DNA from: Lysobacter firmicutimachus
Lineage (GTDB): Bacteria > Pseudomonadota > Gammaproteobacteria > Xanthomonadales > Xanthomonadaceae
NCBI RefSeq assembly: GCF_037027445.1
Contig: NZ_JBANDL010000002.1
Location: 3,658,001-3,722,000, forward strand
DNA: 64,000 nucleotides
Reading direction: 5' to 3'
Shown here: positions 1 to 64,000 of the stretch, piece by piece
Layout: each line of letters starts with the position of its first letter
How positions within the stretch are numbered: the stretch's first letter is position 1
The notes under the pieces: generated by a model
Told to the model about the DNA's origin: nothing
Databases searched by the model: none
What the model saw: the letters and a program-made list of their open reading frames with translations, nothing else
Made by a program: the position numbers and the translations under genes

Positions 1-116
1 CCAGAATTTCATTGCCCGTCCCCCAATGAACGTCGTCCGTGGCGGCCGCCGAAGCGGCCGCTGTCGCTGCGCGACGGGTCGATCATAGGGGGGCTACCGC
101 GGTCGCACAAACGCAC

Positions 117-141
117 ACACATCGCGGCCCAAGCCGCGTGT
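117..141 (-). terminator. possible terminator hairpin after rfbD
   Basis: A CGCGGC/GCCGCG stem with a four-base loop (123-138) and some flanking ACA/TGT pairing lies about 30 bp beyond the rfbD stop codon. There is no clear T-run on the minus strand, so this is a weak terminator call. The rest of positions 1-167 shows no gene. Confidence 0.3.
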
Positions 142-167
142 ACGGGCTGCGGCAGGGGCCGCCGGGC

Positions 168-1067
168 TCAGCCGGCCGGCCGGTCCAGCGTCGCGCTCAG
201 CGCCTGGCGCCAGTGCGGCACGTCCAGGCCGTATTCGGCCCGCAGGCGGCCGCTGTCCAGCACCGAATACGCCGGGCGCCGGGCCGGGGTCGGATAGTCG
301 GCGGTGCCGATCGCCTCGACCCGCGGCCGGCGCGCGATCAGGCCGCGCGCTTGCGCTTCCTCGAAGATCGCCTCGGCGAAACCGTGCCAACTGGTTTGGC
401 CGCCGGCGACCAGGTGGCGCACGCCGGACTGCTTGAGCCCCTGCCGCAACACCTGCGCCGCGGCGTCGGCCAACAACCAGGCCGGGGTCGGCGAACCGTG
501 CTGGTCGGCGACCACGCGCAATTCCTCGCGTTCGCCGCCCAGACGCAGCATGGTGCGCAGGAAGTTGTGGCCGCGGGTGGCGTAGACCCAGGCCGTGCGC
601 AGGATCAGATGCTCGGCGCCGCTGGCCCGGATCGCCTCCTCGCCGGCCAGCTTGCTCTCGCCATAGGCGCTGATCGGGCCGGTCGGATCGGTTTCGAGAT
701 AAGGCCGGCTGCCGCTGCCGTCGAAGACGTAGTCGGTCGAATAGTGGATCAGGCCGATCCCATCCGCCGCGCACAGCTGCGCCAGCCGCGCCGGCGCCTG
801 CGCATTGACCGCGAAGGCGAGCTCGCGCTCGCTCTCGGCGCGGTCCACCGCGGTATAAGCGGTCGCGTTGACCACGTGATCCGGGCGCACCCGCCGCAGC
901 AGGGGTTCGATCGCGTCGGCCTGGGCCAGGTCCAGGGCTTCGCACTCCGCCCCGTCGTCGGCCAGACGTCCGCTGCGCGTGGTCGTCACCACCTCGCCCA
1001 GTGCGGACAGGCTGCGGCGCAGTTCGTGGCCGACCTGGCCGTCGCCGCCGAGCAGCAACAGCCTCAC
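168..1067 (-). CDS. rfbD: dTDP-4-dehydrorhamnose reductase
   Basis: RfbD (RmlD) does the last step of dTDP-L-rhamnose synthesis: it reduces dTDP-4-dehydro-L-rhamnose with NAD(P)H in the cytoplasm. The 299-residue protein has an N-terminal Rossmann motif (GGDGQVG) and the YGESK catalytic Tyr-xxx-Lys pair of short-chain dehydrogenases. The start is GTG at 1067, whose GTGA overlaps the rfbC stop codon, indicating translational coupling. A longer open frame reaches 1295, but its extra N-terminus runs through rfbC and does not look like the family. It is the last gene of rfbB-rfbA-rfbC-rfbD. The rhamnose would go to LPS O-antigen or another surface glycan. Confidence 0.93.
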   Translation of the reverse strand: MRLLLLGGDGQVGHELRRSLSALGEVVTTTRSGRLADDGAECEALDLAQADAIEPLLRRVRPDHVVNATAYTAVDRAESERELAFAVNAQAPARLAQLCAADGIGLIHYSTDYVFDGSGSRPYLETDPTGPISAYGESKLAGEEAIRASGAEHLILRTAWVYATRGHNFLRTMLRLGGEREELRVVADQHGSPTPAWLLADAAAQVLRQGLKQSGVRHLVAGGQTSWHGFAEAIFEEAQARGLIARRPRVEAIGTADYPTPARRPAYSVLDSGRLRAEYGLDVPHWRQALSATLDRPAG

Positions 1068-1621
1068 GGCGCGTACACCGGCAAGCGGTCCTCGGCGATG
1101 TCCTTCAACCGCGGCGCGACCGCGTCCTTGGCCGACAGGCCGGGCTCGCTGACCGGCCAGTCGATCGCCAGGTCCGGGTCGTCCCAACGCACGCCGGCAT
1201 CGGCCTTGGCGTCGTAGACGTGGGTGCACAGATAGCTGAACACCGCACGCTCGCTGAGCACGGCAAAGCCGTGGGCGAAACCTTCCGGTATCCATAAATG
1301 GCGCTTGTTCTCGGCGCTGAGGACCGCCGCGGTCCAGCGGCCGTAATGCGGCGAGCCGCGGCGGATGTCGACCGCGACGTCCCAGACTTCGCCTTCAAGC
1401 ACCGAGACGTACTTGCCCTGCGGATTGGGCCACTGGTAATGCAGGCCACGCAGCACGCCGCGCGCCGACGAGGACACGTTGCCCTGCACGAAGCGCGGGT
1501 TCAGGCCGTGCGCGGCGAGCTTGTCCTGGTTGAACGATTCGTAGAAGAAGCCGCGCGCGTCGCCGAACACTTGCGGTTCGATGACGACGCAACCGGGCAG
1601 ATCGGTTTCGATGACTTTCAA
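1064..1621 (-). CDS. rfbC: dTDP-4-dehydrorhamnose 3,5-epimerase
   Basis: RfbC (RmlC) epimerises C3 and C5 of dTDP-4-dehydro-6-deoxyglucose in dTDP-L-rhamnose synthesis. The 185-residue product matches the usual cupin-fold length. It shows the family segments DARGFFYESF near residue 20 and VLRGLHYQ further on, the latter holding the catalytic histidine region. The start is taken as TTG at 1621 because a GAGGAA ribosome-binding site overlaps the rfbA stop just upstream and the protein then begins like its homologues (KVIETDLPG). The gap to rfbA is 10 bp. The open frame continues upstream to 2008, but that part lies over rfbA in another frame. Confidence 0.92.
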   Translation of the reverse strand: MKVIETDLPGCVVIEPQVFGDARGFFYESFNQDKLAAHGLNPRFVQGNVSSSARGVLRGLHYQWPNPQGKYVSVLEGEVWDVAVDIRRGSPHYGRWTAAVLSAENKRHLWIPEGFAHGFAVLSERAVFSYLCTHVYDAKADAGVRWDDPDLAIDWPVSEPGLSAKDAVAPRLKDIAEDRLPVYAP

Positions 1622-1631
1622 ACGGTCTTCC

Positions 1632-2516
1632 TCACGGTACGAAGCCGCGTTCGGACAGGCCGAGCAGGTACTGGCCGTAGCCGTTCTTGGCCAGCGGGCG
1701 GGCCAGTTCGACCAATTGGGCGGCATCGATCCAACCATTGCTCCAGGCGATTTCCTCGGGGCAGCAAACGCGCAACCCCTGGCGGGCTTCGATGGTTTCG
1801 ATGTAGTTGGACGCTTCCAGCAGCGATTGATGGGTACCGGTGTCGAGCCAGGCATAGCCGCGGCCGAACCGCTCCAGATGCAGCGAGCCCTCTTCCAGGT
1901 AGATCCGGTTGAGGTCGGTGATCTCCAGCTCGCCGCGCGCCGACGGCTTGAGCCCGGCGGCGAATTCGCTGGCGCGGCCGTCGTAGAAGTACAGGCCGGT
2001 GACCGCATAGTTGGAGCGCGGCTTGGCCGGCTTCTCTTCCAGGCCGATCACCTGCCCTTCGCGGTCGAACTCGGCCACGCCGTAGCGCTCCGGATCGCTG
2101 ACCCAATAGCCGAACACGGTCGCGCCGCGCTCGCGCTGGTCGGCGCGCTTGAGCATCGCGGTCAGGCCGGGGCCATGGAAGATGTTGTCGCCGAGCACCA
2201 GGCAGCTGGGCTGGCCGGCGACGAAATCCTCGCCGATCAGATAGGCCTGGGCCAGGCCGTCCGGGCTCGGCTGCACCGCGTACTCGATCTTCATGCCCCA
2301 TTGCGAACCGTCGCCCAGCAGGTTCTTGAACAGCGCCTGCTCGTGCGGGGTGTTGATGATCAGCACTTCGCGGATGCCCGCCAGCATCAGCACGCTGAGC
2401 GGGTAGTAGATCATCGGCTTGTCGTACACCGGCAGCAGCTGCTTGCTGATGCCCTGGGTGATCGGATACAGCCGGGTGCCGGAGCCGCCGGCGAGAATGA
2501 TGCCCTTGCGGTTCAT
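1632..2516 (-). CDS. rfbA: glucose-1-phosphate thymidylyltransferase
   Basis: RfbA (RmlA) makes dTDP-glucose from dTTP and glucose-1-phosphate, the committed step of the dTDP-rhamnose pathway, and is usually feedback-inhibited by dTDP-rhamnose. The 294-residue protein starts with the nucleotidyltransferase signature [11 protein letters not shown] and carries the LGDNIF metal-binding motif near residue 110. Length is normal for the family. It sits 10 bp after rfbB and 10 bp before rfbC in one minus-strand operon. No anomaly seen. Confidence 0.95.
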
Positions 2517-2526
2517 GCGCGCGTCC

Positions 2527-3579
2527 TCAGGCCTGACCGATGCGTTCCAGGCGGTAGCTGCCGTCGAGCACTCGCTGCACCCAGGCCTGGTTGTCCAGGT
2601 ACCAATCGACGGTGCGGGCGATGCCCTGTTCGAAGGTCAGGGTCGGCGCCCAGTCCAGCTCGCTCTTGAGCTTGGAGGCGTCGATGGCGTAGCGGCGATC
2701 GTGGCCCGGCCGGTCGGTCACGTAGGTGATCAGCGACTCGCGCGCGCGGCCGTCGGCCAGCGGCCGGCGCTGGTCGAGCAGCGCGCAGATGGTCTTGACC
2801 ACGACGATGTTGGCGCGTTCGGCGTCGCCGCCGACGTTGTAGGTCTCGCCGATGCGGCCGGCCTCCAGCACTCGCGCGATCGCCGAGCAGTGGTCGCCGA
2901 CGAACAACCAGTCGCGCACGTTGAGGCCGTCGCCGTACACCGGCAACGGCTCGCCGGCCAGGGCCTTGGCGATGATCAGCGGGATGAGCTTTTCCGGGAA
3001 CTGATACGGCCCGTAATTGTTCGAGCAGTTGGTGGTCAGGACCGGCAGGCCGTAGGTGTGGTGGAAAGCGCGCACCAGGTGGTCGGACGCGGCCTTGGAG
3101 GCCGAGTACGGCGAATTCGGCGCGTACGGCGTGGTCTCGGTGAACTTGCCGGTCTCGCCCAGGCTGCCGTAGACCTCGTCGGTGGACACGTGCAGGAAGC
3201 GGAAGCCGTCGCGCGCCGGCGCGTCGAGCTGCTTCCAGTAATCGCGCACCTGCTCCAGCAGGCTCAGGGTGCCGACCACGTTGGTGTGGACGAACGCGGC
3301 CGGGCCATCGATCGAGCGGTCGACGTGGCTTTCGGCGGCGAAATTGATCACCGCGTCGGGGCGGTGCTCGGCCAGCAGGCGCTTGACCAGGGCCGCATCG
3401 CCGATGTCGCCCTGGACGAAGACGTGGTTCGGGTTGCCTTCCAGGCTGCCGAGGGTGTCGAGGTTGCCCGCGTAGGTCAGGGCGTCGAGGTTGACGACCT
3501 TGATGCCCTTTCGCACCGCATCGAGAACGAAGTTACCGCCAATAAAGCCGGCACCGCCGGTCACAAGCCAAGTAGGCAC
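2527..3579 (-). CDS. rfbB: dTDP-glucose 4,6-dehydratase
   Basis: RfbB (RmlB) is the NAD-dependent extended short-chain dehydrogenase that turns dTDP-glucose into dTDP-4-dehydro-6-deoxyglucose. The 350-residue protein has the Rossmann motif TGGAGFIG near residue 7, the STDEVYG motif, and YSASK as the catalytic Tyr/Lys pair. The start is GTG at 3579, preceded by an AAGGAG ribosome-binding site at 9-base spacing. It is the first gene of the rfbBACD operon, so the promoter should lie in the upstream gap. In Xanthomonadaceae this operon feeds LPS and surface polysaccharide. Confidence 0.95.
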
Positions 3580-3961
3580 TCAGGACACTCCTTTATTTGA
3601 TCGACGTAAGATCCGCCAACCTGGCCGCGCCCCAGCGCTCGCCGCTGCGGGCTGTTCAGCGAGCCTGGCGGATCCGAACGAGTGCCGGATTGTAATGCCT
3701 ATCCGGCCCTCGGCCGCGGCGGGCCGGGCAGGCGATTAGGTCTCCTACAGCTTGATCGCCGTGCCGCCGGCGCATTCGTTGCGTGATGGAGCGCGCATCC
3801 CGTCGCGGTCGGCGCCGATCGCCCCCGGGAAGGCCGGACAGGAATTCAAGACGTAATACAAGCATGAAAGCGCCGTATACGATACAGCGGCCATGCCGTC
3901 GCCGCCGGCCCGCCCCCGGATGGGGCCGCCCTCCCGGGAGGGCGGCCTGCCCGCCACGGCC
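3580..3961. other. intergenic region upstream of rfbB
   Basis: This 382-bp gap holds the rfb promoter region (minus strand) and the 3' end of the glycoside hydrolase transcript. A TACAAT -10-like hexamer reads on the minus strand at 3689-3694, without a convincing -35 box. A GTATAC core at 3875-3880 followed by GATAC resembles the sites listed near 9.8, 27.5 and 37.0 kb. No coding region is supported. Confidence 0.5.
3924..3947 (-). terminator. 24-bp perfect palindrome after glycoside hydrolase gene
   Basis: A perfect 24-bp GC-rich palindrome centred on CCCGGG lies 14 bp beyond the stop codon of the minus-strand hydrolase. It would form a strong hairpin but lacks a T-run, so it may act as a transcript-end stabiliser or a Rho-independent terminator of atypical form. 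Confidence 0.5.
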
Positions 3962-5389
3962 TCAATCCACCGTCACCACCACCACGCTCATCCACGGCAC
4001 CTGCACCACCACCCGTCCCTGCGCGAACGCGACCGCGTTGGCGATCCGGGTCGGCGCGCGGAACTGGGCGCCGGCGGCGAAATCGGCCGGATTCATGCCG
4101 CGGCCGTGGCGCCAGGCCGAGTAGACCCCGCTGGCCTGCCCGCGCAGATCCATCACCACGCGCCGGTCGAGCGAGGCCGACTTATTGACCAACACGATCT
4201 TCTTGCGGTCGTCGGTGGCGAACACTTCCAGCTCCGGAATCGCACTGGTCGCGGCGACCATGGTCGAGCCGTAACGGCGCGACCAGGTGCCGCCGGTCCA
4301 TACGCTCAAGCCCCAATAGGCCGGCAACCGCACGTGCTGCCCCTGCGGCTGATCGTTGCGATCGGTGCCGTCGGTGATCAGGCCGAGCGGTCCGTTGTTG
4401 TCGGCGTATTGGTAGGCGCTGCCGCCGGCATTGAGCACGTGGCCGATCACCGATGCGGTATGCACCAGATTGCGCGAAGTGTAGAACGCATCGCGCCAAC
4501 TGCCGTCGTACCAGGAGTTGTAGTTGAACTCGCCGACCTGGATCGCGATGCCGCTCGCGCGGTCGCCGAAACTCGCATCGATCTCCTGGCGCAGCCAGGC
4601 GATCGCGTCGGCGTACTGGCCGGTGCGGCGCAGATTGTCGACGCGCTCGCCGTCGCCGTACTTGTGGAAGTCGACCACGTCGACGTCGGCATGGCGAGCG
4701 GCGAAGAACTTGCGGAAATCGCCGAACTTGTAGTCGGCCCAGGTCACCAGCGACGGGCCGGCGATCGACAGCGGCCGCGCACTGGCGCCGCGCATCGCCA
4801 CGGCGATGGCGTGGAAGCCGTCGCTACCGTTGCCGCCGTGGATGTAGGGGTCCATGCCGAAGCCGTTGTCGGGTTCGTTGCCGATGATGTAGTCGTCGAC
4901 CGGACCGCCATGGCTGCCGCCGTTGTCGTTGAAGTAGCGCACCAGCGCCGCGGCGTCGCCGGCGCGGATGTCGTTGTCGTTGCTGCTGCCGCCGACGGCG
5001 ATCATCGGAATGCCGCCGATGCTCTTGATCGCGCGCACATAGGCTTCGCCTTCGTTGCCGCCGTGCACGCCGCCGGCGGCGGAACCGACCTGGCCGTCGT
5101 GGTGGTACAGCGGAATGCGCCAGACCAACGGGCCGAGCTCGCCCAGGTAGCGCTGCCACAGCGCCTGGTTCGGGCCCTTGATCAGATTGCTGCCGCCGTC
5201 GGCGAAGGTCGACACCGTCGAACCCAGCGAATACGCCGAGGTCGGCTGGCGATGCGCGGTGAAATCGACCACCACGTTGGCGGCTTCGGCCGCATGCAGT
5301 CGCGGCCCGCCGATCAGGGCGAGCGCGCCGGCGAGGATGGCGGCGAGACGGAGCGAAGGCGGTGCGGACCTGCGGAATTGCGAATGCAT
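3962..5389 (-). CDS. secreted clan GH-A glycoside hydrolase
   Basis: The 475-residue protein begins with a signal peptide (hydrophobic LAAILAGALALIGG, cleavage likely after LHAAEA), so it should be exported. Two motifs match retaining (beta/alpha)8 hydrolases of clan A: NEP at Glu172 (expected acid/base) and GEF at Glu287 (expected nucleophile). A beta-rich C-terminal part follows (about residues 370-475), as in GH30/GH39-like enzymes. The substrate cannot be told from sequence. The start at 5389 was chosen for the GAGG ribosome-binding site and the signal peptide directly after it. The longer frame to 5566 adds only Arg/Ala-rich residues. It reads in the same direction as rfb but is separated by a strong palindrome. 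Confidence 0.7.
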   Translation of the reverse strand: MHSQFRRSAPPSLRLAAILAGALALIGGPRLHAAEAANVVVDFTAHRQPTSAYSLGSTVSTFADGGSNLIKGPNQALWQRYLGELGPLVWRIPLYHHDGQVGSAAGGVHGGNEGEAYVRAIKSIGGIPMIAVGGSSNDNDIRAGDAAALVRYFNDNGGSHGGPVDDYIIGNEPDNGFGMDPYIHGGNGSDGFHAIAVAMRGASARPLSIAGPSLVTWADYKFGDFRKFFAARHADVDVVDFHKYGDGERVDNLRRTGQYADAIAWLRQEIDASFGDRASGIAIQVGEFNYNSWYDGSWRDAFYTSRNLVHTASVIGHVLNAGGSAYQYADNNGPLGLITDGTDRNDQPQGQHVRLPAYWGLSVWTGGTWSRRYGSTMVAATSAIPELEVFATDDRKKIVLVNKSASLDRRVVMDLRGQASGVYSAWRHGRGMNPADFAAGAQFRAPTRIANAVAFAQGRVVVQVPWMSVVVVTVD

Positions 5390-5734
5390 GGGAAGCCTCG
5401 AGAGAGCGGATAGGATGCGATTCGCCCGCGGCTGCACGGGCACCGGCCCGACACGACCCGAGGCCTCGCGCCGGCGCACTCCCGCACGGCGCCACGGACC
5501 GGCAACCGCGGCGCGGACCCTAGCGTCCCACGCCTCGCCGAAACGCGACGCGCATTGGCGATGCACAGGCGCTTACAGCCCGCGAACGGAACCGCAGACG
5601 CAATCACACCCTTGATTTGACGGCGCTCCCATCCATGGCGATCGGGCCTGCAAAGGCGCCGCCAGCTGGATAGTTCCTAACGTTTCTGGGCCAAAAGTGA
5701 AATGATCCAGACAAGGCCGATGGCCCGGGAAGCC
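5390..5734. other. gap between hydrolase gene and IS remnant
   Basis: This 345-bp gap contains the hydrolase leader (ribosome-binding site at about 5396-5400 on minus). Near 5661-5734 it probably holds one end of the decayed insertion sequence, because the transposase similarity stops at 5735. I could not identify a matching inverted repeat at the far end. No gene is supported. Confidence 0.4.
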
Positions 5735-6342
5735 TTATCCAGCAAAGCTTGCAAGCCTTCGGGCCCGGTGGTTGTAGCGATAGCAGACTTCACCCAATAC
5801 AAGAGCAGGAATTAGCGGGGCACCCGCAGTACCGGCCGGCCAGCTCTTGGCATAGCTCCAAAACCCTTCGATGCCGGCGATGTGGTCGCGTCCGACCGGC
5901 TTACCCTTCTCATTGCGGATCATCGCATGGCCGCCTCGTAGCCTCAGCGTGGCGCACGCCTGCCTGCAGCCGATGTACTACATCGACCCTTCGCGGGTGT
6001 GCGCCTCGATCTGCTGCATCACGCTGTCGCGATCGTGCGCAGCGATCGGCATGACCTTGATTTGAGCGTTGCGCTTGACGGTGCCGAACGCGATCACCCT
6101 GTCGGCGGCACCCAACCGGTTTTGCCATGACAAATACCGCCAAACGTGGTTTGGTCGCATCCCGCGCCCGCGTCGAACGGCCTTCGCCACTGCTCTTCGA
6201 AGACGCAGCAGGCCCGCAGGACGCGGCAGAACTTTTCCGCTGTGGCCAGGTTGCACACGGGCTGGAATCGCTGCCGGTAGACCGGTACGCCAGGAGCAAA
6301 ACGTTCGATCAATTGCCGCCTCTGCGAAGCGCTCAAGCGGAC
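5735..6342 (-). pseudogene. IS1595-family (ISXO2-like) transposase remnant
   Basis: Three pieces of one transposase can be read on the minus strand. The N-terminal piece (RLSASQRRQLIERF ... CDQTTFGG, 6342 down to about 6100) is in one frame. The middle piece (VIAFGTVKRNAQIKVMP ... IEAHTREGSM) is in another. The C-terminal piece (GKPVGRDHIAGIEGFWSYAK ... LGEVCYRYNHR, ending at 5735) shares the middle frame but is cut off by a TAG codon just after the middle piece. CDQTTFGG and HIAGIEGFW are the DDE-type catalytic blocks of ISXO2-like transposases. One frameshift and one nonsense codon make it inactive. The boundaries are approximate. Confidence 0.8.
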
Positions 6343-6916
6343 CGATTTCCGGGCTGCGACGACCGGACGAAGGCCATGGGTGCCGGTCAGCCACTTGAGC
6401 CGTCCATCATTCAATTTCCAAAGCCGCGCAGGTTGGCTAGCCGGATATTTTTGCATCTTGAACCAGCTTAATCCGGTCCAGACTCGTAGGGAATCGCGTC
6501 CGATTTCGATTCGCATCGCCATGGAACAAGAATTCAACAGCGACACCGCATCCACGCCCGCAATGAACATCCGCCATCGCACTTCCTTCCTCGAGAGGAC
6601 ATCGATAAGGACGACTGATCGATGGACTCAGTTCATGAATCAGGCTTCGGCATAAGTGTGATTAGGACGCACCAGGACAGAGATTGACTCAGTGGTGTCG
6701 CATACGAACCATAGAAAGTGTGCCTTCTTTAGTTGTTGTCCATTCAAGTCGTTGATGACGGTCAAACGTGCCTGCTGGCACGTTTATTGCGGCAAGAATC
6801 TCCGGCAGGGCGGTCGCAGCGACCAGGAAGGTTCTGCGACTGCGGTGGCCTCGCCGCCATATGTCCATCGACTCGGGCCGCTCCTGCCGCGGTCGGCACC
6901 GACACAGGATTTCTTC
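6343..6916. other. gap upstream of the metzincin gene
   Basis: This 574-bp gap shows no convincing gene. It contains a perfect 9-bp-stem hairpin, AAACGTGCC/GGCACGTTT with loop TGCT (6764-6785), followed by ATT on the plus strand. That could be an old terminator or a leader structure. The promoter of the protease must lie somewhere here. An AGGA ribosome-binding site precedes the ATG at 6917. Confidence 0.45.
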
Positions 6917-8710
6917 ATGAAGCCGACGATCGCCTGTTTGATTCCCCTGCTCGCCTCGCTGTCTGCCCCCGCCGCCGCCACCGACCTCAGTCCCAATCAG
7001 GTCGGCGGCGGCGACATCCCGGGCAACTACGCCCAGATCGATTTCTATCTCAAGAACGGCGACTGGGCGCCCAAGCTGACCCTGTCCAACGCCGCCGGCG
7101 ACGGCTACACCGTCGCGATCCATTCCACCGCGGGCTACGACAGCCAGTTGGCGACCGGCAACACCGACTATCCGCTGAGTTCGATGCCGATCCGGGCCGG
7201 CGATAGCCTGTCGTTCGTCTACCGGGCCGTCCAACGGCAATGGAGCCTGGTCGGCCCCTCGCTGAGCCCGAACGGCAACGGCGGCAGCGGCGCCATCGCC
7301 AGCTATCCGAACGCCCGCGTGCTGCGCTTCAACCTCGCCGACGGCGATTGGGCACAGTCGGTCACCCTGCCCTCCAGCGCTCCGGACAACAGCCTGATCG
7401 TGGTCTCGTCCTCGGCCACTTGGAACAGCCGCATCAATCCGCAGAACATCCAGTACGCCAGCAGCTTCAACCTGCGCACCGGCGACCAGTACGCTTTTCT
7501 GTACCGCACGGCGCTGCAGCGCTGGGTCAGCGTCAAAGCGCCGACGCAAGCTTTCGACGCCGGCAAGATCGGCACGCAGATCCCGACGCCGGTGGTGCCC
7601 AACACCCAGGTCAAGCTCGCCGACGGCAACTGGGTTTCCGAGCTCCGTCTGCCCGCCAGCGCCGGCGACCGCGACCGGGTGAGCATCGTCTCCGATGCCA
7701 GCTGGACCGCGACCATCTCCGGCCAGAACGTGGATGCGGCTGCGACGATGAAGCTGGTCACCGGTTCCCGTTACGACTTCATCTACATCAAGGAACGCGC
7801 TCGCTGGGTGCTGCAGTCCAGCCCGACTCCGGCCTATACCGCGAACGGCCCGGGCGGATCGCAACTGCCCGATATGACGTCGCCGAACGCGCGCTACTCG
7901 GCTGCGGACGGCAACTGGGCCGCCACGGTGAAGCTGCCGGTCAACGCGACCCCGGGCGACCGCGTCGTGGTCAAGAGCGACGCAAGCTGGGATTTCAACG
8001 TCACCGGCCAGAACACCACCTTCGGCACGGTTCCGGTCCGTCGCGGCGAGACCTTGCGCTTCGTCCGCACCGCGGCCGGCGCGTGGTCGCTCGACACCCG
8101 CCTGATCACCATGCTGTTGATCTACAGCGAGGAAGCGGCCGCGCAACTCGGCGAGACCGCAGCGCAGATGCGGCTGTGGGAAGGGCTGCGGCTGACCAAT
8201 GAAGCGCTGGAGAACTCCCGGGTCAACTTCTACGTCAAGGCGGTCGGCATGATCAAGCGGCAGTTCCAGGCCACCACGCTCGGCGACATCCTCAACGTCG
8301 CGCTCAAGGACTCGGTGGTCAGCTCGACCCGCACGCAACTGGCCGCCGATGCGGTCTATTACGAGGGCACCGAGGAAGGCTGCGGCCTGGCCTGGGTCAA
8401 CGCGAGCCGCGACAACATGATCGGCTCGGGCTCGCTGGGCTGCGGCACCACCGTGATGCGCCATGAGTTCGGCCACAACATGGGCCTGAACCACGGCGAC
8501 GACGCCAGCGGCGGCTCGGCGCCGTACGCCAAGGGCTACAGCCTGATCTCCGACATCATGGGCGGCAACGCGATCCCCTACTACTCCAATCCAAACCTCT
8601 ACACGACCGACACCGAAGTCGCGACAGGCCTGCCGATGGGCATCGCCAACGTCACCGACTCGGTGCGGGCGATGAACGAGCGCTCCCAACTGGTTTCCGA
8701 GTTCTATTGA
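6917..8710 (+). CDS. secreted metzincin metallopeptidase with four tandem repeats
   Basis: The 597-residue protein has a signal peptide (residues 1-21, cut after APAAA). Four repeats of about 75-80 residues follow, roughly at 34-110, 128-205, 222-300 and 318-396. Each has a DG-x-W-like start, an S-x-A-x-W-like middle and an RxGxxxxFxY-like end, so they look like beta-sandwich units. The C-terminal catalytic domain carries the full metzincin zinc motif HEFGHNMGLNH (516-526) and a Met-turn candidate at Met548. It is therefore probably an active secreted zinc endopeptidase, with repeats that may serve as substrate-binding or inhibitory modules. The start is the ATG at 6917 because of the signal peptide and an AGGA site. 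The frame is open further upstream, but that part does not look coding. Confidence 0.8.
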   Translation: MKPTIACLIPLLASLSAPAAATDLSPNQVGGGDIPGNYAQIDFYLKNGDWAPKLTLSNAAGDGYTVAIHSTAGYDSQLATGNTDYPLSSMPIRAGDSLSFVYRAVQRQWSLVGPSLSPNGNGGSGAIASYPNARVLRFNLADGDWAQSVTLPSSAPDNSLIVVSSSATWNSRINPQNIQYASSFNLRTGDQYAFLYRTALQRWVSVKAPTQAFDAGKIGTQIPTPVVPNTQVKLADGNWVSELRLPASAGDRDRVSIVSDASWTATISGQNVDAAATMKLVTGSRYDFIYIKERARWVLQSSPTPAYTANGPGGSQLPDMTSPNARYSAADGNWAATVKLPVNATPGDRVVVKSDASWDFNVTGQNTTFGTVPVRRGETLRFVRTAAGAWSLDTRLITMLLIYSEEAAAQLGETAAQMRLWEGLRLTNEALENSRVNFYVKAVGMIKRQFQATTLGDILNVALKDSVVSSTRTQLAADAVYYEGTEEGCGLAWVNASRDNMIGSGSLGCGTTVMRHEFGHNMGLNHGDDASGGSAPYAKGYSLISDIMGGNAIPYYSNPNLYTTDTEVATGLPMGIANVTDSVRAMNERSQLVSEFY

Positions 8711-8718
8711 CCGCCGGT

Positions 8719-8745
8719 CCGCCGGCGGGTCTCGCCCGCCGGCGG
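8719..8745 (+). terminator. hairpin between protease gene and next gene
   Basis: An 11-bp perfect stem (CCGCCGGCGGG / CCCGCCGGCGG) with a five-base loop lies 8 bp after the protease stop codon. There is no T-run. It may partly terminate the protease transcript or stabilise its 3' end before the downstream gene. Confidence 0.5.
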
Positions 8746-8772
8746 ATCTCTCCCCCGCAAGGACATCCCGAC

Positions 8773-9462
8773 ATACCTCTCTCGCGAAACCGGGCCCTGA
8801 TTCTCGGACTCGTCCTGACCGGCGCCGCCACTGTCGGCCTGCTGGTGTACTACCGGACCGCCCCCGGCGCCACGGGCAACCTGCTGCAGGACCCCGCCTA
8901 CCGACCGAATGCATCGCCCGTCGCCGTTACCACCCGCTCCGGAACCGACGGCATAGAGGCCTTCGTCGCCCGCCGCAGCGCTACGTTCTCGCTGGACCGC
9001 GCACGCCTGCAGAGCGCGCGTGCGCGCAAGGACCTCCTGCAGCTGGTCGATCCGGCCAAGGTCGCCGCCGGCGCCCTGAAACCGACGCCGCGCCAGATGG
9101 GCGACGGTCGCCAGTTCGTCGCCTACGACGCCTATGTACTCGAGTCCAAGGGCGTCGGCGACGATATCGAAGTCTACGTCCCGAGCCTCGGACTGACCCT
9201 GCACGGCGTGATCGACAACGTCGAAGTCAACGGCGACATCGTGCGCTGGTCGGGCATGTTCGAAGACTTCAATTCGACCATGAGCAAATTCTCGATCAGC
9301 CAGACCATGGTCGACGACTACGTACTGGGCAGCTTCGACACGCCGATGGGCAGCTACAGCCTGGAAGCCAAGAACGGTCTGGGCTGGGTGGTCGAGCAAG
9401 GCGCCGACTTTCATTTGCCGGCCGACGGCAAGGACTACATCGAAGCGACGCCGCAGCGCTGA
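8773..9462 (+). CDS. membrane-anchored protein of unknown function
   Basis: I do not recognise this family. The 229-residue product has one N-terminal hydrophobic segment (LILGLVLTGAATVGLLVYY, about residues 8-30), then a soluble part, so it is probably anchored in the inner membrane facing the periplasm. The start is uncertain. The frame is open from a TTG at 8707, but that would translate through the hairpin at 8719-8745. An AAGGA site lies about 10 bases before an ATA codon at 8773, exactly where the basic SRNR residues precede the membrane segment. No ATG or GTG fits. It follows the metzincin gene closely, so it may be a partner, chaperone or inhibitor of that protease (inference). Confidence 0.55.
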   Translation: MPLSRNRALILGLVLTGAATVGLLVYYRTAPGATGNLLQDPAYRPNASPVAVTTRSGTDGIEAFVARRSATFSLDRARLQSARARKDLLQLVDPAKVAAGALKPTPRQMGDGRQFVAYDAYVLESKGVGDDIEVYVPSLGLTLHGVIDNVEVNGDIVRWSGMFEDFNSTMSKFSISQTMVDDYVLGSFDTPMGSYSLEAKNGLGWVVEQGADFHLPADGKDYIEATPQR

Positions 9463-9708
9463 GCGAGAAGCCTCGCACTGGATGCCCGGCCGGTTGTTGT
9501 CTTTTCCGGCCTGGACAGCCGGGCAAGCCGCGGACTGGGCGAGCGGACGGCGGAGACCCCGGCCCGAGACGCGCGGCCAAAGGACAACGAAAATAGCGGC
9601 TTAGTTCGCCAACTGCTTCCCCATCAGAGCGGCCGTCGCGGCCACGCCGATGAACCACTCGATCCCAAGCGTTGCCTTGGGAACAGGGCATGTCTCTGTC
9701 GGCGCCGA

Positions 9709-9747
9709 GCGAGCCCGGCGGCCCCCACCTGTAGCCGCCGGGCTCGC
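9709..9747. repeat. 14-bp-stem inverted repeat
   Basis: GCGAGCCCGGCGGC and its exact reverse complement are separated by 11 bases. The hairpin stands about 250 bp past the preceding gene, so it is not an obvious terminator for it. Confidence 0.55.
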
Positions 9748-9772
9748 CCCGCCCAAGCCGGATAAATGTGCG

Positions 9773-9825
9773 TTGATGCACAGCGCGGCAACCTGTTATA
9801 AGCATTCGTATACCGTATACTGAAT
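9773..9825 (+). promoter_or_regulatory. candidate promoter with adjoining GTATAC palindrome
   Basis: TTGATG (9773-9778) and TATAAG (9797-9802) with an 18-base spacer form a sigma70-like promoter on the plus strand. Directly after it comes an almost perfect inverted repeat (9804-9825): two GTATAC cores separated by one C and flanked by ATTC and GAAT. This is a plausible operator for a dimeric regulator. The position predicts a transcript with a leader of about 550 bases before the DUF885 gene. Confidence 0.4.
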
Positions 9826-9934
9826 GCCTTGCGGTTTCGGCAGCATCGCGTAGCGAAGAAGGTTCCGCGTACGCGCAGCAATGGCTGGAACCGGAACCGC
9901 CGCTTCGGCGGCGGCGGGCAGGGGTATCGGTATG

Positions 9935-10006
9935 GCTTGGGGATCGCCTGACCGGATCGGGCTTCTCTCCCCCGAAAGTAGCCACTTCGGGCAGGCATCC
10001 CCAAGC
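9935..10006. other. nested hairpin, possible structured RNA
   Basis: An outer 15-bp stem pairs 9935-9950 (GCTTGGGGATCGCCTG, one bulged C) with 9992-10006. Inside it an inner stem pairs CCCGAA (9971-9976) with TTCGGG (9986-9991). The element lies in the predicted leader of the DUF885 gene. It could be a structured RNA or simply a repeat element of the genome. Confidence 0.35.
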
Positions 10007-10370
10007 GCTTCACAGGAGGAGGACGTCGCGGCGGACAACGTGTGTCGCCTGCCGCCCAGGCAGCTACCCACAGACAACCTGCATTGCCTTAGGACCGGCG
10101 ATCCACGGGCTCCGTTTGGCCAGCGGTTCATGCCCGCTCGACGCTGCCGCGTCACGAGCGGCTTCGTTGCCCGCCGAACATGAGCGACGACTAAACAGTT
10201 CCAGCGTCGATCGCACGGATTCCGCTACCTATCCTGTAGCACGCGACAAAGGCGGCCCCGTTCCCCAAGACTCGCCCAGCCGCCTCGAGCCGTCCCTACG
10301 CCGCCGATCATCGAGCATGCAGGATCTCGACTGGCCCGAATCCTTCCATCCCACGACAAGCGAAGCAGCC

Positions 10371-11690
10371 ATGGCACTCCGTCTCCTCGCACTCTCACTG
10401 ACCTTGCTGGCCGCCTGCTCTTCCGGTCAACGCCTGGCTGCAGACAAGCCGGCAACGCTCGATGCGGCCGCCGAACAGTATGTGCGCCTGACTCTGAGCA
10501 TCGGCGAGCACGAGCCCGGGTACGTCGATGCCTACTACGGACCGGCGGAATGGGCCGATGAAGCCAAATCGGTCAAGCGCCCGCTTGCCGAACTGCGCGC
10601 GGCGGTGATCGACCTCGACCGCCGGTTGCACCGCATCGACACCGCGTCCCTGTCCGCGATGGAAGCCAAGCGCAAAGCCTTCCTCTCCGCGCAACTTGCC
10701 GCCGCCAGGACTCGGCTGGACATGCTGGCCGGGGCAAAACTGAGCTTCGACGACGAAGCCGAAGGCCTGTTCGCCGTCCGCCCCGAACTCAAGCCGCTGT
10801 CGGCATACGATCCGATTCTTGCCGAGATCGATGCGCGCTTGGCCGGCACCGGCCCGCTGTGGAAGCGCTTCGACCAGCGTTCCAGCCGCACCGCAATCCC
10901 CAGCGCCCGCCTCGACGGCGTCATGCGGGCATCCATCGACGAGTGCCGACGCCGGACCGTCCGACACATCGCTCTCCCGCACGACGAACGATTCACGCTC
11001 GAATTCGTCACCAAGCAGACCTGGTCCGGCTACAACTGGTACAAAGGCAACGCCACGAGCCTGATCCAGATCAATACCGACTTGCCGGTGCTGATCAGCC
11101 GCGCGGTCGACCTGGGCTGCCACGAGGGCTATCCCGGTCACCACGTGTTGAATATGCTGTTGGAGCAGCGTTTGTACAAAGGCCGGGGATGGGTCGAGTT
11201 CTCGGTGTATCCGCTGTACAGCCCGCAATCCCTGCTCGCCGAAGGCTCGGCCAACTACGGAATAGAACTCGCGTTTCCCGGCGAGGACCGGCTGGCGTTC
11301 GAAGCCGGCACGCTCTACCCCTTGGCCGGGCTCGACCCCGCCACGGCCGCACAGGATTTCGAGCTGTTGCAGATGCGCAACAAGCTGTCGGGCGCGCGGC
11401 TGACGATCGCCAAAGACTACCTGGACGGCCGGATCACCCGGGACGAAGCGGTAAAGCTGACGCAGAAATACCAGCTCCTGTCGCCCGAACGCGCCGAGCA
11501 ATCCATCGACTTCACCGGCAAATACCGAACCTATGTCGTCAACTACGGATGGGGACTCGATCTTGTCAGGCGCTTCGTTTCCTCCGCCGGCGCCTCGCCC
11601 ACCGACCACTGGGCCGCGATGGAGCGGATATTGTCGGAACCGACCATTCCCTCCGACCTGATGCAGCCGTCGACGTCCGCCACGAAGTAA
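10371..11690 (+). CDS. DUF885-family lipoprotein, putative zinc peptidase
   Basis: The 439-residue protein starts with a lipoprotein signal (LLAAC, lipidated Cys16 expected), so it is probably tethered in the cell envelope. It carries HEGYPGHH (251-258), the conserved histidine/glutamate motif of DUF885 proteins, which suggests a metallopeptidase-like zinc site. Its substrate is unknown. The start at 10371 (MALRLLALSL) was chosen because the signal peptide begins there. The open frame extends back to 10116 with unrelated residues. The Asp/Glu racemase gene follows 53 bp later and is probably co-transcribed, hinting at peptide or amino-acid metabolism. Confidence 0.75.
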   Translation: MALRLLALSLTLLAACSSGQRLAADKPATLDAAAEQYVRLTLSIGEHEPGYVDAYYGPAEWADEAKSVKRPLAELRAAVIDLDRRLHRIDTASLSAMEAKRKAFLSAQLAAARTRLDMLAGAKLSFDDEAEGLFAVRPELKPLSAYDPILAEIDARLAGTGPLWKRFDQRSSRTAIPSARLDGVMRASIDECRRRTVRHIALPHDERFTLEFVTKQTWSGYNWYKGNATSLIQINTDLPVLISRAVDLGCHEGYPGHHVLNMLLEQRLYKGRGWVEFSVYPLYSPQSLLAEGSANYGIELAFPGEDRLAFEAGTLYPLAGLDPATAAQDFELLQMRNKLSGARLTIAKDYLDGRITRDEAVKLTQKYQLLSPERAEQSIDFTGKYRTYVVNYGWGLDLVRRFVSSAGASPTDHWAAMERILSEPTIPSDLMQPSTSATK

Positions 11691-11743
11691 CGGCCGCGCC
11701 GGTTGCGTCCTTCAGCCGCAGTTTCGTCGGAGACGACTCTTCC

Positions 11744-12439
11744 ATGAGAACCATCGGCTTGATCGGGGGCACGTCCTGGCACTCGACCATCGAGTACTAC
11801 CGCGGCATCAACCAAGCCATCAACGATCATTTCGGCAACAACACCAATCCGCCGCTGATCCTGCATAGCCTCGATCAACGCGAGATCCATCGCCTGCAGG
11901 CCGCGGACCGCTGGGACGCGATCGCCGGCCTCCTGGCGAATGCAGCGGCGAAACTGGAGGCTTCCGGCGCGGAAGCGCTGGTGTTCTGCGCCAACACGCC
12001 GCACAAGGTCTATCCGGAGGTCGCCAGCTCGGTCCGAATACCGATCTTGCACATCGCCGATGCCGTCGGCTCCGCCGTCCGCCGCCTGAATCTGAGCGAA
12101 GTCGGGCTGATCGGAACCCGCTATACGATGGAAGACGGTTTCATCCAGCGCTGGCTGCTGGAACGCTACGGTATAAGCGTGATTACGCCCTCGTCCGACG
12201 AAGCCAGGGACCGGTTGCAACGAATCATCCAGCTCGAGCTGGCCTTGGGCGACTTCGGACAGGACACGAAACGCTATGTCATCGAGCAGATTTCGATCCT
12301 GCGGACACGAGGCGCACAAGGCATCGTATTGGGCTGCACCGAATTCCCGTTGCTCCTCGCCCAACACGAGCTCGATCTTCCCAGCTTCGATACCTTACAA
12401 CTCCACGCCCGGATGGCCGTCGATTTCATCCTCAGCTGA
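11744..12439 (+). CDS. aspartate/glutamate racemase family protein
   Basis: The 231-residue protein fits the PLP-independent Asp/Glu racemase family. GLIGGTSWHST opens the N-terminal half, and the two catalytic cysteines are in place: Cys82 in FCANTPHK and Cys198 in LGCTEFPLL. Such enzymes interconvert amino-acid enantiomers by two-base catalysis. RacX/YgeA-type members often prefer basic or other amino acids, so the substrate is open. The ATG at 11744 follows a GGAGA site. It probably forms a two-gene operon with the DUF885 lipoprotein gene. Confidence 0.8.
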   Translation: MRTIGLIGGTSWHSTIEYYRGINQAINDHFGNNTNPPLILHSLDQREIHRLQAADRWDAIAGLLANAAAKLEASGAEALVFCANTPHKVYPEVASSVRIPILHIADAVGSAVRRLNLSEVGLIGTRYTMEDGFIQRWLLERYGISVITPSSDEARDRLQRIIQLELALGDFGQDTKRYVIEQISILRTRGAQGIVLGCTEFPLLLAQHELDLPSFDTLQLHARMAVDFILS

Positions 12440-12507
12440 GCCCGTACCGCCATCGAGGAGGCGTTCGGCCCGCGACGTTGCAGAAAGGAAACACGTTATC
12501 GGGCGCA

Positions 12508-12529
12508 GATCGCTCGCTTCGGAGCGATC
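12508..12529. terminator. hairpin in the convergent gap
   Basis: GATCGCTC pairs with GAGCGATC around a six-base loop. It lies about 70 bp after the plus-strand racemase gene and about 130 bp after the minus-strand beta-helix gene, so it could end either transcript. No T-run is present. The rest of the gap 12440-12662 shows nothing further. Confidence 0.4.
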
Positions 12530-12662
12530 CGAGCGCGGGAAAGCCCACCCGCGCCCATTCGTTCAACGGAGCCAATGCATCGATGTCTCGCCGCGAGTAC
12601 GCCAGCGACCCGTTGCGAGCCACCAGGCCGAGCTATGAGCGCTCCATCGTCGTGCTCGTGCG

Positions 12663-14598
12663 TCAATTGACCGTGCACGTCAGGGTGACGGTCACGGATG
12701 CGCCAGCGGTCAAAGTGCCCAGCGCGACACCGGCTTCCAGCGCGGCAAGGGAAATAGGCGACGCCGGACAGCCCGCGCCGCTGCAAGTGGGGGGCGTGGT
12801 GCAGGTCAGGCCGACCCGACCGGCCGGATCTTGCACCACGGCACCGGTCACCGAACTGGAACCGTTGTTGGTCACGACTATGGCGTAGGTCGTGGTGGCG
12901 CCGCGAGCGAGACTATCGGCAGGCTGGTCGCTGGGACCGACGCCCGGCGTGTTGGTCTTGGTGATCAGAAGATCCGCCGTAGCCGGGCCGCTGAACTCCG
13001 AAGTCGATCCGATCGAGGTCGTCGCGGTCGCGACACAACCCGCGTTCTGGCACCTCGTAGCGGTCATCCTCAAGCTTGCAGGAGCAGCCCCGGAGACCGT
13101 GCAACTGCTAGGCGCGGTTGCGCTTACCCCCGTGACCACGCAAAAGCCAAGCCAGACTTGGCCCTCACCGAACCCTGTCGGGTCCAGACCTCCGGGATTG
13201 TTGTAAAAATCGATCCGATAGCCGTTGGCATTGGCCGCGGCATCCAAAGTGAAATTCACTGTGGTTCCGCTGATCCCCGACAGCACGGGAAAGTTCTGCA
13301 GCTCATTGGGGCCGGTGTCGCCATCGCCGGCATCGTTGAGCGTTACTCCGTCGTTGGTCAGATCGATGCCCAAACCGCCGTTGCCCGAAATGTTGGTATT
13401 GGCATAGACGGCATTGCCGGTGGCCGTAGCGCCCGTTATCCGAACGCCGTCGCCGGTGTTCCCCGTTATCGTATTGCCCGTTATCGTATTCTGGCCGATG
13501 ACCGTATTGGCGTTGCCGGTCAATGCGATGCCCGCTCCGCCGTTGTTGGTCAGAATATTTCCTTGCACCAGGTTGTCGTTGATCTGGGTCGCCCCGACGA
13601 CTCCAGCCCCTTCGAAAGCGATGCCTGAACCGATGTTTCCGGTGATCGTATTGTTGGTCAGCGTATTGCCGTCGGTATTGCTGCCGACGCCGCCGAACTG
13701 GGGTACCAAACGGATGCCGGCGAAGTTCGTTCCGGTAATGTTGTTGGAATCCACCAGCACGTTCGTGGCGCTTGCGACGCCGACGCCGTAATTCGTCCCG
13801 CTTATGGTATTGCCGGTAACCGTAGCGTTGTAGCCCGCGATCGCCGGGTTGTTGAAGATGCTGATGCCATAGAAACCGTTGGTGATGGTGTTGTTGGTCA
13901 CCGTGCAGTTGTCGCTATTGAAACAGCGGATGGCGTCCACGCCGCCAACGACGCCGGTGAACGTATTGCCGCTGATGACCATGTTGCTTACGCCGCTTAC
14001 CGCCACGGCTGGCTGACCGAAATTGGTGATGCCGATATTCAGCAACTGGCTGTTCGTGGCCGTCGATAGGAACGAGAGGGCCGAAAAATTTCCGCCGCCG
14101 CCATTCAGCGTGATGTCGCCGCCGCCGTTTATCACTACCGTATCGCTGATCGCCGGAAGCGCGGCTACCAAGTTGATGGTGCCCGCGCCGCTGAACACGA
14201 TCGTGTCGTCGACGATCGCCGTCAGATCCGCTGCGGCTAGCGCCGCGCGCAATGTCGTACAACTGAAGTTCGGGGCGATACCGGTACAAACCGGGGGGGG
14301 TCAATGTATCCGTTAGGCCGGTGACGGTATAAGTCGCGCCGACCGCCGCCCCGGACATGAAGATTAGACAGAAGGCCGCGTATCGCCATCGACGTAACGG
14401 TGCGCGCGACCCATTATTGCGCCGTCGATCTTCTACCGCCGGCTCCTTCGCACCGTCCGTCGGCGACCGCTGCGCAGCGAAAGCCCGATCGGCCGCGTCG
14501 AGAGGACATCGCAACGCGCCCGCCAGCCGATGGGTGCGCCCTCCGCGGCACGCATTGCGAAAATGCCCAAATACCGGAACGACGGAAGTAGTGCCCAT
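12663..14598 (-). pseudogene. secreted beta-helix/DUF11 protein, frameshifted at a C8 tract
   Basis: Two frames together encode a paralogue of the intact protein at 27730-29571. The N-terminal frame (start ATG 14598 after AAAGGGGG) gives a signal peptide and ATYTVTGLTD, then leaves the reading frame at a run of eight C (coding strand). The other frame resumes exactly with the CSLREA-like segment NFSCTTLRAAL, then many NTITNN-type parallel beta-helix repeats, and ends in a DUF11-like domain (ADLLITKTNTPG onward). Removing one C would restore a single open frame. It is probably a surface or secreted carbohydrate-binding or adhesin-type protein. It could be a true pseudogene, a phase-variable gene or a sequencing error. 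Confidence 0.75.
14293..14300 (-). repeat. homopolymer C8 (coding strand) at the frameshift
   Basis: Eight G on the plus strand, i.e. C8 in the coding strand, lie just after the signal-peptide region of the beta-helix gene. A tract of seven would keep the gene in frame; eight puts it out of frame. Confidence 0.9.
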
Positions 14599-14758
14599 CG
14601 ACGCCCCCTTTAGTCGAAGACCGTGACTGCCTCACGCTCCCTTTCGATCATCCTTTAATGCCCATCGACATAGCAACAGGTTTGATTGTCGGATTTATGC
14701 TGCAAGCAAAAATCGTGCCAAATCCTCCGATAGGACGAAGGCAGTGCAGGTGGCCGCC

Positions 14759-16654
14759 TCACTTCGGCGCATAAATTTCCGACAAGCGATCCGGACGCCC
14801 TTGGATTCGCTCGAGCTTGGGATACCTGTGGCCTCCGCGGTAGTCGATGCGGACCGATTTGATTGCATCGCCATCCTTGATCAGCAAGTCGATCCCCCGC
14901 CCCGCCTCTTTCGCAGCCGACACCGCATCCTTGAGCCGCTCGCCATTGCTTGCGTAGCCGTCGATCGCGATTACAGTGTTCCCGGGCGCGATGCCAGCTT
15001 CGAAAGCCGGCCCGTCCCAGCGCACGCTGGCCACCACGGAATCGGCCTTGGACATGCTCATCCCCAGCGAGTAGGTCAGATCCACGGTCTTCGTCTTTTC
15101 TTCGGAGAACTTCTCGAAGTCGCCCGGAACCTCGCCGTACACCAGCGTCCAACCGCTCGCAGCCAGACCGTCCAAAGGCGGCGCATGAGCGCCGAGGCGG
15201 TCGCGCAGATAACCGGCCCAGTCGAACTCGACGATTCCGTCGAGCGCCGACACCACTTGTTCGAAATCGTAGGCTTTGACCCGATAGTCTCCGTTCCTGC
15301 CGCCGAAGAACGCTCGGGCGAAGTCGTCCAGAGAATGCCGTTCGCCGCTGAGTTCGCGCAACTTGGCGTCGACCGCCAGCCAGACCAGTTGCGCGCCGGC
15401 ATAGTAGTCCTCGGCGAGCTGGTAGCTGGTGTACGACTTCGGCCTGCGTTGGGCGATGACCGGGTCGTAGACGGTGTCCTGCAACGTGCGCCAGGCCAGA
15501 CCGGGCCGATCTTCGCTATAGCGCGCCGCGGTCTGCGCCAAGGCCTCGCGGGCGAACTCCGGCCGCCATAAGCCGGAGCGCGCGGCCAGGACCTGTCCCC
15601 AATACTTGGTCTGACCTTCGTAAACCCACAGCAGATCGCCGCTAAGCGGCGAGTTGAAGTCGGACGACACGATTCCGGCCGGACGCCGGTACTTGCCGTT
15701 CCAGGCATGAACCAGCTCATGCGCCAGCAGGTCGTGCCTCAGCACGCCGGGGCCATCCCAGGAAGTGAAATAGTCGACGTCCAAACCGTTTTCGCTGGAG
15801 CGTTGATGCTCCAGGCCTATGCCCCCCATTTGCCCAGACAATGAGAACAGGAAATCGTAGCGGTCGAACGGATGCGATCCGAACAACTTGTACGCCTGGC
15901 TCAGCAATTCGCGATGGAACCGGATCTGCTCGGGCGTAGCCTCCAGGTACTTTGCAGCGTCGGCAAAAACGTTGAGCCGCACCGGCGTCTGCGCCCCCGG
16001 GCTCAGATCGAACTGCCGGTAGTGACGTCCGGCGAATACCGGCGAATCCAGCAAGGTATCCAACGACACCGGGCGATAATTCAGGCACCCGCCCTGGTGC
16101 GATCCGACCTCCAGCGCCGAGGCCGACTGCCAACCGCTCGGCAACTTCAACCCCGCGGCGACCTCGACGTCGCGCACGTCGCTCCCGGCCGGATACAGCA
16201 CGACTTGGTTCCACTGCACGTTGAGCATGTCCGGCGTCATGACCACTCTCCCCTGGGTACCGCCGGTGGGGGTAAGCATGTCGAAGCTCAGCTCCAGCTC
16301 GGCCACACCGTCGGGCACGACCAATCTGAAGGCGTAGACATTCAGCGCATCGCGATGCCAGGCGATGGGCCGACCGTTGCCGAGGATGCGCAGACCGGCG
16401 AACTTGTCGATCGGACCAACCGGCGAGTGATGCCCCTGAATCCATTGCGGAAACAACAACGTCAGCGCGCCCGGCCGCACCGGGACACGCTGACGCACGC
16501 GCAGGACCCGCCGCGCCACATCGGTGGCGTCGACTTCCAGCCGAAGCGTGCCCGGCGGTCGCGCCTGGTCGGGCGCGACCGCCTGAGCATCCGGCGACGA
16601 CAGCGAAACGGCGATCAACAGCGCCGGAGCGAGAATTCGAACGGCAAGGGTCAT
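14759..16654 (-). CDS. secreted M61-family metallopeptidase
   Basis: The 631-residue protein has a signal peptide (to about residue 25), an N-terminal beta domain, and a gluzincin-type zinc site HELVHAWNGK (His312, His316) with Glu346 in VYEGQTKYWG as the expected third ligand. A PDZ-like domain follows (about 510-600; SLGMSMSKADSVV, AGIAPGNTVIAIDG). This is the usual layout of M61 glycyl aminopeptidases, which remove N-terminal glycine and, more weakly, alanine. Glycine is every third residue of collagen, which fits the collagenase neighbours (inference). It starts 19 bp after the ald stop and is probably in one operon with ald. Confidence 0.87.
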   Translation of the reverse strand: MTLAVRILAPALLIAVSLSSPDAQAVAPDQARPPGTLRLEVDATDVARRVLRVRQRVPVRPGALTLLFPQWIQGHHSPVGPIDKFAGLRILGNGRPIAWHRDALNVYAFRLVVPDGVAELELSFDMLTPTGGTQGRVVMTPDMLNVQWNQVVLYPAGSDVRDVEVAAGLKLPSGWQSASALEVGSHQGGCLNYRPVSLDTLLDSPVFAGRHYRQFDLSPGAQTPVRLNVFADAAKYLEATPEQIRFHRELLSQAYKLFGSHPFDRYDFLFSLSGQMGGIGLEHQRSSENGLDVDYFTSWDGPGVLRHDLLAHELVHAWNGKYRRPAGIVSSDFNSPLSGDLLWVYEGQTKYWGQVLAARSGLWRPEFAREALAQTAARYSEDRPGLAWRTLQDTVYDPVIAQRRPKSYTSYQLAEDYYAGAQLVWLAVDAKLRELSGERHSLDDFARAFFGGRNGDYRVKAYDFEQVVSALDGIVEFDWAGYLRDRLGAHAPPLDGLAASGWTLVYGEVPGDFEKFSEEKTKTVDLTYSLGMSMSKADSVVASVRWDGPAFEAGIAPGNTVIAIDGYASNGERLKDAVSAAKEAGRGIDLLIKDGDAIKSVRIDYRGGHRYPKLERIQGRPDRLSEIYAPK

Positions 16655-16673
16655 GGTCTTCTCCGACGATGGC

Positions 16674-17744
16674 TTACAGCGCCATGCCCTTCAGCGCCGG
16701 ATGGATCAGCTTGCCGCCCTCGACGTTGATGCCGCGCACCAGGGCCGGGTTGTTGCGCCACTCGTTGCCGGCCGCCAGCTTGTTGACCCACGGCAGGATC
16801 GCCGCGCAGATCGCTTGCGAGGAGGTCTGCGGCACCGCGCCGGGCATGTTGGTCACGCAGAAGTGGGTCACGCCCTCTTCGACGTAGGTCGGCTCCTTCC
16901 AGGTGGTCGGGCGCGAGGTCTCGAAGCAGCCGCCCTGGTCGATCGAAATGTCGACCACCACGCTGCCGTCTTCCATGCCCTTGAGCATTTCTCGGGTCAG
17001 CACGTGAGGCGCGCGCGCGCCGGTGACCAGCACCGCGCCGATCACCAGGTCGGCCGAAGCCACTTCGCGCGCGACCACGTCCACGTAGGGGTACAGCGCG
17101 GTGACGTTGTTGCCCAGGCGCATCATCTGGTCCATGCGGTCCTGGCGCATCTCGAACACGGTGACGTTGGAACCGCCGGCCGCGGCCAGCGCCGCCGACG
17201 CGCCGCCGGCCTGGCCGGCGCCGAACACCACCACCTTGCCGCGCTCGGTCGACGGCAGGCCGCCGAGCAGCTTGCCCTTGCCGCCCATCGGCTGGTGCAG
17301 CAGGTGGGTACCGACCTGCACGCCGATCTTGCCGGCGATGATCGACATCGGCGCCAGCAGCGGCAGGTCGCCGTTGGGCAGCTCGACGGTCTCGAAGGCG
17401 ACGCCGGTCAGGCCGATGTCCAGCAGCTGCTTCGTCAGCACCGGCTCGGCGGCCAGGTGCAGGTAGCAGAACAGCAGGTGATCGCGGCGCAGATGCTGCA
17501 GGTCGCCGGCGATCGGCTCCTTGACCTTGACGATCAGCTCGCCCTTTTCGTACAGCGCGGCGGCGTCCGGCGCGATCTTCACGCCCAGGCGCGTGTAGTC
17601 CTCGTCCTTGAAGCCGCTTTTGATGCCCGCGTCCTTTTCCAGCCAGACCTCGTGGCCACGCTTGACCAGGTCGCCCGCCGCGGCGGGAACGAGCGCCACG
17701 CGCCCTTCGAGAGTCTTGGTTTCCTTCGGTACGCCGATACGCAT
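16674..17744 (-). CDS. ald: alanine dehydrogenase
   Basis: Ald oxidises L-alanine to pyruvate and ammonia with NAD+, a catabolic entry for alanine. The 356-residue protein has Arg15, Lys75 and His96 at the positions known for pyruvate binding and catalysis in this family (MRIGVPKE..., KVKEP, YLHLAAE), and a Rossmann GAGQAGG motif. Length is slightly below the usual ~370. The start is the ATG at 17744; the open frame extends to 17873 but would translate through a terminator hairpin. M61 follows 19 bp downstream. A strong intrinsic terminator directly upstream (17760-17796) suggests attenuation or an insulated leader. Confidence 0.93.
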   Translation of the reverse strand: MRIGVPKETKTLEGRVALVPAAAGDLVKRGHEVWLEKDAGIKSGFKDEDYTRLGVKIAPDAAALYEKGELIVKVKEPIAGDLQHLRRDHLLFCYLHLAAEPVLTKQLLDIGLTGVAFETVELPNGDLPLLAPMSIIAGKIGVQVGTHLLHQPMGGKGKLLGGLPSTERGKVVVFGAGQAGGASAALAAAGGSNVTVFEMRQDRMDQMMRLGNNVTALYPYVDVVAREVASADLVIGAVLVTGARAPHVLTREMLKGMEDGSVVVDISIDQGGCFETSRPTTWKEPTYVEEGVTHFCVTNMPGAVPQTSSQAICAAILPWVNKLAAGNEWRNNPALVRGINVEGGKLIHPALKGMAL

Positions 17745-17759
17745 TGCAGTCTCCAGTGC

Positions 17760-17796
17760 GGCCCAGAAAAAACGCCGCATGCGCGGCGCTTGGGCC
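17760..17796 (-). terminator. intrinsic terminator immediately upstream of ald
   Basis: On the minus strand CGCCGC pairs with GCGGCG around loop GCAT and is followed by six T (17772-17767), a textbook Rho-independent terminator. An outer GGCCCA/TGGGCC pairing (17791-17796 with 17760-17765) encloses it. It lies about 150 bp beyond the collagenase stop codon at 17943 and only about 20-30 bp before the ald start codon, so it either ends the collagenase transcript or attenuates ald. Confidence 0.8.
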
Positions 17797-17942
17797 AGTT
17801 CGCCTAAGTGGTGGTTTCGTGTAGTGAACGCGCCGATGAGTAATACAGGCGACGGCGCACGCCTTTGAACCAAGCTTCGTCTCTCGACGATTCCGAAAGC
17901 GGGGCGTGGCAGCCGCGACGCCTCGCTTCGTTGTCGCAGCGA

Positions 17943-20789
17943 TCAGTTAGTAACGAACTGCGAGGAGATGGTCATGCCGCTCGCCACGCCCCCCTTGCTA
18001 TATACCGCCAAGGTATGCACGCCTGGGATCGGCCGATCTATCAGGATCGACTCGCCGTTGCCTGGCTGGATAGAGCGATACATGTTCCAGGTCTGGTCCG
18101 CCCAGGTGACCGGGGCCGGATTAACGGAAGACGGACCGAGGACATAGAGATCCGCCTCGCCGGTACCGCCGCCGAGAGTTATCCGAAGCTGCTTGATACC
18201 CACGGGAACCGTCACATAGAAGGCAGCCCGATAGGTGCCGCCATACAGAACCGTAGACGCGGTGCGCTTACAGCTCTGGCCCAGGCGACGCGCATCCGGG
18301 TCCGAGCACGTCGGAAATTCCGCAACAGTGACCGAGTCCCGAACGATACTCTCGGCACCCTTGTCGTCGACGACTTTCAGCGTTACGTCATAAGTACCCG
18401 GGGCCGAAAAGCGCTTGACAGGAAACAAGCCGGTTACTGTGGCGCCATCGCTGAAGGACCAGGTCTGAGAGGCGATACTGCCGTCCACATCCTTTGAATA
18501 GTCGGCGAACTGAACCGTCAGACCACTAATGATCGACTTGAAATCGGCCGTCGGCGGCTTGTTCATGGGGCAGCCTTGTGCGCCCACATTCCCGACGCAG
18601 GCAAGCCAGTTTTTGAAGTCGACATCGAGCGATGTGCCGATATCATTCATGTAACCGGCGTAGTCGCTGTAGTCAGGAGCAGAACGCAGATACGACAGGA
18701 TCGAGCTCACTTTTCCAGGGCGCTTTTCGAACATATAGCGTACCGCGAGATAGCCCCATTGATAGGTTCGAGTCTGTCCGCTGTTCTTATCGTTTTTGAA
18801 GATCGTACTGATTGGATAAGTCGCCAACCGAGCTTGCGCAATCGCCTGGTGCGCTCCGATCTTCATGTATTCATAGGACACGTACTCGGCGAGACCTTCG
18901 ATCCACCATCTGGTCTTTGCCGTCTGACCCAACGCGTAATCTCCGTACGTGTTAAAACGCCCATCTAGGTAGTGAACGTATTCGTGATTTAGGTTCCAGA
19001 TCGAAAACTTGGCCCTCTCCCATTGCGCTTCGTGCGCAATGAATTTGGCCTGATTACCTACCGCGGCCGGTTTCCCTTCGAGGTACTTACCGCCGTTATT
19101 AGTGTCGATCCCAAACAGGGCGTGGCCATAGGCGTCATACATAAACTTGCTGTTGAAGGCGAACACCTCCAGCGAAGAGGTATTATCGTCTGCTACCGGC
19201 ACCTTATTCGTCATTAGCTTGCTGTGAAAGAAGCTCTCCTGGCCCGATAGCTCGGCGCATGTCGCCGACAGCTCCGACGCGAGCATTGATTGCGCACGGA
19301 TCTTCAATGTCGAGCTGCACACGTGGGTATCCGGAAAGACGTCTGCCATGACGCTTTCCTTGTAATTGCAGGTTCCATATGCGGAGCAATTGGCGGCATC
19401 GTAACTGCTCACCGCTTCAGCCAAGCGCATCCAAACCCCGGCGGTGACCGATCCATTAATAGGCGACGATTTTGCTAGCAGATTTTTCACTCGAGATGAG
19501 GCTGCAGCCTCGGCTGCGCCACCATGCTGCATGAATCGGGTCATCTCGCCGACCGCACTCATTATCACATAATAGTGCTTACTGTAGAGAACCAAAAAAT
19601 TTCGGTCGACGAGGTTATAAAGCGAGGTAATGATCGAGGTGTCCGTCTGAACGTACTGTCCGAGCTCACTCCCAATTTTATTTTTCTTGGAAAGGGCGAT
19701 TAAAGTGCGATCAAGCGCCAACCTCATCCAATTGTAGTTATTCCATGAATTGTCGTATCTCGCATACATGTCTTTGAACACAGGTAGCTTGTACGTTACA
19801 GAGTCGGATCCGATAACGAGGATGAAGTAACTTTCGAGTACCTCGCCATTGGCATCGTCGACCTTCTTAAAGTTGGTATTGGCCGAAAACTTGTCTAATG
19901 CGTTTCGGATAGCTGCAGTCAGGCTAGTTCCGTACTCTCCGACCGCCGACTTTTGGTAGTACTGCACATAATACCCAGCCCGCATGAAGTACATCAGGTT
20001 CAGTATTCCGTTGCTGTTCGTCCCGTCATAGCCTGCCGAGTGACTCGTGATCGCATTCGCGACAGTTATCATCTTCGATTCCGCGAACGTGGCCCCCGCA
20101 TCCGTGCCCGTCAGGCTATGCAAGGTGTCGAGGCAATCGAGGCTGGCGGCCTTTATGCTGGACACCAGTTCGCTACCGCTCACGCTGGAGAACTGCTTCG
20201 AATCGCAGGTTTCGGTCGTTGCCGCGACGGCGCCGTCCTCGAGCCCAGCCGGGCCTTCGACTGGTTCCGACTTGGCTCGTGCTTTCTCTTCCAGCTGCCG
20301 CGAGGGACGCGGATAGAGTTCCTGTCCCGGCCGCAGCGGATTGTTGTAGTCGGACGCCAGGCGGACCAAATCCGGATCAATCAGCGGGCCAAGATCCGGC
20401 AGAGCCGTGATTCCGTGATGATCATGCAGCACGCTGAGCTCCATCTCCAACGTGCCCGGCGGTCCGCGACGAGGGTCGTGGCGATCCGCATCCCGGCCTT
20501 GAGCCTCGCTTCCACGCAAGTCGCTCTCGTCGCTGGACATGCTGTCGGGGCGAGGATCGGCCTCTACACGTGCATGCAAGGACCGCGCTCCGACCTGTCC
20601 GGGCTCCGCATGGGCGGCGTTCGAAGTCGCTCCGCTGTCCCTCCCTGTGAGCGTTGCGGTTGCGCGCGAAATAGCCGCGACCAGCGCATTGCTTTCGCCG
20701 GACGCCCCGCCCCCCATCGTCGAGAGCGCGGCCACCGCGATTATCGCGGTGCAGGCCGCCACTCTGCCCTTCGTTTTCCCAACTGACAT
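17943..20789 (-). CDS. M9-family collagenase, copy 1
   Basis: The 948-residue secreted protein begins with a signal peptide (TAIIAVAALSTMGGGAS) and a propeptide-like stretch to about residue 165. The M9 collagenase module (about 190-740) has the zinc motif HEYVHYLDGRF (His602, Glu603, His606) and Glu635 in EGLAEY as the expected third ligand. A PKD domain (about 745-826; GLTVQFADYSKDVDGSI) and a pre-peptidase C-terminal domain (about 845-948) follow; both are typical collagen-binding or secretion accessories. It should cut native collagen outside the cell. It is the last of three tandem paralogues. Its DNA is visibly more AT-rich than the other two, for example around 19560-19700. Confidence 0.92.
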   Translation of the reverse strand: MSVGKTKGRVAACTAIIAVAALSTMGGGASGESNALVAAISRATATLTGRDSGATSNAAHAEPGQVGARSLHARVEADPRPDSMSSDESDLRGSEAQGRDADRHDPRRGPPGTLEMELSVLHDHHGITALPDLGPLIDPDLVRLASDYNNPLRPGQELYPRPSRQLEEKARAKSEPVEGPAGLEDGAVAATTETCDSKQFSSVSGSELVSSIKAASLDCLDTLHSLTGTDAGATFAESKMITVANAITSHSAGYDGTNSNGILNLMYFMRAGYYVQYYQKSAVGEYGTSLTAAIRNALDKFSANTNFKKVDDANGEVLESYFILVIGSDSVTYKLPVFKDMYARYDNSWNNYNWMRLALDRTLIALSKKNKIGSELGQYVQTDTSIITSLYNLVDRNFLVLYSKHYYVIMSAVGEMTRFMQHGGAAEAAASSRVKNLLAKSSPINGSVTAGVWMRLAEAVSSYDAANCSAYGTCNYKESVMADVFPDTHVCSSTLKIRAQSMLASELSATCAELSGQESFFHSKLMTNKVPVADDNTSSLEVFAFNSKFMYDAYGHALFGIDTNNGGKYLEGKPAAVGNQAKFIAHEAQWERAKFSIWNLNHEYVHYLDGRFNTYGDYALGQTAKTRWWIEGLAEYVSYEYMKIGAHQAIAQARLATYPISTIFKNDKNSGQTRTYQWGYLAVRYMFEKRPGKVSSILSYLRSAPDYSDYAGYMNDIGTSLDVDFKNWLACVGNVGAQGCPMNKPPTADFKSIISGLTVQFADYSKDVDGSIASQTWSFSDGATVTGLFPVKRFSAPGTYDVTLKVVDDKGAESIVRDSVTVAEFPTCSDPDARRLGQSCKRTASTVLYGGTYRAAFYVTVPVGIKQLRITLGGGTGEADLYVLGPSSVNPAPVTWADQTWNMYRSIQPGNGESILIDRPIPGVHTLAVYSKGGVASGMTISSQFVTN

Positions 20790-21059
20790 GAATCACCTCA
20801 TATCAACGACTGCTGCTGTGATGCGGCACTGGCTGCTCGACGTCCTTGCTCGTACCGTTCGGCTTAGCTGCCTATAACGCGCTCGGGCCGCGACTCGTTT
20901 CGCGTTCGCGAATAAGCGGATCCCACCCGCCAGAATCGAAAGGGATACACTCACAGGCTTCGATGGCGATGCTTAGCTTGTAAAGCGCGCAGCCCCGCCC
21001 CTACCCATGTGACGCCGCGGGCGAGGCATCGTCGCCTCGCTCGTTTTCGTGCGGTCTTT
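20790..21059. other. leader of collagenase 1 and 3' end of collagenase 2
   Basis: The minus-strand leader before the ATG at 20789 has GCCGCATCAC, then ATATG and an AGGTGA ribosome-binding site, in the same order as in the leaders of the other two collagenases. No separate gene is seen in this 270-bp gap. Confidence 0.5.
21021..21040 (-). terminator. hairpin after collagenase 2
   Basis: GCGAGGC pairs with GCCTCGC around a six-base loop, 20 bp beyond the stop codon of the minus-strand gene. There is no T-run in that direction, so it is a weak terminator or a stabilising hairpin. Confidence 0.45.
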
Positions 21060-23906
21060 TCAGTTCATCAAAAACTGCGCAGTAATAACGCCGGCCACCG
21101 GCGTTGATGGGGTAACCGAGTTGTTATGGATCATCACCGTGTGGTCGCCCACGGCTGGACGATCGATCAGGATCGCTTCGCCGCTGCCGTCCATGACGGA
21201 TTTGTGCATGAACCTGTACTGGCTGGCCCAGGGCCCATTGTTAGGAGGCATGACGTAAAGATCGGCATTTCCCGCTTCGCCGCTCACCGTGAGGCGGACC
21301 TGCTTAACGCCCGCCGGAACTTTCACATAGAAATAGGCGCCCCCTGGATTCGTAACGAAGCTGCGTTCGCAGTCCTGGCTGAAACGCCGGACGTCCGCGT
21401 CGGGGCAAGACGGGAGAGCCGATACCGTGACGGTTCCCGTAGTGCTGCGCTTGCCTCCGTTATCGTCCTCGACGGTCAGGCTGACCTCGTACGTGCCCGC
21501 AACGGCAAACCGCTTGACCGGCCGCGGCCCTTTGGCCGTCGTTCCGTCGCTGAAGAACCAGGTCCGAGAGGCGATGTGGCCGTCGGCGTCGGTGGAATAG
21601 TCCATGAACTGAACCGTCAGCCCGCTGGAAACCTTTCGAAAAGCGACGCTCGGCAACTGATTGCCTGCGCACCCTTCGGCGTCGACCGTGCCCACGCAGG
21701 TCAACCACGAACGGAAGTCGGCATCGTTGCTGGTGCCGATGCTGGTCATGAAATTCGTGTAACCGGCATACTTGCCGGGACGCAGGTAGGACAGAATCGA
21801 ATCCACCGAGGGGCGTTGCCGCTCGAACATATAGCGTGCCGCCAGATATCCCCAGCCGTACACCCGGGCGTCCCCTACGCCATAAACGTTCTGATATATC
21901 GTGCTGATCGGATAGGTCGCCAGCTTCGCTTCCGCTACCGCCAGCGACGACCCGACCTTGGTGTAGTCGTGATACATGTATTCGGCCAAACCTTCGGTCC
22001 ACCACACTGTCTTTGCGGTTGTGCCGAGCGCGTAATTGCCATACATGTCGAATCGCCCATCCAAGTAATGAACGTATTCGTGATAGAGATTCCAAATATC
22101 GAACTTCGGCCTCTCTTCCGGCCGCACATTCTCATAAGCGTGGAATCTGGCTTGGTTGCCCGGTCTCGCAGGATCTCCCTCCAAGTAGATGCCGCCATTG
22201 TTCGTGGGGGCGCTGTACAGAACGCCGGCATAGGTGGTGTACATACGCCGGCTGTCGTACACGACCAACTCCAGCACGGCATTGTTATCGTCCGTTACCG
22301 GAACCTTCCCGGTCCTGAGCCTGTCGTGGAAGTAGCTCTCGATGCCTGCAAGCTGCGCGCAGGTCTCAGCCAACTCGGACGGAAGCATGGATTGCGCGCG
22401 GATCTTCAGCGTCGGGCTGCAGGTATGGACCGGCTGAAACACCTGTGCAATGACGGATTCACGGAAATTGCAGACCCCGTATGCGGAGCAGTTGGCCCTG
22501 TCGCTTTCCTCCACTGATCGAGCAGAAACCAGCCACAGCTTCGCGGTCGCCGAACCGAATGCGGGCGATGAACGCCCAATCAGCTGCTTGATCCGAGCCG
22601 ATGACTCCGTCCTGGCGGCACCGCTGTATTTCAGGAACCTGACCATTTCCAGCGCCGCATTTTCGACCACGTAGTACTTGTCCGAGTACAGCGCGGCGAA
22701 GTTCCGGTGGACAAAATCGTAAAGCGCGTTGACGATCGAGGCATCCGTCTGAGCCAGCGAAGCCATCTCACTGGCTTCGAACAGATGCACGCGACTCAAC
22801 GCGCCGAACGTTACGTCGACCGCCCGCTGCATCCAGGCATAGTTGGCCCAAGCGCTGGCATTGGACTGACTCCCCCAAATCCCGGTGTAACGAGAGTACA
22901 GATCCTTGTACACAGCAAGCTTGTAAGTCACCTCGTGCGCATTGTCGATCAGCACCATGTACTCAGTCAGGATCTCGCCATGAGCATCGTTGACCAGAGT
23001 GAAATTAGCGTTGCCGGAGAACCGGTCCAGCGCCGACCTAAAGGCCGTCTTCAGCTCAGGCCCATATACCCCTACCGGCCTGTTGTAGTGCTTGAGGTAA
23101 TAACCAGTATGCAAGAAGGTCATCAGATTCAAGATGCCGCTGCTGTTGGTTCCGTCGTAGCCGACCGCCTCGCCAGCCATGGCATTCGCCACGGCCATCA
23201 TCTTCGACTCTGGGAACGTCGCACTGATGTTCGAATCGCTGAGTTGTTGCAGCCGTCCCAGGCATTTAATGGTGGTGGCCTTGATCCGGGCCACAAGCTC
23301 GCCTCCGCTCAGGCTCGCGAACTGGGTCGGATCGCAAGCCTCTTCCTCCCCGGCGGCTGCGGCGCCTTCGGCGCCAGGCGCTCCGTCGACGGAGGCCGCC
23401 TTTTCGAGTTGACGCGAGGGGCGCGGATAGATGTCCTGATCCGGCGACAAGGGATTGCTGTAGTCCGAAGCCAGAGCGATCAGCGTCGGGTCCAATTGCG
23501 GCTCCATGTCATCCAACGTCGCTGCGGGATCGCGACGCGAATGCAGCGCACTCAGCTCTGCCGCCAATGTTGGCGGCGGAAGCGAGCTCGCCCGCCTCCC
23601 GCCCCGTTGCGCCAACGCATAGGCCATCGGGGCGGACTGCCCCTCGCCTGTTTTCAATCCGCTTGCATGATCGAAGTCGCCAGCGGTATCGGCGACTTCT
23701 CGCGCCTTGCGCGACTGCGTGTGCGCTTCGGCCGACTCTGCGCCCGAATCGTCGCCGAGACCCACGAGCGTGCCGGCAGCGTGCGCAATGGCCTTGGCGA
23801 TTCCGGTTCGCTCGTCCGCGACGCCCGCCCCCAGCATCGAAAGCGCAACCACGGCCACGGCAACGCCGCCAGCCGACAATTTCCTACCCGAGCCTGTCCA
23901 CGACAT
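21060..23906 (-). CDS. M9-family collagenase, copy 2
   Basis: This 948-residue paralogue has a signal peptide (AVAVVALSMLGAGVA), a low-complexity propeptide region, and the collagenase module with HEYVHYLDGRF (His609-His613) and EGLAEY (Glu642) as zinc ligands. A PKD domain (GLTVQFMDYSTDADGHI) and a C-terminal PPC domain (YFYVKVPAGVKQVRL, DLYVMPP) follow. Many cysteine positions match copies 1 and 3, for example ANCSAYG and CSPTLKIRAQSM. It is expected to be an extracellular collagen-degrading protease. Each copy has its own leader and 3' hairpin, so they may be separate transcription units. Confidence 0.92.
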   Translation of the reverse strand: MSWTGSGRKLSAGGVAVAVVALSMLGAGVADERTGIAKAIAHAAGTLVGLGDDSGAESAEAHTQSRKAREVADTAGDFDHASGLKTGEGQSAPMAYALAQRGGRRASSLPPPTLAAELSALHSRRDPAATLDDMEPQLDPTLIALASDYSNPLSPDQDIYPRPSRQLEKAASVDGAPGAEGAAAAGEEEACDPTQFASLSGGELVARIKATTIKCLGRLQQLSDSNISATFPESKMMAVANAMAGEAVGYDGTNSSGILNLMTFLHTGYYLKHYNRPVGVYGPELKTAFRSALDRFSGNANFTLVNDAHGEILTEYMVLIDNAHEVTYKLAVYKDLYSRYTGIWGSQSNASAWANYAWMQRAVDVTFGALSRVHLFEASEMASLAQTDASIVNALYDFVHRNFAALYSDKYYVVENAALEMVRFLKYSGAARTESSARIKQLIGRSSPAFGSATAKLWLVSARSVEESDRANCSAYGVCNFRESVIAQVFQPVHTCSPTLKIRAQSMLPSELAETCAQLAGIESYFHDRLRTGKVPVTDDNNAVLELVVYDSRRMYTTYAGVLYSAPTNNGGIYLEGDPARPGNQARFHAYENVRPEERPKFDIWNLYHEYVHYLDGRFDMYGNYALGTTAKTVWWTEGLAEYMYHDYTKVGSSLAVAEAKLATYPISTIYQNVYGVGDARVYGWGYLAARYMFERQRPSVDSILSYLRPGKYAGYTNFMTSIGTSNDADFRSWLTCVGTVDAEGCAGNQLPSVAFRKVSSGLTVQFMDYSTDADGHIASRTWFFSDGTTAKGPRPVKRFAVAGTYEVSLTVEDDNGGKRSTTGTVTVSALPSCPDADVRRFSQDCERSFVTNPGGAYFYVKVPAGVKQVRLTVSGEAGNADLYVMPPNNGPWASQYRFMHKSVMDGSGEAILIDRPAVGDHTVMIHNNSVTPSTPVAGVITAQFLMN

Positions 23907-24135
23907 GACTTACCCCCCATTTCAACAACGGCGATACGGCCGGTTGCGCAAATTTCGTTCGGCGCACCTGTTTCGCTGATTGCCAAGCGCATAGACCGCG
24001 ACGATTGCAGCGGACCGCGACAGAAGAAGCGACGCGATGCCCCGCGGAATAGGCACCATGCCGTGTATCGGACGATGAACTGGACCCTTGAAAAGAGCCG
24101 TTTCCGCACCCGTCGCTTGCGCCGGGTGCGATAAA

Positions 24136-24165
24136 CGGACGGGGCCGACTCAACGCCCCCATCCG
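24136..24165 (-). terminator. terminator-like hairpin after collagenase 3
   Basis: On the minus strand CGGATGGGGGC pairs imperfectly with GCCCCGTCCG and is followed by TTTAT, just beyond the stop codon at 24171. It is a plausible Rho-independent terminator with one bulge and one wobble pair. Confidence 0.5.
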
Positions 24166-24170
24166 ACAGC

Positions 24171-27005
24171 TCAATTCATTACGAACTGGGACGTAATCGT
24201 CGCCCCCATGGCTGCGACCGACGCACCGTTGCGCACCATCAACGCGACATCGCCGGGCATGGGACGGTCGATCAGAATCGACTCGCCATTCCCCTGATTG
24301 GTCGATCGATGCGTATACGCACTCGGTCCTGCCCACGTCGTCGAAAGCGGGGCCATCGCGAATAGGTCCACATCCCCGGTTCCATCGGCGAGCGTAATCC
24401 GCAGCTGTTTGACCCCTTTCGGAACCGTCACGTAGAAGTACGCTGCGCTAGGATTGGTCGCCACGGTCCGTTTGCAATCCTGACGCATACGCCGCACGTC
24501 CGGGTCGGCGCAGGTCGGCAGCTCAGCGACGGTAATCGACTGCGTCTTGCTCTGCGCCATACCGTTGTCGTCGACGACGGTCAAAGTGACGCTGTAGGAA
24601 CCCGGCAATGCGAAGCGCTTGATGGGCATCGGTCCGCTTGCCGAGGTACCGTCGCTGAACGACCACGACTGCGAGGCAATGTGGCCGTCGACATCGGTGG
24701 AGTAGTCCATGAACTGGACCGTGAGGCCGCTGTCGATCGACTTGAAGTCCGCCACCGGCGCCTTGTTTCCGGCGCAGCGGGACGCCGTCACATCGGCGAC
24801 ACAACCCAGCCACCAACGGAAATCGTAGTCGTAGTCGTAGTTCGCGTTGGTTCTGATGCCGTCCATGAGGACCGCATAGCCCGCGTAGTCTCCAGGCCGA
24901 AAGTACGACAAGATCGAAGTGACTGAGCCACGCTGCCGCTCGAACATGTAGCGCGCTGCCAAGTATCCCCAGCTATAGACCCGGTTGTTGCCGCTCGCGT
25001 AGTCGTTCTGGAAGATCGTGCTGACCGGATAGGTCGCAAGCTTGGCTTCCGCGATCGCCTTGGGCGACCCGGTCTTCATGTATTCGTGCGAGATGTACTC
25101 TGCCAAGCCTTCGATCCACCAAACGGTCTTGTACTTGACACTGAGCCCGTAGTCTCCGTAGCGATCGAAACGGCCGTCCAGGTAGTGGACGTACTCATGG
25201 TTGAGATTCCAAATCGAGAACTTCGGCTTTTCCCACTGCGCCTCGTGAGCGAAGAAACGCGCCTGATTTCCGGCGGCGGACGGGTTCCCCTCGATATAGA
25301 TGCCTCCGTTTCTTGTGTCGATACCAAACATCGCCCCGGCATAAGTCGTGTAGGCGCGATAGTCGTTGAACACCACGAGCTCCAGCGACGCGTTGTTGTC
25401 GCCAGCCACAGGAACGTTTCTCGTGTATAGCTTTCCGTGGAAGAAGCTCTCTTGCCCCGTCAACTCCGAGCAGGTCGCTTCCAGCTCGGCTGCCAGCATC
25501 GACTGCGCTCGGATCTTCAGGGTCGGGCTGCACACATGCGTACTCGGCAGAACTTCAGCCATCAGCCTTTCCTTCATGTTGCATGTGACATATGCCGAGC
25601 AATTGGCGGCGTCAAACCAAGACACAAATTGGGCTACCCCCACCCAGATTCCGGCCGTAGGGGACCCGACAGCTGGCGATGATTTGGCGACAAGTTCCTT
25701 GATTCCTGACGAGGCTTCCGACTTGGCGGCGCCGCTGTACTGTAGGAAACGCGCCATTTCCCGCGCGGCGTTTTCCACCTTGTAGTAGTCCTCGTTGTAG
25801 AGGTTGGCGAAATTTCGGTTGGCGAAGCTTCTCAAATCCGAAATGATCGAGGTGTCCGATTGAATCATCGACACCAACGCATTCTTCTCATCGGTATGGG
25901 CGCGCCAAAGCGCGAGGAATGTCGTGTCGACCGCCCAACTCATCCACTCGTACTGCCTCCAGCTTATGGAGTAGCGCGCGTACAAGTCCTTGTATACGCC
26001 GATCTTGTAGACGGTCTGATCGGAAGCTTCGATAAGATTGAGGTATTGGCTCAGGATTTCGCCGTGCTCGTTGTTCACCAGGGCGAAATTGGCACCGGCC
26101 GAGAACGCATCGAGGGCCGCACGAAGAGCGTTCGTCGTCTCCTGGCCGTACGGACCCACCGGCCGCCCCTGGAACTTGACGAAGTATCCAGTGTTCAGGA
26201 ACCTCATCAACCCCAGTATGCCGCTGCTATTGGTCCCGTCGTAGTTGACCGCTTCGGCCGCCATCGCATTCGCCACGGCAACCATCTTCGACTCGGCGAA
26301 TGTCGCACTTGTATCCGAATCGCTCAAGCCCGTCAGCATGTTGTAGCAACGCAGGCCATAAGCTTTAACGCGAGAGACCAGTTCGTCACCATCGACGCTT
26401 ACGAACTGCGTCGGATCGCCGCACTCCGACTCGGCCTGGATCGTTGCGCTCCCATCGGCGCCGGCGGCCCCTTCGATGCTCCCTGACGTGGCCGAAGCGC
26501 CCTCTTCAAAGCGACGGGAAGGACGCGGAAACACTTCCTGCCCCGGCTGCAGGGGATTGTTGTAGTCGGTGGCCAACCGGATCAGCGCGGGATCGATTTG
26601 CGGCGCGATCTGCGCCGGGTCGGTGATCACACCGCTCTGGCCGTGCAGCGAGCTCAGTTGCATCTCGGGCGTCAAAGGCGACAGGCGCGCCGCTTCCATC
26701 CTTCTGCGCCAAGCCTGCGCTTGATCGGAGGCCCCGTCGCCTGTACCGGCCGGGCGAACGCCCGTTCGATCGTCTCCTCCGACGGTCGCTGCCGTAGCGC
26801 GCTGTCCTGATGTCTTTGCCCTGTCCATCGACGATGCAGCGGCCAACTGTTCACCGCTGCGATTCAGAGTCTCGGCGATGCGCGAAAAGACCGATCCGAC
26901 GCCCCCCACTCCTCCGTCCGCTTCGGCGCCGAGCAGCGATATCGCCGCCACGGCGGCTATCGCGGTGCAAACCAGCCCCTTTCTTCTGATACGTTCAAGC
27001 GACAT
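24171..27005 (-). CDS. M9-family collagenase, copy 3
   Basis: This 944-residue paralogue has a signal peptide (TAIAAVAAISLLGAEA), a propeptide region, and the M9 catalytic module with HEYVHYLDGRF (His603-His607) plus EGLAEY. A PKD domain (GLTVQFMDYSTDVDGHI) and a PPC domain (YFYVTVPKGVKQLRI, DVDLFAMAP) follow. It is the first of the three tandem copies in transcription order. The 5' leader has GCCGCATCAC and an AAGGGGTGA ribosome-binding site shared with the other copies. It is expected to act on collagen or gelatin outside the cell. Confidence 0.92.
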   Translation of the reverse strand: MSLERIRRKGLVCTAIAAVAAISLLGAEADGGVGGVGSVFSRIAETLNRSGEQLAAASSMDRAKTSGQRATAATVGGDDRTGVRPAGTGDGASDQAQAWRRRMEAARLSPLTPEMQLSSLHGQSGVITDPAQIAPQIDPALIRLATDYNNPLQPGQEVFPRPSRRFEEGASATSGSIEGAAGADGSATIQAESECGDPTQFVSVDGDELVSRVKAYGLRCYNMLTGLSDSDTSATFAESKMVAVANAMAAEAVNYDGTNSSGILGLMRFLNTGYFVKFQGRPVGPYGQETTNALRAALDAFSAGANFALVNNEHGEILSQYLNLIEASDQTVYKIGVYKDLYARYSISWRQYEWMSWAVDTTFLALWRAHTDEKNALVSMIQSDTSIISDLRSFANRNFANLYNEDYYKVENAAREMARFLQYSGAAKSEASSGIKELVAKSSPAVGSPTAGIWVGVAQFVSWFDAANCSAYVTCNMKERLMAEVLPSTHVCSPTLKIRAQSMLAAELEATCSELTGQESFFHGKLYTRNVPVAGDNNASLELVVFNDYRAYTTYAGAMFGIDTRNGGIYIEGNPSAAGNQARFFAHEAQWEKPKFSIWNLNHEYVHYLDGRFDRYGDYGLSVKYKTVWWIEGLAEYISHEYMKTGSPKAIAEAKLATYPVSTIFQNDYASGNNRVYSWGYLAARYMFERQRGSVTSILSYFRPGDYAGYAVLMDGIRTNANYDYDYDFRWWLGCVADVTASRCAGNKAPVADFKSIDSGLTVQFMDYSTDVDGHIASQSWSFSDGTSASGPMPIKRFALPGSYSVTLTVVDDNGMAQSKTQSITVAELPTCADPDVRRMRQDCKRTVATNPSAAYFYVTVPKGVKQLRITLADGTGDVDLFAMAPLSTTWAGPSAYTHRSTNQGNGESILIDRPMPGDVALMVRNGASVAAMGATITSQFVMN

Positions 27006-27729
27006 GTTTCACCCCTTACATGCTTCTGCAACGGTGATGCGGCTTCGAATGCGCAACTTCCATGCGTAACGTGTTTCGGTCGGTTCCATGGCGCTTGAAA
27101 ACCGCAGTGATTGCGATCGATCGCACCAGGCCTTATCGGCTACTCGTCGGCGCGATCGCTGCAGGAACGCTCATCGTCGATAGGCAATGGCCTCCTTCCA
27201 GATGCGCGTGAGGAAACCGCCGCGGCAGCGGCGCCGCCCCAACGGAGGCGAACAGCGGCCAAGTCCCTGGGCGCAGCCACGGACAGCAGTGAGCGGCCGG
27301 TATCGGAGCAAGCCATCGCGTGCGCCACCGGTTCCAGGCGCCGCAACGTCCGCGCGTTTTCCGACCGGCATCGACTCCACGGAGCATCCGTCCGCCGCGC
27401 CCGCAAACGGACGTCTTCTGGAGCGACTGCCGCTGCTGCGGATCGGCAAAGCATCGGAGCTATGTTCCGGCCGCCCCCACGTCATCCGCCCCGCCGATGT
27501 CCGATGTGCCATGCCGCCCCCTCAAATTCCGGCGACCGAGTCGCCATTCGTATAACGTATACGTATCGATATCAGGCACGTCCCGAGTGCTGCAAGACAC
27601 ACTCGAAACCTCCCTCATCGCACCGTGTCTCCGACCAGGTACCGAGGCCGGCGACCTCGCGCCAAGTCGTCGAATCGCTTCCGTGCTTTCGTCCTGGCGG
27701 CCGCCCTGCGCCGCGGGCTGCCGCCGGGC
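27006..27729. other. 724-bp non-coding region upstream of collagenase 3
   Basis: No gene is supported. The right part is the 3' flank of the beta-helix gene ending at 27730. The left part must hold the collagenase 3 promoter; no clear -35/-10 pair was found. A GTATAC-type element at 27546-27564 is listed separately. Open frames here have Arg/Ala-rich, non-protein-like composition. Confidence 0.45.
27546..27564. promoter_or_regulatory. candidate operator, matches the 9.8-kb site
   Basis: ATTCGTATAACGTATAC agrees at 16 of 17 positions with the element at 9804-9820, and its right part forms the perfect palindrome ACGTATACGT (27555-27564). It lies about 540 bp upstream of collagenase 3 on the minus strand. 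The role as an operator is inference. Confidence 0.35.
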
Positions 27730-29571
27730 TCAGTTGACCGTGCACGACAAGGTCACCGTTACGCTTGCGCCGGCGACCAGCGTCCCGAGCGCGATGCCGG
27801 CATCGAGCGCTGCCAGAGAAATAGGCGAGACCGGACAGGCGGCACCGCTGCATACGGGAGGCGTCGTACATGTCAGCCCCGTGCGGCTCGCCGCCGGATC
27901 GCGCAGTACCGCAGCGATGACCGAACTCGTACCGGCGTTGGTCACCACGATGCTGTAGGTGGTGCTTTGGCCGCGGTTGAGCGTGTCGCCTGCCAGATCG
28001 CTCGCCCCCGAGGCGGGCGTATTGGTCTTGCTGATGCGCAGATCGACGGAGGTCGGGCCGCTCAACTCCGAGGTCGCGCCGAACGAGGTGGTGGCGGTCT
28101 CCGCGCAGCCTGCATTCTGGCAACGCGTTGCGGTCATCCGCAGGGTAGCGGGCGCGACTCCGGCGATCGTGCAGCTGCTTGGGATCGTGGCGCTGGGACT
28201 GGCGACCGAACACGAGCCCAGCCACACCTGGGCTTCTCCGAACCCCGTGGGGTCCAAGCCACCCGGATTGTTGTAGAAGTCGATGCGATAGCCATTGGCG
28301 TTCGCGGCCGTGTCCAAGGTGAAGTGCACGGTGGAGCCGACGATCCCAGCCAGTACCGGGAAGTTCTGCAGCTGATTCGGCCCCGTGTCCGCGTCGCCGG
28401 CATCGTTGGGGGTGACGCCGTTGGCGCCCAGATCGATGCCGAGCCCACCGTTCCCGGAGAGATTGGTGTTGGCGACGATCGCGTTGTTCCCGGCGGTGGC
28501 GCCGGTTGCCTGGACGCCCGCGCCTGTGTTTCCGGTGATGGTGTTCGCTGTGATGGTGTTCTGAACGACCGATCCCAGTGCGGTCCCCGCCATCGTTATG
28601 CCAGCGCCGCCGTTGTTCGAAATCGTGTTGTTCTCTATGCGATTGGCGGCGACTTGAGTGGCGACCGCAAAGTTTCCTCCGTCCATAACGATGCCGGCGC
28701 CGAGATTTGCGCTGATCGTGTTGTTGGAAATCGTGTTGTTCTGCGTGAAGCCCCCCGCTCCGCCGAACTGCGGAATCAATCGGATGCCGGCGAGCCTGCT
28801 GCCCGAGATGTCGTTGGAACTCACCGTTACGTTGGAGACGCTGGCCAGGCCTATGCCGAAGTTCGAGCCTCGGATCACGTTGCCGCTTACCGTCGCGTTG
28901 TAGCCCGCGATAGAACCGGTGTTATAGATGCTGATTCCGTAGTTGCCGTTGGTTATCGTGTTGTTCGTCACCGTGCAGTTGTCGCTGTCTAGGCAACGAA
29001 TGGCGTCGAAACCAGTGCCGGGGCTGGAAATATCGTTGCCGCTGATGACCATGTTGGTCACGCCGCTAGCCGTCACGGCGGGCTGAGCGAAGTTGGTAAC
29101 GCCGATGTTCAGCAACTGGCTGTTCGCGGCCGTCGCCAAAAATGTGAGGCCGACGAAGCTCCCCCCGCCTCCGTTCAAGACGATGTCGCCGCCTCCGTTT
29201 ATCACTACCGTGTCGGTGATGGCCGGCAGTCCGGGGGCGGTGACGTTGACCGTACCGGATCCGCTGAAGACGATGGTATCGTCCACCGTCGTGGTCAGAT
29301 TCGCGGCCAAGATCGCCGCCCGCAGCGTCGTGCAGCTGAAGTTGGGGCTGGTGCCCGAACAGGTTCCGGCGACATCGCTCAAGCCTGTGACCGTATAGGT
29401 CGCAGCCAGCGCCGCCCCCGCCCAGAGCGGAAGCGGAATGATCGCCGCCCCGATGCAGACGCCGCGGAAGCAACGGCGACCACGGGAGGAGCCACCGGCG
29501 CAAACGTCGGCGCCGTCGCTTACGGTTGCCGAGCGACGAGTGAGAGAAGCGGGCCGCAAGCGAAAAAACAT
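27730..29571 (-). CDS. secreted beta-helix protein with C-terminal DUF11-like domain
   Basis: The 613-residue protein has a long N-region and a hydrophobic signal stretch (GAAIIPLPLWAGAALA, residues 41-56), then ATYTVTGLSD and a CSLREA-like segment (NFSCTTLRAAI). Many short repeats such as NTITNGNYGISI and NTISNNTI, about 20-25 residues each, predict a right-handed parallel beta-helix of the NosD/pectate-lyase type. The end (about 504-613) resembles a DUF11 domain. It is an intact paralogue of the broken gene at 12663-14598. No catalytic residues are evident. It could be an adhesin, a surface-layer component or a polysaccharide-binding protein. The start at ATG 29571 has AAGGGA seven bases upstream; a GTG at 29595 is less likely. 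Confidence 0.75.
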   Translation of the reverse strand: MFFRLRPASLTRRSATVSDGADVCAGGSSRGRRCFRGVCIGAAIIPLPLWAGAALAATYTVTGLSDVAGTCSGTSPNFSCTTLRAAILAANLTTTVDDTIVFSGSGTVNVTAPGLPAITDTVVINGGGDIVLNGGGGSFVGLTFLATAANSQLLNIGVTNFAQPAVTASGVTNMVISGNDISSPGTGFDAIRCLDSDNCTVTNNTITNGNYGISIYNTGSIAGYNATVSGNVIRGSNFGIGLASVSNVTVSSNDISGSRLAGIRLIPQFGGAGGFTQNNTISNNTISANLGAGIVMDGGNFAVATQVAANRIENNTISNNGGAGITMAGTALGSVVQNTITANTITGNTGAGVQATGATAGNNAIVANTNLSGNGGLGIDLGANGVTPNDAGDADTGPNQLQNFPVLAGIVGSTVHFTLDTAANANGYRIDFYNNPGGLDPTGFGEAQVWLGSCSVASPSATIPSSCTIAGVAPATLRMTATRCQNAGCAETATTSFGATSELSGPTSVDLRISKTNTPASGASDLAGDTLNRGQSTTYSIVVTNAGTSSVIAAVLRDPAASRTGLTCTTPPVCSGAACPVSPISLAALDAGIALGTLVAGASVTVTLSCTVN

Positions 29572-29942
29572 ATCGATATCCCTTGGAAAGGCCACAGACC
29601 GGCGCTCTAAGCCCGGGCAGCGTGACTCCCCGAAGAAGCACTGGCCGGCGCCGACGTCGGTCCGACGCAGTGCTGTTGAATGGACAATAGAAATGCCTGT
29701 GACGGGCCGGCCGGCTCGATTAAGCCAACGTTAAGCTTGGTGAGATTGCCGCTCTGCGGGCCCGTACAGCAGCTAAAGACGGGCTCTGCCCCCTGTCGGC
29801 ACGAGCGCGAACCACCGCAGGCCGCCCGGCAAGCGAGGCGACACCGGAAACCGTTTTCGAGGCAGAACCGGGCGGCGCAGACGCGCGGCCGCAAAGGAAT
29901 CCGACGATTCCTCGCATACCCGAGCCTTCGCATAACCTGCCC
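29572..29942. other. gap between beta-helix and S9 peptidase genes
   Basis: This 371-bp gap contains an AGCACTG/CAGTGCT inverted repeat around a CCGACGTCGG palindrome near 29637-29672, in the leader of the beta-helix gene. No gene or clear promoter was recognised. Confidence 0.4.
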
Positions 29943-32240
29943 TTACATGGATCGAGCCCGTTCTTGCCTTGCGGCCCGGCCATCGGGCTCCGGATCCAAC
30001 AGCTCTCTCTTGAAGAAGCTCCGGACCAGATCGTTGAATGCCGGGCCCGTGATCTGGTGTCCGACGTTGGGCAAAACCACGGTCTCGTGCGCCTTCCCAG
30101 CGCGGTCCAATGCGCGCGAGAGCGCCAGCGTGCTCTCCAACGGGACGTTGTCGTCGATGTCGCCATGCACGAGCAGCAGTTTTCCTTGCAGCTTGTCGGC
30201 ATAAGTGAGATTGGAGTTGCGGGTCCAATCGGCATCGTCCGCCAGCCCCATCCAGGCCTCCGGCCACCAGGCCTTGTCCAGCCGCAGGTCGTGGTTCCCG
30301 GACTGGGAAACGCCGACTTTGAATACGTCCGGACGATGGGCCATGAACCGGAACGCGTCGTAGCCGCCGGCCGATCCGCCGATGACTCCGACCCGATCCA
30401 GATCGAGATAGGGATATTTGTCGCGCATCGCCCTCAAGACGCGCACGTGATCTTCGATGCCCACCCCGGTAAGGTTCCTGTAAGAGGGCAAGCGGAATGC
30501 ACGGCCCCGCTGCGACGTTCCGCGTGCGTCGATGGTGACCACCACCGCGCCCAGCTGGGCGAGCGCCGTCGCCATGCCCGACACATTGCGTTCGTAGTTC
30601 TCGCGGAACCGGTGCGTGTTCGGACCGGTGTAGAGATGATCGATCACCGGATAACGGCGGCTTGGATCGAACCGGCTGGGCCGGTAGATCATCGCGTACA
30701 GCGTGGTCTTGCCGTCTCCGGCCAGGGTTTCGAATACCTCCGGCGGCGTGAACCCGCTGGCCGTCATCGCGCTCGGATCGGCGCGTCCAAGCTCCATCGC
30801 TATCCGCCCATCCGCCGTACTGCGCAGCAAGGTCCGGGTCGGCTGAGTCGGACTCGACATCCGGTCGATGAACCAGCGCCCGTCTTCGGACACGGTCACT
30901 CGATGATCGAGAGGCTCGGGCGTCAGATTGACGATCGAGCCGTCCAGCCCCACCCGATACAGCATTCTGAAATAGGGATTCACGCCGGTCTCGCGACCGA
31001 CGCCGCTCACCAGCACGTCGTCGTCGGAGACGTGCAACACCTCGCTCACTTCCCAGGCGCCCTGGGTAAGGCGCCTGCCGCCCTCGACCGGGTCGCCGTT
31101 CCGGATCAGGTACAGTTGGGCCCAGCCGCTGCGCTCGGAGATCAGCAGCGCACCGCCCAACGCGGGCGCCGACCGGATCGAAGTGGCGGTCGCAGTCACG
31201 TTCGGCTGCATCGCCTCACGGATGCGAGTCACGGCCTTGCCGCTGGCCGGGTCCACCTCGATCAGCTTCAATTCGCCGTAGCCTCGTCGCGTCCACTGGT
31301 AGTGAACACGACCGCCTTGCCAACTCAGAGACGGCGATATCGGAAACAACAATTCCTGTGCCGGCACATCGAGCAGCTTCGTGGTCCGGGACGCGACATC
31401 GATCAGAAGCGGACGGAACAGGGGCAATTTCGCCGCGCCAGCGGTCGGATAGACGTAACGGAATCGCTTGGGGCCGCCGCCGCCCGGCGGCCGAGGCTGT
31501 ACGCCTTCGTGCAAAGTCGCCTGGTTGCGGTCGAGACGGTGGGTCAACAGGGTCGACGAATCCTGCGACCAGTACGCCTCGACCGTCATCGGCGGCGACT
31601 CCATGCCCGCCTTCACTTGATAGCCCAGTCGCGGATAATTAATTCCGTATCTGCGGTCATGGCTGCCGTCGGAGGTCAGGGGCACTTCCCGCCCTGAGCC
31701 CGTGTCCACCAGCACCAGGTTGAAGTCCCGCGAGATCACGCGAAACCTCCCATCCGGCGAGAGCACGCCTTGAACGCGGGCATCGGGCTCCCTCGATGCT
31801 TTTCCGCTCGCCAGGTCGTATCTCCAGCGCTTGTCGCCTACCGAGACTATCAACGCACCGCTTTTGCCGAGATAGTCCTGGACGCCGACAGCCTCGTTCC
31901 TGTCGGAGAAGGCTCCGGCCGCGGCGAGGGACGCGCGCAGCGCGCCGTCGCCGACCAGCACCCTGCTCGACTGCGTCTGCGGACTCGCCAGCCGGACTTC
32001 GCCACTGCGCTTGGGCCCTTTGTGGAAGACGACGTCGCTGCCGCCGCCGGCAAAAATCGCGCCCATGTCCAGATCGACGATCCATTCCCCTTCCCGCTCG
32101 GGCACGTATTTGTCGAACTCGGCATAGCGCAGCGCCCAGGCGTCGGCATCGCCCGGAGTCCCGGCGGATACGGGCGACAGGGCGAGCAACGCAAGCGCCG
32201 CGGCTACGGATCTCGGGTCGAAGCTGGCGATGAATCGCAT
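29943..32240 (-). CDS. secreted S9-family (dipeptidyl-peptidase IV-like) peptidase
   Basis: The 765-residue protein has a signal peptide (SVAAALALLALSPVSA), an N-terminal beta-propeller (about 40-510), and a C-terminal alpha/beta-hydrolase domain. The catalytic triad is visible: Ser623 in GGSAGGY, an Asp near 696 in VHGDIDDN, and His728 in PNVGHQ. This is the S9 prolyl-oligopeptidase clan; the layout is closest to DPP IV-type enzymes that release X-Pro dipeptides. That would suit proline-rich collagen fragments (inference). The start is the ATG at 32240 with a GAGGAA site. It lies 153 bp after the TonB receptor gene, with a strong hairpin between them. Confidence 0.85.
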   Translation of the reverse strand: MRFIASFDPRSVAAALALLALSPVSAGTPGDADAWALRYAEFDKYVPEREGEWIVDLDMGAIFAGGGSDVVFHKGPKRSGEVRLASPQTQSSRVLVGDGALRASLAAAGAFSDRNEAVGVQDYLGKSGALIVSVGDKRWRYDLASGKASREPDARVQGVLSPDGRFRVISRDFNLVLVDTGSGREVPLTSDGSHDRRYGINYPRLGYQVKAGMESPPMTVEAYWSQDSSTLLTHRLDRNQATLHEGVQPRPPGGGGPKRFRYVYPTAGAAKLPLFRPLLIDVASRTTKLLDVPAQELLFPISPSLSWQGGRVHYQWTRRGYGELKLIEVDPASGKAVTRIREAMQPNVTATATSIRSAPALGGALLISERSGWAQLYLIRNGDPVEGGRRLTQGAWEVSEVLHVSDDDVLVSGVGRETGVNPYFRMLYRVGLDGSIVNLTPEPLDHRVTVSEDGRWFIDRMSSPTQPTRTLLRSTADGRIAMELGRADPSAMTASGFTPPEVFETLAGDGKTTLYAMIYRPSRFDPSRRYPVIDHLYTGPNTHRFRENYERNVSGMATALAQLGAVVVTIDARGTSQRGRAFRLPSYRNLTGVGIEDHVRVLRAMRDKYPYLDLDRVGVIGGSAGGYDAFRFMAHRPDVFKVGVSQSGNHDLRLDKAWWPEAWMGLADDADWTRNSNLTYADKLQGKLLLVHGDIDDNVPLESTLALSRALDRAGKAHETVVLPNVGHQITGPAFNDLVRSFFKRELLDPEPDGRAARQERARSM

Positions 32241-32335
32241 TGACGGACGTTCCTCAGCTATTGGATTGCTTCGGCCGACTCGCAGCACCGAAGCGCTCAT
32301 GCGCTCCGGCGACCTGAGAACGGCCCCACGAGACT

Positions 32336-32378
32336 GCCGTTCCGCGAGGAGGCTCGGAACGCCTCCCCGCGGAACGGC
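32336..32378 (-). terminator. long hairpin between TonB receptor and S9 peptidase
   Basis: GCCGTTCCGCG and GGAGGC pair in order with GCCTCC and CGCGGAACGGC around loop TCGGAAC, with one internal mismatch. The 17-bp stem starts 16 bp beyond the receptor stop codon. It lacks a T-run and may be a processing or partial-termination site within an operon. Confidence 0.55.
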
Positions 32379-32393
32379 CGAGCTTTCGCTCGC

Positions 32394-35300
32394 TCAGAAC
32401 CTCTGCGTGTACTTCAGGTAGACGAAGCGACCGACATCGAAGCCGCCGTAGTAGGAAACGTTCGAGCTCGGCTGCGTGTACATGACCGGTCCATAGCGCT
32501 TGAAGACGTTGTTGACGCCCAGTGCGACCGATGCGTCCCAGGGGGTGTTCCAGCGGAACTGGACGTCGTTGAAAGTCGTCGACCCGTGGCGGTTCCGGCG
32601 CTGGATCTGCGTGACCGTCCCCTGCCCCGGCAGGCTCCCGGTCGGCGCCAGGCGGATTTCGCTGCATTCCAAATGGGGATCGCTCACGCCGGCGATGAAG
32701 TAAGTGCAACCTTCCTTCATGGAGGAGTAATAGCGGGCGGACCAGCTGATTCCGAAGTGGCCCCAATCCCAACCGATGTTCAGATTGGAGCGAACCCGGA
32801 ACGTGCTGGTGACGCCGACGTCCGAGATAGGAATGCGCGGGTTGTCCGTGCTGACGAAGTAGTCGCGCGACGTATAGGTGCTGTTGGACGTGACGACGAA
32901 ATCGCCGTATCCGGTCTTCTTGCGATAGGTGACATCGACATCGAACCCTTCGACCTTGCGGAAGCCGGCGTTGATGCTGGAGAACTTCAGGCTATTGACG
33001 TACCCCAGCGCCGGGTCGCGGGTGAACGACGATCCCGCGGACGCTTCGCAGCGGCTCTGGATGCCCAGAACATAGCAGTCCGCCAGCATGTTGGTCGGGC
33101 TGTCGGCGACGATCGTCTGCGAAATACGCATCTTCCACCAGTCCACCGCGATGTTCAGCCCGTCGATGAAATCCGGGCTCCATACCGCTCCGATCGTCTG
33201 CGACTTCGACACCTCCGGGGTCAAGCCGGGGTTCGACTCCGACCTGAACGCCACCGGCGTCTGCGCATTCGGCGCTCCCGCCGGCACCAGCCCCTGCGCG
33301 AGCTGGCGGAAGGTATTGGCCTTCGCGCCCATGTCGCGAACGCAATTGGCGCGCGTGGTCGGGTTGCTGCTCGAGCTGCCGAAACTGGTGTCGCAGGGAT
33401 CGGTGAAAGCCGAGAACGTGTCCGACCCGCCACCGTACAGGTCGGCGATGGTCGGGGCGCGGAAGCCGTCGTTCACGGTCGCACGCAGCAGCAACGACGC
33501 CACCGGGCGCCACTTCAAACCGAACTTGTTGTTGGTGGTCTGGCCGAAGGTGTCGTAGTCGGAGAAGCGGGTGGCGATATTGAGCGTCAACTCCTTGGCG
33601 AAAGGCTTGTCGGCCAGAATCGGAATCTCCGTTTCGGCGTAGAACTCGTTAACGCTGTACCGTCCGCCGGTGGGTCCGGCCGCCAGCGCGGTCGTCGTTC
33701 CCGCGATCGCCGCCGCCGAGGGCGTGAAGGTGCCGGACTCCACCCGGCGTTCGATGCCCGCGGCCAGCCCGACCGGGCCGGCAGGCAGGTCGAACACGGT
33801 GGTTGAGACGTTGGCCGATACCACCTTGGTCTTCGTCTCGCCGCGCGCGGTCTCCGGCTGCGACAGGAACGCCTGCAGTTCCGGATTCCCGGTCAGACCG
33901 CCTTCGCCGATCACGCCGTATCCCAGGAACGGGTTGAACGGCACGCAATCGCTGAACGGGATCGGCGCGGCCGCCGTGCCGCACTGGACTCGCCCCTGCG
34001 CGTTGAGGAACGAAGGCCCCACCGCCATCTGCGTGTTGGGCGTATTGAGGTTCCCGTAGCCCACATGGCGCGACTTGTTGTCGTTGTAAAGAACGCCGAC
34101 ATCCCAATCCACATAGCGATCGCGCCATTGGAAGCTGCCCTCCAATGCGCTCGAAACCCGAAGCGTCTTCAGGTTGCCTTCGGTGATCCGGGGCATTTCC
34201 CACGTGCGGCGCCACCAGCTCCTGATGGGTGCGGAGGTCGGGTTGAAGTAGCTCTGGGCCGACATGCCGGGCACCGTCGGAGCGAACGACGCGGCCTGCA
34301 TGGGCATGCCGGCGGTGCTGCGGGCGTTGTCCCGCTCGCCGTACAACAGGTTGGTCCGCCAGCTGAGGCTGTCGCTGAAGCGGTACCGGCCGTCGACGAA
34401 GAGCGACTTGGACTTCAACGGGGTCCGCAGATCCGTCTGGGCGTTCGGATTGCTCTTGTGCCGGCTCGATCCGGGCACGCACCCGTTGATCGAGGCGCCA
34501 GCCGATACGGCGCAGCTGCCGGTGTTTACGTCTTGACGAATATAGTCCGCCGGCGTGCGCGGATTGCCGCCGTCGCGCAGGACCACCCGAGTCCCGTTGG
34601 GAATGCCCGGGATGCGATTGGTGGCCGAGGTCACGAAGCCGCCGCCGGCGCTGACGGTAGACCAACCGTCCGTTGGATGCAGATTGGAACGAGGATACGC
34701 GCTGAATTCCCGGTCGCTAGCAGCCACCCTGTCCTCGTCGCGGATTTCGCCCCCCACTGCAATCGAGAAGCGCTCGCCGGTATGCCCATAGGAGAAGTTG
34801 GCGTTGGTGATTCCGCCATCGCCCTGGCTGTATTGGCCTATGTATCCGCCGATGCTGGCGCCGTTGAAGTCGGCGCGGGTGATGATGTTGATGACGCCGG
34901 AAATCGCATCGGAGCCGTAGATGGAGGACGCGCCGTCCTTGAGCACTTCGATGCGTTCCACCATCGCCGCCGGAATCGACGAGATGTCGGCCAAGCCCCC
35001 GGTGGTCACGCCCAAGCGTCGACCGTTGAGCAAGACCAAAGTACGCGCCGCGCCGAGATTGCGCAGACTCACGTACGACCCGCCGACCGCTTCGCCCGAC
35101 AACAGCGGAGAGGCTCGACTCGCCGGCGGCGCGCCGGTCGCCGACACCGCCTGGAGAATGTCCGACACCGATTGGAAGCCCTGCTTCTCGATACTCTGCC
35201 TGTCGATGACGGTCACCGGCTGCGCCGTCTCCATGTCGACTTGCCGCAATCGGGTCCCGGTCACCTCCACTCGATTGACCGTCACCGGCGCCTTTTCGGC

Positions 35301-35417
35301 TTCTACGCCGCTGTTTCCGCCTTGCTCGGCTGCGTAACCCACGCAGGAGAAGACGGAAACGCCCGAGGCCAGCGCGACTACGATGGCGTCGCGGAGCGGA
35401 TTGGTTTGCATGAACAT
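32394..35417 (-). CDS. TonB-dependent outer-membrane receptor
   Basis: The 1007-residue protein has a signal peptide (VVALASGVSVFSCVGYA), a TonB-box-like VEVTGTRLR near residue 50, and a plug domain (QPVTVIDRQSIEKQG ... LVLLNGRR ... IEVLKDGASSIYGSDAISGVINIITR). A long beta-barrel follows and ends in phenylalanine (TQRF). It imports a bulky substrate using TonB energy. Its place upstream of the S9 peptidase and next to the collagenases suggests peptide uptake (inference). The start at 35417 has AGGGGG at six-base spacing; a second ATG is two codons on. Confidence 0.88.
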   Translation of the reverse strand: MFMQTNPLRDAIVVALASGVSVFSCVGYAAEQGGNSGVEAEKAPVTVNRVEVTGTRLRQVDMETAQPVTVIDRQSIEKQGFQSVSDILQAVSATGAPPASRASPLLSGEAVGGSYVSLRNLGAARTLVLLNGRRLGVTTGGLADISSIPAAMVERIEVLKDGASSIYGSDAISGVINIITRADFNGASIGGYIGQYSQGDGGITNANFSYGHTGERFSIAVGGEIRDEDRVAASDREFSAYPRSNLHPTDGWSTVSAGGGFVTSATNRIPGIPNGTRVVLRDGGNPRTPADYIRQDVNTGSCAVSAGASINGCVPGSSRHKSNPNAQTDLRTPLKSKSLFVDGRYRFSDSLSWRTNLLYGERDNARSTAGMPMQAASFAPTVPGMSAQSYFNPTSAPIRSWWRRTWEMPRITEGNLKTLRVSSALEGSFQWRDRYVDWDVGVLYNDNKSRHVGYGNLNTPNTQMAVGPSFLNAQGRVQCGTAAAPIPFSDCVPFNPFLGYGVIGEGGLTGNPELQAFLSQPETARGETKTKVVSANVSTTVFDLPAGPVGLAAGIERRVESGTFTPSAAAIAGTTTALAAGPTGGRYSVNEFYAETEIPILADKPFAKELTLNIATRFSDYDTFGQTTNNKFGLKWRPVASLLLRATVNDGFRAPTIADLYGGGSDTFSAFTDPCDTSFGSSSSNPTTRANCVRDMGAKANTFRQLAQGLVPAGAPNAQTPVAFRSESNPGLTPEVSKSQTIGAVWSPDFIDGLNIAVDWWKMRISQTIVADSPTNMLADCYVLGIQSRCEASAGSSFTRDPALGYVNSLKFSSINAGFRKVEGFDVDVTYRKKTGYGDFVVTSNSTYTSRDYFVSTDNPRIPISDVGVTSTFRVRSNLNIGWDWGHFGISWSARYYSSMKEGCTYFIAGVSDPHLECSEIRLAPTGSLPGQGTVTQIQRRNRHGSTTFNDVQFRWNTPWDASVALGVNNVFKRYGPVMYTQPSSNVSYYGGFDVGRFVYLKYTQRF

Positions 35418-35839
35418 CGTTTACCCCCTGTGATACCGGCCCCGCATCCGGAGCCTGTGATGGAGTGGATCGAAAGGCGGGTTTCCGACCTCTTGCAGCG
35501 GTACGTCCTGCGCCGTGCGGTTGAAAACGGATCGCCACGTCGGCCAGGGGCGCGACATGACGACCGGAGAAACCCGGGTACACCGGTAGAGGCCGGCCGC
35601 GATCGCCGCGACCGCCCTCTTTCCGTCTGATGACCGTCCATGGGCGAATTGCTCGCTTTCCGCATGTCTTTCGGTTATGCGCGCAGCTCCCAGCCCTCGT
35701 TCGCGGCCGCCATGACGGATTCCGCGGAGCTCGCTCGCGTCCGACGATGCGATCCGGCGCCTCGGCGCCGGCCCGAGCCGATTGCGGCCCGGTCGTATCC
35801 GCGAAGCTGGCGATAACTTAGGCACGGCGGTTCTCGTCC
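35418..35839. other. gap upstream of the TonB receptor
   Basis: This 422-bp gap is the TonB receptor leader (minus) and the 3' flank of the TSUP gene. The leader has GCCGGTATCAC followed by AGGGGGTAAAC before the start codon, similar in order to the collagenase leaders. No gene is supported. Confidence 0.4.
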
Positions 35840-36721
35840 TTAATTCGGACTTGCCGGCACGCGCGCGACTCGGCGCGACTTGGCCGCCGATCGCAGCAGC
35901 AGCAGGGCCGTGTACAGCGCCACCGAGACCACGCCCCAGCGCAGTGCCGCCAACGGCAGTTGCTTGACCACGTACGCCGCCAGCATCACGGCGGGAACGC
36001 CGCCGATCGCCAGCCCAATCACCACTTTCAGATCGATGCGCCGGGAGCGGACGAATCCCATGCCGCTGATCGGCATCAGGAAGGCGCAGGCTCCCATCAT
36101 CACGGGGAAGGCGGCAGTCGGGCTCAGCCCGAGCAGGCTCAGAATCACCAGCGAAGGCGCGTACAGGCCGATGCCGAAGCTCATCAGCATGCCCAGTACG
36201 AGATGCGCCATCACGGCGACCGCGAACTTCGCGCCGCCGAGAGCGAACGCGTCGCCGCCGGCCGGCAACAGATCGAGATTGGTCGCCGCATACAGAGCCG
36301 CGGCGATCAGCATCGCCAGGCCGACCATCCATTGCACATGACGCGTAGCCACTTTGGTGGCCAGCTGCGTACCGATCAGCGCACCGTTCACGGCCGCTGC
36401 GATGCAACCCAGAAGCAGCAGCGGGTCGATGTATATCAAATGGATGAAGACCAGCGCCTGCACCAGCGTCGGCAACGCATGGCCGGCGTTGAGGACGGCA
36501 GGCATGTAGCTGTCGGGCACGAGCTTGCGCAGCTTCAGATACGCCGTCGTCGGCGCGAAGGAGCCGATGCCCAGCGTATCGAAGAAGTTCGTCGCCGCGC
36601 CCAATCCGATCGCTTCATAGTTCGGGCGCAGTTCGGATCGTTGATAAGCGGTCGCCGTCAAGACGATCAGGAACAACACGGCCAGCAAGCCCAGCGCAGC
36701 GAACAGAAGGATCGTCGTCAC
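35840..36721 (-). CDS. TSUP (TauE/SafE)-family membrane permease
   Basis: The 293-residue protein is highly hydrophobic with about eight membrane segments, for example LLFAALGLLAVLFLIVL, ALVFIHLIYIDPLLLLG and AHLVLGMLMSFGIGLYA. It resembles TauE/SafE (DUF81) anion or small-molecule transporters. The substrate cannot be told. The start is taken as GTG at 36721 with a GGAG site seven bases upstream. An ATG at 36802 lacks a ribosome-binding site and adds a non-hydrophobic leader. It is divergent from the DHDPS-like gene, sharing a 332-bp control region, so it may export or import a compound of that pathway (inference). Confidence 0.75.
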   Translation of the reverse strand: MTTILLFAALGLLAVLFLIVLTATAYQRSELRPNYEAIGLGAATNFFDTLGIGSFAPTTAYLKLRKLVPDSYMPAVLNAGHALPTLVQALVFIHLIYIDPLLLLGCIAAAVNGALIGTQLATKVATRHVQWMVGLAMLIAAALYAATNLDLLPAGGDAFALGGAKFAVAVMAHLVLGMLMSFGIGLYAPSLVILSLLGLSPTAAFPVMMGACAFLMPISGMGFVRSRRIDLKVVIGLAIGGVPAVMLAAYVVKQLPLAALRWGVVSVALYTALLLLRSAAKSRRVARVPASPN

Positions 36722-37053
36722 GGCACAGCTCCGGCGCTCGCCGAGCGCATGCCCGGACCAGGAGCGCAGCCACGCCGAAGCGGCGACTTCCGCAACCGCC
36801 ATGACGGTTGCGGCAGGTGATCGAGCGCGATCGAACCCAGCCTGCGCTCGCGCTTACCGTCGCACGTCGACGGATTCCGGCCGCGTGCTTGGCGGAGCGA
36901 TGTCCCCCCCGGCACCAGGCGTACAGCCTCGTGCTTGGCCAGAACCGATTCCCCTTCACGGATACGCAAAGTGAGCCCCTCGCCGACGCTTGACACTAAA
37001 ATTTGTATCTTGTATACGATATACCGTGACAGCTGTCAACAAAAGGTCCGCAG
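36722..37053. other. divergent control region, TSUP / DHDPS-like lyase
   Basis: This 332-bp region has no gene. Its right end carries the promoter and operator entry below. The left 270 bp are GC-rich with no clear signal seen for the minus-strand gene beyond its GGAG ribosome-binding site. Confidence 0.5.
36990..37038 (+). promoter_or_regulatory. promoter with GntR/FCD-like operator
   Basis: TTGACA (36990-36995) with a 17-base spacer precedes TATACG (37013-37018). Over this -10 lies ATCTTGTATACGATAT, an imperfect palindrome (12 of 16 positions symmetric) with a TTGTATAC core like known FCD-type GntR operators. A perfect 12-bp palindrome, TGACAGCTGTCA, follows at 37027-37038. The gene for an FCD regulator is two genes away, so repression by it is a direct prediction. 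Confidence 0.55.
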
Positions 37054-37974
37054 ATGATTCGCGATGTCTCTCTATGGCGCGGCGTGGTGCCCGCGGCGAC
37101 GACTCAGTTCGCCACGGACATGTCGGTCGATATCGACGCCACGCAACGCGTCCAAGACGCGTTGATCCGCGACGGCGTCCACGGGCTGATAGCGATCGGT
37201 ACGGTCGGAGAGAACAACTCGCTGGAACCGGACGAGAAAATCGCGGTTCTCGCAGCGGCGGTAGAAGTGGCCGCCGGGCGGGTGCCCGTCATCGCAGGCG
37301 TCTGCGAACTGACCACGGCACGTGCGGTCGCATTCGCCCGGGCCGCCGAGGACATAGGCGTATCGGGACTGATGGTCTTGCCGGCGATGGTCTACGTACC
37401 GACGGAAGCCGAACTGGTCGCGCACTTCCGCGCGGTGGCGACCAGCACCTACTTGCCGGTCATGCTCTACAACAATCCCCCGGCCTATCGGGCCGAGGTC
37501 ACGATGCGCACCCTGGCCGCCCTCGCGGACCTGAAGAACGTCGTCGCGCTGAAGGAAAGCACGCCGGACCCTCGTCGCTTTACCGATATACACAACGCCT
37601 TCGGCGATCGTTACGCGCTGTTCGCCGGACTGGACGACATCGCCCTGGAGGGGCTGCTGCTGGGCGCCCGCGGCTGGGTTTCCGGGCTGACCAACGCGTT
37701 CCCGCAAGAATCGCTGGCGCTATGGAAAGCGGTGCAACGCGGCGACCTGGCTCAAGCCTTGATCATCTACCGCTGGTTCATGCCCCTGCTCCATCTCGAT
37801 GCGGCGCACGACTTGGTGCAGGCCATCAAGCTCGCCGAAACCATCATGGGCCGCGGCAGCGAGCGGGTACGCATGCCGCGCATGCCGTTGACGGGAGCGC
37901 GCTACAACGAAGTCAAGCGCTTGGTGGAAACGGCCGCGGCGACGCGCGCCTGCCTGTCCGATGTCGTGGCCTGA
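37054..37974 (+). CDS. DHDPS/NAL-family lyase, possible 1-pyrroline-4-hydroxy-2-carboxylate deaminase
   Basis: The 306-residue (beta/alpha)8 class I aldolase-type enzyme has the Schiff-base Lys167 (VALKES), Tyr139 (LYNNPPAY) and the GTVGEN loop near residue 50 (GTTGE in DapA). The segments SLWRGVVPAATTQF, GDRYALFAGLDD and IYRWFMPLLHLD recall the subgroup annotated as the deaminase that converts 1-pyrroline-4-hydroxy-2-carboxylate to 2-oxoglutarate semialdehyde in hydroxyproline catabolism (from memory, not searched). A FCD regulator follows and collagenases are close, which fits. It is unlikely to be the lysine-pathway DapA. Other sugar-acid or N-acetylneuraminate-type lyase activities remain possible. 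Confidence 0.6.
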   Translation: MIRDVSLWRGVVPAATTQFATDMSVDIDATQRVQDALIRDGVHGLIAIGTVGENNSLEPDEKIAVLAAAVEVAAGRVPVIAGVCELTTARAVAFARAAEDIGVSGLMVLPAMVYVPTEAELVAHFRAVATSTYLPVMLYNNPPAYRAEVTMRTLAALADLKNVVALKESTPDPRRFTDIHNAFGDRYALFAGLDDIALEGLLLGARGWVSGLTNAFPQESLALWKAVQRGDLAQALIIYRWFMPLLHLDAAHDLVQAIKLAETIMGRGSERVRMPRMPLTGARYNEVKRLVETAAATRACLSDVVA

Positions 37975-38120
37975 TCTGTCCATCGGCGCGGGATGTCCGC
38001 GGCCTGACTTGGCCACCGCACGCAGCGAAAAACGCGCCGCGTTTTCGGCCGTACGGCCGGCGGAACCGGCCGGAGCCGAGCGCGGATTTTCGGACAAAGA
38101 CTCTGCGCTAGACTGGGTGC

Positions 38121-38810
38121 ATGACCATTGTGAACCGCACTCTTTCCGAGCAGGCTTTCCAGATCATCCGCGAGCGGATCCTGTCGAATCGAATGCCGCC
38201 GCTGACCCTGCTCCGGCAGGAGGCGCTGGCGGCCGAACTCGGCATCAGCAAGATTCCCCTGCGCGAGGCGCTGACCCGATTGGAGCAATACGGATTGCTT
38301 CGCTCTAGCATCAATCGCGGTTACTACGTTCCGCCCTTGACGATCGCGGAAGCCGAGGAGGTTTTCGCTCTGCGGGTAAAGATCGAGCCCGAGGCCGCGG
38401 CTCAAGCCTGCCTGGAAGCCAGCGACGACGAGATCGAGACGGCGAAAACCGCCTTGGCGGCGCTGGAGGCCATATCAGGGGTCGATCCCCAGCAGACCGT
38501 AGCCTTCAATCGCGCATTCCATTTGGCGCTGATTCGGCCGGGAAACCGCCAGGTCACGTATTTGCTGGTGGAACGCCTGCACGTGTTGGCCGAGCGCTAT
38601 GTTCATATGCATCTCGAGCCCGCGGGACGCGACGCCAGGGCCCTGCGCGAACATAGGGACTTGCTGGCCGCCTGGCTCGCGCGCGACGCCAAGAACGTAA
38701 GCCTTCAGCTGACCCGGCACATCGTGCTTACTCTCCACGATCTTCGCCAGCAATTGTTCGAGAACGAAACCATTATCAAGTCGAACGTGCCGCCCAGACC
38801 GAACGATTGA
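38121..38810 (+). CDS. GntR-family (FCD) transcriptional regulator
   Basis: The 229-residue protein has an N-terminal winged helix (about 8-72; LSEQAFQIIRERILS, KIPLREALTRLEQYGLL) and a C-terminal all-helical FCD ligand-binding domain (about 85-220; NRAFHLALI, REHRDLLAAW). FCD regulators usually bind TTGTATACAA-like palindromes and sense organic acids or amino-acid derivatives. Such a site overlaps the promoter of the DHDPS-like gene 146 bp upstream, so this is its probable local repressor. In other bacteria FCD regulators control hydroxyproline catabolism. Confidence 0.88.
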   Translation: MTIVNRTLSEQAFQIIRERILSNRMPPLTLLRQEALAAELGISKIPLREALTRLEQYGLLRSSINRGYYVPPLTIAEAEEVFALRVKIEPEAAAQACLEASDDEIETAKTALAALEAISGVDPQQTVAFNRAFHLALIRPGNRQVTYLLVERLHVLAERYVHMHLEPAGRDARALREHRDLLAAWLARDAKNVSLQLTRHIVLTLHDLRQQLFENETIIKSNVPPRPND

Positions 38811-38929
38811 ACCCAGGCGCACCTTGCCTTCTGCATTCCGGTGAGGGCGCGCTTGGTTTCGGCGTCACGATGAGTTCGCGATCGCGGGAAGCTCGTGGAT
38901 TACGGCTTGCGCATTCAAAGGATATCTCA

Positions 38930-39385
38930 ATGCCGCCGACCGGAACGTTACCGCTTATGCCGCCGTCATACCTGACCGACGCGCAATGGACCGCAGTGCT
39001 GGATAACCTTCCTAGGCGCCTTGGCATACGCGCCCGCAACCGGAGCGCCGATTATCGGCGGTTCGTCGATTCCATCATCTGGGTATCGGTCGACGATCGG
39101 CCGTGGACCAACGTATCGGCCAACCAATTCAGGGCCAGGCAGATCTATGCCAGATTCCTCCGTTGGCGCAACGCCGGTGCGTGGAACGCCGTCGCCGACG
39201 CTATCGGCGCCGACTCAGACCTTTCTGCGGCGTTGAAGCGGCGTGTGCGGCTGCACATCGAACACAGCTCCAAGCTCCGCAATCGCAAGGCCGACCTGGT
39301 GCAGCGTTATCGCGCGCAATCGAGCCCGGAAGAGGCACTCCCCACCACCGCATGGGCCAACGCATCGCCAAGCCAGGGCATGTAA
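38930..39385 (+). CDS. orphan DUF4096 (IS5-type OrfA-like) protein
   Basis: The 151-residue protein contains the DUF4096 domain found at the N-terminus of IS5-family transposases (YLTDAQWTAVLDNLP, then DRPWTNVSANQF and YARFLRWRNAGAWNAV). No catalytic DDE half follows, and no inverted repeats were seen, so it is not a complete insertion sequence. A good AAAGGA ribosome-binding site seven bases before the ATG and an intact frame suggest it may still be expressed. It could be a leftover OrfA or a domesticated DNA-binding protein. The frame is open from 38807, but that start overlaps the regulator gene. Confidence 0.6.
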   Translation: MPPTGTLPLMPPSYLTDAQWTAVLDNLPRRLGIRARNRSADYRRFVDSIIWVSVDDRPWTNVSANQFRARQIYARFLRWRNAGAWNAVADAIGADSDLSAALKRRVRLHIEHSSKLRNRKADLVQRYRAQSSPEEALPTTAWANASPSQGM

Positions 39386-39770
39386 CGGCTACAACGCAGT
39401 CCGCCGCGGGCCGGCGCACCATCGCATCGAGCTTGGGTTCGTCTGTCGCGATAGCGGAACGGGACAGCGGCTGCACGAAGATCGACGCTGTCGGCTCGGT
39501 GGCGGTCAGGCCGCAGCGGACGGCTTGCGGCCGCCTGAACGACCAGCGGTGCGATCGCTACTGGCCGAGACGAGTAAACCGCGTTGTCGCGTTGCGTTCC
39601 ACCGGCGCATCGACGGGTAGCTCGCGCAGTGACGCTAGGCCGTTGGAAGTCCGTTCGCCATCGGCGCGCTCCGGCATCGAAGCGGCCCTGTCCTTCCAGT
39701 TCGGCTCCCATCCGCAGGACAGCCTCGTGCCGCACGACCGCGCCGGCGACAGCCGGCGCGGTCGGTCCCG
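39386..39770. other. gap after the DUF4096 gene
   Basis: This 385-bp convergent gap contains the hairpin at 39736-39763 and no recognisable gene. No second half of a transposase was found here. Confidence 0.45.
39736..39763 (-). terminator. 12-bp-stem hairpin after TonB receptor 2
   Basis: GACCGCGCCGGC pairs perfectly with GCCGGCGCGGTC around loop GACA, seven bases beyond the stop codon of the minus-strand receptor. Very stable but without T-run. Confidence 0.55.
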
Positions 39771-42700
39771 TCAGAACTTGTAGCCGACGGTGAAGCTGTA
39801 GCTGCGGCCGAAGATGCTGGCGTAGTCGCTGGAATCGCCAAGGAAGCTGTTCGGGTCGTAGAACGGCTGACGGTCGAACAGGTTCTTGACCGTGACGCCG
39901 AGGTTGAGCTTCTCGGTCGGGCGCCAGGCCAGGCTCAGGTTGGCCGTCCACCACGACGGCACACCGTCGCATTGCGCCTCGGGCAGGGCAAGGTGGCCGG
40001 CGGTGCAGGTCTCCTCGTTGTTGTCCTCGGCGTCGATGCGGTCCCAGCCCCACTTGGTGTGGCCGACGTAATTGACGAAGAAACTGGTGGTGAACTGGCG
40101 GTAGTTCCAGTCGGCGTTGACCGTGGCGCGCAGGCGCGGATTGCCGTAGTAGCCGATGGTGTTGCCGTAGTACCAGCCGTTCTCATCGTCGAGATAGGCC
40201 TGCTTGCGGCGCGCGATGGTGGCGGCCAGGCCGATGTTCAGGCTGCCCCACTCGCCCAGCGAGAAACGGCTGCGCGCATCGATGTCGAAACCGTCGACCA
40301 GGGTGCGGCCCTTGTTCTTGTACTGGCCGACGACGCTGGCGACGTTGCCGACGCTGTAGCCCGGCAGCGTGCCCGGACAGCGCACGCCGCTGGCCGGGTC
40401 GGCGCACATCGCCGCCACTGCCGCCACCGCGGCGCGGTCGGAATCGGTGATCGGCGAACGGGTCGAGGACAGGATGTCCTCGGCCTTGCTGTAGTCCGGC
40501 GCGGCGATCTCGTTGCGACGGTAGATGAACCAGTAGTCGGCCGACACCGACAGCCAGTCCAGCGGCTCGAACACAAAGCCCAGGGTGGCGATCTTGGCCT
40601 TCTCCGGCTTGAGGTCCTGGTTGGGCTGGGTCATGCGCGCCACAGTGCGGCTGCAGTCGGCGTTGAGCAGCGAGTTGCCCAGGTCGACGTCGCCGCTGCG
40701 ACGCGACTGGCGCAACAGGTTGGCGATGGCGTTGGTCTCGGCGCAGCGGACTTCGTCGCGATAGCCGCCGAGCTGGGCGAACACGCCGCCGGTGCCGGCT
40801 TCGGCCAGGCTCGGAGCGCGGAAGCCTTCCGAATAGGTGCCGCGCAGCAGCAGCTCCGGCAGCACCTGATACTTCAGGCCGATCTTCGGCGCCAGGTTGG
40901 CATTGAAGTTCGGGTACTTGTCGATGCGCAGCGCGGCGTCGAGTTCGAGCTTGTCGGTCAGCGGCGCGACGGTTTCGGCGAACAGCGCGTAGGTGTTGCG
41001 CTTGCCGTCGAACCAGGATCCGCCCTGCTGGGTGATCAGGCCGTTGGCGGCGTCCTCGTTGCCCGGGGTATAGAAGGTCTCGCGGCTGATGTTGAAGCCG
41101 AACGCGGCTCGCATTTCGCCGCCCGGCAGATTGGCCAGCGGGCCTTCGATCTTGCCGTCCAGGGTGTGCAGGCGGGTCCAAGACTGGATATCGAAGGTCG
41201 GATACGCCTCGCGCAGCAAGGCCGCGTTGGCCTCGCTGATCTCGCCGAACTTGTACGCGGGATGATCGGAGATGATCACGCGGCCGGTGCCGGGATCGAT
41301 GGTGAACGGGCCGAACGCCTTGCGAAAACCTTCCAGGTTGACGTTGACGGTCTGGTAGGTGACCGAGTGGGTGCCGGCGGTGGCGAACGCGGTCTCCCAG
41401 TTCCAGTCGCCGAAGCTGCCGCGCAGGCCGGCCAGGCCGCGGTAGCTCTTGTCGGTGTTGCGCTGGCCGAAGTAGTTGCCGCCGGCGTCCTGCAGCAAGT
41501 ACTGCAAGCCGACCACGCCGCCCATCAACGCCTTCAGCTCGGGGCTGGCGCGGTTGTACTCGTTGTTCGGGCCGAGGAAGGGATAGCGGAACTGGTTGAC
41601 CGTGGTGCCGGTGTCGCGCGAGAACCAACTGGTCGGGTTCCCGGTGGTGGTGCTGAAGGCGCGCGGCGTGCCGCCGTTGGCGCGCAGGTCGATGTCGGTA
41701 TAGGTCAGCTCGGCGAAGGCTTCGGTGGTCTCGCCGAGCAGGAAGTGGGCGTTGACGTAGCCGGTCATGCGCTCGGTCTGCGCGCCGGCGTCGATCTCGT
41801 TGTTCATCCAGGTCTGCCAAATACAACGCGGGCCGGCGGCTTCGCCGGTGAGCACGTTGTTGCAGCCCGGCGCGGCTTCCTGCACCCGTGCGCCGGTCCG
41901 GGGGTTGAAGGCGAAATAAGTGCCGGGGTTGAACTCGCCCGGCTTGCTGCCGGTGCCCAGGCGCAGGTTCTTCAGATAGTTGGGGTTGTTGACGTAGTAC
42001 TGATCGGGCCGCTTGTCGTAGAAGTCGCTCAACGGGATCGCATCGCGGCGATAGAAGTTGAACGAACCGTAGACGTTGTAGCGGTCTTCGTTGAGATCGC
42101 CGAAGCCGGCGGTGATGCTGGCCTGATGCTCGCCGTAGGAATCGATGCGCGAGGACATGTCGGTGGTGGCGCTGACCTCCGCCCCCTGATAGTTGCGCTT
42201 GGTGATGACGTTGATCACGCCGGCGACCGCGTCGGTGCCGTACACCGCCGACGCGCCGTCGGTCAGCACTTCCATGCGTTCGATCGCCGCGGCAGGGATC
42301 GCGTCGATGTTGACGAACTGGGTCTGGAACCCGGCCGGCGCGCCGTAGTAGGACAGGCGACGGCCGTTCAACAGCACCAGCGTGCCCTGCGCGCCGAGGC
42401 CGCGCAGGTTGGCCTGCGACGCGCCGTCCGAGCCGGTGAACAGCGAGCGCGAGTCCTGCTGCGCCGGACGCGCGGCCGGCAGATTATCGAGCACCTGCAG
42501 CAGGGTGCGTGCACCCATGTTCTCGATGTCCTGCTTGCTGATGACCTGCACCGGCGAGGCGGTTTCCACGTCGAGACGACGGATATTGGAGCCGGTCACT
42601 TCGACCCGCGACAGTTCGGTGGTCTTGTCCGAGCCGCCGGCGCTGTCGACGTCGGCCGATCCGTCCTGTGCGGCTGCGAACGAAGCGTGGCCCAACAGCG

Positions 42701-42791
42701 CGGCGGCCAAGGCCAGCGACAACGGGGTGGCGGAATAGCGGGATGGACGGTCGGCGCGTTGACGGCGCGGGCGGCGGCTAGCGGGCAACAT
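39771..42791 (-). CDS. TonB-dependent receptor of the GalNAc locus
   Basis: The 1006-residue protein has a signal peptide (LSLALAAALLGHASFAAAQ), a TonB-box-like VEVTGSNIRR near residue 65, and a plug domain (SPVQVISKQDIENMG ... LVLLNGRRLSYYG ... MEVLTDGASAVYGTDAVAGVINVIT). The long barrel ends in phenylalanine (VGYKF). The start has an AGGAGA site. It lies 140 bp downstream of the GH31 gene on the same strand and so is probably co-transcribed. By context it should import GalNAc or GalNAc-containing glycans through the outer membrane. The 1048-codon open frame on the opposite strand is a high-GC artefact. Confidence 0.87.
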   Translation of the reverse strand: MLPASRRPRRQRADRPSRYSATPLSLALAAALLGHASFAAAQDGSADVDSAGGSDKTTELSRVEVTGSNIRRLDVETASPVQVISKQDIENMGARTLLQVLDNLPAARPAQQDSRSLFTGSDGASQANLRGLGAQGTLVLLNGRRLSYYGAPAGFQTQFVNIDAIPAAAIERMEVLTDGASAVYGTDAVAGVINVITKRNYQGAEVSATTDMSSRIDSYGEHQASITAGFGDLNEDRYNVYGSFNFYRRDAIPLSDFYDKRPDQYYVNNPNYLKNLRLGTGSKPGEFNPGTYFAFNPRTGARVQEAAPGCNNVLTGEAAGPRCIWQTWMNNEIDAGAQTERMTGYVNAHFLLGETTEAFAELTYTDIDLRANGGTPRAFSTTTGNPTSWFSRDTGTTVNQFRYPFLGPNNEYNRASPELKALMGGVVGLQYLLQDAGGNYFGQRNTDKSYRGLAGLRGSFGDWNWETAFATAGTHSVTYQTVNVNLEGFRKAFGPFTIDPGTGRVIISDHPAYKFGEISEANAALLREAYPTFDIQSWTRLHTLDGKIEGPLANLPGGEMRAAFGFNISRETFYTPGNEDAANGLITQQGGSWFDGKRNTYALFAETVAPLTDKLELDAALRIDKYPNFNANLAPKIGLKYQVLPELLLRGTYSEGFRAPSLAEAGTGGVFAQLGGYRDEVRCAETNAIANLLRQSRRSGDVDLGNSLLNADCSRTVARMTQPNQDLKPEKAKIATLGFVFEPLDWLSVSADYWFIYRRNEIAAPDYSKAEDILSSTRSPITDSDRAAVAAVAAMCADPASGVRCPGTLPGYSVGNVASVVGQYKNKGRTLVDGFDIDARSRFSLGEWGSLNIGLAATIARRKQAYLDDENGWYYGNTIGYYGNPRLRATVNADWNYRQFTTSFFVNYVGHTKWGWDRIDAEDNNEETCTAGHLALPEAQCDGVPSWWTANLSLAWRPTEKLNLGVTVKNLFDRQPFYDPNSFLGDSSDYASIFGRSYSFTVGYKF

Positions 42792-42931
42792 CGGAACTCT
42801 CCTGGCAGGATCTGCGGCGCGGATGGCGGACGAAAGGCAACAGCGATCCCGGGCCGCGGCCGGACGGCCGCAGTCGGTATGGCGGGGGGAGGAGCGGTGT
42901 TACGTTTTCGGTACGGCGGGGTCGAGTGGGT

Positions 42932-45900
42932 TCATGGCGCGAGGATGCTGGCGGTATCGCCCTCCTGGCCGATCAGCACGGCGTTGGCCCAGTTGGCGCA
43001 GACCTGGGCGGGTTGGTTGCCCTGCGCGCCGAGCGTGCGCAGGCTGAGGGAAGACAGGCCGCGGATGTCCAGTTCCGGCTTGACCACGCCCGGCGCTTTC
43101 ACCAGGCCGCTGTCGTAGAGCAGGCGTCCGTCGCCCCAGACCTGGAATTGCAGGCCGCCGGCGGCGCGGCAGGCATCGTCGATGCCGAGGTCGGCGCGCA
43201 GCAGGCGCCACTGCCCTTGCAGGCGCAGGTCGATGCGGCTGGCCGGGCCGACGCCGAGGCCGCGGCGGAACAGCAGGCCGTTCATGCGCAACGCATCGTC
43301 GCCGCGGAAGGCGCGGTCGCTGCGCACGGTGTGGGCCAGCGCGGCCGGCAACGGCAGCTCGGAGAGGTAGCGTTGCTGTGCCGGCCGCTCCGGTTCTTGA
43401 TGTTCGAGGATGTGGAAGCTCGACAACGCGATCGGGCCGACGTCGCGCGGCTGCAAGGCATCGACCGCGCGCGCCGCGCCGCCCTGGGCGGCAACGACCA
43501 TCGGGTCGGCGCCGGAGGCGCCGTCGCCGTCGGGGTTCTGCACGCTGAGCACACGGAAGCGCAGCAGGCGGCCGGCGCGCGCCGGTAACTCGATGCGCTG
43601 CGGTTCCTGCTTGAGCTGCAGGCGGCCGCGCGCGATCGGCTCGCCCCATTCGCCGTTGCTGTCGCCCAGGTAGATCTCGTAGTCGCGGACCTGGCCGTGC
43701 TTCCAGTGCTGGTCGTTGCGCGGCGCCAGCTCGATGCCGTCGATCAGCTTGCGCTCGCCGAAGCCGATCGTCCATTCGTGCGCGCCGGTGCGCACGGCCT
43801 GGTTGCGCACGCTGCGGAACCAGGTCTTGGGGTCCTCGTCGAAGGCGTTTTCCAGCGCATGGCCGGGTTCTTCGGCGGGACGATTGACCACCAGCAGGCT
43901 GTCGGCCGGCAGCGCGCGGCCCAGCGCCGGCGCGGCCGGGTAGGCATCGTCGGCGACCGCCGCCGCGACGGGAATGTCGAGCACGACCTGCAGCGGCTTG
44001 CGGATATCGACCGCGGCGGTGCGTACGTGCACGCTGCCCTTGCGCTCGGCCGGATCGAAGTACCAGCCCTCGGACGCGGCCTGCCACGCGGCGGCATCGG
44101 CCAGCTTCGGCAGTGCGCGGCCGTCCTGCGACACCGCGCGCGGCGCCTGCCGAGTGAGCACGCGCAAGCCGTAGCGGCGTTGCGGCAACTGGCCTTGGTA
44201 CTGGCCTTGCACCGCGTCGATGCGCACCGTCACCGGACCGCTGCCCTGCGCCGGCGCGCTCATCCGCACCCGTTGAGTGCTCGACTCGCCCTGCTCGAAA
44301 CGGCGGGTATTGCCGTCGTCCTCGTACAGCGCGTACTGCGATTCGCCCTGCGGATACAGATCGAAAGTGATTTCGTCGAGCGGCTTCTCGCCGTCGTAGA
44401 GCATCGCCGGATGCATCGGCACGATCGCGCCGGCGCGCACGAACAACGGCAGCGTGGCGAGGTCGACCTGCCGGTCCAGCTCGCGCCCGGCGGCGCCGGC
44501 CTGCACGCTGCGCCCGTCCCAATAGTCGATCCAGCGCCCGGCCGGCACGTGGATGCCGCGCCGCCAGCCGCGGCTGGCGGCCTGGCTGCGGTAGACCGGC
44601 GCCACCAACAGATCGCGGCCGAGCAGGAACTGATACTTGTAGGCCTCGTCCTGCGCGTGCGGGTCCTGCGGGTAGTCCCACATCAGCCCGCGCACCGGCG
44701 GCGCGCCGGTCTGCGCCGCCTCATGGGCCAGGCCGTACATGTACGGGGTCAGCCGCATCTTCAATTTCAGGTAATCGCGGTTGATGCTGCGGTAGGGCTC
44801 GTCGAACCACCACGGATGCTTGCGCGCGTTCGACGACCAGCCCGACATGCCCATCAGCACCGGAGTGAAGGCCTTCCACTGCAGATCGCGGGTGTAGGTC
44901 TCGGCGCTGCCACCGAAGATCGCATCGACGTCGCCGGTGGCGTAGGCCATGCCCGACAGGCCCGAGCCGATCAAGGTCGGCACGTGCCAGCGGATGTAGT
45001 CCCAACTCGCGCTCTGGTCGCCGGTCCAGGCCACCGCGTAGCGCTGGATGCCGGCCCAGCCCATCACCGTCCACAGGAAGGGACGCGAATCGGAGTTGTG
45101 CAAGATGCCGTTGAACGCCGACTGGTTGGCGTCCATCGCGAACTGATAGCCCTTGCCGGTCCAGGCCACGTCGAGCTTCTGCACCCGGCTGCCGGCGGTA
45201 CCGACTTCCCAGGCGATCTTGTCGACCCCGTTCTCGGTCCACAGGCCGGTGCGGAAACCGTACTTGGCCAGCCCCTTCACCGTCTCCGGCAGTTGCTTGT
45301 AACCGCAGCCGTAGCCGTCGTTGGGCAGGATCCAGCCGCCGGGCATGTCGTGCTCGCGGTACTGGCGCGCCACGCTTTCGACCACGTCGGGCGTGGTGCC
45401 GGTGGCGCCGTCGCGCCAGCCTTCCGGCACGGTGCCGGGCTTTTTGCCGTTGTCGCCGTCGTTGTAGCAGTCCGCGTCGCCGTAAGACAACGCCCAGCGC
45501 GGCAGCAGGCCGGGGCGGCCGGTCAGGCGAGTGTAGCGTTCGAGCAAGCGCGGCAGCTCGCCGACGAAGTAGTAGGCGTCGAAGCGGTCCTCGCGATGCA
45601 GCAAGGTGGCCTGGTCGGGCTGGCGCAAGTCGTAACTGCCGTCGCTCCAGGTGTTGCGCAACATGCCCCAGCCGCGCGAGCTGAGCAGCATGGGCGCCGG
45701 GCTGGGCCGATCGCCCTCTTCCCAGCCGCCGGAATAAGAAACCTCCAGTTCGCGGCCCTTGAACTGGTAGCGGCCGTTCTGCTGGCCGCCGCCGTAGAAA
45801 GCCTCGTCGGCCTGCGACGACAACACTTGCACGCTCTGGGCCGCGTCCAGATCCAGCGGTTGCAGTTCCTGCCACAGCGGCACGCGGCGCTCGCCGTCGA

Positions 45901-46285
45901 TCCGCTCCAGGCGCAGCTTCAGCGGCTGTCGCTGCACGTGCAGCACCAATGCGCCGGTGCGCACGCGCAGTTCGCTCGCATCCTCTTCCAGGGTCGCCGC
46001 GACCGCGGCCGCCGGCTGCGGCAGCACGATCGGCGCGGCCTTGTCGCCGGCCGGCGCCAGCTTGCCGCGGCGTCCGGCCTGCACCCGCACGATGTCGTCG
46101 GCCAGCACCTCGATGCGCAGCACGCTGCCGGTGTCGGTGCTCAACTCCCAACTCGGAGTCGCGCCGGCCGCGGCGCGCACAGCGCGCAGGTTGCCGACCG
46201 GTTCGGCCGCGGCCGGAACGGTCGAGGCCATCAGCGCCGCCAGGATCGCAGTCGACAGTCGCGGACGACGCACGCGGAATTCCAC
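42932..46285 (-). CDS. GH31 glycosidase with CBM32- and CBM51-like domains, likely alpha-N-acetylgalactosaminidase
   Basis: The 1117-residue secreted protein (signal peptide to about residue 27) has an N-terminal GH31 beta domain, a catalytic barrel (about 255-560) and C-terminal binding domains. One is an F5/8-type (CBM32-like) module around 800-940 and one an NPCBM/CBM51-like module around 1000-1105. Asp372 in KLDVAWTGKGY and Asp423 in WTGDQSASW fit the nucleophile and acid/base spacing of the GH31 subfamily that removes alpha-GalNAc. Both binding modules are known to favour galactose or GalNAc. The gene is divergent from a complete GalNAc catabolic operon, which supports the assignment. 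An alpha-glucosidase or alpha-galactosidase role is the alternative. Confidence 0.75.
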   Translation of the reverse strand: MEFRVRRPRLSTAILAALMASTVPAAAEPVGNLRAVRAAAGATPSWELSTDTGSVLRIEVLADDIVRVQAGRRGKLAPAGDKAAPIVLPQPAAAVAATLEEDASELRVRTGALVLHVQRQPLKLRLERIDGERRVPLWQELQPLDLDAAQSVQVLSSQADEAFYGGGQQNGRYQFKGRELEVSYSGGWEEGDRPSPAPMLLSSRGWGMLRNTWSDGSYDLRQPDQATLLHREDRFDAYYFVGELPRLLERYTRLTGRPGLLPRWALSYGDADCYNDGDNGKKPGTVPEGWRDGATGTTPDVVESVARQYREHDMPGGWILPNDGYGCGYKQLPETVKGLAKYGFRTGLWTENGVDKIAWEVGTAGSRVQKLDVAWTGKGYQFAMDANQSAFNGILHNSDSRPFLWTVMGWAGIQRYAVAWTGDQSASWDYIRWHVPTLIGSGLSGMAYATGDVDAIFGGSAETYTRDLQWKAFTPVLMGMSGWSSNARKHPWWFDEPYRSINRDYLKLKMRLTPYMYGLAHEAAQTGAPPVRGLMWDYPQDPHAQDEAYKYQFLLGRDLLVAPVYRSQAASRGWRRGIHVPAGRWIDYWDGRSVQAGAAGRELDRQVDLATLPLFVRAGAIVPMHPAMLYDGEKPLDEITFDLYPQGESQYALYEDDGNTRRFEQGESSTQRVRMSAPAQGSGPVTVRIDAVQGQYQGQLPQRRYGLRVLTRQAPRAVSQDGRALPKLADAAAWQAASEGWYFDPAERKGSVHVRTAAVDIRKPLQVVLDIPVAAAVADDAYPAAPALGRALPADSLLVVNRPAEEPGHALENAFDEDPKTWFRSVRNQAVRTGAHEWTIGFGERKLIDGIELAPRNDQHWKHGQVRDYEIYLGDSNGEWGEPIARGRLQLKQEPQRIELPARAGRLLRFRVLSVQNPDGDGASGADPMVVAAQGGAARAVDALQPRDVGPIALSSFHILEHQEPERPAQQRYLSELPLPAALAHTVRSDRAFRGDDALRMNGLLFRRGLGVGPASRIDLRLQGQWRLLRADLGIDDACRAAGGLQFQVWGDGRLLYDSGLVKAPGVVKPELDIRGLSSLSLRTLGAQGNQPAQVCANWANAVLIGQEGDTASILAP

Positions 46286-46608
46286 CTTGCCCCCAGCGCC
46301 CGCTCGACGGGCATTCGTAATGTATTGCGACCGACTCTAGGACAGGGTTTCGAAATCTGTCAACAAACTGAAAGTAAAAAGGAAGAATTTTTACAGCAAA
46401 ACGAAAGATTGTGCATTGCAATACTTTCTAATAACTCCAAAAACCCCTGTTAAGCCCGCGACGAAAGCCGAATCCGCCTTAACTTTCGCTTTTGTCCCCG
46501 GGCCGGCCGCAACGAAGCCCAACCCGACGTTTTCTTTTGTTTTACTTTCGATAATTGACTTTCCGAAAGAAAACACAGATCGTGCCCTCGCTTCGACAGG
46601 AACCCTCC
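46286..46608. promoter_or_regulatory. divergent GalNAc control region with CTTTC repeats
   Basis: This AT-rich 323-bp region separates the GH31 gene and agaS. Eight CTTTC/GAAAG pentamers occur at 46370, 46403, 46424, 46463, 46483, 46545, 46559 and 46565. Repeated CTTTC-like units are the sort of sequence recognised by DeoR-type AgaR (from general knowledge). A clear agaS promoter was not pinned down; TTGACT at 46555 is a candidate -35. An AGGAA ribosome-binding site precedes agaS. Confidence 0.6.
46334..46363 (-). promoter_or_regulatory. candidate promoter of the GH31 gene
   Basis: On the minus strand TTGACA (46363-46358) and TAGAGT (46339-46334) are separated by 18 bases, about 49 bp before the GH31 start codon. 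The nearest GAAAG unit lies directly upstream at 46370, so regulator binding could touch the -35 region. Confidence 0.5.
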
Positions 46609-47763
46609 ATGGACCTCACTCCGCTTCCCGACTCGTCCGCCTGGCAACGCCTGGGCGGGGCCGACACCGCTGCCGAGATCGCCCAACAACCGGCCTTGTG
46701 GGACCGGCTGGCCGAGGATCTGGCGCAGGCGCGCGAACGCGTGCAAGCCTTCCTCGGCGACCGTCTGAACGATCCGCGTCAACGCGTGCTGTTCACCGGC
46801 GCCGGCAGTTCCGGCTTCATCGCCGACATGGTCGCCGACCGCATCAATGCGCAGTGGCCGGCCGACGTGCGCGCCGTGCATACCACCAGCCTGCTGACTC
46901 ATCCGGGGTTGTACCTGCAGCGCGACCGCCCGACTCTGCTGGTGTCGTTCGCCCGCAGCGGTTCCAGTCCGGAAAGCGTGGCGGCGGTCGAGCTGCTGCG
47001 CGCCCAGGTCGACGACGCGCGCTTCCTCGACATCACCTGCAATCCCGATGGCGAATTGGCTCGTCGCGGCGCCGATCGCGAAGACACTTGCACCCTGCTG
47101 ATGCCGGCCGCCAGTTGCGACCGCGCCTTCGCCATGACCAGCAGTCTCAGCTGCATGCTGCTGGCGGCGCTGAGCGTGTTCGACGCCGCGCCGTGGCCGC
47201 AGCGCGGCGAACGCCTGCGGCAATTGGCCGTGCTGGCGCGCGAAGGCCTGGCGCAGTGGGATGCGCCCGCCGGCGCCCTGGCGCAACGCCCCTTCGATCG
47301 CGTGATCTACCTAGCCAGCGGCCCGCTGGAAGCGCTGGCGCGCGAAGCGGCTCTAAAGGTGCTCGAACTCACCGCCGGGCAAGTGCTGGCCCTGGCCAAC
47401 ACCCCGTTGGGCTTCCGCCACGGGCCCAAGTCCACCCTCAACGGCGACACGCTGGTGGTGGTGATGCGCAGCGCCCAGGCGCTGGCGCGCCGTTACGAGC
47501 AGGATCTGCTCGACGAACTGCGCCGCGACGGCGTCGCCGGCCGGGTGCTGGCGATCGGTCCGCATTCCGACATCGGCAGCGACGACGACCACAGCCTGCG
47601 CGCACCGCCGCTGGACGACGCCTGGCTGGCGCCGGTGTGGCTGATCTTCGCCCAGTTGTATGCGCTGCAACGCTCGGCCGCGCTCGGCCTGACGCCGGAC
47701 AACCCGTTCCCGGACGGCACCGTCAACCGGGTGGTCAAGGGCGTTACCATCCACCATGGCTGA
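46609..47763 (+). CDS. agaS: galactosamine-6-phosphate deaminase/isomerase (SIS domain)
   Basis: AgaS converts galactosamine-6-phosphate to tagatose-6-phosphate and ammonia in GalNAc catabolism. The 384-residue protein has two SIS domains, with GAGSSGFIAD near residue 65 and SFARSGSSPESV near 110, and a conserved GFRHGPKS motif in the second half. This is AgaS size and layout, not the NagB fold. The start at 46609 has a CAGGAA site seven bases upstream; the open frame back to 46555 has none. It is the first gene of agaS-agaK-agaZ-agaR-agaA and overlaps agaK by 8 bp. Confidence 0.85.
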   Translation: MDLTPLPDSSAWQRLGGADTAAEIAQQPALWDRLAEDLAQARERVQAFLGDRLNDPRQRVLFTGAGSSGFIADMVADRINAQWPADVRAVHTTSLLTHPGLYLQRDRPTLLVSFARSGSSPESVAAVELLRAQVDDARFLDITCNPDGELARRGADREDTCTLLMPAASCDRAFAMTSSLSCMLLAALSVFDAAPWPQRGERLRQLAVLAREGLAQWDAPAGALAQRPFDRVIYLASGPLEALAREAALKVLELTAGQVLALANTPLGFRHGPKSTLNGDTLVVVMRSAQALARRYEQDLLDELRRDGVAGRVLAIGPHSDIGSDDDHSLRAPPLDDAWLAPVWLIFAQLYALQRSAALGLTPDNPFPDGTVNRVVKGVTIHHG

Positions 47764-48697
47764 CGCCCCGCATCCCGAAATTCGCTACGGCATCGACATC
47801 GGCGGCACCAAGATCGAACTGGTCGCCTGCGATGCCGCGTTGGAGGTGCGCTACCGCCGGCGCATAGCCACGCCGCAGGGCGACTACGCCGGCTTCCTGG
47901 CCGCGTTGCAGGCGCTGGCGGCCGACGCCGACGCCGAACTCGGGCAAACCGATACGGCGATCGGCATCGCCCTGCCCGGCGTGCGCGACCGCCGCAGCGG
48001 CCGGCAGCTCAGCGCCAACGTTCCCGCCCTGACCGGACACAGCGTCGCCGCCGACCTGCGGGCGCGGCTGTGCCGGCCGCTGCACTTCGGCAACGACCTG
48101 CAGTGCTTCGCCTTGTCGGAAGCGCACGGTGGCGCCGCCGAAGGCTACCCGAGCATGTTCGGCGCGATCCTCGGCACCGGCGCCGGCGGCGGCTACTGCC
48201 TGCACGGCCAACTGGTCGCGGGCTTCAACGGCCTGGCCGGCGAATGGGGCCATTGGAGCGTGCCGGCGCACCTGCTGCAGCGCTACGAACTGCCGGTGCT
48301 GGATTGCGCCTGCGGCCTGCGCGGCTGCGTCGAACGTTATGTCTCCGGCAGCGGCCTAGTCGCGCTGCATCGCCATCTGCACGGCGAAGCCGCCGACGCC
48401 GGCGCGGTGATCGCGCAGGCCGAGGCCGGCGACGCGCGCGCGCGCCGGGCCCTGGCGATCCATCTGGATCTGCTCGGCCACAGCCTGGCCGCGCTGGTGC
48501 TGCTGCTGGATCCGCACGTGATCGTGCTCGGCGGCGGTCTGTCGCAGCATGCCCCCTTGTACGCCGCCTTGCCGGCGGCGGTCGCCGCGCACCTGTTCGA
48601 CGGAGTGCAGGTGCCGCCGGTCGTGCCGCCGCGTTTCGGCGATGCCGGCGGCGCCCGCGGCGCTGCCCTGCTGGCCTGGCGGCCGGCCCTGTCCTGA
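47756..48697 (+). CDS. agaK: ROK-family N-acetylgalactosamine kinase
   Basis: The 313-residue ROK kinase has the ATP-binding motif DIGGTKIELV near residue 14, a GTGAGGG loop, and the zinc-binding ROK signature with GEWGHW followed by CACGLRGCVE. In PTS-lacking GalNAc pathways a ROK kinase phosphorylates imported GalNAc to GalNAc-6-phosphate, and the operon context supports that here. An N-acetylglucosamine kinase side activity is possible. The ATG overlaps the agaS stop by 8 bp, so the two genes are coupled. Confidence 0.8.
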   Translation: MADAPHPEIRYGIDIGGTKIELVACDAALEVRYRRRIATPQGDYAGFLAALQALAADADAELGQTDTAIGIALPGVRDRRSGRQLSANVPALTGHSVAADLRARLCRPLHFGNDLQCFALSEAHGGAAEGYPSMFGAILGTGAGGGYCLHGQLVAGFNGLAGEWGHWSVPAHLLQRYELPVLDCACGLRGCVERYVSGSGLVALHRHLHGEAADAGAVIAQAEAGDARARRALAIHLDLLGHSLAALVLLLDPHVIVLGGGLSQHAPLYAALPAAVAAHLFDGVQVPPVVPPRFGDAGGARGAALLAWRPALS

Positions 48698-48716
48698 ATC
48701 TCGTCGGAGCTGCCCC

Positions 48717-50039
48717 ATGTCGCCCGTGCAATCGCTGATCGCCTCCCACCGTCAGGGCCGCAACGTCGGCCTGTACAGCGTGTGCTGCAGCAACGAGCTG
48801 GTGTTGCGCGCGGCCATGGACGTGGCCCGCCGCCACGACACCCTGCTGCTGATCGAAGCGACGTCCAACCAGGTCGACCAGTTCGGCGGCTACACCGGCA
48901 TGAACCCGCCGCAGTACCGCGACTACGTGTTGTCGCTGGCGCGCGAGGAAAACTTCCCGGTCGACCGGTTGGTGCTCGGCGGCGATCACCTCGGCCCCAA
49001 TGCCTGGCAAAAGCGCCCGGCGGAGGAGGCCATGGCGAACGCGCGGGTGCTGATCGAAGCCTACGTCGCCGCGGGCTTCCACAAGATCCACCTCGATTGC
49101 AGCATGTCCTGCGCCGACGACCCCACGCCCTTGCCCGACGCGGTCGTCGCCGCGCGCTCGGCCGAGCTGGCGCGCATCGCCGAAAGCACCGCCGCCGCGC
49201 ACGGACTGGCGCCGCCGGTCTACGTGATCGGCACCGAGGTGCCGGTGCCCGGCGGCGAGGCTTCGCTGGCCGGCGGCCTGGCGGTGACCACGCCGCAGGC
49301 GGCCGAGCAGACGCTGGCCATCCATCGGCAGGCGTTCTGCGCGCCCGACCTGGCTGCGGCGTGGGAACGGGTGATCGCGATGGTGGTGCAGCCCGGGGTC
49401 GACTTCGATCACAGCAGCGTGCACGACTACGACCCGGCCGCAGCCCGCGCCCTGACCGACTTCCTGGAACGCCAGCCGCGCATCGTGTTCGAAGCGCATT
49501 CCACCGACTACCAGCGCGAACAGGGGCTGCACGAACTGGTGCGCGATCACTTCGCCATTCTCAAGGTCGGCCCGGCCGCGACCTTCGCCTACCGCGAAGC
49601 GCTGTTCGCGCTGGCCGCGATCGAAGCCGAGCTGCTGCCGGCCGAACGGCGTTCGAATCTGCCGCAGGTGCTGGAGCGCTGCATGCTCGACAACCCGCGC
49701 CATTGGCAGCAGCACTATCATGGCGACGAGCGCGAGCTGCACCTGCTGCGCCTGTACGCGCTCAGCGACCGCTGCCGCTATTACTGGGGCGAACCGGCCC
49801 TGGTGGCCGCGGTGCAGCGCCTGTTCGACAACCTGAGCACGCATGCGCCGCCGGCCTACCTGCTCAGCCAGTATTTGCCCGAGCAGTACCGGGCACTGCG
49901 CGCCGGCACCCTGGCCGACACGCCGCAGGCCTGGGTCCGCCACCGCATCGGCCTGTGCCTGGACGAGTACGCCCGCGCCTGCGCGGCCAATGTCGCCGGC
50001 CTTCGCGAGCACGGCGCCCGCGCCGCGGCGAACGGCTAA
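48717..50039 (+). CDS. agaZ: D-tagatose-1,6-bisphosphate aldolase subunit / AgaZ-type protein
   Basis: The 440-residue protein belongs to the GatZ/KbaZ/AgaZ family (GLYSVCCSNELVLRAAM, LIEATSNQVDQFGGYTGM, LGGDHLGPNAWQ). It was classically described as the non-catalytic subunit of tagatose-bisphosphate aldolase; a tagatose-6-phosphate kinase role has been proposed for stand-alone members. No KbaY/GatY aldolase partner is present here, which makes the role open. The start at 48717 has a GGAG site; the open frame from 48549 lies inside agaK. It follows agaK by 19 bp. Confidence 0.85.
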   Translation: MSPVQSLIASHRQGRNVGLYSVCCSNELVLRAAMDVARRHDTLLLIEATSNQVDQFGGYTGMNPPQYRDYVLSLAREENFPVDRLVLGGDHLGPNAWQKRPAEEAMANARVLIEAYVAAGFHKIHLDCSMSCADDPTPLPDAVVAARSAELARIAESTAAAHGLAPPVYVIGTEVPVPGGEASLAGGLAVTTPQAAEQTLAIHRQAFCAPDLAAAWERVIAMVVQPGVDFDHSSVHDYDPAAARALTDFLERQPRIVFEAHSTDYQREQGLHELVRDHFAILKVGPAATFAYREALFALAAIEAELLPAERRSNLPQVLERCMLDNPRHWQQHYHGDERELHLLRLYALSDRCRYYWGEPALVAAVQRLFDNLSTHAPPAYLLSQYLPEQYRALRAGTLADTPQAWVRHRIGLCLDEYARACAANVAGLREHGARAAANG

Positions 50040-50067
50040 TCTTCAGGCTTTCAGCGCGGATCGACAC

Positions 50068-50850
50068 ATGGCCATGCGCAACACCCGCTCCCGCCGGCAG
50101 CAGATCCTGCAATGCCTGATCGAGCAGGGCTCGGTGCAGGTCGCCGAGCTGGTCGAACGCTTCGGCGTCTCGGCCGTGACCGTGCGCGCCGACCTCAGCC
50201 ACATCGAGTCCCAGGGCCTGGCCACCCGCACCCACGGCGGCGCCACCCTGGTGCGCACCCCGCCGCGCGAACAGGACATCCACGAGAAGGACGCGCTCAA
50301 CCTGCCACTGAAGGAGCGCATCGGCGCCCGCGCCGCGCAGTTGGTGCAGGGCGGCGACAACATCATCATCGATTCGGGCTCCACCACCATGACCCTGGCC
50401 CGCCACCTGCGCGGCCACCGCGAGGTCACGGTGATGACCAACGGCCTCAACATCGCCTGGGAGCTGGCCAACGCGCCGGGCGTGGAGGTGCTGCTCAGCG
50501 GCGGCCTGCTGCGCAAGCAGTCGCTGTCGCTGCAGGGCAGCCAGGCCGAGGCCAGCCTCAACGCTTACAGCTTCGACACCCTGTTCCTGGGCGTGGACGG
50601 CCTGGACCTGCAGTTCGGCCTGACCACCCACGACGAAGCCGAAGCCCGCCTCAACCACCGCATGGTCGAGCGCGCGCGCCGGATCGTGGTGCTGACCGAC
50701 GCCTCCAAGTTCGGCCGGGTCAGCCTGCACCGCATCGCCCGCCTCGACCAAGTCCACGCCATCATCACCGACGCCGGCATCGACGACCGCTACCGCGAGG
50801 GTCTGCAACGGCTGGGCATCGAGGTGATCATCGCCGAGCCGTTGCCGTGA
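50068..50850 (+). CDS. agaR: DeoR-family regulator of the GalNAc operon
   Basis: The 260-residue protein has a DeoR winged helix at residues 6-57 (RRQQILQCLIEQGSVQVAELVERFGVS, split here by description only at the recognition helix VTVRADLSHIE) and a sugar-phosphate sensor domain (IIIDSGSTTMTLARHL, SGGLLRKQSLS, GVDGLDLQFGLTTHDEAEA). AgaR normally represses aga genes until a GalNAc-pathway phosphate binds. CTTTC-type repeats in front of agaS are its likely targets. The start at ATG 50068 has only a weak GGA site; a second ATG two codons on is also possible. Its stop overlaps the agaA start. Confidence 0.87.
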   Translation: MAMRNTRSRRQQILQCLIEQGSVQVAELVERFGVSAVTVRADLSHIESQGLATRTHGGATLVRTPPREQDIHEKDALNLPLKERIGARAAQLVQGGDNIIIDSGSTTMTLARHLRGHREVTVMTNGLNIAWELANAPGVEVLLSGGLLRKQSLSLQGSQAEASLNAYSFDTLFLGVDGLDLQFGLTTHDEAEARLNHRMVERARRIVVLTDASKFGRVSLHRIARLDQVHAIITDAGIDDRYREGLQRLGIEVIIAEPLP

Positions 50851-51953
50851 CCGACCTGCGCACCCTGCAAGGCCGCATCCTGACCCCCGCCGGCTGGCGC
50901 CGCGGGCGCATCGTCTTCGACGATCGCATCCGCGGCATCGAGGATGCCGAAGGCGACGAGGGCACCGACGCCATCGTCCTGCCCGGCTTCATCGACTTGC
51001 ACGTGCACGGCGCCGCCGGCGTCGACCTGATGCAGGGCGGCGACGCCGCGCGCACTGTGGCGCGCGCGCACGTACGCCACGGCACCACCGCCCTGCTCGG
51101 CACCACCATGACCGCCGCCGAGGCCGACATCGCCCACGCGTTGCGCGGCCTGGCCAACGCCATCGCAGAGCCCGATCCACAGGCGGCGCGCGTGCTCGGC
51201 GTGCATCTGGAAGGGCCGTTCATCAGCCCACAGCGGCTCGGCGCGCAACCGCCGCTGACCGTGGAAGCCACGCTGGAATCGGTACAGCGCCTGCACGCGC
51301 TGGCGTCGATCCGGGTGTTGACCCTGGCGCCGGAAATCGGCCGTCACACCGAATTGATCCCATCGTTGAACGCGATGGGCATCCGGGTGCAGATCGGCCA
51401 CAGCGCCGGCACCTACGAGGACGGGCTGGCGGCGCTGCGCGCCGGCGCATCCGGTTTCACTCATCTGTTCAACGGCATGACCGGGGTCGATCACTACCGA
51501 CCCGGCATCGCTGCGGCCGCCCTCGCTCACGCCGAGTACGCCGAGCTGATTCCCGACCTGCAACACGTGCACCCCGGCGCGATCCGCCTCGCGCTGCGCG
51601 CCATTCCGCGCTTGTACGCGGTCACCGACGCCACCGCCGCCACCGGCATGCCCGACGGCGAGTACGCGCTGGGCTCCCAGCGCGTGCACAAGTGCCTGGG
51701 CTGCGTGCGCCTGGCCAGCGGCTCCCTGGCCGGCAGCGCCCTGACCATGGACCAGGCCCTGCGCAACCTGGTCGACGTCGGCCTGGACTTGGCCGATGCC
51801 GCGCAACGCGTCTCCACCTTCCCGGCCGATTACCTGGGCCTGAGCGACCGCGGCCGCCTGCAACCCGGCGCCTGCGCCGACCTGGTCGTCCTCGATCCGC
51901 AATTGCGCATCGCCCAGGTGCATGTCGCCGGCCGCGCGGTCGATCTGAGCTGA
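50847..51953 (+). CDS. agaA: N-acetylgalactosamine-6-phosphate deacetylase
   Basis: The 368-residue amidohydrolase removes the acetyl group from GalNAc-6-phosphate. Metal and catalytic residues of the NagA/AgaA family are visible: HVH (His52, His54), Glu122 in HLEGPF, His185 in GHSAGTY, His206 in HLFNGM and the catalytic Asp261 in AVTDATAATG. The start is GTG at 50847, in a GTGA overlap with the agaR stop. The operon ends with a bidirectional terminator at 52059. NagA-type activity on GlcNAc-6-phosphate cannot be excluded, but the neighbours are all GalNAc genes. Confidence 0.87.
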   Translation: MTDLRTLQGRILTPAGWRRGRIVFDDRIRGIEDAEGDEGTDAIVLPGFIDLHVHGAAGVDLMQGGDAARTVARAHVRHGTTALLGTTMTAAEADIAHALRGLANAIAEPDPQAARVLGVHLEGPFISPQRLGAQPPLTVEATLESVQRLHALASIRVLTLAPEIGRHTELIPSLNAMGIRVQIGHSAGTYEDGLAALRAGASGFTHLFNGMTGVDHYRPGIAAAALAHAEYAELIPDLQHVHPGAIRLALRAIPRLYAVTDATAATGMPDGEYALGSQRVHKCLGCVRLASGSLAGSALTMDQALRNLVDVGLDLADAAQRVSTFPADYLGLSDRGRLQPGACADLVVLDPQLRIAQVHVAGRAVDLS

Positions 51954-52058
51954 GCCCGCGGCCCGGTTCCCGCGATGGCCTTCGCCGGCCTTGTGCGGCG
52001 CCGCCGGGTCGCGCCGAATGCCCCCCCGACGCCTCGCTCGCCCTTCGTTCTGACAACG

Positions 52059-52086
52059 AAAAAGCCCTCCGTGCGGAGGGCTTTTT
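52059..52086. terminator. bidirectional intrinsic terminator
   Basis: A5-GCCCTCC, loop GTGC, GGAGGGC-T5: a perfect stem with A-run and T-run on opposite sides. It serves the plus-strand aga operon (stop 51953) and the minus-strand ssb gene (stop 52105). Confidence 0.93.
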
Positions 52087-52104
52087 CCTGGATTCTGCGT
52101 TCGC

Positions 52105-52659
52105 TCAGAACGGAATGTCGTCGTCGGCAAAATCGTCGCCGAAATCGTTCGACTTGGCCGGGGGCGCTTCGCGACGCGGCGCGGACTCCTGACGACCGCC
52201 GCCGTAACCGCCACCACCACCGCCACCGTACTGACGCGCCGGACGGTCGCCGCCGCCACCGCCGCCGCGGAACTCGCCACGACCGCCGCCTTCGGAGCGT
52301 CCACCACCACCGCCGCCACCGCCTTCGCCGCCGCCGAGCATCTGCATCTCATCGGCGATGATGTCGGTGAAGTACTTCTCGACGCCGTCCTGGCCGGTGA
52401 ACTTGTCGTAACGGATCGAGCCTTCGATGTAGACCTGACGGCCCTTGCGCAGGTACTCGCCGGCGATCTCGCCGAGCTTGCCGAACAGCTTGACCCGGTG
52501 CCATTCGGTGCGCTCCTGGTTGTTGCCGTCGCGATCCTTGCGGACGCTGGTCGTCGCCAGGCTGATCGTGGTCACGGCCATGCCGCCCTGGGTGTATTTG
52601 GTCTCAGGATCGTTGCCGAGGTTGCCGACCAGGATGACCTTGTTGATGCCGCGTGCCAT
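52105..52659 (-). CDS. ssb: single-stranded DNA-binding protein
   Basis: SSB coats single-stranded DNA in replication, repair and recombination. The 184-residue protein has an N-terminal OB fold ([19 protein letters not shown] ... [24 protein letters not shown]), a long Gly/Arg-rich linker (about 113-165), and the conserved acidic tip DDDIPF that recruits partner proteins. The start is the ATG at 52659 with an AAGGA site; upstream frame extension is not protein-like. Confidence 0.96.
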
Positions 52660-52968
52660 GGGATTGCGTGTCCTTCTAGATGCCGAGGGTATGGCCTGAC
52701 GATGGATTATAGCCGCCGCCCCGTCCACCGGCGGCCGCCCCGCGGCCGGGTAGGACAGCTCCGAAACCGCCGTCGGGGCTTGCCCCGGGCGCAGCCGGGG
52801 CCGTCCGAGGCCGCCCGGGCCCGTCCTCGGGGCGCCCCGAGCCGGCCGGGCACGGCGGTACGAGACCGCCCCGGCCCCGCGAACGGACCGCCGCCGCACT
52901 TTGCCGCAACCGGCCTGCCAAACGTGACGCAACCCTTATAATTTCGTTTCCTACGAGCCGACCTGCCC
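52660..52968. other. divergent ssb / ispB gap
   Basis: This 309-bp gap is very GC-rich in its middle, with no gene. A perfect TATAAT -10 hexamer at 52937-52942 (plus) lies 27 bp before the ispB start; its -35 region is weak. The ssb promoter was not identified. Confidence 0.55.
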
Positions 52969-53967
52969 ATGCCTTCCAGCGCCACGACCTTGTCCGCCGC
53001 CGACCTGGCGAGCATCCAATCCCTGGCCCGCGACGACATGGGAGCGGTCGATGCGCTGATCCGGCGGCGCCTGGCCTCCGATGTGGTGCTGATCAACCAG
53101 GTCGCGGAGTACATCGTCGGCGCCGGCGGCAAGCGCCTGCGGCCGATGCTGCTGTTGCTAGCGGCTGGCGCCCTCAACCACCGCGGCCCCGACGCCCACC
53201 AGCTGGCGGCGGTGGTCGAATTCATCCATACCGCGACCCTGCTCCACGACGATGTGGTCGACGAGTCCGACCTGCGCCGCGGCCGCAAGACCGCCAATGC
53301 CGTGTGGGGCAACGCCGCCAGCGTCCTGGTCGGCGACTTCCTGTACTCGCGCAGCTTCCAGCTGATGGTCGAGCTGGACCGGCTGGAAGTCATGAAGATC
53401 CTCGCCGACACCACCAACCAGATCGCCGAGGGCGAGGTGCTGCAGTTGCTGCACGTGCGCAACCCGGACACCGACGAGGCCGCCTACCTGCGGGTGATCG
53501 AACGCAAGACTGCGGTGCTGTTCGCCGCCGCGACCCGCCTGGGCGCGGTCCTGGCCGGCGCGCCGCCGCAAATCCAGCAGCGCATGCACGATTACGGCCT
53601 GGCCCTGGGCTATGCCTTCCAGATCGCCGACGACGTGCTCGACTACGCCTCCGACGCGCAGACCCTGGGCAAGAACCTCGGCGACGATCTCGCCGAGGGC
53701 AAGGCCACCCTGCCGCTGATCCACGCCATCGCCCACAGCGACGACGCCACCCGCGCCCGTCTGCGCGCTGCGGTCGAACACGGCGATACCGACGCCATGC
53801 CCGACGTGCTGGCCGCGATCCACGCCACCGGCGGCCTGGACTACAGCCGCCGGCGCGCCTGCGATTACGCCGACGCCGCCGAAGCGGCGCTGGACGCGAT
53901 CGAGGACAACGACTACACCGCGGCGCTGCGCGGGCTGGCGCGGTACGCGGTGAGCCGGGATCACTGA
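52969..53967 (+). CDS. ispB: octaprenyl (polyprenyl) diphosphate synthase
   Basis: This trans-prenyltransferase extends FPP with IPP units to make the ubiquinone side chain. The 332-residue protein has both aspartate-rich motifs, LLHDDVVD (Asp94-Asp98) and QIADDVLDY near residue 220, plus GGKRLRPM for IPP binding. Length is normal. ATG at 52969 follows a TATAAT promoter element closely. It converges on the dienelactone hydrolase gene, with the tandem repeat array between them. Confidence 0.93.
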   Translation: MPSSATTLSAADLASIQSLARDDMGAVDALIRRRLASDVVLINQVAEYIVGAGGKRLRPMLLLLAAGALNHRGPDAHQLAAVVEFIHTATLLHDDVVDESDLRRGRKTANAVWGNAASVLVGDFLYSRSFQLMVELDRLEVMKILADTTNQIAEGEVLQLLHVRNPDTDEAAYLRVIERKTAVLFAAATRLGAVLAGAPPQIQQRMHDYGLALGYAFQIADDVLDYASDAQTLGKNLGDDLAEGKATLPLIHAIAHSDDATRARLRAAVEHGDTDAMPDVLAAIHATGGLDYSRRRACDYADAAEAALDAIEDNDYTAALRGLARYAVSRDH

Positions 53968-53970
53968 TCC

Positions 53971-54822
53971 GCGAATCCGCTTGCGCGCACCGCTTCGGTG
54001 GTCGCGGCTCACGCCGCTCCTACAAGGGCGGCGCATCGCTTCCTGTAGGAGCGGCGTGAGCCGCGACAGCCGCAGCGGTGCGATACCACGCCGGTCTCCG
54101 AAGCCGATTTCGCATTCGGCGATCTGCGCGCAGGTCGGGTATCCGGACTCTTTGCGAGTCCGCTTGCATGCGCCGCTTCGATGGTCGCGGCTCACGCCGC
54201 TCCTACAAGGGCGGCGCATCGCTTCCTGTAGGAGCGGCGTGAGCCGCGACAGCCGCAGCGGTGCGATACCACGCCGGTCTCCGAAGCCGATTCGCATTCG
54301 GCGATCTGCGCGCAGGTCGGGTATCCGGACTTTTTGCGAGTCCGCTTGCGTGCACCGCTTCGGTGGTCGCGGCTCACGCCGCTCCTACAAGGGCGGCGCA
54401 TCGCTTCCTGTAGGAGCGGCGTGAGCCGCGACAGCCGCAGCGGTGCGATACCACGCCGGTCTCCGAAGCCGATTCGCATTCGGCGATCTGCGCGCAGGTC
54501 GGGTATCCGGACTTTTTGCGAGTCCGCTTGCGTGCATCGCTTCGGTGGTCGCGGCTTACGCCGCTCCTACAAGGGCGGCGCATCGTTTCCTGTAGGAGCG
54601 GCGTGAGCCGCGACAGCCGCAGCGGTGCGATACCACGCCGGTCTCCGAAGCCGATTCGCATTCGGCGATCTGCGCGCAGGTCGGGTATCCGGATTTTTTG
54701 CGAGTCCGCTTGCGTGCATCGCTTCGGTGGTCGTGGCTTACGCCGCTCCTACAGGGCCTTGTACGCGGCGGCGCCGCGAGGAGGCTTCGCGGTCGCGGCT
54801 CGCGCCGCTCCTACCCGTAGGG
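53971..54822. repeat. 182-bp tandem repeat array with embedded 24-bp-stem inverted repeats
   Basis: Four near-identical units of 182-183 bp plus a diverged partial fifth start (by the marker GTCGCGG) at 54001, 54184, 54366, 54548 and 54730. Each unit carries an inverted repeat: a GTCGCGGCTCACGCCGCTCC-type 24-bp arm, a 19-base loop and its reverse complement (54001-54067 in unit 1), typical of REP-like elements in Xanthomonadaceae. The remainder of each unit is a conserved spacer containing GATCTGCGCGCAGGTCGGGT. A further half-arm occurs near 54795-54818. The array fills the gap between two convergent genes. Its open frames are repeat artefacts. Confidence 0.93.
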
Positions 54823-54841
54823 CGGGGCAACGCCGAGCGGT

Positions 54842-55639
54842 TCAGCGCTGGCCGAAGCGCTCGCCGAAGAATGCGCGCATGGCGGCGAAGGAACGTTTGG
54901 CCGTGCGCTCGTCGTAGCGGCAGTTGTCGCCGGGCGGATTGGCCGCGTCCTCGATCTGCGAGAAGCAGTGCACTGCGCCGCTGTAGTTGACGAATTGCCA
55001 GTCCGCGCCGGCCTCGTTCATTTCCTGCTCGAACGCGACGATGTCGGCCTGCGGCACCGATTTGTCGGCAGCGCCGTTGAGCACCAGCACCGGCGTGTCG
55101 ATCTTGACCCCGTTGCCCGGCAAGTACGCCTTGAGTCCGCCATGGAAGCTGACCGCGCCGGCCAGGTCGGCGCCGGTACGGGCCAGTTCCAGCACCGCCG
55201 AACCGCCGAAGCAGAAGCCCAGCGCGCCGATCCGCTGCGGGTCCAGCGGCGCGCTCTTGGCCTGCGCCTTGAGGTTGGCGACGGCCTCGGCGACGCGTTT
55301 GCGCAAAGTGACGCCGCCGTCGCCGTAGACCTTGCCCACCGCCGCCTTGGCCTCGGTCTTGTCCTTGGGCCGCACGTCCCGGCCGTACACGTCGGCGACC
55401 AATACCACGTAATCGTCGCCGGCGATCTCGCCGGCCAGGCGGATCGCGTGGTCGGTGACGCCCATCCAGTTCGGCACCATCACCAGCCCGGGCCGCTTGA
55501 TCGCATTGACGTCGTCGTAGACCAGCACGCCGCGGAACCGGTCCTCGCCCAAGGTCCATTCCACCGGCTGGGTCTTGATCGCCGCGAACGCGGGCGAGGC
55601 GCACAGCAAGAGCGACACGGCGGCGACGAGACGGCGCAT
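54842..55639 (-). CDS. exported dienelactone hydrolase family protein
   Basis: The 265-residue alpha/beta-hydrolase has a signal peptide (AAVSLLLCASPAFA) and a cysteine nucleophile Cys143 in GFCFGGS, as in dienelactone hydrolases. A later aspartate (GAADKSVP) and histidine (AVHCFS) complete the expected triad. The protein is exported, so the substrate is probably a periplasmic ester rather than a true dienelactone. It converges with ispB across the repeat array. Confidence 0.85.
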   Translation of the reverse strand: MRRLVAAVSLLLCASPAFAAIKTQPVEWTLGEDRFRGVLVYDDVNAIKRPGLVMVPNWMGVTDHAIRLAGEIAGDDYVVLVADVYGRDVRPKDKTEAKAAVGKVYGDGGVTLRKRVAEAVANLKAQAKSAPLDPQRIGALGFCFGGSAVLELARTGADLAGAVSFHGGLKAYLPGNGVKIDTPVLVLNGAADKSVPQADIVAFEQEMNEAGADWQFVNYSGAVHCFSQIEDAANPPGDNCRYDERTAKRSFAAMRAFFGERFGQR

Positions 55640-55876
55640 GGCAGGACTCCGGCGGTTGGGATCGCGAGACTAGCGCGTTTACAGGACCGACGCTGTGACG
55701 GTCTTGGAGCGAGGCAGGCCCGCCAGCACGAGCGACCGCCGCGCGGCGGACTCATGCGGGCGTCCGTCGCCGTCTTCGCTCTCGGGTCGATGCGCGACTC
55801 GCGGCCGGCGTCGCGGATCGGGCACGCGAGCCGGGACGATGATCGACGCCAGGCCGCTCGCTGTCCGTTCCTTGCC

Positions 55877-57268
55877 TCAGGCTATGCCCAGTCCGGCGAT
55901 CGCACTGATCGCCTCCGGGTCGAACCCGGCCAGTTCGGCGAAGTGCCGGCCGCGGGCGACATAGTCCTTGTACGGGCCATAGCTCGGCGCCCCCGGCGAC
56001 AGCAGGATCACCCCGCCCTCGGCGCCGAGCGCAGCGCGAGCCTGCTGCATGGCCTCGCCCAGATCGCGCGCCGCCGACAGGCGGACGTCGGACTGCGCCG
56101 CGATCGGCGCCAACAGTTCGTGGATGCGCGGGCCGTTCTGGCCCATGGTCACGATCGCCACCGGCGCCTGCCGGCGCATGGCGTCGGCGAAGGCCTGCCA
56201 GTCCAGGCCGCGGTCGTGGCCGCCGACCAACACCGCGATGCGGCGGCCGGCGTAGACCTCGAGCGCGGCCAGAGTCGCGTGCGGGGTGGTGCTGATCGAG
56301 TCGTTGACGTAGTCGATGCCGTCCCTGCGCCCGATCGGCTGCAATCGGTTCGGCAGCGGCCGGAAACTCGCCGCCGCCGGCGCCAGCGGCGCGGCGTCCA
56401 GGCCCAAGGCCTCGATCGCGGTCAGCACCGCGCACAGGTTGCCGCGGTTGTGCCGGCCCGGCAGCGGCAGGCCGGCCGTGTCCATGATCTCGCGCTCGCC
56501 GCGCCACAGCGCGTCGCCGCGCAAGTGCCAGCCGCGTCCGTCGCCGAACCAGCGGATCTCGCTGTCGGGCAGGCGCAGGCCGGCCAGCACCGCGTCATTG
56601 GCGTTGAGCACGGCGATGCGCGGCTTGGCCTCGGTCAGCAAGCGCAGCTTGTCTTCGACATAGCGCGCCTGCGAGCCGTGCCAGTCCAGGTGTTCGGGAT
56701 ACAGGTTCAAGGCCACCGCGACCTCGGGCCGCGCGCCGCTCGCGCCGACGTCGCCGGTCTGGTAGCTGGACAGCTCGATCGCCCAGAACTCGGGCATAGG
56801 CTGCGGGTCCAACGCCTCCAGCAGCGGCAGGCCGATATTGCCGGCCAGCGCGGTGCGGTGGCCGCCGGCGCGCAGCAAGTGCGCCAGCAGCGAGGTGGTC
56901 GTGCTCTTGCCCTTGGTGCCGGTCACGCACACCGTGCGTGCGTCCGGATGCTCGCCGAACCACAGCGCAGTGCCGCCGAGAAAACGCGTGCCCTGCCCGG
57001 CGGCGGCCTGGGCCTCGGCGCGGTACGGGCTGATCCCCGGCGACTTGATCACGAATTCGAACGCGGCCAGGCGCTCGGCGCTGGCCATGGTTTCGATCGC
57101 CAGCAGCGGATCGCCGAGGCCGCGCGCGTCGGCGGCTTCCTCGACGCTGCAGAACAGGGTCAGTGCCGACCGCGGCAGGCGCGAACGCAGCGCGTGGTAG
57201 GCGGCGCGGCCCTCGCGGCCCCAGCCCCACAACGCGACCCGGCGGCCGTCAAGCTGCGAAATGCGCAC
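55877..57268 (-). CDS. murD2: UDP-MurNAc-L-Ala:L-Glu ligase (MurD2)
   Basis: The 463-residue Mur ligase has the ATP P-loop [11 protein letters not shown] (about 115-124) and the [11 protein letters not shown] and GGHDRG motifs of the MurD group. In Xanthomonadaceae a MurD homologue next to MurL adds L-glutamate to UDP-MurNAc-L-Ala, and MurL then inverts it to D-glutamate. The two genes overlap by 20 bp here (murL upstream), matching that arrangement. A standard MurD would be in the dcw cluster. It was kept at the full frame start 57268. Confidence 0.88.
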
Positions 57269-58607
57269 GCAGGCGTTCCCACAGCGCGGCCGGAATGCGG
57301 TGCTGGACGTCCAGCGCCAGCACCGACTCGACGCTCAGGTCCTCGTCCTGCAGCTGCGGCCGGATCTCGCGCGCGAAGCGCTCGACCAGCGCATCCTCGC
57401 GCCACTGCGCCTGCTCGCTCAGCGCCGCCATCGCCGCGCGCGATTCGCGGCCTTCGCCGACGCACTCGAAGGGCTTGTGGTCGCGATACTCGAGCAGCGC
57501 GTCGTAACCGCCGGTCTGGCCCGGATCGTCGAGCAGATTGCGGCCGAAGATGCCGACCAGGCGCGGCTTGGTCATGAACGGCGCCAGCGCCAGGAATACG
57601 AAGTGGCACTTCGGGCATACGCCGCACCAGCGGCTGGCCGGACGCTCGCCGAGGATGTGGAAATTGCGGTTGCAGCTGCTGAAATGGGCGTCGTAGCGGT
57701 CGCTGCGGGCGAACTGGCGCGCCACCGCCAGCTCGCTGAGCGGACGCAGCAGCGAGTAGTAGCGCAGATCCGCGGCGACGTGCCGCTGCAGGTAGTCGCC
57801 GAAGGCCTGTTCGCAGGCCCAGCCCTTGGACCACTGATGGTTCACCTCGCCGGTGCCCTCGATCAGGCTGCCGTAGCTGGCCGAGCGCTCGTTGGAGAAC
57901 ACCACCTGGTCGGCGCCGCGCAGCAAAGCGGCCAAGGCCATGATCGCCGAGTTCACCACGGTGACCGGGATGTGGCCGTTGTAGGCGCCCTGGCGGTTGA
58001 GTTCGAACAACTGCGGCGCCAGCGCGCGGCCGAGGTTGAGGGTCGGCAGTTCGGTGCGCTGGGCGCAGGCGGCGATCAGCTGCGAGCCGCCGATCCAGGT
58101 CACGGTCTGCTCGACGCCGAGGCTGCGCAGGGCCTCGATGCTGACCAGCGAGTCCTTGCCGCCGCCGATCGCGACCAGCGCGTGCTCGCGCAGGCCCAGC
58201 GCCGGCGCCTGCGGCTGCGCGTCGGCGCCGACCGGGAAGCGGATCTTGCCGTGCAGGTCCAGGCCGTTGCGGTAGGCGAACTCGCCCAGGCCGTTGACGT
58301 AGATCAGTTCCAGCAACTGCGCGGTGTCCGAATCGATGGCGTAGCCGTCGATGCGGATCTCCGGCGGCACCGCCGCCTTGTAGTAGCTCACGCCGGCGAT
58401 CAGGTGCAGCAGGCGCAGCATGCGTTCGACCGCCGTGCGGCGCGCGTCGTCGAGGACGAAGGGCGCGCCGGGAACGGTGACGGTCTCGACCAGCTCCGGG
58501 CCGTCGTCGAAAGCGTAGACCAGTTCGGCCACGCCGGTGGCCGTATCCAGGCCGCAGCGGACGAAGCGGAAGGCGCGCACGGCGTCGCGTTGGAATTGAT
58601 CGCTCAC
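57249..58607 (-). CDS. murL: UDP-MurNAc-L-alanyl-L-glutamate epimerase (MurL)
   Basis: The 452-residue protein matches MurL in size and context. It has an ATP-grasping [15 protein letters not shown]-loop of the PP-loop type (about 145) and a cysteine cluster CGVCPKCHF near residue 335. Known MurL uses ATP to epimerise the terminal L-Glu of UDP-MurNAc-L-Ala-L-Glu, replacing glutamate racemase. The start is GTG at 58607 with a GAG-rich site upstream. It lies between lysAC (57 bp upstream) and murD2 (20-bp overlap), a peptidoglycan-precursor operon. Confidence 0.87.
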
Positions 58608-58664
58608 GGGTTCACTCTCGGATCGTAACGGTCGCGCACGGCGGTTTTTTCTTCGAACGGGAGA

Positions 58665-61265
58665 TCATTCGACGATCTCCTCGGCCGGCAGCGCGCGCAG
58701 GTTGTAGGTGTTGGCCATCGCCATGCCGTAGGCGCCGGCGTCGGCGACCAGGATCGTGTCGCCCTCGGCGGTCGCGGCCGGCAGCGGCCGGGCGCGACCG
58801 AGCACGTCGCTGCTTTCGCACACCGGGCCGACCACGTCGAAGATCGCGGTGTCGGCGTCGTCGTAGCGGCTGAGGTTTTGGATGCCGTGGTAGGCCTCGT
58901 ACATCGCCGGCCGCATCAGCGCGTTCATGCCGGCGTCGCAGCCGACCCGGCGCACGCCGTCCTTCTCCACCACCTGGGTCGCGTGCAGCAGCAGCACGCC
59001 GCTTTCGGCGACCAGGTAGCGGCCCGGTTCGACGATCAGGCCGTAGCGCGGATACGCGGCCTTGATCTCGGCCAGGCCGGCGCGCCACTGGCCGAGGTCG
59101 AACTGCGGCGCCTCCGGGGTGTAGGCGACCGGCAGGCCGCCGCCGATGTCGATGGTTTCGATGGTGCCGACGCTGTCGGCCAGCCCGGCCAGGCTGGCGT
59201 AGACGCCGCGCCAGTGCTGCGGGTCGTCGATGCCGCTGCCCAGGTGCGCGTGCAGGCCGCTGATGCGCACGCCGAGCTGGCGGGCTTCTTCGACGAAGGC
59301 GTCGAAGCGCGCCAGCGGCAGGCCGAACTTGGCCGCGACGCCGCCGGTGCGGACCTTCTCGTGATGGCCCTCGCCGTGGCCCAGGTCCAGGCGCAGCCAC
59401 AGGGTGCGGCCGCGGAAGGTCTCCGGCCAGCGCTGCAGGGCTTCGATGTTGTCGAGGGTGACGATCACTCCGCGCCGCAGGGCCTCTTCGTATTCGCGCC
59501 GCGGCGCGAAGCTGGGAGTGAACAGCACCCGCTCGGGCGCCATGTGCGGCACGGCCTCGAACACGCGCTCGATCTCGGCCAACGACACGCACTCCAGGCC
59601 GAAGCCTTCGCCGACGATGGCCTTGAGCACCGCCGGATGCGAATTGGCCTTCATCGCGTAGAAGCAGCGGTCGATCGATTCGATGCCGATCAGCGAACGC
59701 GCGCGTTCGCGCACCGTGGCCAGGTCGTAGACATAACGCGGGGTGCCGGCCTCGGCCAGGGCCAACAGCTTCTCGCGCTTGCCCTGCCACCAGGCCGGCG
59801 CGCGCTGCGGCTTGCCGTGCGCGATCTCGATCCAACTCGGCCCGAACACGCTGTCGTCGCGCACCGGCATGGCGCCGCCGCGGATCAGTTCGTGGTGCAG
59901 GTGCGGCAGCAGGCCGTCGGCGTCGGCCTCGTCGATGACGAAGGTCAGGTTGAGATCGTTCGAGGACTGCGAGATCAGGTGCACGCGCTCGCGCCCGAAC
60001 GCGGCCCAGATGTCGGACAGCCGGTGCAGCAGCGAACGCATGCCGCGGCCGACCAGGGTGATCGCCGCGCACGGCGCGATCACCTTGACCCGGCAGACCT
60101 CGGCCAGATCGGTCGACAGCGCTTCCAGCACGTTGCTGTTGACCAGGTTCTCGCTGGGGTCGAGCGACACGGTGACGTTGGTTTCCGACGAACCGATCAG
60201 GTCGATTGACAGGCCGTGGCGCTTGAAGCGCTCGAACACGTCGGCGAGGAAGCCGACCTGCTGCCACATGCCGATGCTTTCCATCGACACCAGGACGATG
60301 CCGTTGCGGCGGCTGATCGCCTTGACTCCCGGTACCGTCGCCGCGCTGGCGTCGATGCGGGTGCCGGGCAGATCGAAACGCTCGGTGTCGAGGATCGCCA
60401 TCGGCACGCCGGCGTCGCGGCACGGCGCGATCGAGCGCGGGTGCAGCACCTTGGCGCCGGTGGTGGCGATTTCCTGCGCTTCGGCGTAGTCCAGCCGCGC
60501 CAGCAGGCGCGCCTCAGGCACTTCGCGCGGGTTGGCGCTGAACATGCCCGGCACGTCGGTCCAGATCTCGACCCGCTGCGCTTTCAGCAGGGCGCCGAAA
60601 TACGCGGCCGACGTGTCGGAACCGCCGCGGCCCAGGATCGCGGTGCCGCCGTCGCCGTGGCGGGCGATGAAGCCCTGGGTGATCAGCATCGCGGTCGGCT
60701 GCGCGCTGAAGCGCTCGACGAAGCCGGGCTCGGCCTGATGCCGGCAGTTCACCGACAGCCGCTGCGCCCACTCGCTGGCGTTGGGCAGCGAGACAGCGTC
60801 CAGCCAGTCGCGCGCGTCGCTCCAGCCGAAGTCGTGGCCCTGCGAGCGCAGGTAGGCCGCGCCCAGGGTCGACGACAGCAACTCGCCCTGGCCCAGCACT
60901 TCGGCCTGCCAGTCCAGCGCGCGACTGGCCGCGCGCGGATCGGTTTCCAACGCAACCAGTTTCGCCAGGCGCTCGCCGAGCACTGCGTCCGGATCCAGGT
61001 CGAGTTCCGCGCAGAAGCTGCGATGGCGCTCGACCAGGCCGGCGAAACGCGCCGCCAGCCCCTCGTCGCTGCCGACCGGGGCGTAGGCGATCGCCTGCAG
61101 TTCGTTGGTGACGCCCGACAGCGCCGAGACCACCACCAGCACCCGGCGGCCGTCTTCGTGCAGGCGTTTCGAGGCCAGGCGTCCGATCGTGTCCCAACGG
61201 TTGCGGCGAGATACCGAAGTACCGCCGAACTTGAGCACCACCCAGCCTGTCTGTTGCGCCACCAC
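58665..61265 (-). CDS. lysAC: bifunctional aspartate kinase / diaminopimelate decarboxylase
   Basis: The 866-residue fusion starts and ends the lysine/DAP pathway. The N-terminal kinase (about 1-300; KFGGTSVS, GFIARHGDGGTAILGRGGSD) is followed by two ACT regulatory domains (about 310-470), then a PLP-dependent DAP decarboxylase (about 480-866; FYAMKANSHP with the PLP lysine, HAHLGSGID, EPGRYLVAESG). This fusion is typical of Xanthomonadaceae. The start is GTG at 61265 after GAGGAA (a second GTG at 61262 is equally possible); the open frame to 61445 is untranslated leader. It heads an operon with murL and murD2. Confidence 0.92.
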   Translation of the reverse strand: MVAQQTGWVVLKFGGTSVSRRNRWDTIGRLASKRLHEDGRRVLVVVSALSGVTNELQAIAYAPVGSDEGLAARFAGLVERHRSFCAELDLDPDAVLGERLAKLVALETDPRAASRALDWQAEVLGQGELLSSTLGAAYLRSQGHDFGWSDARDWLDAVSLPNASEWAQRLSVNCRHQAEPGFVERFSAQPTAMLITQGFIARHGDGGTAILGRGGSDTSAAYFGALLKAQRVEIWTDVPGMFSANPREVPEARLLARLDYAEAQEIATTGAKVLHPRSIAPCRDAGVPMAILDTERFDLPGTRIDASAATVPGVKAISRRNGIVLVSMESIGMWQQVGFLADVFERFKRHGLSIDLIGSSETNVTVSLDPSENLVNSNVLEALSTDLAEVCRVKVIAPCAAITLVGRGMRSLLHRLSDIWAAFGRERVHLISQSSNDLNLTFVIDEADADGLLPHLHHELIRGGAMPVRDDSVFGPSWIEIAHGKPQRAPAWWQGKREKLLALAEAGTPRYVYDLATVRERARSLIGIESIDRCFYAMKANSHPAVLKAIVGEGFGLECVSLAEIERVFEAVPHMAPERVLFTPSFAPRREYEEALRRGVIVTLDNIEALQRWPETFRGRTLWLRLDLGHGEGHHEKVRTGGVAAKFGLPLARFDAFVEEARQLGVRISGLHAHLGSGIDDPQHWRGVYASLAGLADSVGTIETIDIGGGLPVAYTPEAPQFDLGQWRAGLAEIKAAYPRYGLIVEPGRYLVAESGVLLLHATQVVEKDGVRRVGCDAGMNALMRPAMYEAYHGIQNLSRYDDADTAIFDVVGPVCESSDVLGRARPLPAATAEGDTILVADAGAYGMAMANTYNLRALPAEEIVE

Positions 61266-61582
61266 TGTTTCCTCGATTGTCGTTCCGCTTGATTGGGCCC
61301 GGCATGCGCCGGGGCAGGTCGATCCGCCCGCTACGGGCCGCGCACGGCCGCACCGGGATTCCGCACTTGCTGCTCGTGCGCGCCGGGGCGTGCAGCCGTC
61401 GGCAGGCGCCCTTAGAATCACGCGCTCGCCCGGGGACCCGGGCACGAAACGACGATTCTAGTCCAACCTGCCCGCTCCCGAGCGCCGCCCCGCCCCCTTC
61501 CTTCGCTGTTCTTTCCCAGGCCCCGCCTTTCGCACTCCCTGTGTACCGCCACCTGCACGGGCCCTACGGAACCTCTCCCGAA
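61266..61582. other. divergent lysAC / phzF gap
   Basis: This 317-bp gap has no gene. It contains a GCCCGGG/CCCGGGC palindrome (61427-61442) with TAGAAT on one side (minus) and ATTCTAAG on the other, so a lysAC promoter may sit here. No lysine riboswitch was recognised. Confidence 0.4.
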
Positions 61583-62464
61583 ATGACGCAACGCCGCTAT
61601 CTGCAACTGGACGTGTTCGCCGACCGCCCCGGCGCCGGCAATCCGCTGGCCGTGGTCCTCGACGCCGAAGGCCTGGACGACCGCGACATGCAGGCCATCG
61701 CCCGCTGGACCCGCCTGCCCGAGACGACTTTCGTGTTCCCGCCGACCCAGCCCGGCGCCAGCTACCGCATCCGCATGTTCAGCCCGCGCCGGGAAGTGCC
61801 GTTCGCCGGCCACCCCAGCGTCGGCACCGCCTGCGTGGTGTTGGAGGCCGGACTGGCCGCGCCGGTCGACGGCCGCCTGGTCCAGGAAGGCGTGGCCGGT
61901 CTGCTGCCGCTGGCGGTCGACGGCGAAGGCGAGCAGCGCACGATCGCGGTGCGCACGCCGCGCGCGCGGGTGGTCGAGGTCGCCGACGCCCGCGATCCGC
62001 GCCTGACCGACACCTTGCGCAATCTGCCGCTCGGCGCACTGCCGCCGGCGCTGATGGACGGCGGCCGCCGTTGGTGGCTGGCCGAACTGCGCGACGAAGC
62101 CGCGCTGCGCGCCGCGACCCCGGACTGGGCCGCGATCGGCCGCTTGGCTGAAGCCACCGAGAGCATGGGGCTGTGCGCCTTCGCCCGCGCCGACGCCGGC
62201 TGCGACTACGACCTGGTGGTGCGCGCCTTCGTCGGCGCCCCGGCGCAATTCGAGGACGCCGCCTCCGGCGCCGCCAACGCCACCCTCGCCGCCTGGCTCA
62301 ACCACAACGGCGCCCTGCCCGGCCACGACGGCCGCTACACGGTCAGCCAGGGCCGCGAAGTCGGCTTCGACGCGCGCCTGCAACTGCGCGTGGACGGCGA
62401 CGGCGAAGTCTGGTCCGGCGGCCGGGTCAGCAACGTGGTGCGCGGCCACATCGACTGGCGCTGA
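61583..62464 (+). CDS. PhzF-family isomerase
   Basis: The 293-residue protein has the PhzF/diaminopimelate-epimerase-like fold: VFADRPGAGNPLAVV, catalytic Glu47 in LPETTFV, FSPRREVPFAGHPSVGTA and the C-terminal FEDAASGAANAT. PhzF proteins isomerise or epimerise small metabolites; most outside phenazine clusters have unknown substrates, and no phenazine genes are seen here. The start is the ATG at 61583; upstream codons to 61277 are not family-like. The ribosome-binding site is weak. Confidence 0.85.
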   Translation: MTQRRYLQLDVFADRPGAGNPLAVVLDAEGLDDRDMQAIARWTRLPETTFVFPPTQPGASYRIRMFSPRREVPFAGHPSVGTACVVLEAGLAAPVDGRLVQEGVAGLLPLAVDGEGEQRTIAVRTPRARVVEVADARDPRLTDTLRNLPLGALPPALMDGGRRWWLAELRDEAALRAATPDWAAIGRLAEATESMGLCAFARADAGCDYDLVVRAFVGAPAQFEDAASGAANATLAAWLNHNGALPGHDGRYTVSQGREVGFDARLQLRVDGDGEVWSGGRVSNVVRGHIDWR

Positions 62465-62565
62465 GCCTCGGCCCGCGCCGGCCGCGACCTTGTCGGAGCC
62501 GTTCGAACGCGCTCGAACCGCCCCGCGAACCCAGGCCGCGAAACCCGCAAAGAACCGCAAACAGA

Positions 62566-62593
62566 AACGCCGGGACCTCGCGGCCCCGGCGTT
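62566..62593. terminator. hairpin between phzF and glycine-zipper gene
   Basis: AACGCCGGG pairs with CCCGGCGTT around a ten-base loop, in the convergent gap. It can serve both genes; there is only a short T-run. Confidence 0.55.
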
Positions 62594-62661
62594 CCACCGG
62601 TCCGGCATCGCTGCCGGCTGAAGCGACGCACCCGTTCCTTGCGCCGCCCCGGTTCGTCGGT

Positions 62662-63324
62662 TCAGTCCGGACGCACGTCCACGCGCACCCGCAAACGGTC
62701 GCCGGGGTGATGATTGGTGCGGGTGTGGTACGTCTTGCCGGCGTATTCGTAGGTCACGTCGTAGGCGCTGACCGAGCGCTCGCCGCCGGAGTAGTAATTG
62801 TTGCCGCCGGCCGGCTCCGGGTCGCAGACCCGCACCGTACCGGTGCGCGGGGCCTGGTTGCGCTTGCTCTGCTCGTAGATGCTGCGGCCGGCCATGCCGC
62901 CGACCATCGAGCCGATCGCCGAGGTCGCATAGCGCGCGCTGCCGCCGCCGACCTTGCTGCCCAGCACCGCGCCGACGATGCCGCCGACCACGGTCGCGGC
63001 GGTGCGGCCGCCTTCGGTGCCGGCGCTGCGGCGCTGGTTGCCGTAGGAGTCGTAGTACTCGTCGCGGCGGGTGTAGTCGTCGCCGTAGTAGGAATCGCCT
63101 TCGACATAGGTCGGACGCTCGTAGCAGCGGCTGCCGCCGACCGGCTGCGAGCGGTAGTTGTCGAACACCGGATCGACCCGGATCACCCGCGCGTAATCGA
63201 CCTGCGAGGCGCCGTAGCCGGCATCGTAGCCGTTGCTGCCGGAATGGCCGTACGACTGCGCCGAGGCAGCGCCGGTAGCGACGGCCAGGGCCAGGCCCAG
63301 GCCGGTGACGAGCGAGCGGTTCAT
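62662..63324 (-). CDS. glycine-zipper 2TM-domain envelope protein
   Basis: The 220-residue exported protein has a signal peptide (TGLGLALAVATGAASA), a Tyr/Asp-rich middle (about 20-100), a glycine-zipper segment (about 115-160; VVGGIVGAVLGSKVGGG, MVGGMAGRSIYEQ) and a small beta C-terminus (YDVTYEYAGKTYHTRTN). Such proteins resemble SlyB/17-kDa-antigen-type outer-membrane-associated proteins; the exact function is unknown. The start at 63324 has GGGAG five bases upstream. An in-frame ATG four codons earlier is less well placed. Confidence 0.8.
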   Translation of the reverse strand: MNRSLVTGLGLALAVATGAASAQSYGHSGSNGYDAGYGASQVDYARVIRVDPVFDNYRSQPVGGSRCYERPTYVEGDSYYGDDYTRRDEYYDSYGNQRRSAGTEGGRTAATVVGGIVGAVLGSKVGGGSARYATSAIGSMVGGMAGRSIYEQSKRNQAPRTGTVRVCDPEPAGGNNYYSGGERSVSAYDVTYEYAGKTYHTRTNHHPGDRLRVRVDVRPD

Positions 63325-63426
63325 GTGGACTCCCATGCGCCGACAGGGCGCGAGGTGGATCGTCGGGCCCGCGCGGTCAACACGCGCTGAATGCCGCCGC
63401 CTGTCCCCCTCTTGTAACGGCGGCAT

Positions 63427-64000
63427 TCACCCGCCCGTTAGCCAGTCTGCGACTTCGGTCGCGATCGCGGCGGCGCCGCGGCCGAGCAAGGGGTCGACGT
63501 GTCCGGCCGTAGCGAGGGTCCGGTGCTGCGCGCCGACCGCGGCGGCGAACTCGGCGACCAGCGCCGGCGGCACGTCCCGGTCGGTGCGCGAGGACAGGCA
63601 CAGCACCGGGCAGGCCGGCGCCGGCGCCGCGATGCCGGCGTGCGCGGCGCGCAGCACCGCACCGGACTCGTCGCGCCAACGACGGAACGCGTACAGCGCC
63701 GCCGCGTCGTCGGCCTCGGCTATGGCACGCCGGGTCGAGGCCAGTCGCGCCTGACTGTGCCAAGCCACCCGCGGCGGCCAGTCGCGCGTCGGCAGGCGCG
63801 TCGCCCAGGGCGCTGGCAGCAAGGGGTTCACCAATACCAAAGCCTCGGCGCGATCGGCCGCGACCCAGGCCAGCAAGCCGCCCAGGCTGGCACCGACGAC
63901 CGCGCGCGGCCGCGGCAAGGCCTCCAGGGCGGTGCGGACTTGGTCCAGGTAGTCGGGCCAGTGGGTACCTTCCAGCCCCGCCGGCGCCGGTTGCAGGTCG
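63427..64000 (-). CDS. alpha/beta hydrolase (5' end beyond window)
   Basis: The visible 190 or so C-terminal residues belong to a minus-strand alpha/beta hydrolase whose start lies past the window edge. The nucleophile elbow GASLGG is present, with a later Asp region (SSRTDRDVPP) and a His (TAGHVDPLL) giving a complete triad. It looks like the RBBP9/YdeN-type serine hydrolase group. Substrate unknown. Confidence 0.8.
   Translation of the reverse strand, partial: DLQPAPAGLEGTHWPDYLDQVRTALEALPRPRAVVGASLGGLLAWVAADRAEALVLVNPLLPAPWATRLPTRDWPPRVAWHSQARLASTRRAIAEADDAAALYAFRRWRDESGAVLRAAHAGIAAPAPACPVLCLSSRTDRDVPPALVAEFAAAVGAQHRTLATAGHVDPLLGRGAAAIATEVADWLTGG

Follow-up and report, generated by a model that had tools for sequence, protein, structure and literature searches.

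We found that a 30.3-kb insert in the chromosome of Lysobacter firmicutimachus carries three collagenase genes and a probable hydroxyproline-type lyase gene behind the same rare predicted operator, GTATA-N3-TATAC. We think it likely that this island adds accessory genes to a collagenase regulon under a GntR/FCD regulator of the type found in hydroxyproline clusters. As predicted from sequence, the regulon comprises two GntR paralogues, one in the island and one at 4.77 Mb, and one operator that stands before a DUF885-like peptidase gene, the collagenase genes, and the lyase gene. The window is the whole stretch of 64,000 nucleotides that we analyzed (C2:3658001-3722000 of the 5.32-Mb genome).

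Extent and gene content of the island

A sequence-only reading of this DNA had placed the feature at 12663-38810. All of the genes that it named lie inside that range, but comparison with the relative that has the strongest match to the right flank (G008) gives wider borders. G008 matched window positions 6948-9463 and 39732 onward with only 175 bp between them, and those 175 bp had no match to the island. The DNA from about position 39732 on was common to all 17 same-genus relatives compared. Because of the G008 junction and this common right flank, the feature is best read as an accessory insert at 9464-39731, which the matching site of G008 lacks. The G+C content of the insert is 0.626, versus 0.666 in the left flank and 0.700 in the right flank. 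The insert site is a variable place among relatives: G005 and G003 hold 5.7 kb and 7.5 kb of different DNA there, and G014 matched only the right side. No convincing terminal repeats were found at the island ends, and promoter and terminator scans of 12.5-40 kb gave fewer matches than the shuffle means.

Pfam and NCBIfam searches confirmed each gene that had been named from the letters alone, in its place: three M9 collagenases, an M61 peptidase, alanine dehydrogenase, an S9 peptidase, a TonB receptor, a TSUP permease, a DHDPS-family lyase, and a GntR/FCD regulator (Table 1). Beyond that list we observed two beta-helix proteins, an IS5/DUF4096 fragment, the DUF885-like peptidase, and an Asp/Glu-type racemase. 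A same-species locus from strain HS124 (L110) holds the right part of the same island. Its GntR is 97% identical to that of the window, its lyase is 100% identical, and its TauE, TonB receptor, S9, and beta-helix genes are likewise 99 to 100% identical. Another same-species genome (G063) matches the window at 94 to 99%.

All three collagenases have M9_N and M9 domains with the HEYVH motif and the downstream Glu intact, and they are 49 to 53% identical to one another. The genome has further M9 genes at 4.77 Mb (beside a divergent GntR gene), at 757 kb, and at 3.49 Mb (L015).

Table 1. Features of the island (positions in the window) and the basis of each assignment
Feature	Position	Strand	Basis or remark
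Accessory insert (island)	9464..39731		G008 comparison, G+C
Operator 1, GTATACCGTATAC	9808..9820		Exact match
Candidate DUF885-like metallopeptidase	10371..11690	+	Start 550 bp past operator 1
Asp/Glu-family amino acid racemase	11744..12439	+	TIGR00035 above its cut-off; Pfam domain seen in longer frame
Parallel beta-helix protein	12663..14252	-	Pfam
M61 peptidase	14759..16654	-	Pfam; paralogue of M61 gene at C2:4978067
Alanine dehydrogenase	16674..17744	-	Pfam; 99.5% copy of core gene at C2:2483479
M9 collagenase A	17943..20789	-	Pfam M9_N, M9, PKD, PPC
M9 collagenase B	21060..23906	-	Pfam M9_N, M9, PKD, PPC
M9 collagenase C	24171..27005	-	Pfam M9_N, M9, PKD, PPC; first gene past operator 2
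Operator 2, GTATAACGTATAC	27550..27562		Exact match; ~545 bp upstream of collagenase C
Parallel beta-helix protein	27730..29382	-	Pfam
S9 peptidase with DPPIV_N domain	29943..32300	-	Pfam
TonB-dependent receptor	32394..35417	-	Pfam
TSUP/TauE permease	35840..36802	-	Pfam; divergent from lyase
Operator 3, two overlapping sites (one 1-mismatch, one exact)	37005..37024		Exact site starts 42 bp before lyase start codon
DHDPS-family lyase	37054..37974	+	Pfam, identity, gene context
GntR/FCD regulator	38121..38810	+	Pfam GntR and FCD; paralogue of collagenase-linked GntR
IS5-family (DUF4096) transposase fragment	38807..39385	+	Near right end of insert

The predicted operator and its regulator

We read the operator pattern from three gaps: before the lyase gene, before the gene for collagenase C, and between the M9 and GntR genes at 4.77 Mb. 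The exact pattern occurs at four places in the genome, three of them in the island, and the reversed pattern, which served as a control, occurs at none. The four places lie before the DUF885-like peptidase gene, before the tandem collagenase genes, before the lyase gene, and in the gap between the other M9 gene and its divergent GntR gene. Since the pattern was derived from three of these gaps, they are no test of it, and the fourth place (window 9808) is the only test in this genome. The same predicted operator is found before a probable hydroxyproline-type gene and before collagenase genes.

When one mismatch was allowed, we found seven places in the genome (two of them overlapping) versus four for the reversed control, so lone one-mismatch sites may be chance. 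Of the added sites, one overlaps operator 3, one lies about 250 bp before the 757-kb M9 gene, and one lies at 4956412; the last is beside a gene without a Pfam match, and we have no explanation for it. In G008, a one-mismatch site lies about 230 bp before an M9 gene. No site with one mismatch or fewer was found in the genome's own hydroxyproline-type operon (L011) or at the 3.49-Mb M9 gene. We rejected two-mismatch candidates at 3875, 9815, 11207, and 19755, which were within the shuffle expectation or overlapped operator 1.

We scanned 59 relatives for the operator, 18 of them of the same genus. Exactly one exact site was present in 13 of the 18, always in the gap between an M9 gene and a divergent GntR gene. 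The remaining five had no M9 gene over the cut-off, no site, and no GntR gene. The distance from operator to M9 start was 389 to 506 bp in the 13 relatives and at the 4.77-Mb locus, and the reversed control pattern occurred once in 4 of the 18. The operator is not a general GntR motif, as none of these 18 genomes has it at more than one exact place. At the M9/GntR pairs of L. spongiae and L. penaei we saw a degenerate site (1 and 2 mismatches), and L. psychrotolerans has an additional M9/GntR locus (L123) where no site with one mismatch or fewer was present. Outside the genus, exact places were few (one each in G040 and G042, two in G053), and the reversed control was equally or more frequent. 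In our footprint alignment, the 14 sequences were chosen and centered by the exact pattern; their cores are alike by construction, and the conserved flanks alone are informative.

Lyase loci of other bacteria gave a further sample. Where a GntR gene was present, the operator (one mismatch or fewer) lay within 250 bp upstream of the lyase gene at 45 of 53 loci (4 exact), or at 43 of 51 when the Lysobacter loci L110 and L113 were set aside. The reversed pattern was found at 8 of the 53, and dinucleotide shuffles gave 0.4%. The median start of the operator was -56, and 41 of the 45 started between -29 and -73; genes in unannotated loci were called by a simple codon-usage caller, and these starts and distances are approximate. 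The 53 loci are what remained of 56 after removal of L142, L172, and L175, which were too near a contig end.

The regulator points in the same direction. The window protein has the two domains of a GntR/FCD regulator, and its His 134, 178, and 200 are invariant in five aligned proteins. It is 68% identical to the genome's own collagenase-linked GntR (4.77 Mb) and 54 to 55% identical to the GntRs of two Sphingomonas hydroxyproline clusters; identity falls to only 26 to 28% for the GntRs at L018, L067, and L068, three further loci with a lyase gene. We confirmed 278 GntR loci in genome contigs. Among the best 80 of the 278 (some of them cut short), searched by tblastn (>90 bits) up to 10 kb on each side of the GntR gene, a lyase was present at 56, an FAD oxidoreductase at 57, an epimerase-family gene at 53, a permease at 54, an Xaa-Pro peptidase at 47, and an M9 gene at 7. 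In a tree of 98 rows (93 different, with some M9-linked rows representing the same genome twice), 23 Lysobacter rows formed one clade (100/98) among hydroxyproline-linked rows, in which the window GntR is on a long branch (0.62) of the kind that the tree method warned of. Twenty of the 23 are M9-linked, the window and L113 are linked to M9 and to hydroxyproline genes alike, and L110 is labelled hydroxyproline because its locus ends short of the M9 genes.

By eye, operator 3 overlaps the -10 element of a TTGACA-N17-TATACG promoter before the lyase gene, which would be the geometry of a repressor. Our promoter scan omits this promoter; its rule wants T as the last -10 base. Operators 2 and 1 stand about 545 and 550 bp ahead of the start codon that follows, which is far for a simple repressor. 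All three tandem collagenase genes may be read from operator 2; hairpins that we saw by eye between these genes count against this.

The lyase and the limits of the regulon

To place the lyase, we opened 5 plasmid regions of the 15 plasmid relatives listed (1,227 records match in all). The window lyase is 68 to 72% identical to the lyases of these five regions, which have hydroxyproline-type clusters: near the lyase gene were a 4-hydroxyproline epimerase in three, an FAD oxidoreductase in four, an Xaa-Pro peptidase in four, and a GntR in four. None of the 18 same-genus relatives has a close match (best, 40 to 44%), and the closest lyase among the 59 relatives is 70% identical, in a genome of another family (G037). 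Family, identity, and gene context agree with a probable hydroxyproline-type role.

L. psychrotolerans ZS60 (L113/L191) carries a complete cluster. On one side of its operator are an FAD oxidase, an M24 Xaa-Pro peptidase, an M9 collagenase, and, adjoining the collagenase, a TauE that is 68% identical over 260 residues to that of the window. On the other side are a lyase (80%), a 4-hydroxyproline epimerase (541.7 bits; cut-off, 376), an aldehyde dehydrogenase (best match, ketoglutarate-semialdehyde dehydrogenase at 429 bits, below the 770 cut-off), and a GntR. The window shares with this cluster the GntR, lyase, and TauE homologues, the operator, and M9. Whereas the ZS60 cluster is complete, the window has only its TauE-operator-lyase-GntR order, plus a three-collagenase array that stands apart. 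This end of the island most probably represents a complete ZS60-like cluster in stripped form; the missing genes were either lost or never there. In G046, an M9 gene lies before a co-directional hydroxyproline operon without this operator, so the collagenase-hydroxyproline neighborhood may have arisen more than once.

The genome also has a hydroxyproline-type operon of its own (L011), at C2:637-643 kb, 3.05 Mb from the island and beside an AraC/PAS regulator. It holds a Pro_racemase gene (438 bits, just below the 442 cut-off for 4-hydroxyproline epimerase), a DAO oxidase, a second FAD protein, a deaminase-type lyase, and an aldehyde dehydrogenase that had no good match to ketoglutarate-semialdehyde models and whose putative role is taken from its position. 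We rejected the window lyase as a plain copy of this operon's lyase, to which it is only 44% identical.

These comparisons bear on a reading in which only the GntR-operator-collagenase part works, the lyase and TauE being left over from a hydroxyproline cluster that has been lost, with an old operator and little function. The epimerase, FAD oxidase, M24, M9, and dehydrogenase genes of L. psychrotolerans are indeed missing between TauE, lyase, and GntR, and the 637-kb operon already supplies a second deaminase-type lyase. Against this, the lyase frame is open and is conserved without change in L110, and the gene is preceded by two operators that overlap and by what looks, by eye, like a promoter close to the consensus. 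We regard this reading as rather unlikely, though one to take seriously.

The sequence-only reading held that the whole 26 kb works as one pathway from collagen to carbon. Such a reading draws on the presence of collagenases, peptidases, a receptor, a permease, and a lyase in one insert, with M61 and alanine dehydrogenase genes after the collagenases on the same strand. We found no 4-hydroxyproline epimerase in the island, and the genome's only Pro_racemase gene lies in the 637-kb operon. Likewise, no D-hydroxyproline oxidase or dehydrogenase was found by Pfam among the island genes scanned, the DAO-family gene also being at 637 kb. An epimerase, a D-hydroxyproline dehydrogenase, and a ketoglutarate-type dehydrogenase beside M9, the arrangement of Colwellia, were not found among these genes. 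Among the island genes scanned, an epimerase of the usual family, an oxidase, and a semialdehyde dehydrogenase are thus missing, with candidates for them 3.05 Mb away in the operon that lacks this operator, and this tells against a single complete pathway of 26 to 30 kb.

The remaining genes tell against it as well. None of the M61, alanine dehydrogenase, S9, TonB receptor, and beta-helix genes has an operator of its own with one mismatch or fewer. Across the best 80 of the 278 GntR loci, we saw no M61 or alanine dehydrogenase match above 90 bits, and most S9 and TonB matches had low identity (same-species L110 apart). The M61 paralogue is present in 17 of 17 same-genus relatives (69 to 78%). 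The window alanine dehydrogenase gene is 99.5% identical over 1,098 bp to the core gene, which is full-length in 15 of 17 same-genus relatives (92 to 97%), and we read it as a recent copy of that gene. The M61 and alanine dehydrogenase genes both follow the collagenase genes in the same orientation, and transcripts from operator 2 might extend into them. On present evidence, the S9, TonB receptor, and beta-helix genes, which have neither an operator nor convincing linkage, would be outside the regulon. Of the one-pathway claim, what stands is the link between collagenases and lyase through a rare operator; that the island is a complete pathway is improbable.

It is very unlikely that the substrate of the lyase is an unrelated sugar acid and that the collagenases are its neighbors by chance. 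In favor of such a reading, DHDPS-family proteins are diverse, this one reached no curated NCBIfam cut-off, and most of the 120 listed relatives have other DHDPS-family names or no name. Against it, the identity of the protein to lyases of hydroxyproline-type clusters, and an operator common to those clusters, the lyase, and the collagenases, support the part in hydroxyproline catabolism that had been proposed for it.

The gene past operator 1 may encode a DUF885-like metallopeptidase. Two listed relatives are named "DUF885 domain-containing," and the motif HEGYPGHH is invariant across 19 aligned sequences. The structure model (pLDDT, 81) has a weak likeness to the putative lipoproteins 3o0y and 3u24 and to M32 carboxypeptidases (TM, 0.41 to 0.49, with high rmsd). 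We rejected membership in the Pfam DUF885 family, as the protein had no Pfam match at an E value of 0.001; DUF7858 alone appeared, at 0.018. A relative with 98% identity is named L. antibioticus.

Predicted control and known systems

Returning to the regulon extension that we favor, we propose the following order of events. In the absence of collagen products, the regulator would keep the operator promoters off. Once hydroxyproline, or a compound made from it, had built up, the regulator would leave the DNA, and secreted collagenases and peptidases would then be made. The lyase would add capacity at the deaminase step of hydroxyproline breakdown, with the other probable enzymes 3 Mb away. Derepression by hydroxyproline or its product is the simplest account because of the analogy with HypR of Streptomyces coelicolor (PMC6608401) and the HypR regulons of Shewanella (PMC5343134), in the parts of those papers available; what the ligand is, in which direction control runs, and which reaction the lyase catalyzes are inferred. 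This suggests that collagen products switch on collagen digestion.

We also offer, tentatively and with more doubt than belief, an extension of this account. The collagenase regulator of Lysobacter may have come from a hydroxyproline cluster, and the island lyase, kept without its partners, may drain the inducer, a hydroxyproline-derived imino acid, and so set the threshold for an expanded collagenase battery at two distant chromosomal sites.

The secreted enzymes of Lysobacter are of applied interest. The predicted regulon provides a testable collagenase switch in this genus: a single operator sequence found exactly at four places in the genome, a regulator present in two copies, and a likely inducer class. 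It also suggests how a catabolic regulator that served the last steps of a pathway could come to control the secreted enzyme that begins it; the L. psychrotolerans cluster holds both ends.

The gene combination had been taken as undescribed. This does not hold, since collagenases in hydroxyproline regulons or clusters are reported in the available parts of papers on Shewanella (PMC5343134), Streptomyces (PMC6608401), and Colwellia (PMC7883544). As described there, the HypR regulon of Shewanella and other Alteromonadales has a GntR-family regulator, hydroxyproline genes, three predicted secreted collagenases, and proline peptidases. The core hyp genes belong to that regulon, whereas in our genome the hydroxyproline operon has no such operator. 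The likeness is one of regulator family and regulon content, and it concerns other bacteria: "Lysobacter" and "Xanthomonad" are absent from the main text (PMC5343134).

In S. coelicolor, according to the part of the report available, a FadR/FCD-type GntR regulator, HypR, represses the hydroxyproline operon and a putative M9 collagenase gene, and L-hydroxyproline induces them. Its operator is CTNTGC(A/C)ATGTCAC, in contrast to GTATA-N3-TATAC here, and its collagenase gene stands apart rather than in an island (PMC6608401). The Colwellia cluster, as far as the available text describes it, joins M9 with an epimerase, a D-hydroxyproline dehydrogenase, and peptidases, and with a TonB receptor in one genome. 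Unlike the Lysobacter island, it holds a near-complete pathway in one cluster, with a cyclophilin, and PutR in one genome; that text mentions neither a GntR nor an operator, both of which the Lysobacter island has (PMC7883544).

In the open-access papers searched, we saw no description of this regulator or this operator for Lysobacter, and the main text of a paper on GntR motifs (PMC4494728) contains no hydroxyproline, collagen, or GTATAC. We concluded that systems of this type are already known and that what appears to be new is the island, its operator, and the pairing of collagenase and GntR genes in the genus.

Hydroxyproline genes and operator-like sites

In G046, the genome of a relative, we found an M9 collagenase followed by a co-directional hydroxyproline operon, which comprises epimerase family, DAO, Fer2, lyase, and aldehyde dehydrogenase genes. 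The GTATA-N3-TATAC operator was not found at this locus. A one-mismatch operator is present elsewhere in the L. firmicutimachus genome, and a Pfam scan of the 940-aa gene downstream of it gave no match. When we aligned the M9/GntR intergenic gap from 14 Lysobacter genomes, we found a second conserved stretch, TTCCGTGA, on the GntR side of the operator and ~25 to 30 bp away from it.

Features in the window and at related loci
Feature	Position	Strand	Details
StcE-domain metalloprotease	window 6917-8710	+	four StcE beta-sandwich domains, reprolysin-like domain (domain scan)
Alanine dehydrogenase copy	window 16692-17789		within island
Core gene block	window 39771-51953		domain and family scans
M9 collagenase, hydroxyproline operon	L065 (excised from G046) 10155-19384		
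One-mismatch operator	L190 (excised, own genome) 5413 = G000:C2:4956412		~360 bp upstream of 940-aa gene

The insert and its flanks

The island's alanine dehydrogenase gene is a copy of the core gene (99.5% identity). The same-species assembly G063 breaks at either end of this copy, as at a repeat. The core block encodes a TonB receptor, GH31 with NPCBM, an AgaS-type sugar isomerase, a ROK kinase, a GatZ-like protein, a DeoR regulator, and an amidohydrolase; it looks like a block for amino-sugar use. The StcE-domain metalloprotease gene lies a short way outside the insert's left end, and comparison with the relative G005 gave two adjacent matches to it.

Metagenome relatives

P0003 matches the DHDPS-family lyase (37054-37974, +) at 87%, and P0126 matches the DUF885-like peptidase (10371-11690, +) at 75%. 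Because each is listed with a longest contig of 10,876 bases, both perhaps lie on the same metagenome contig.
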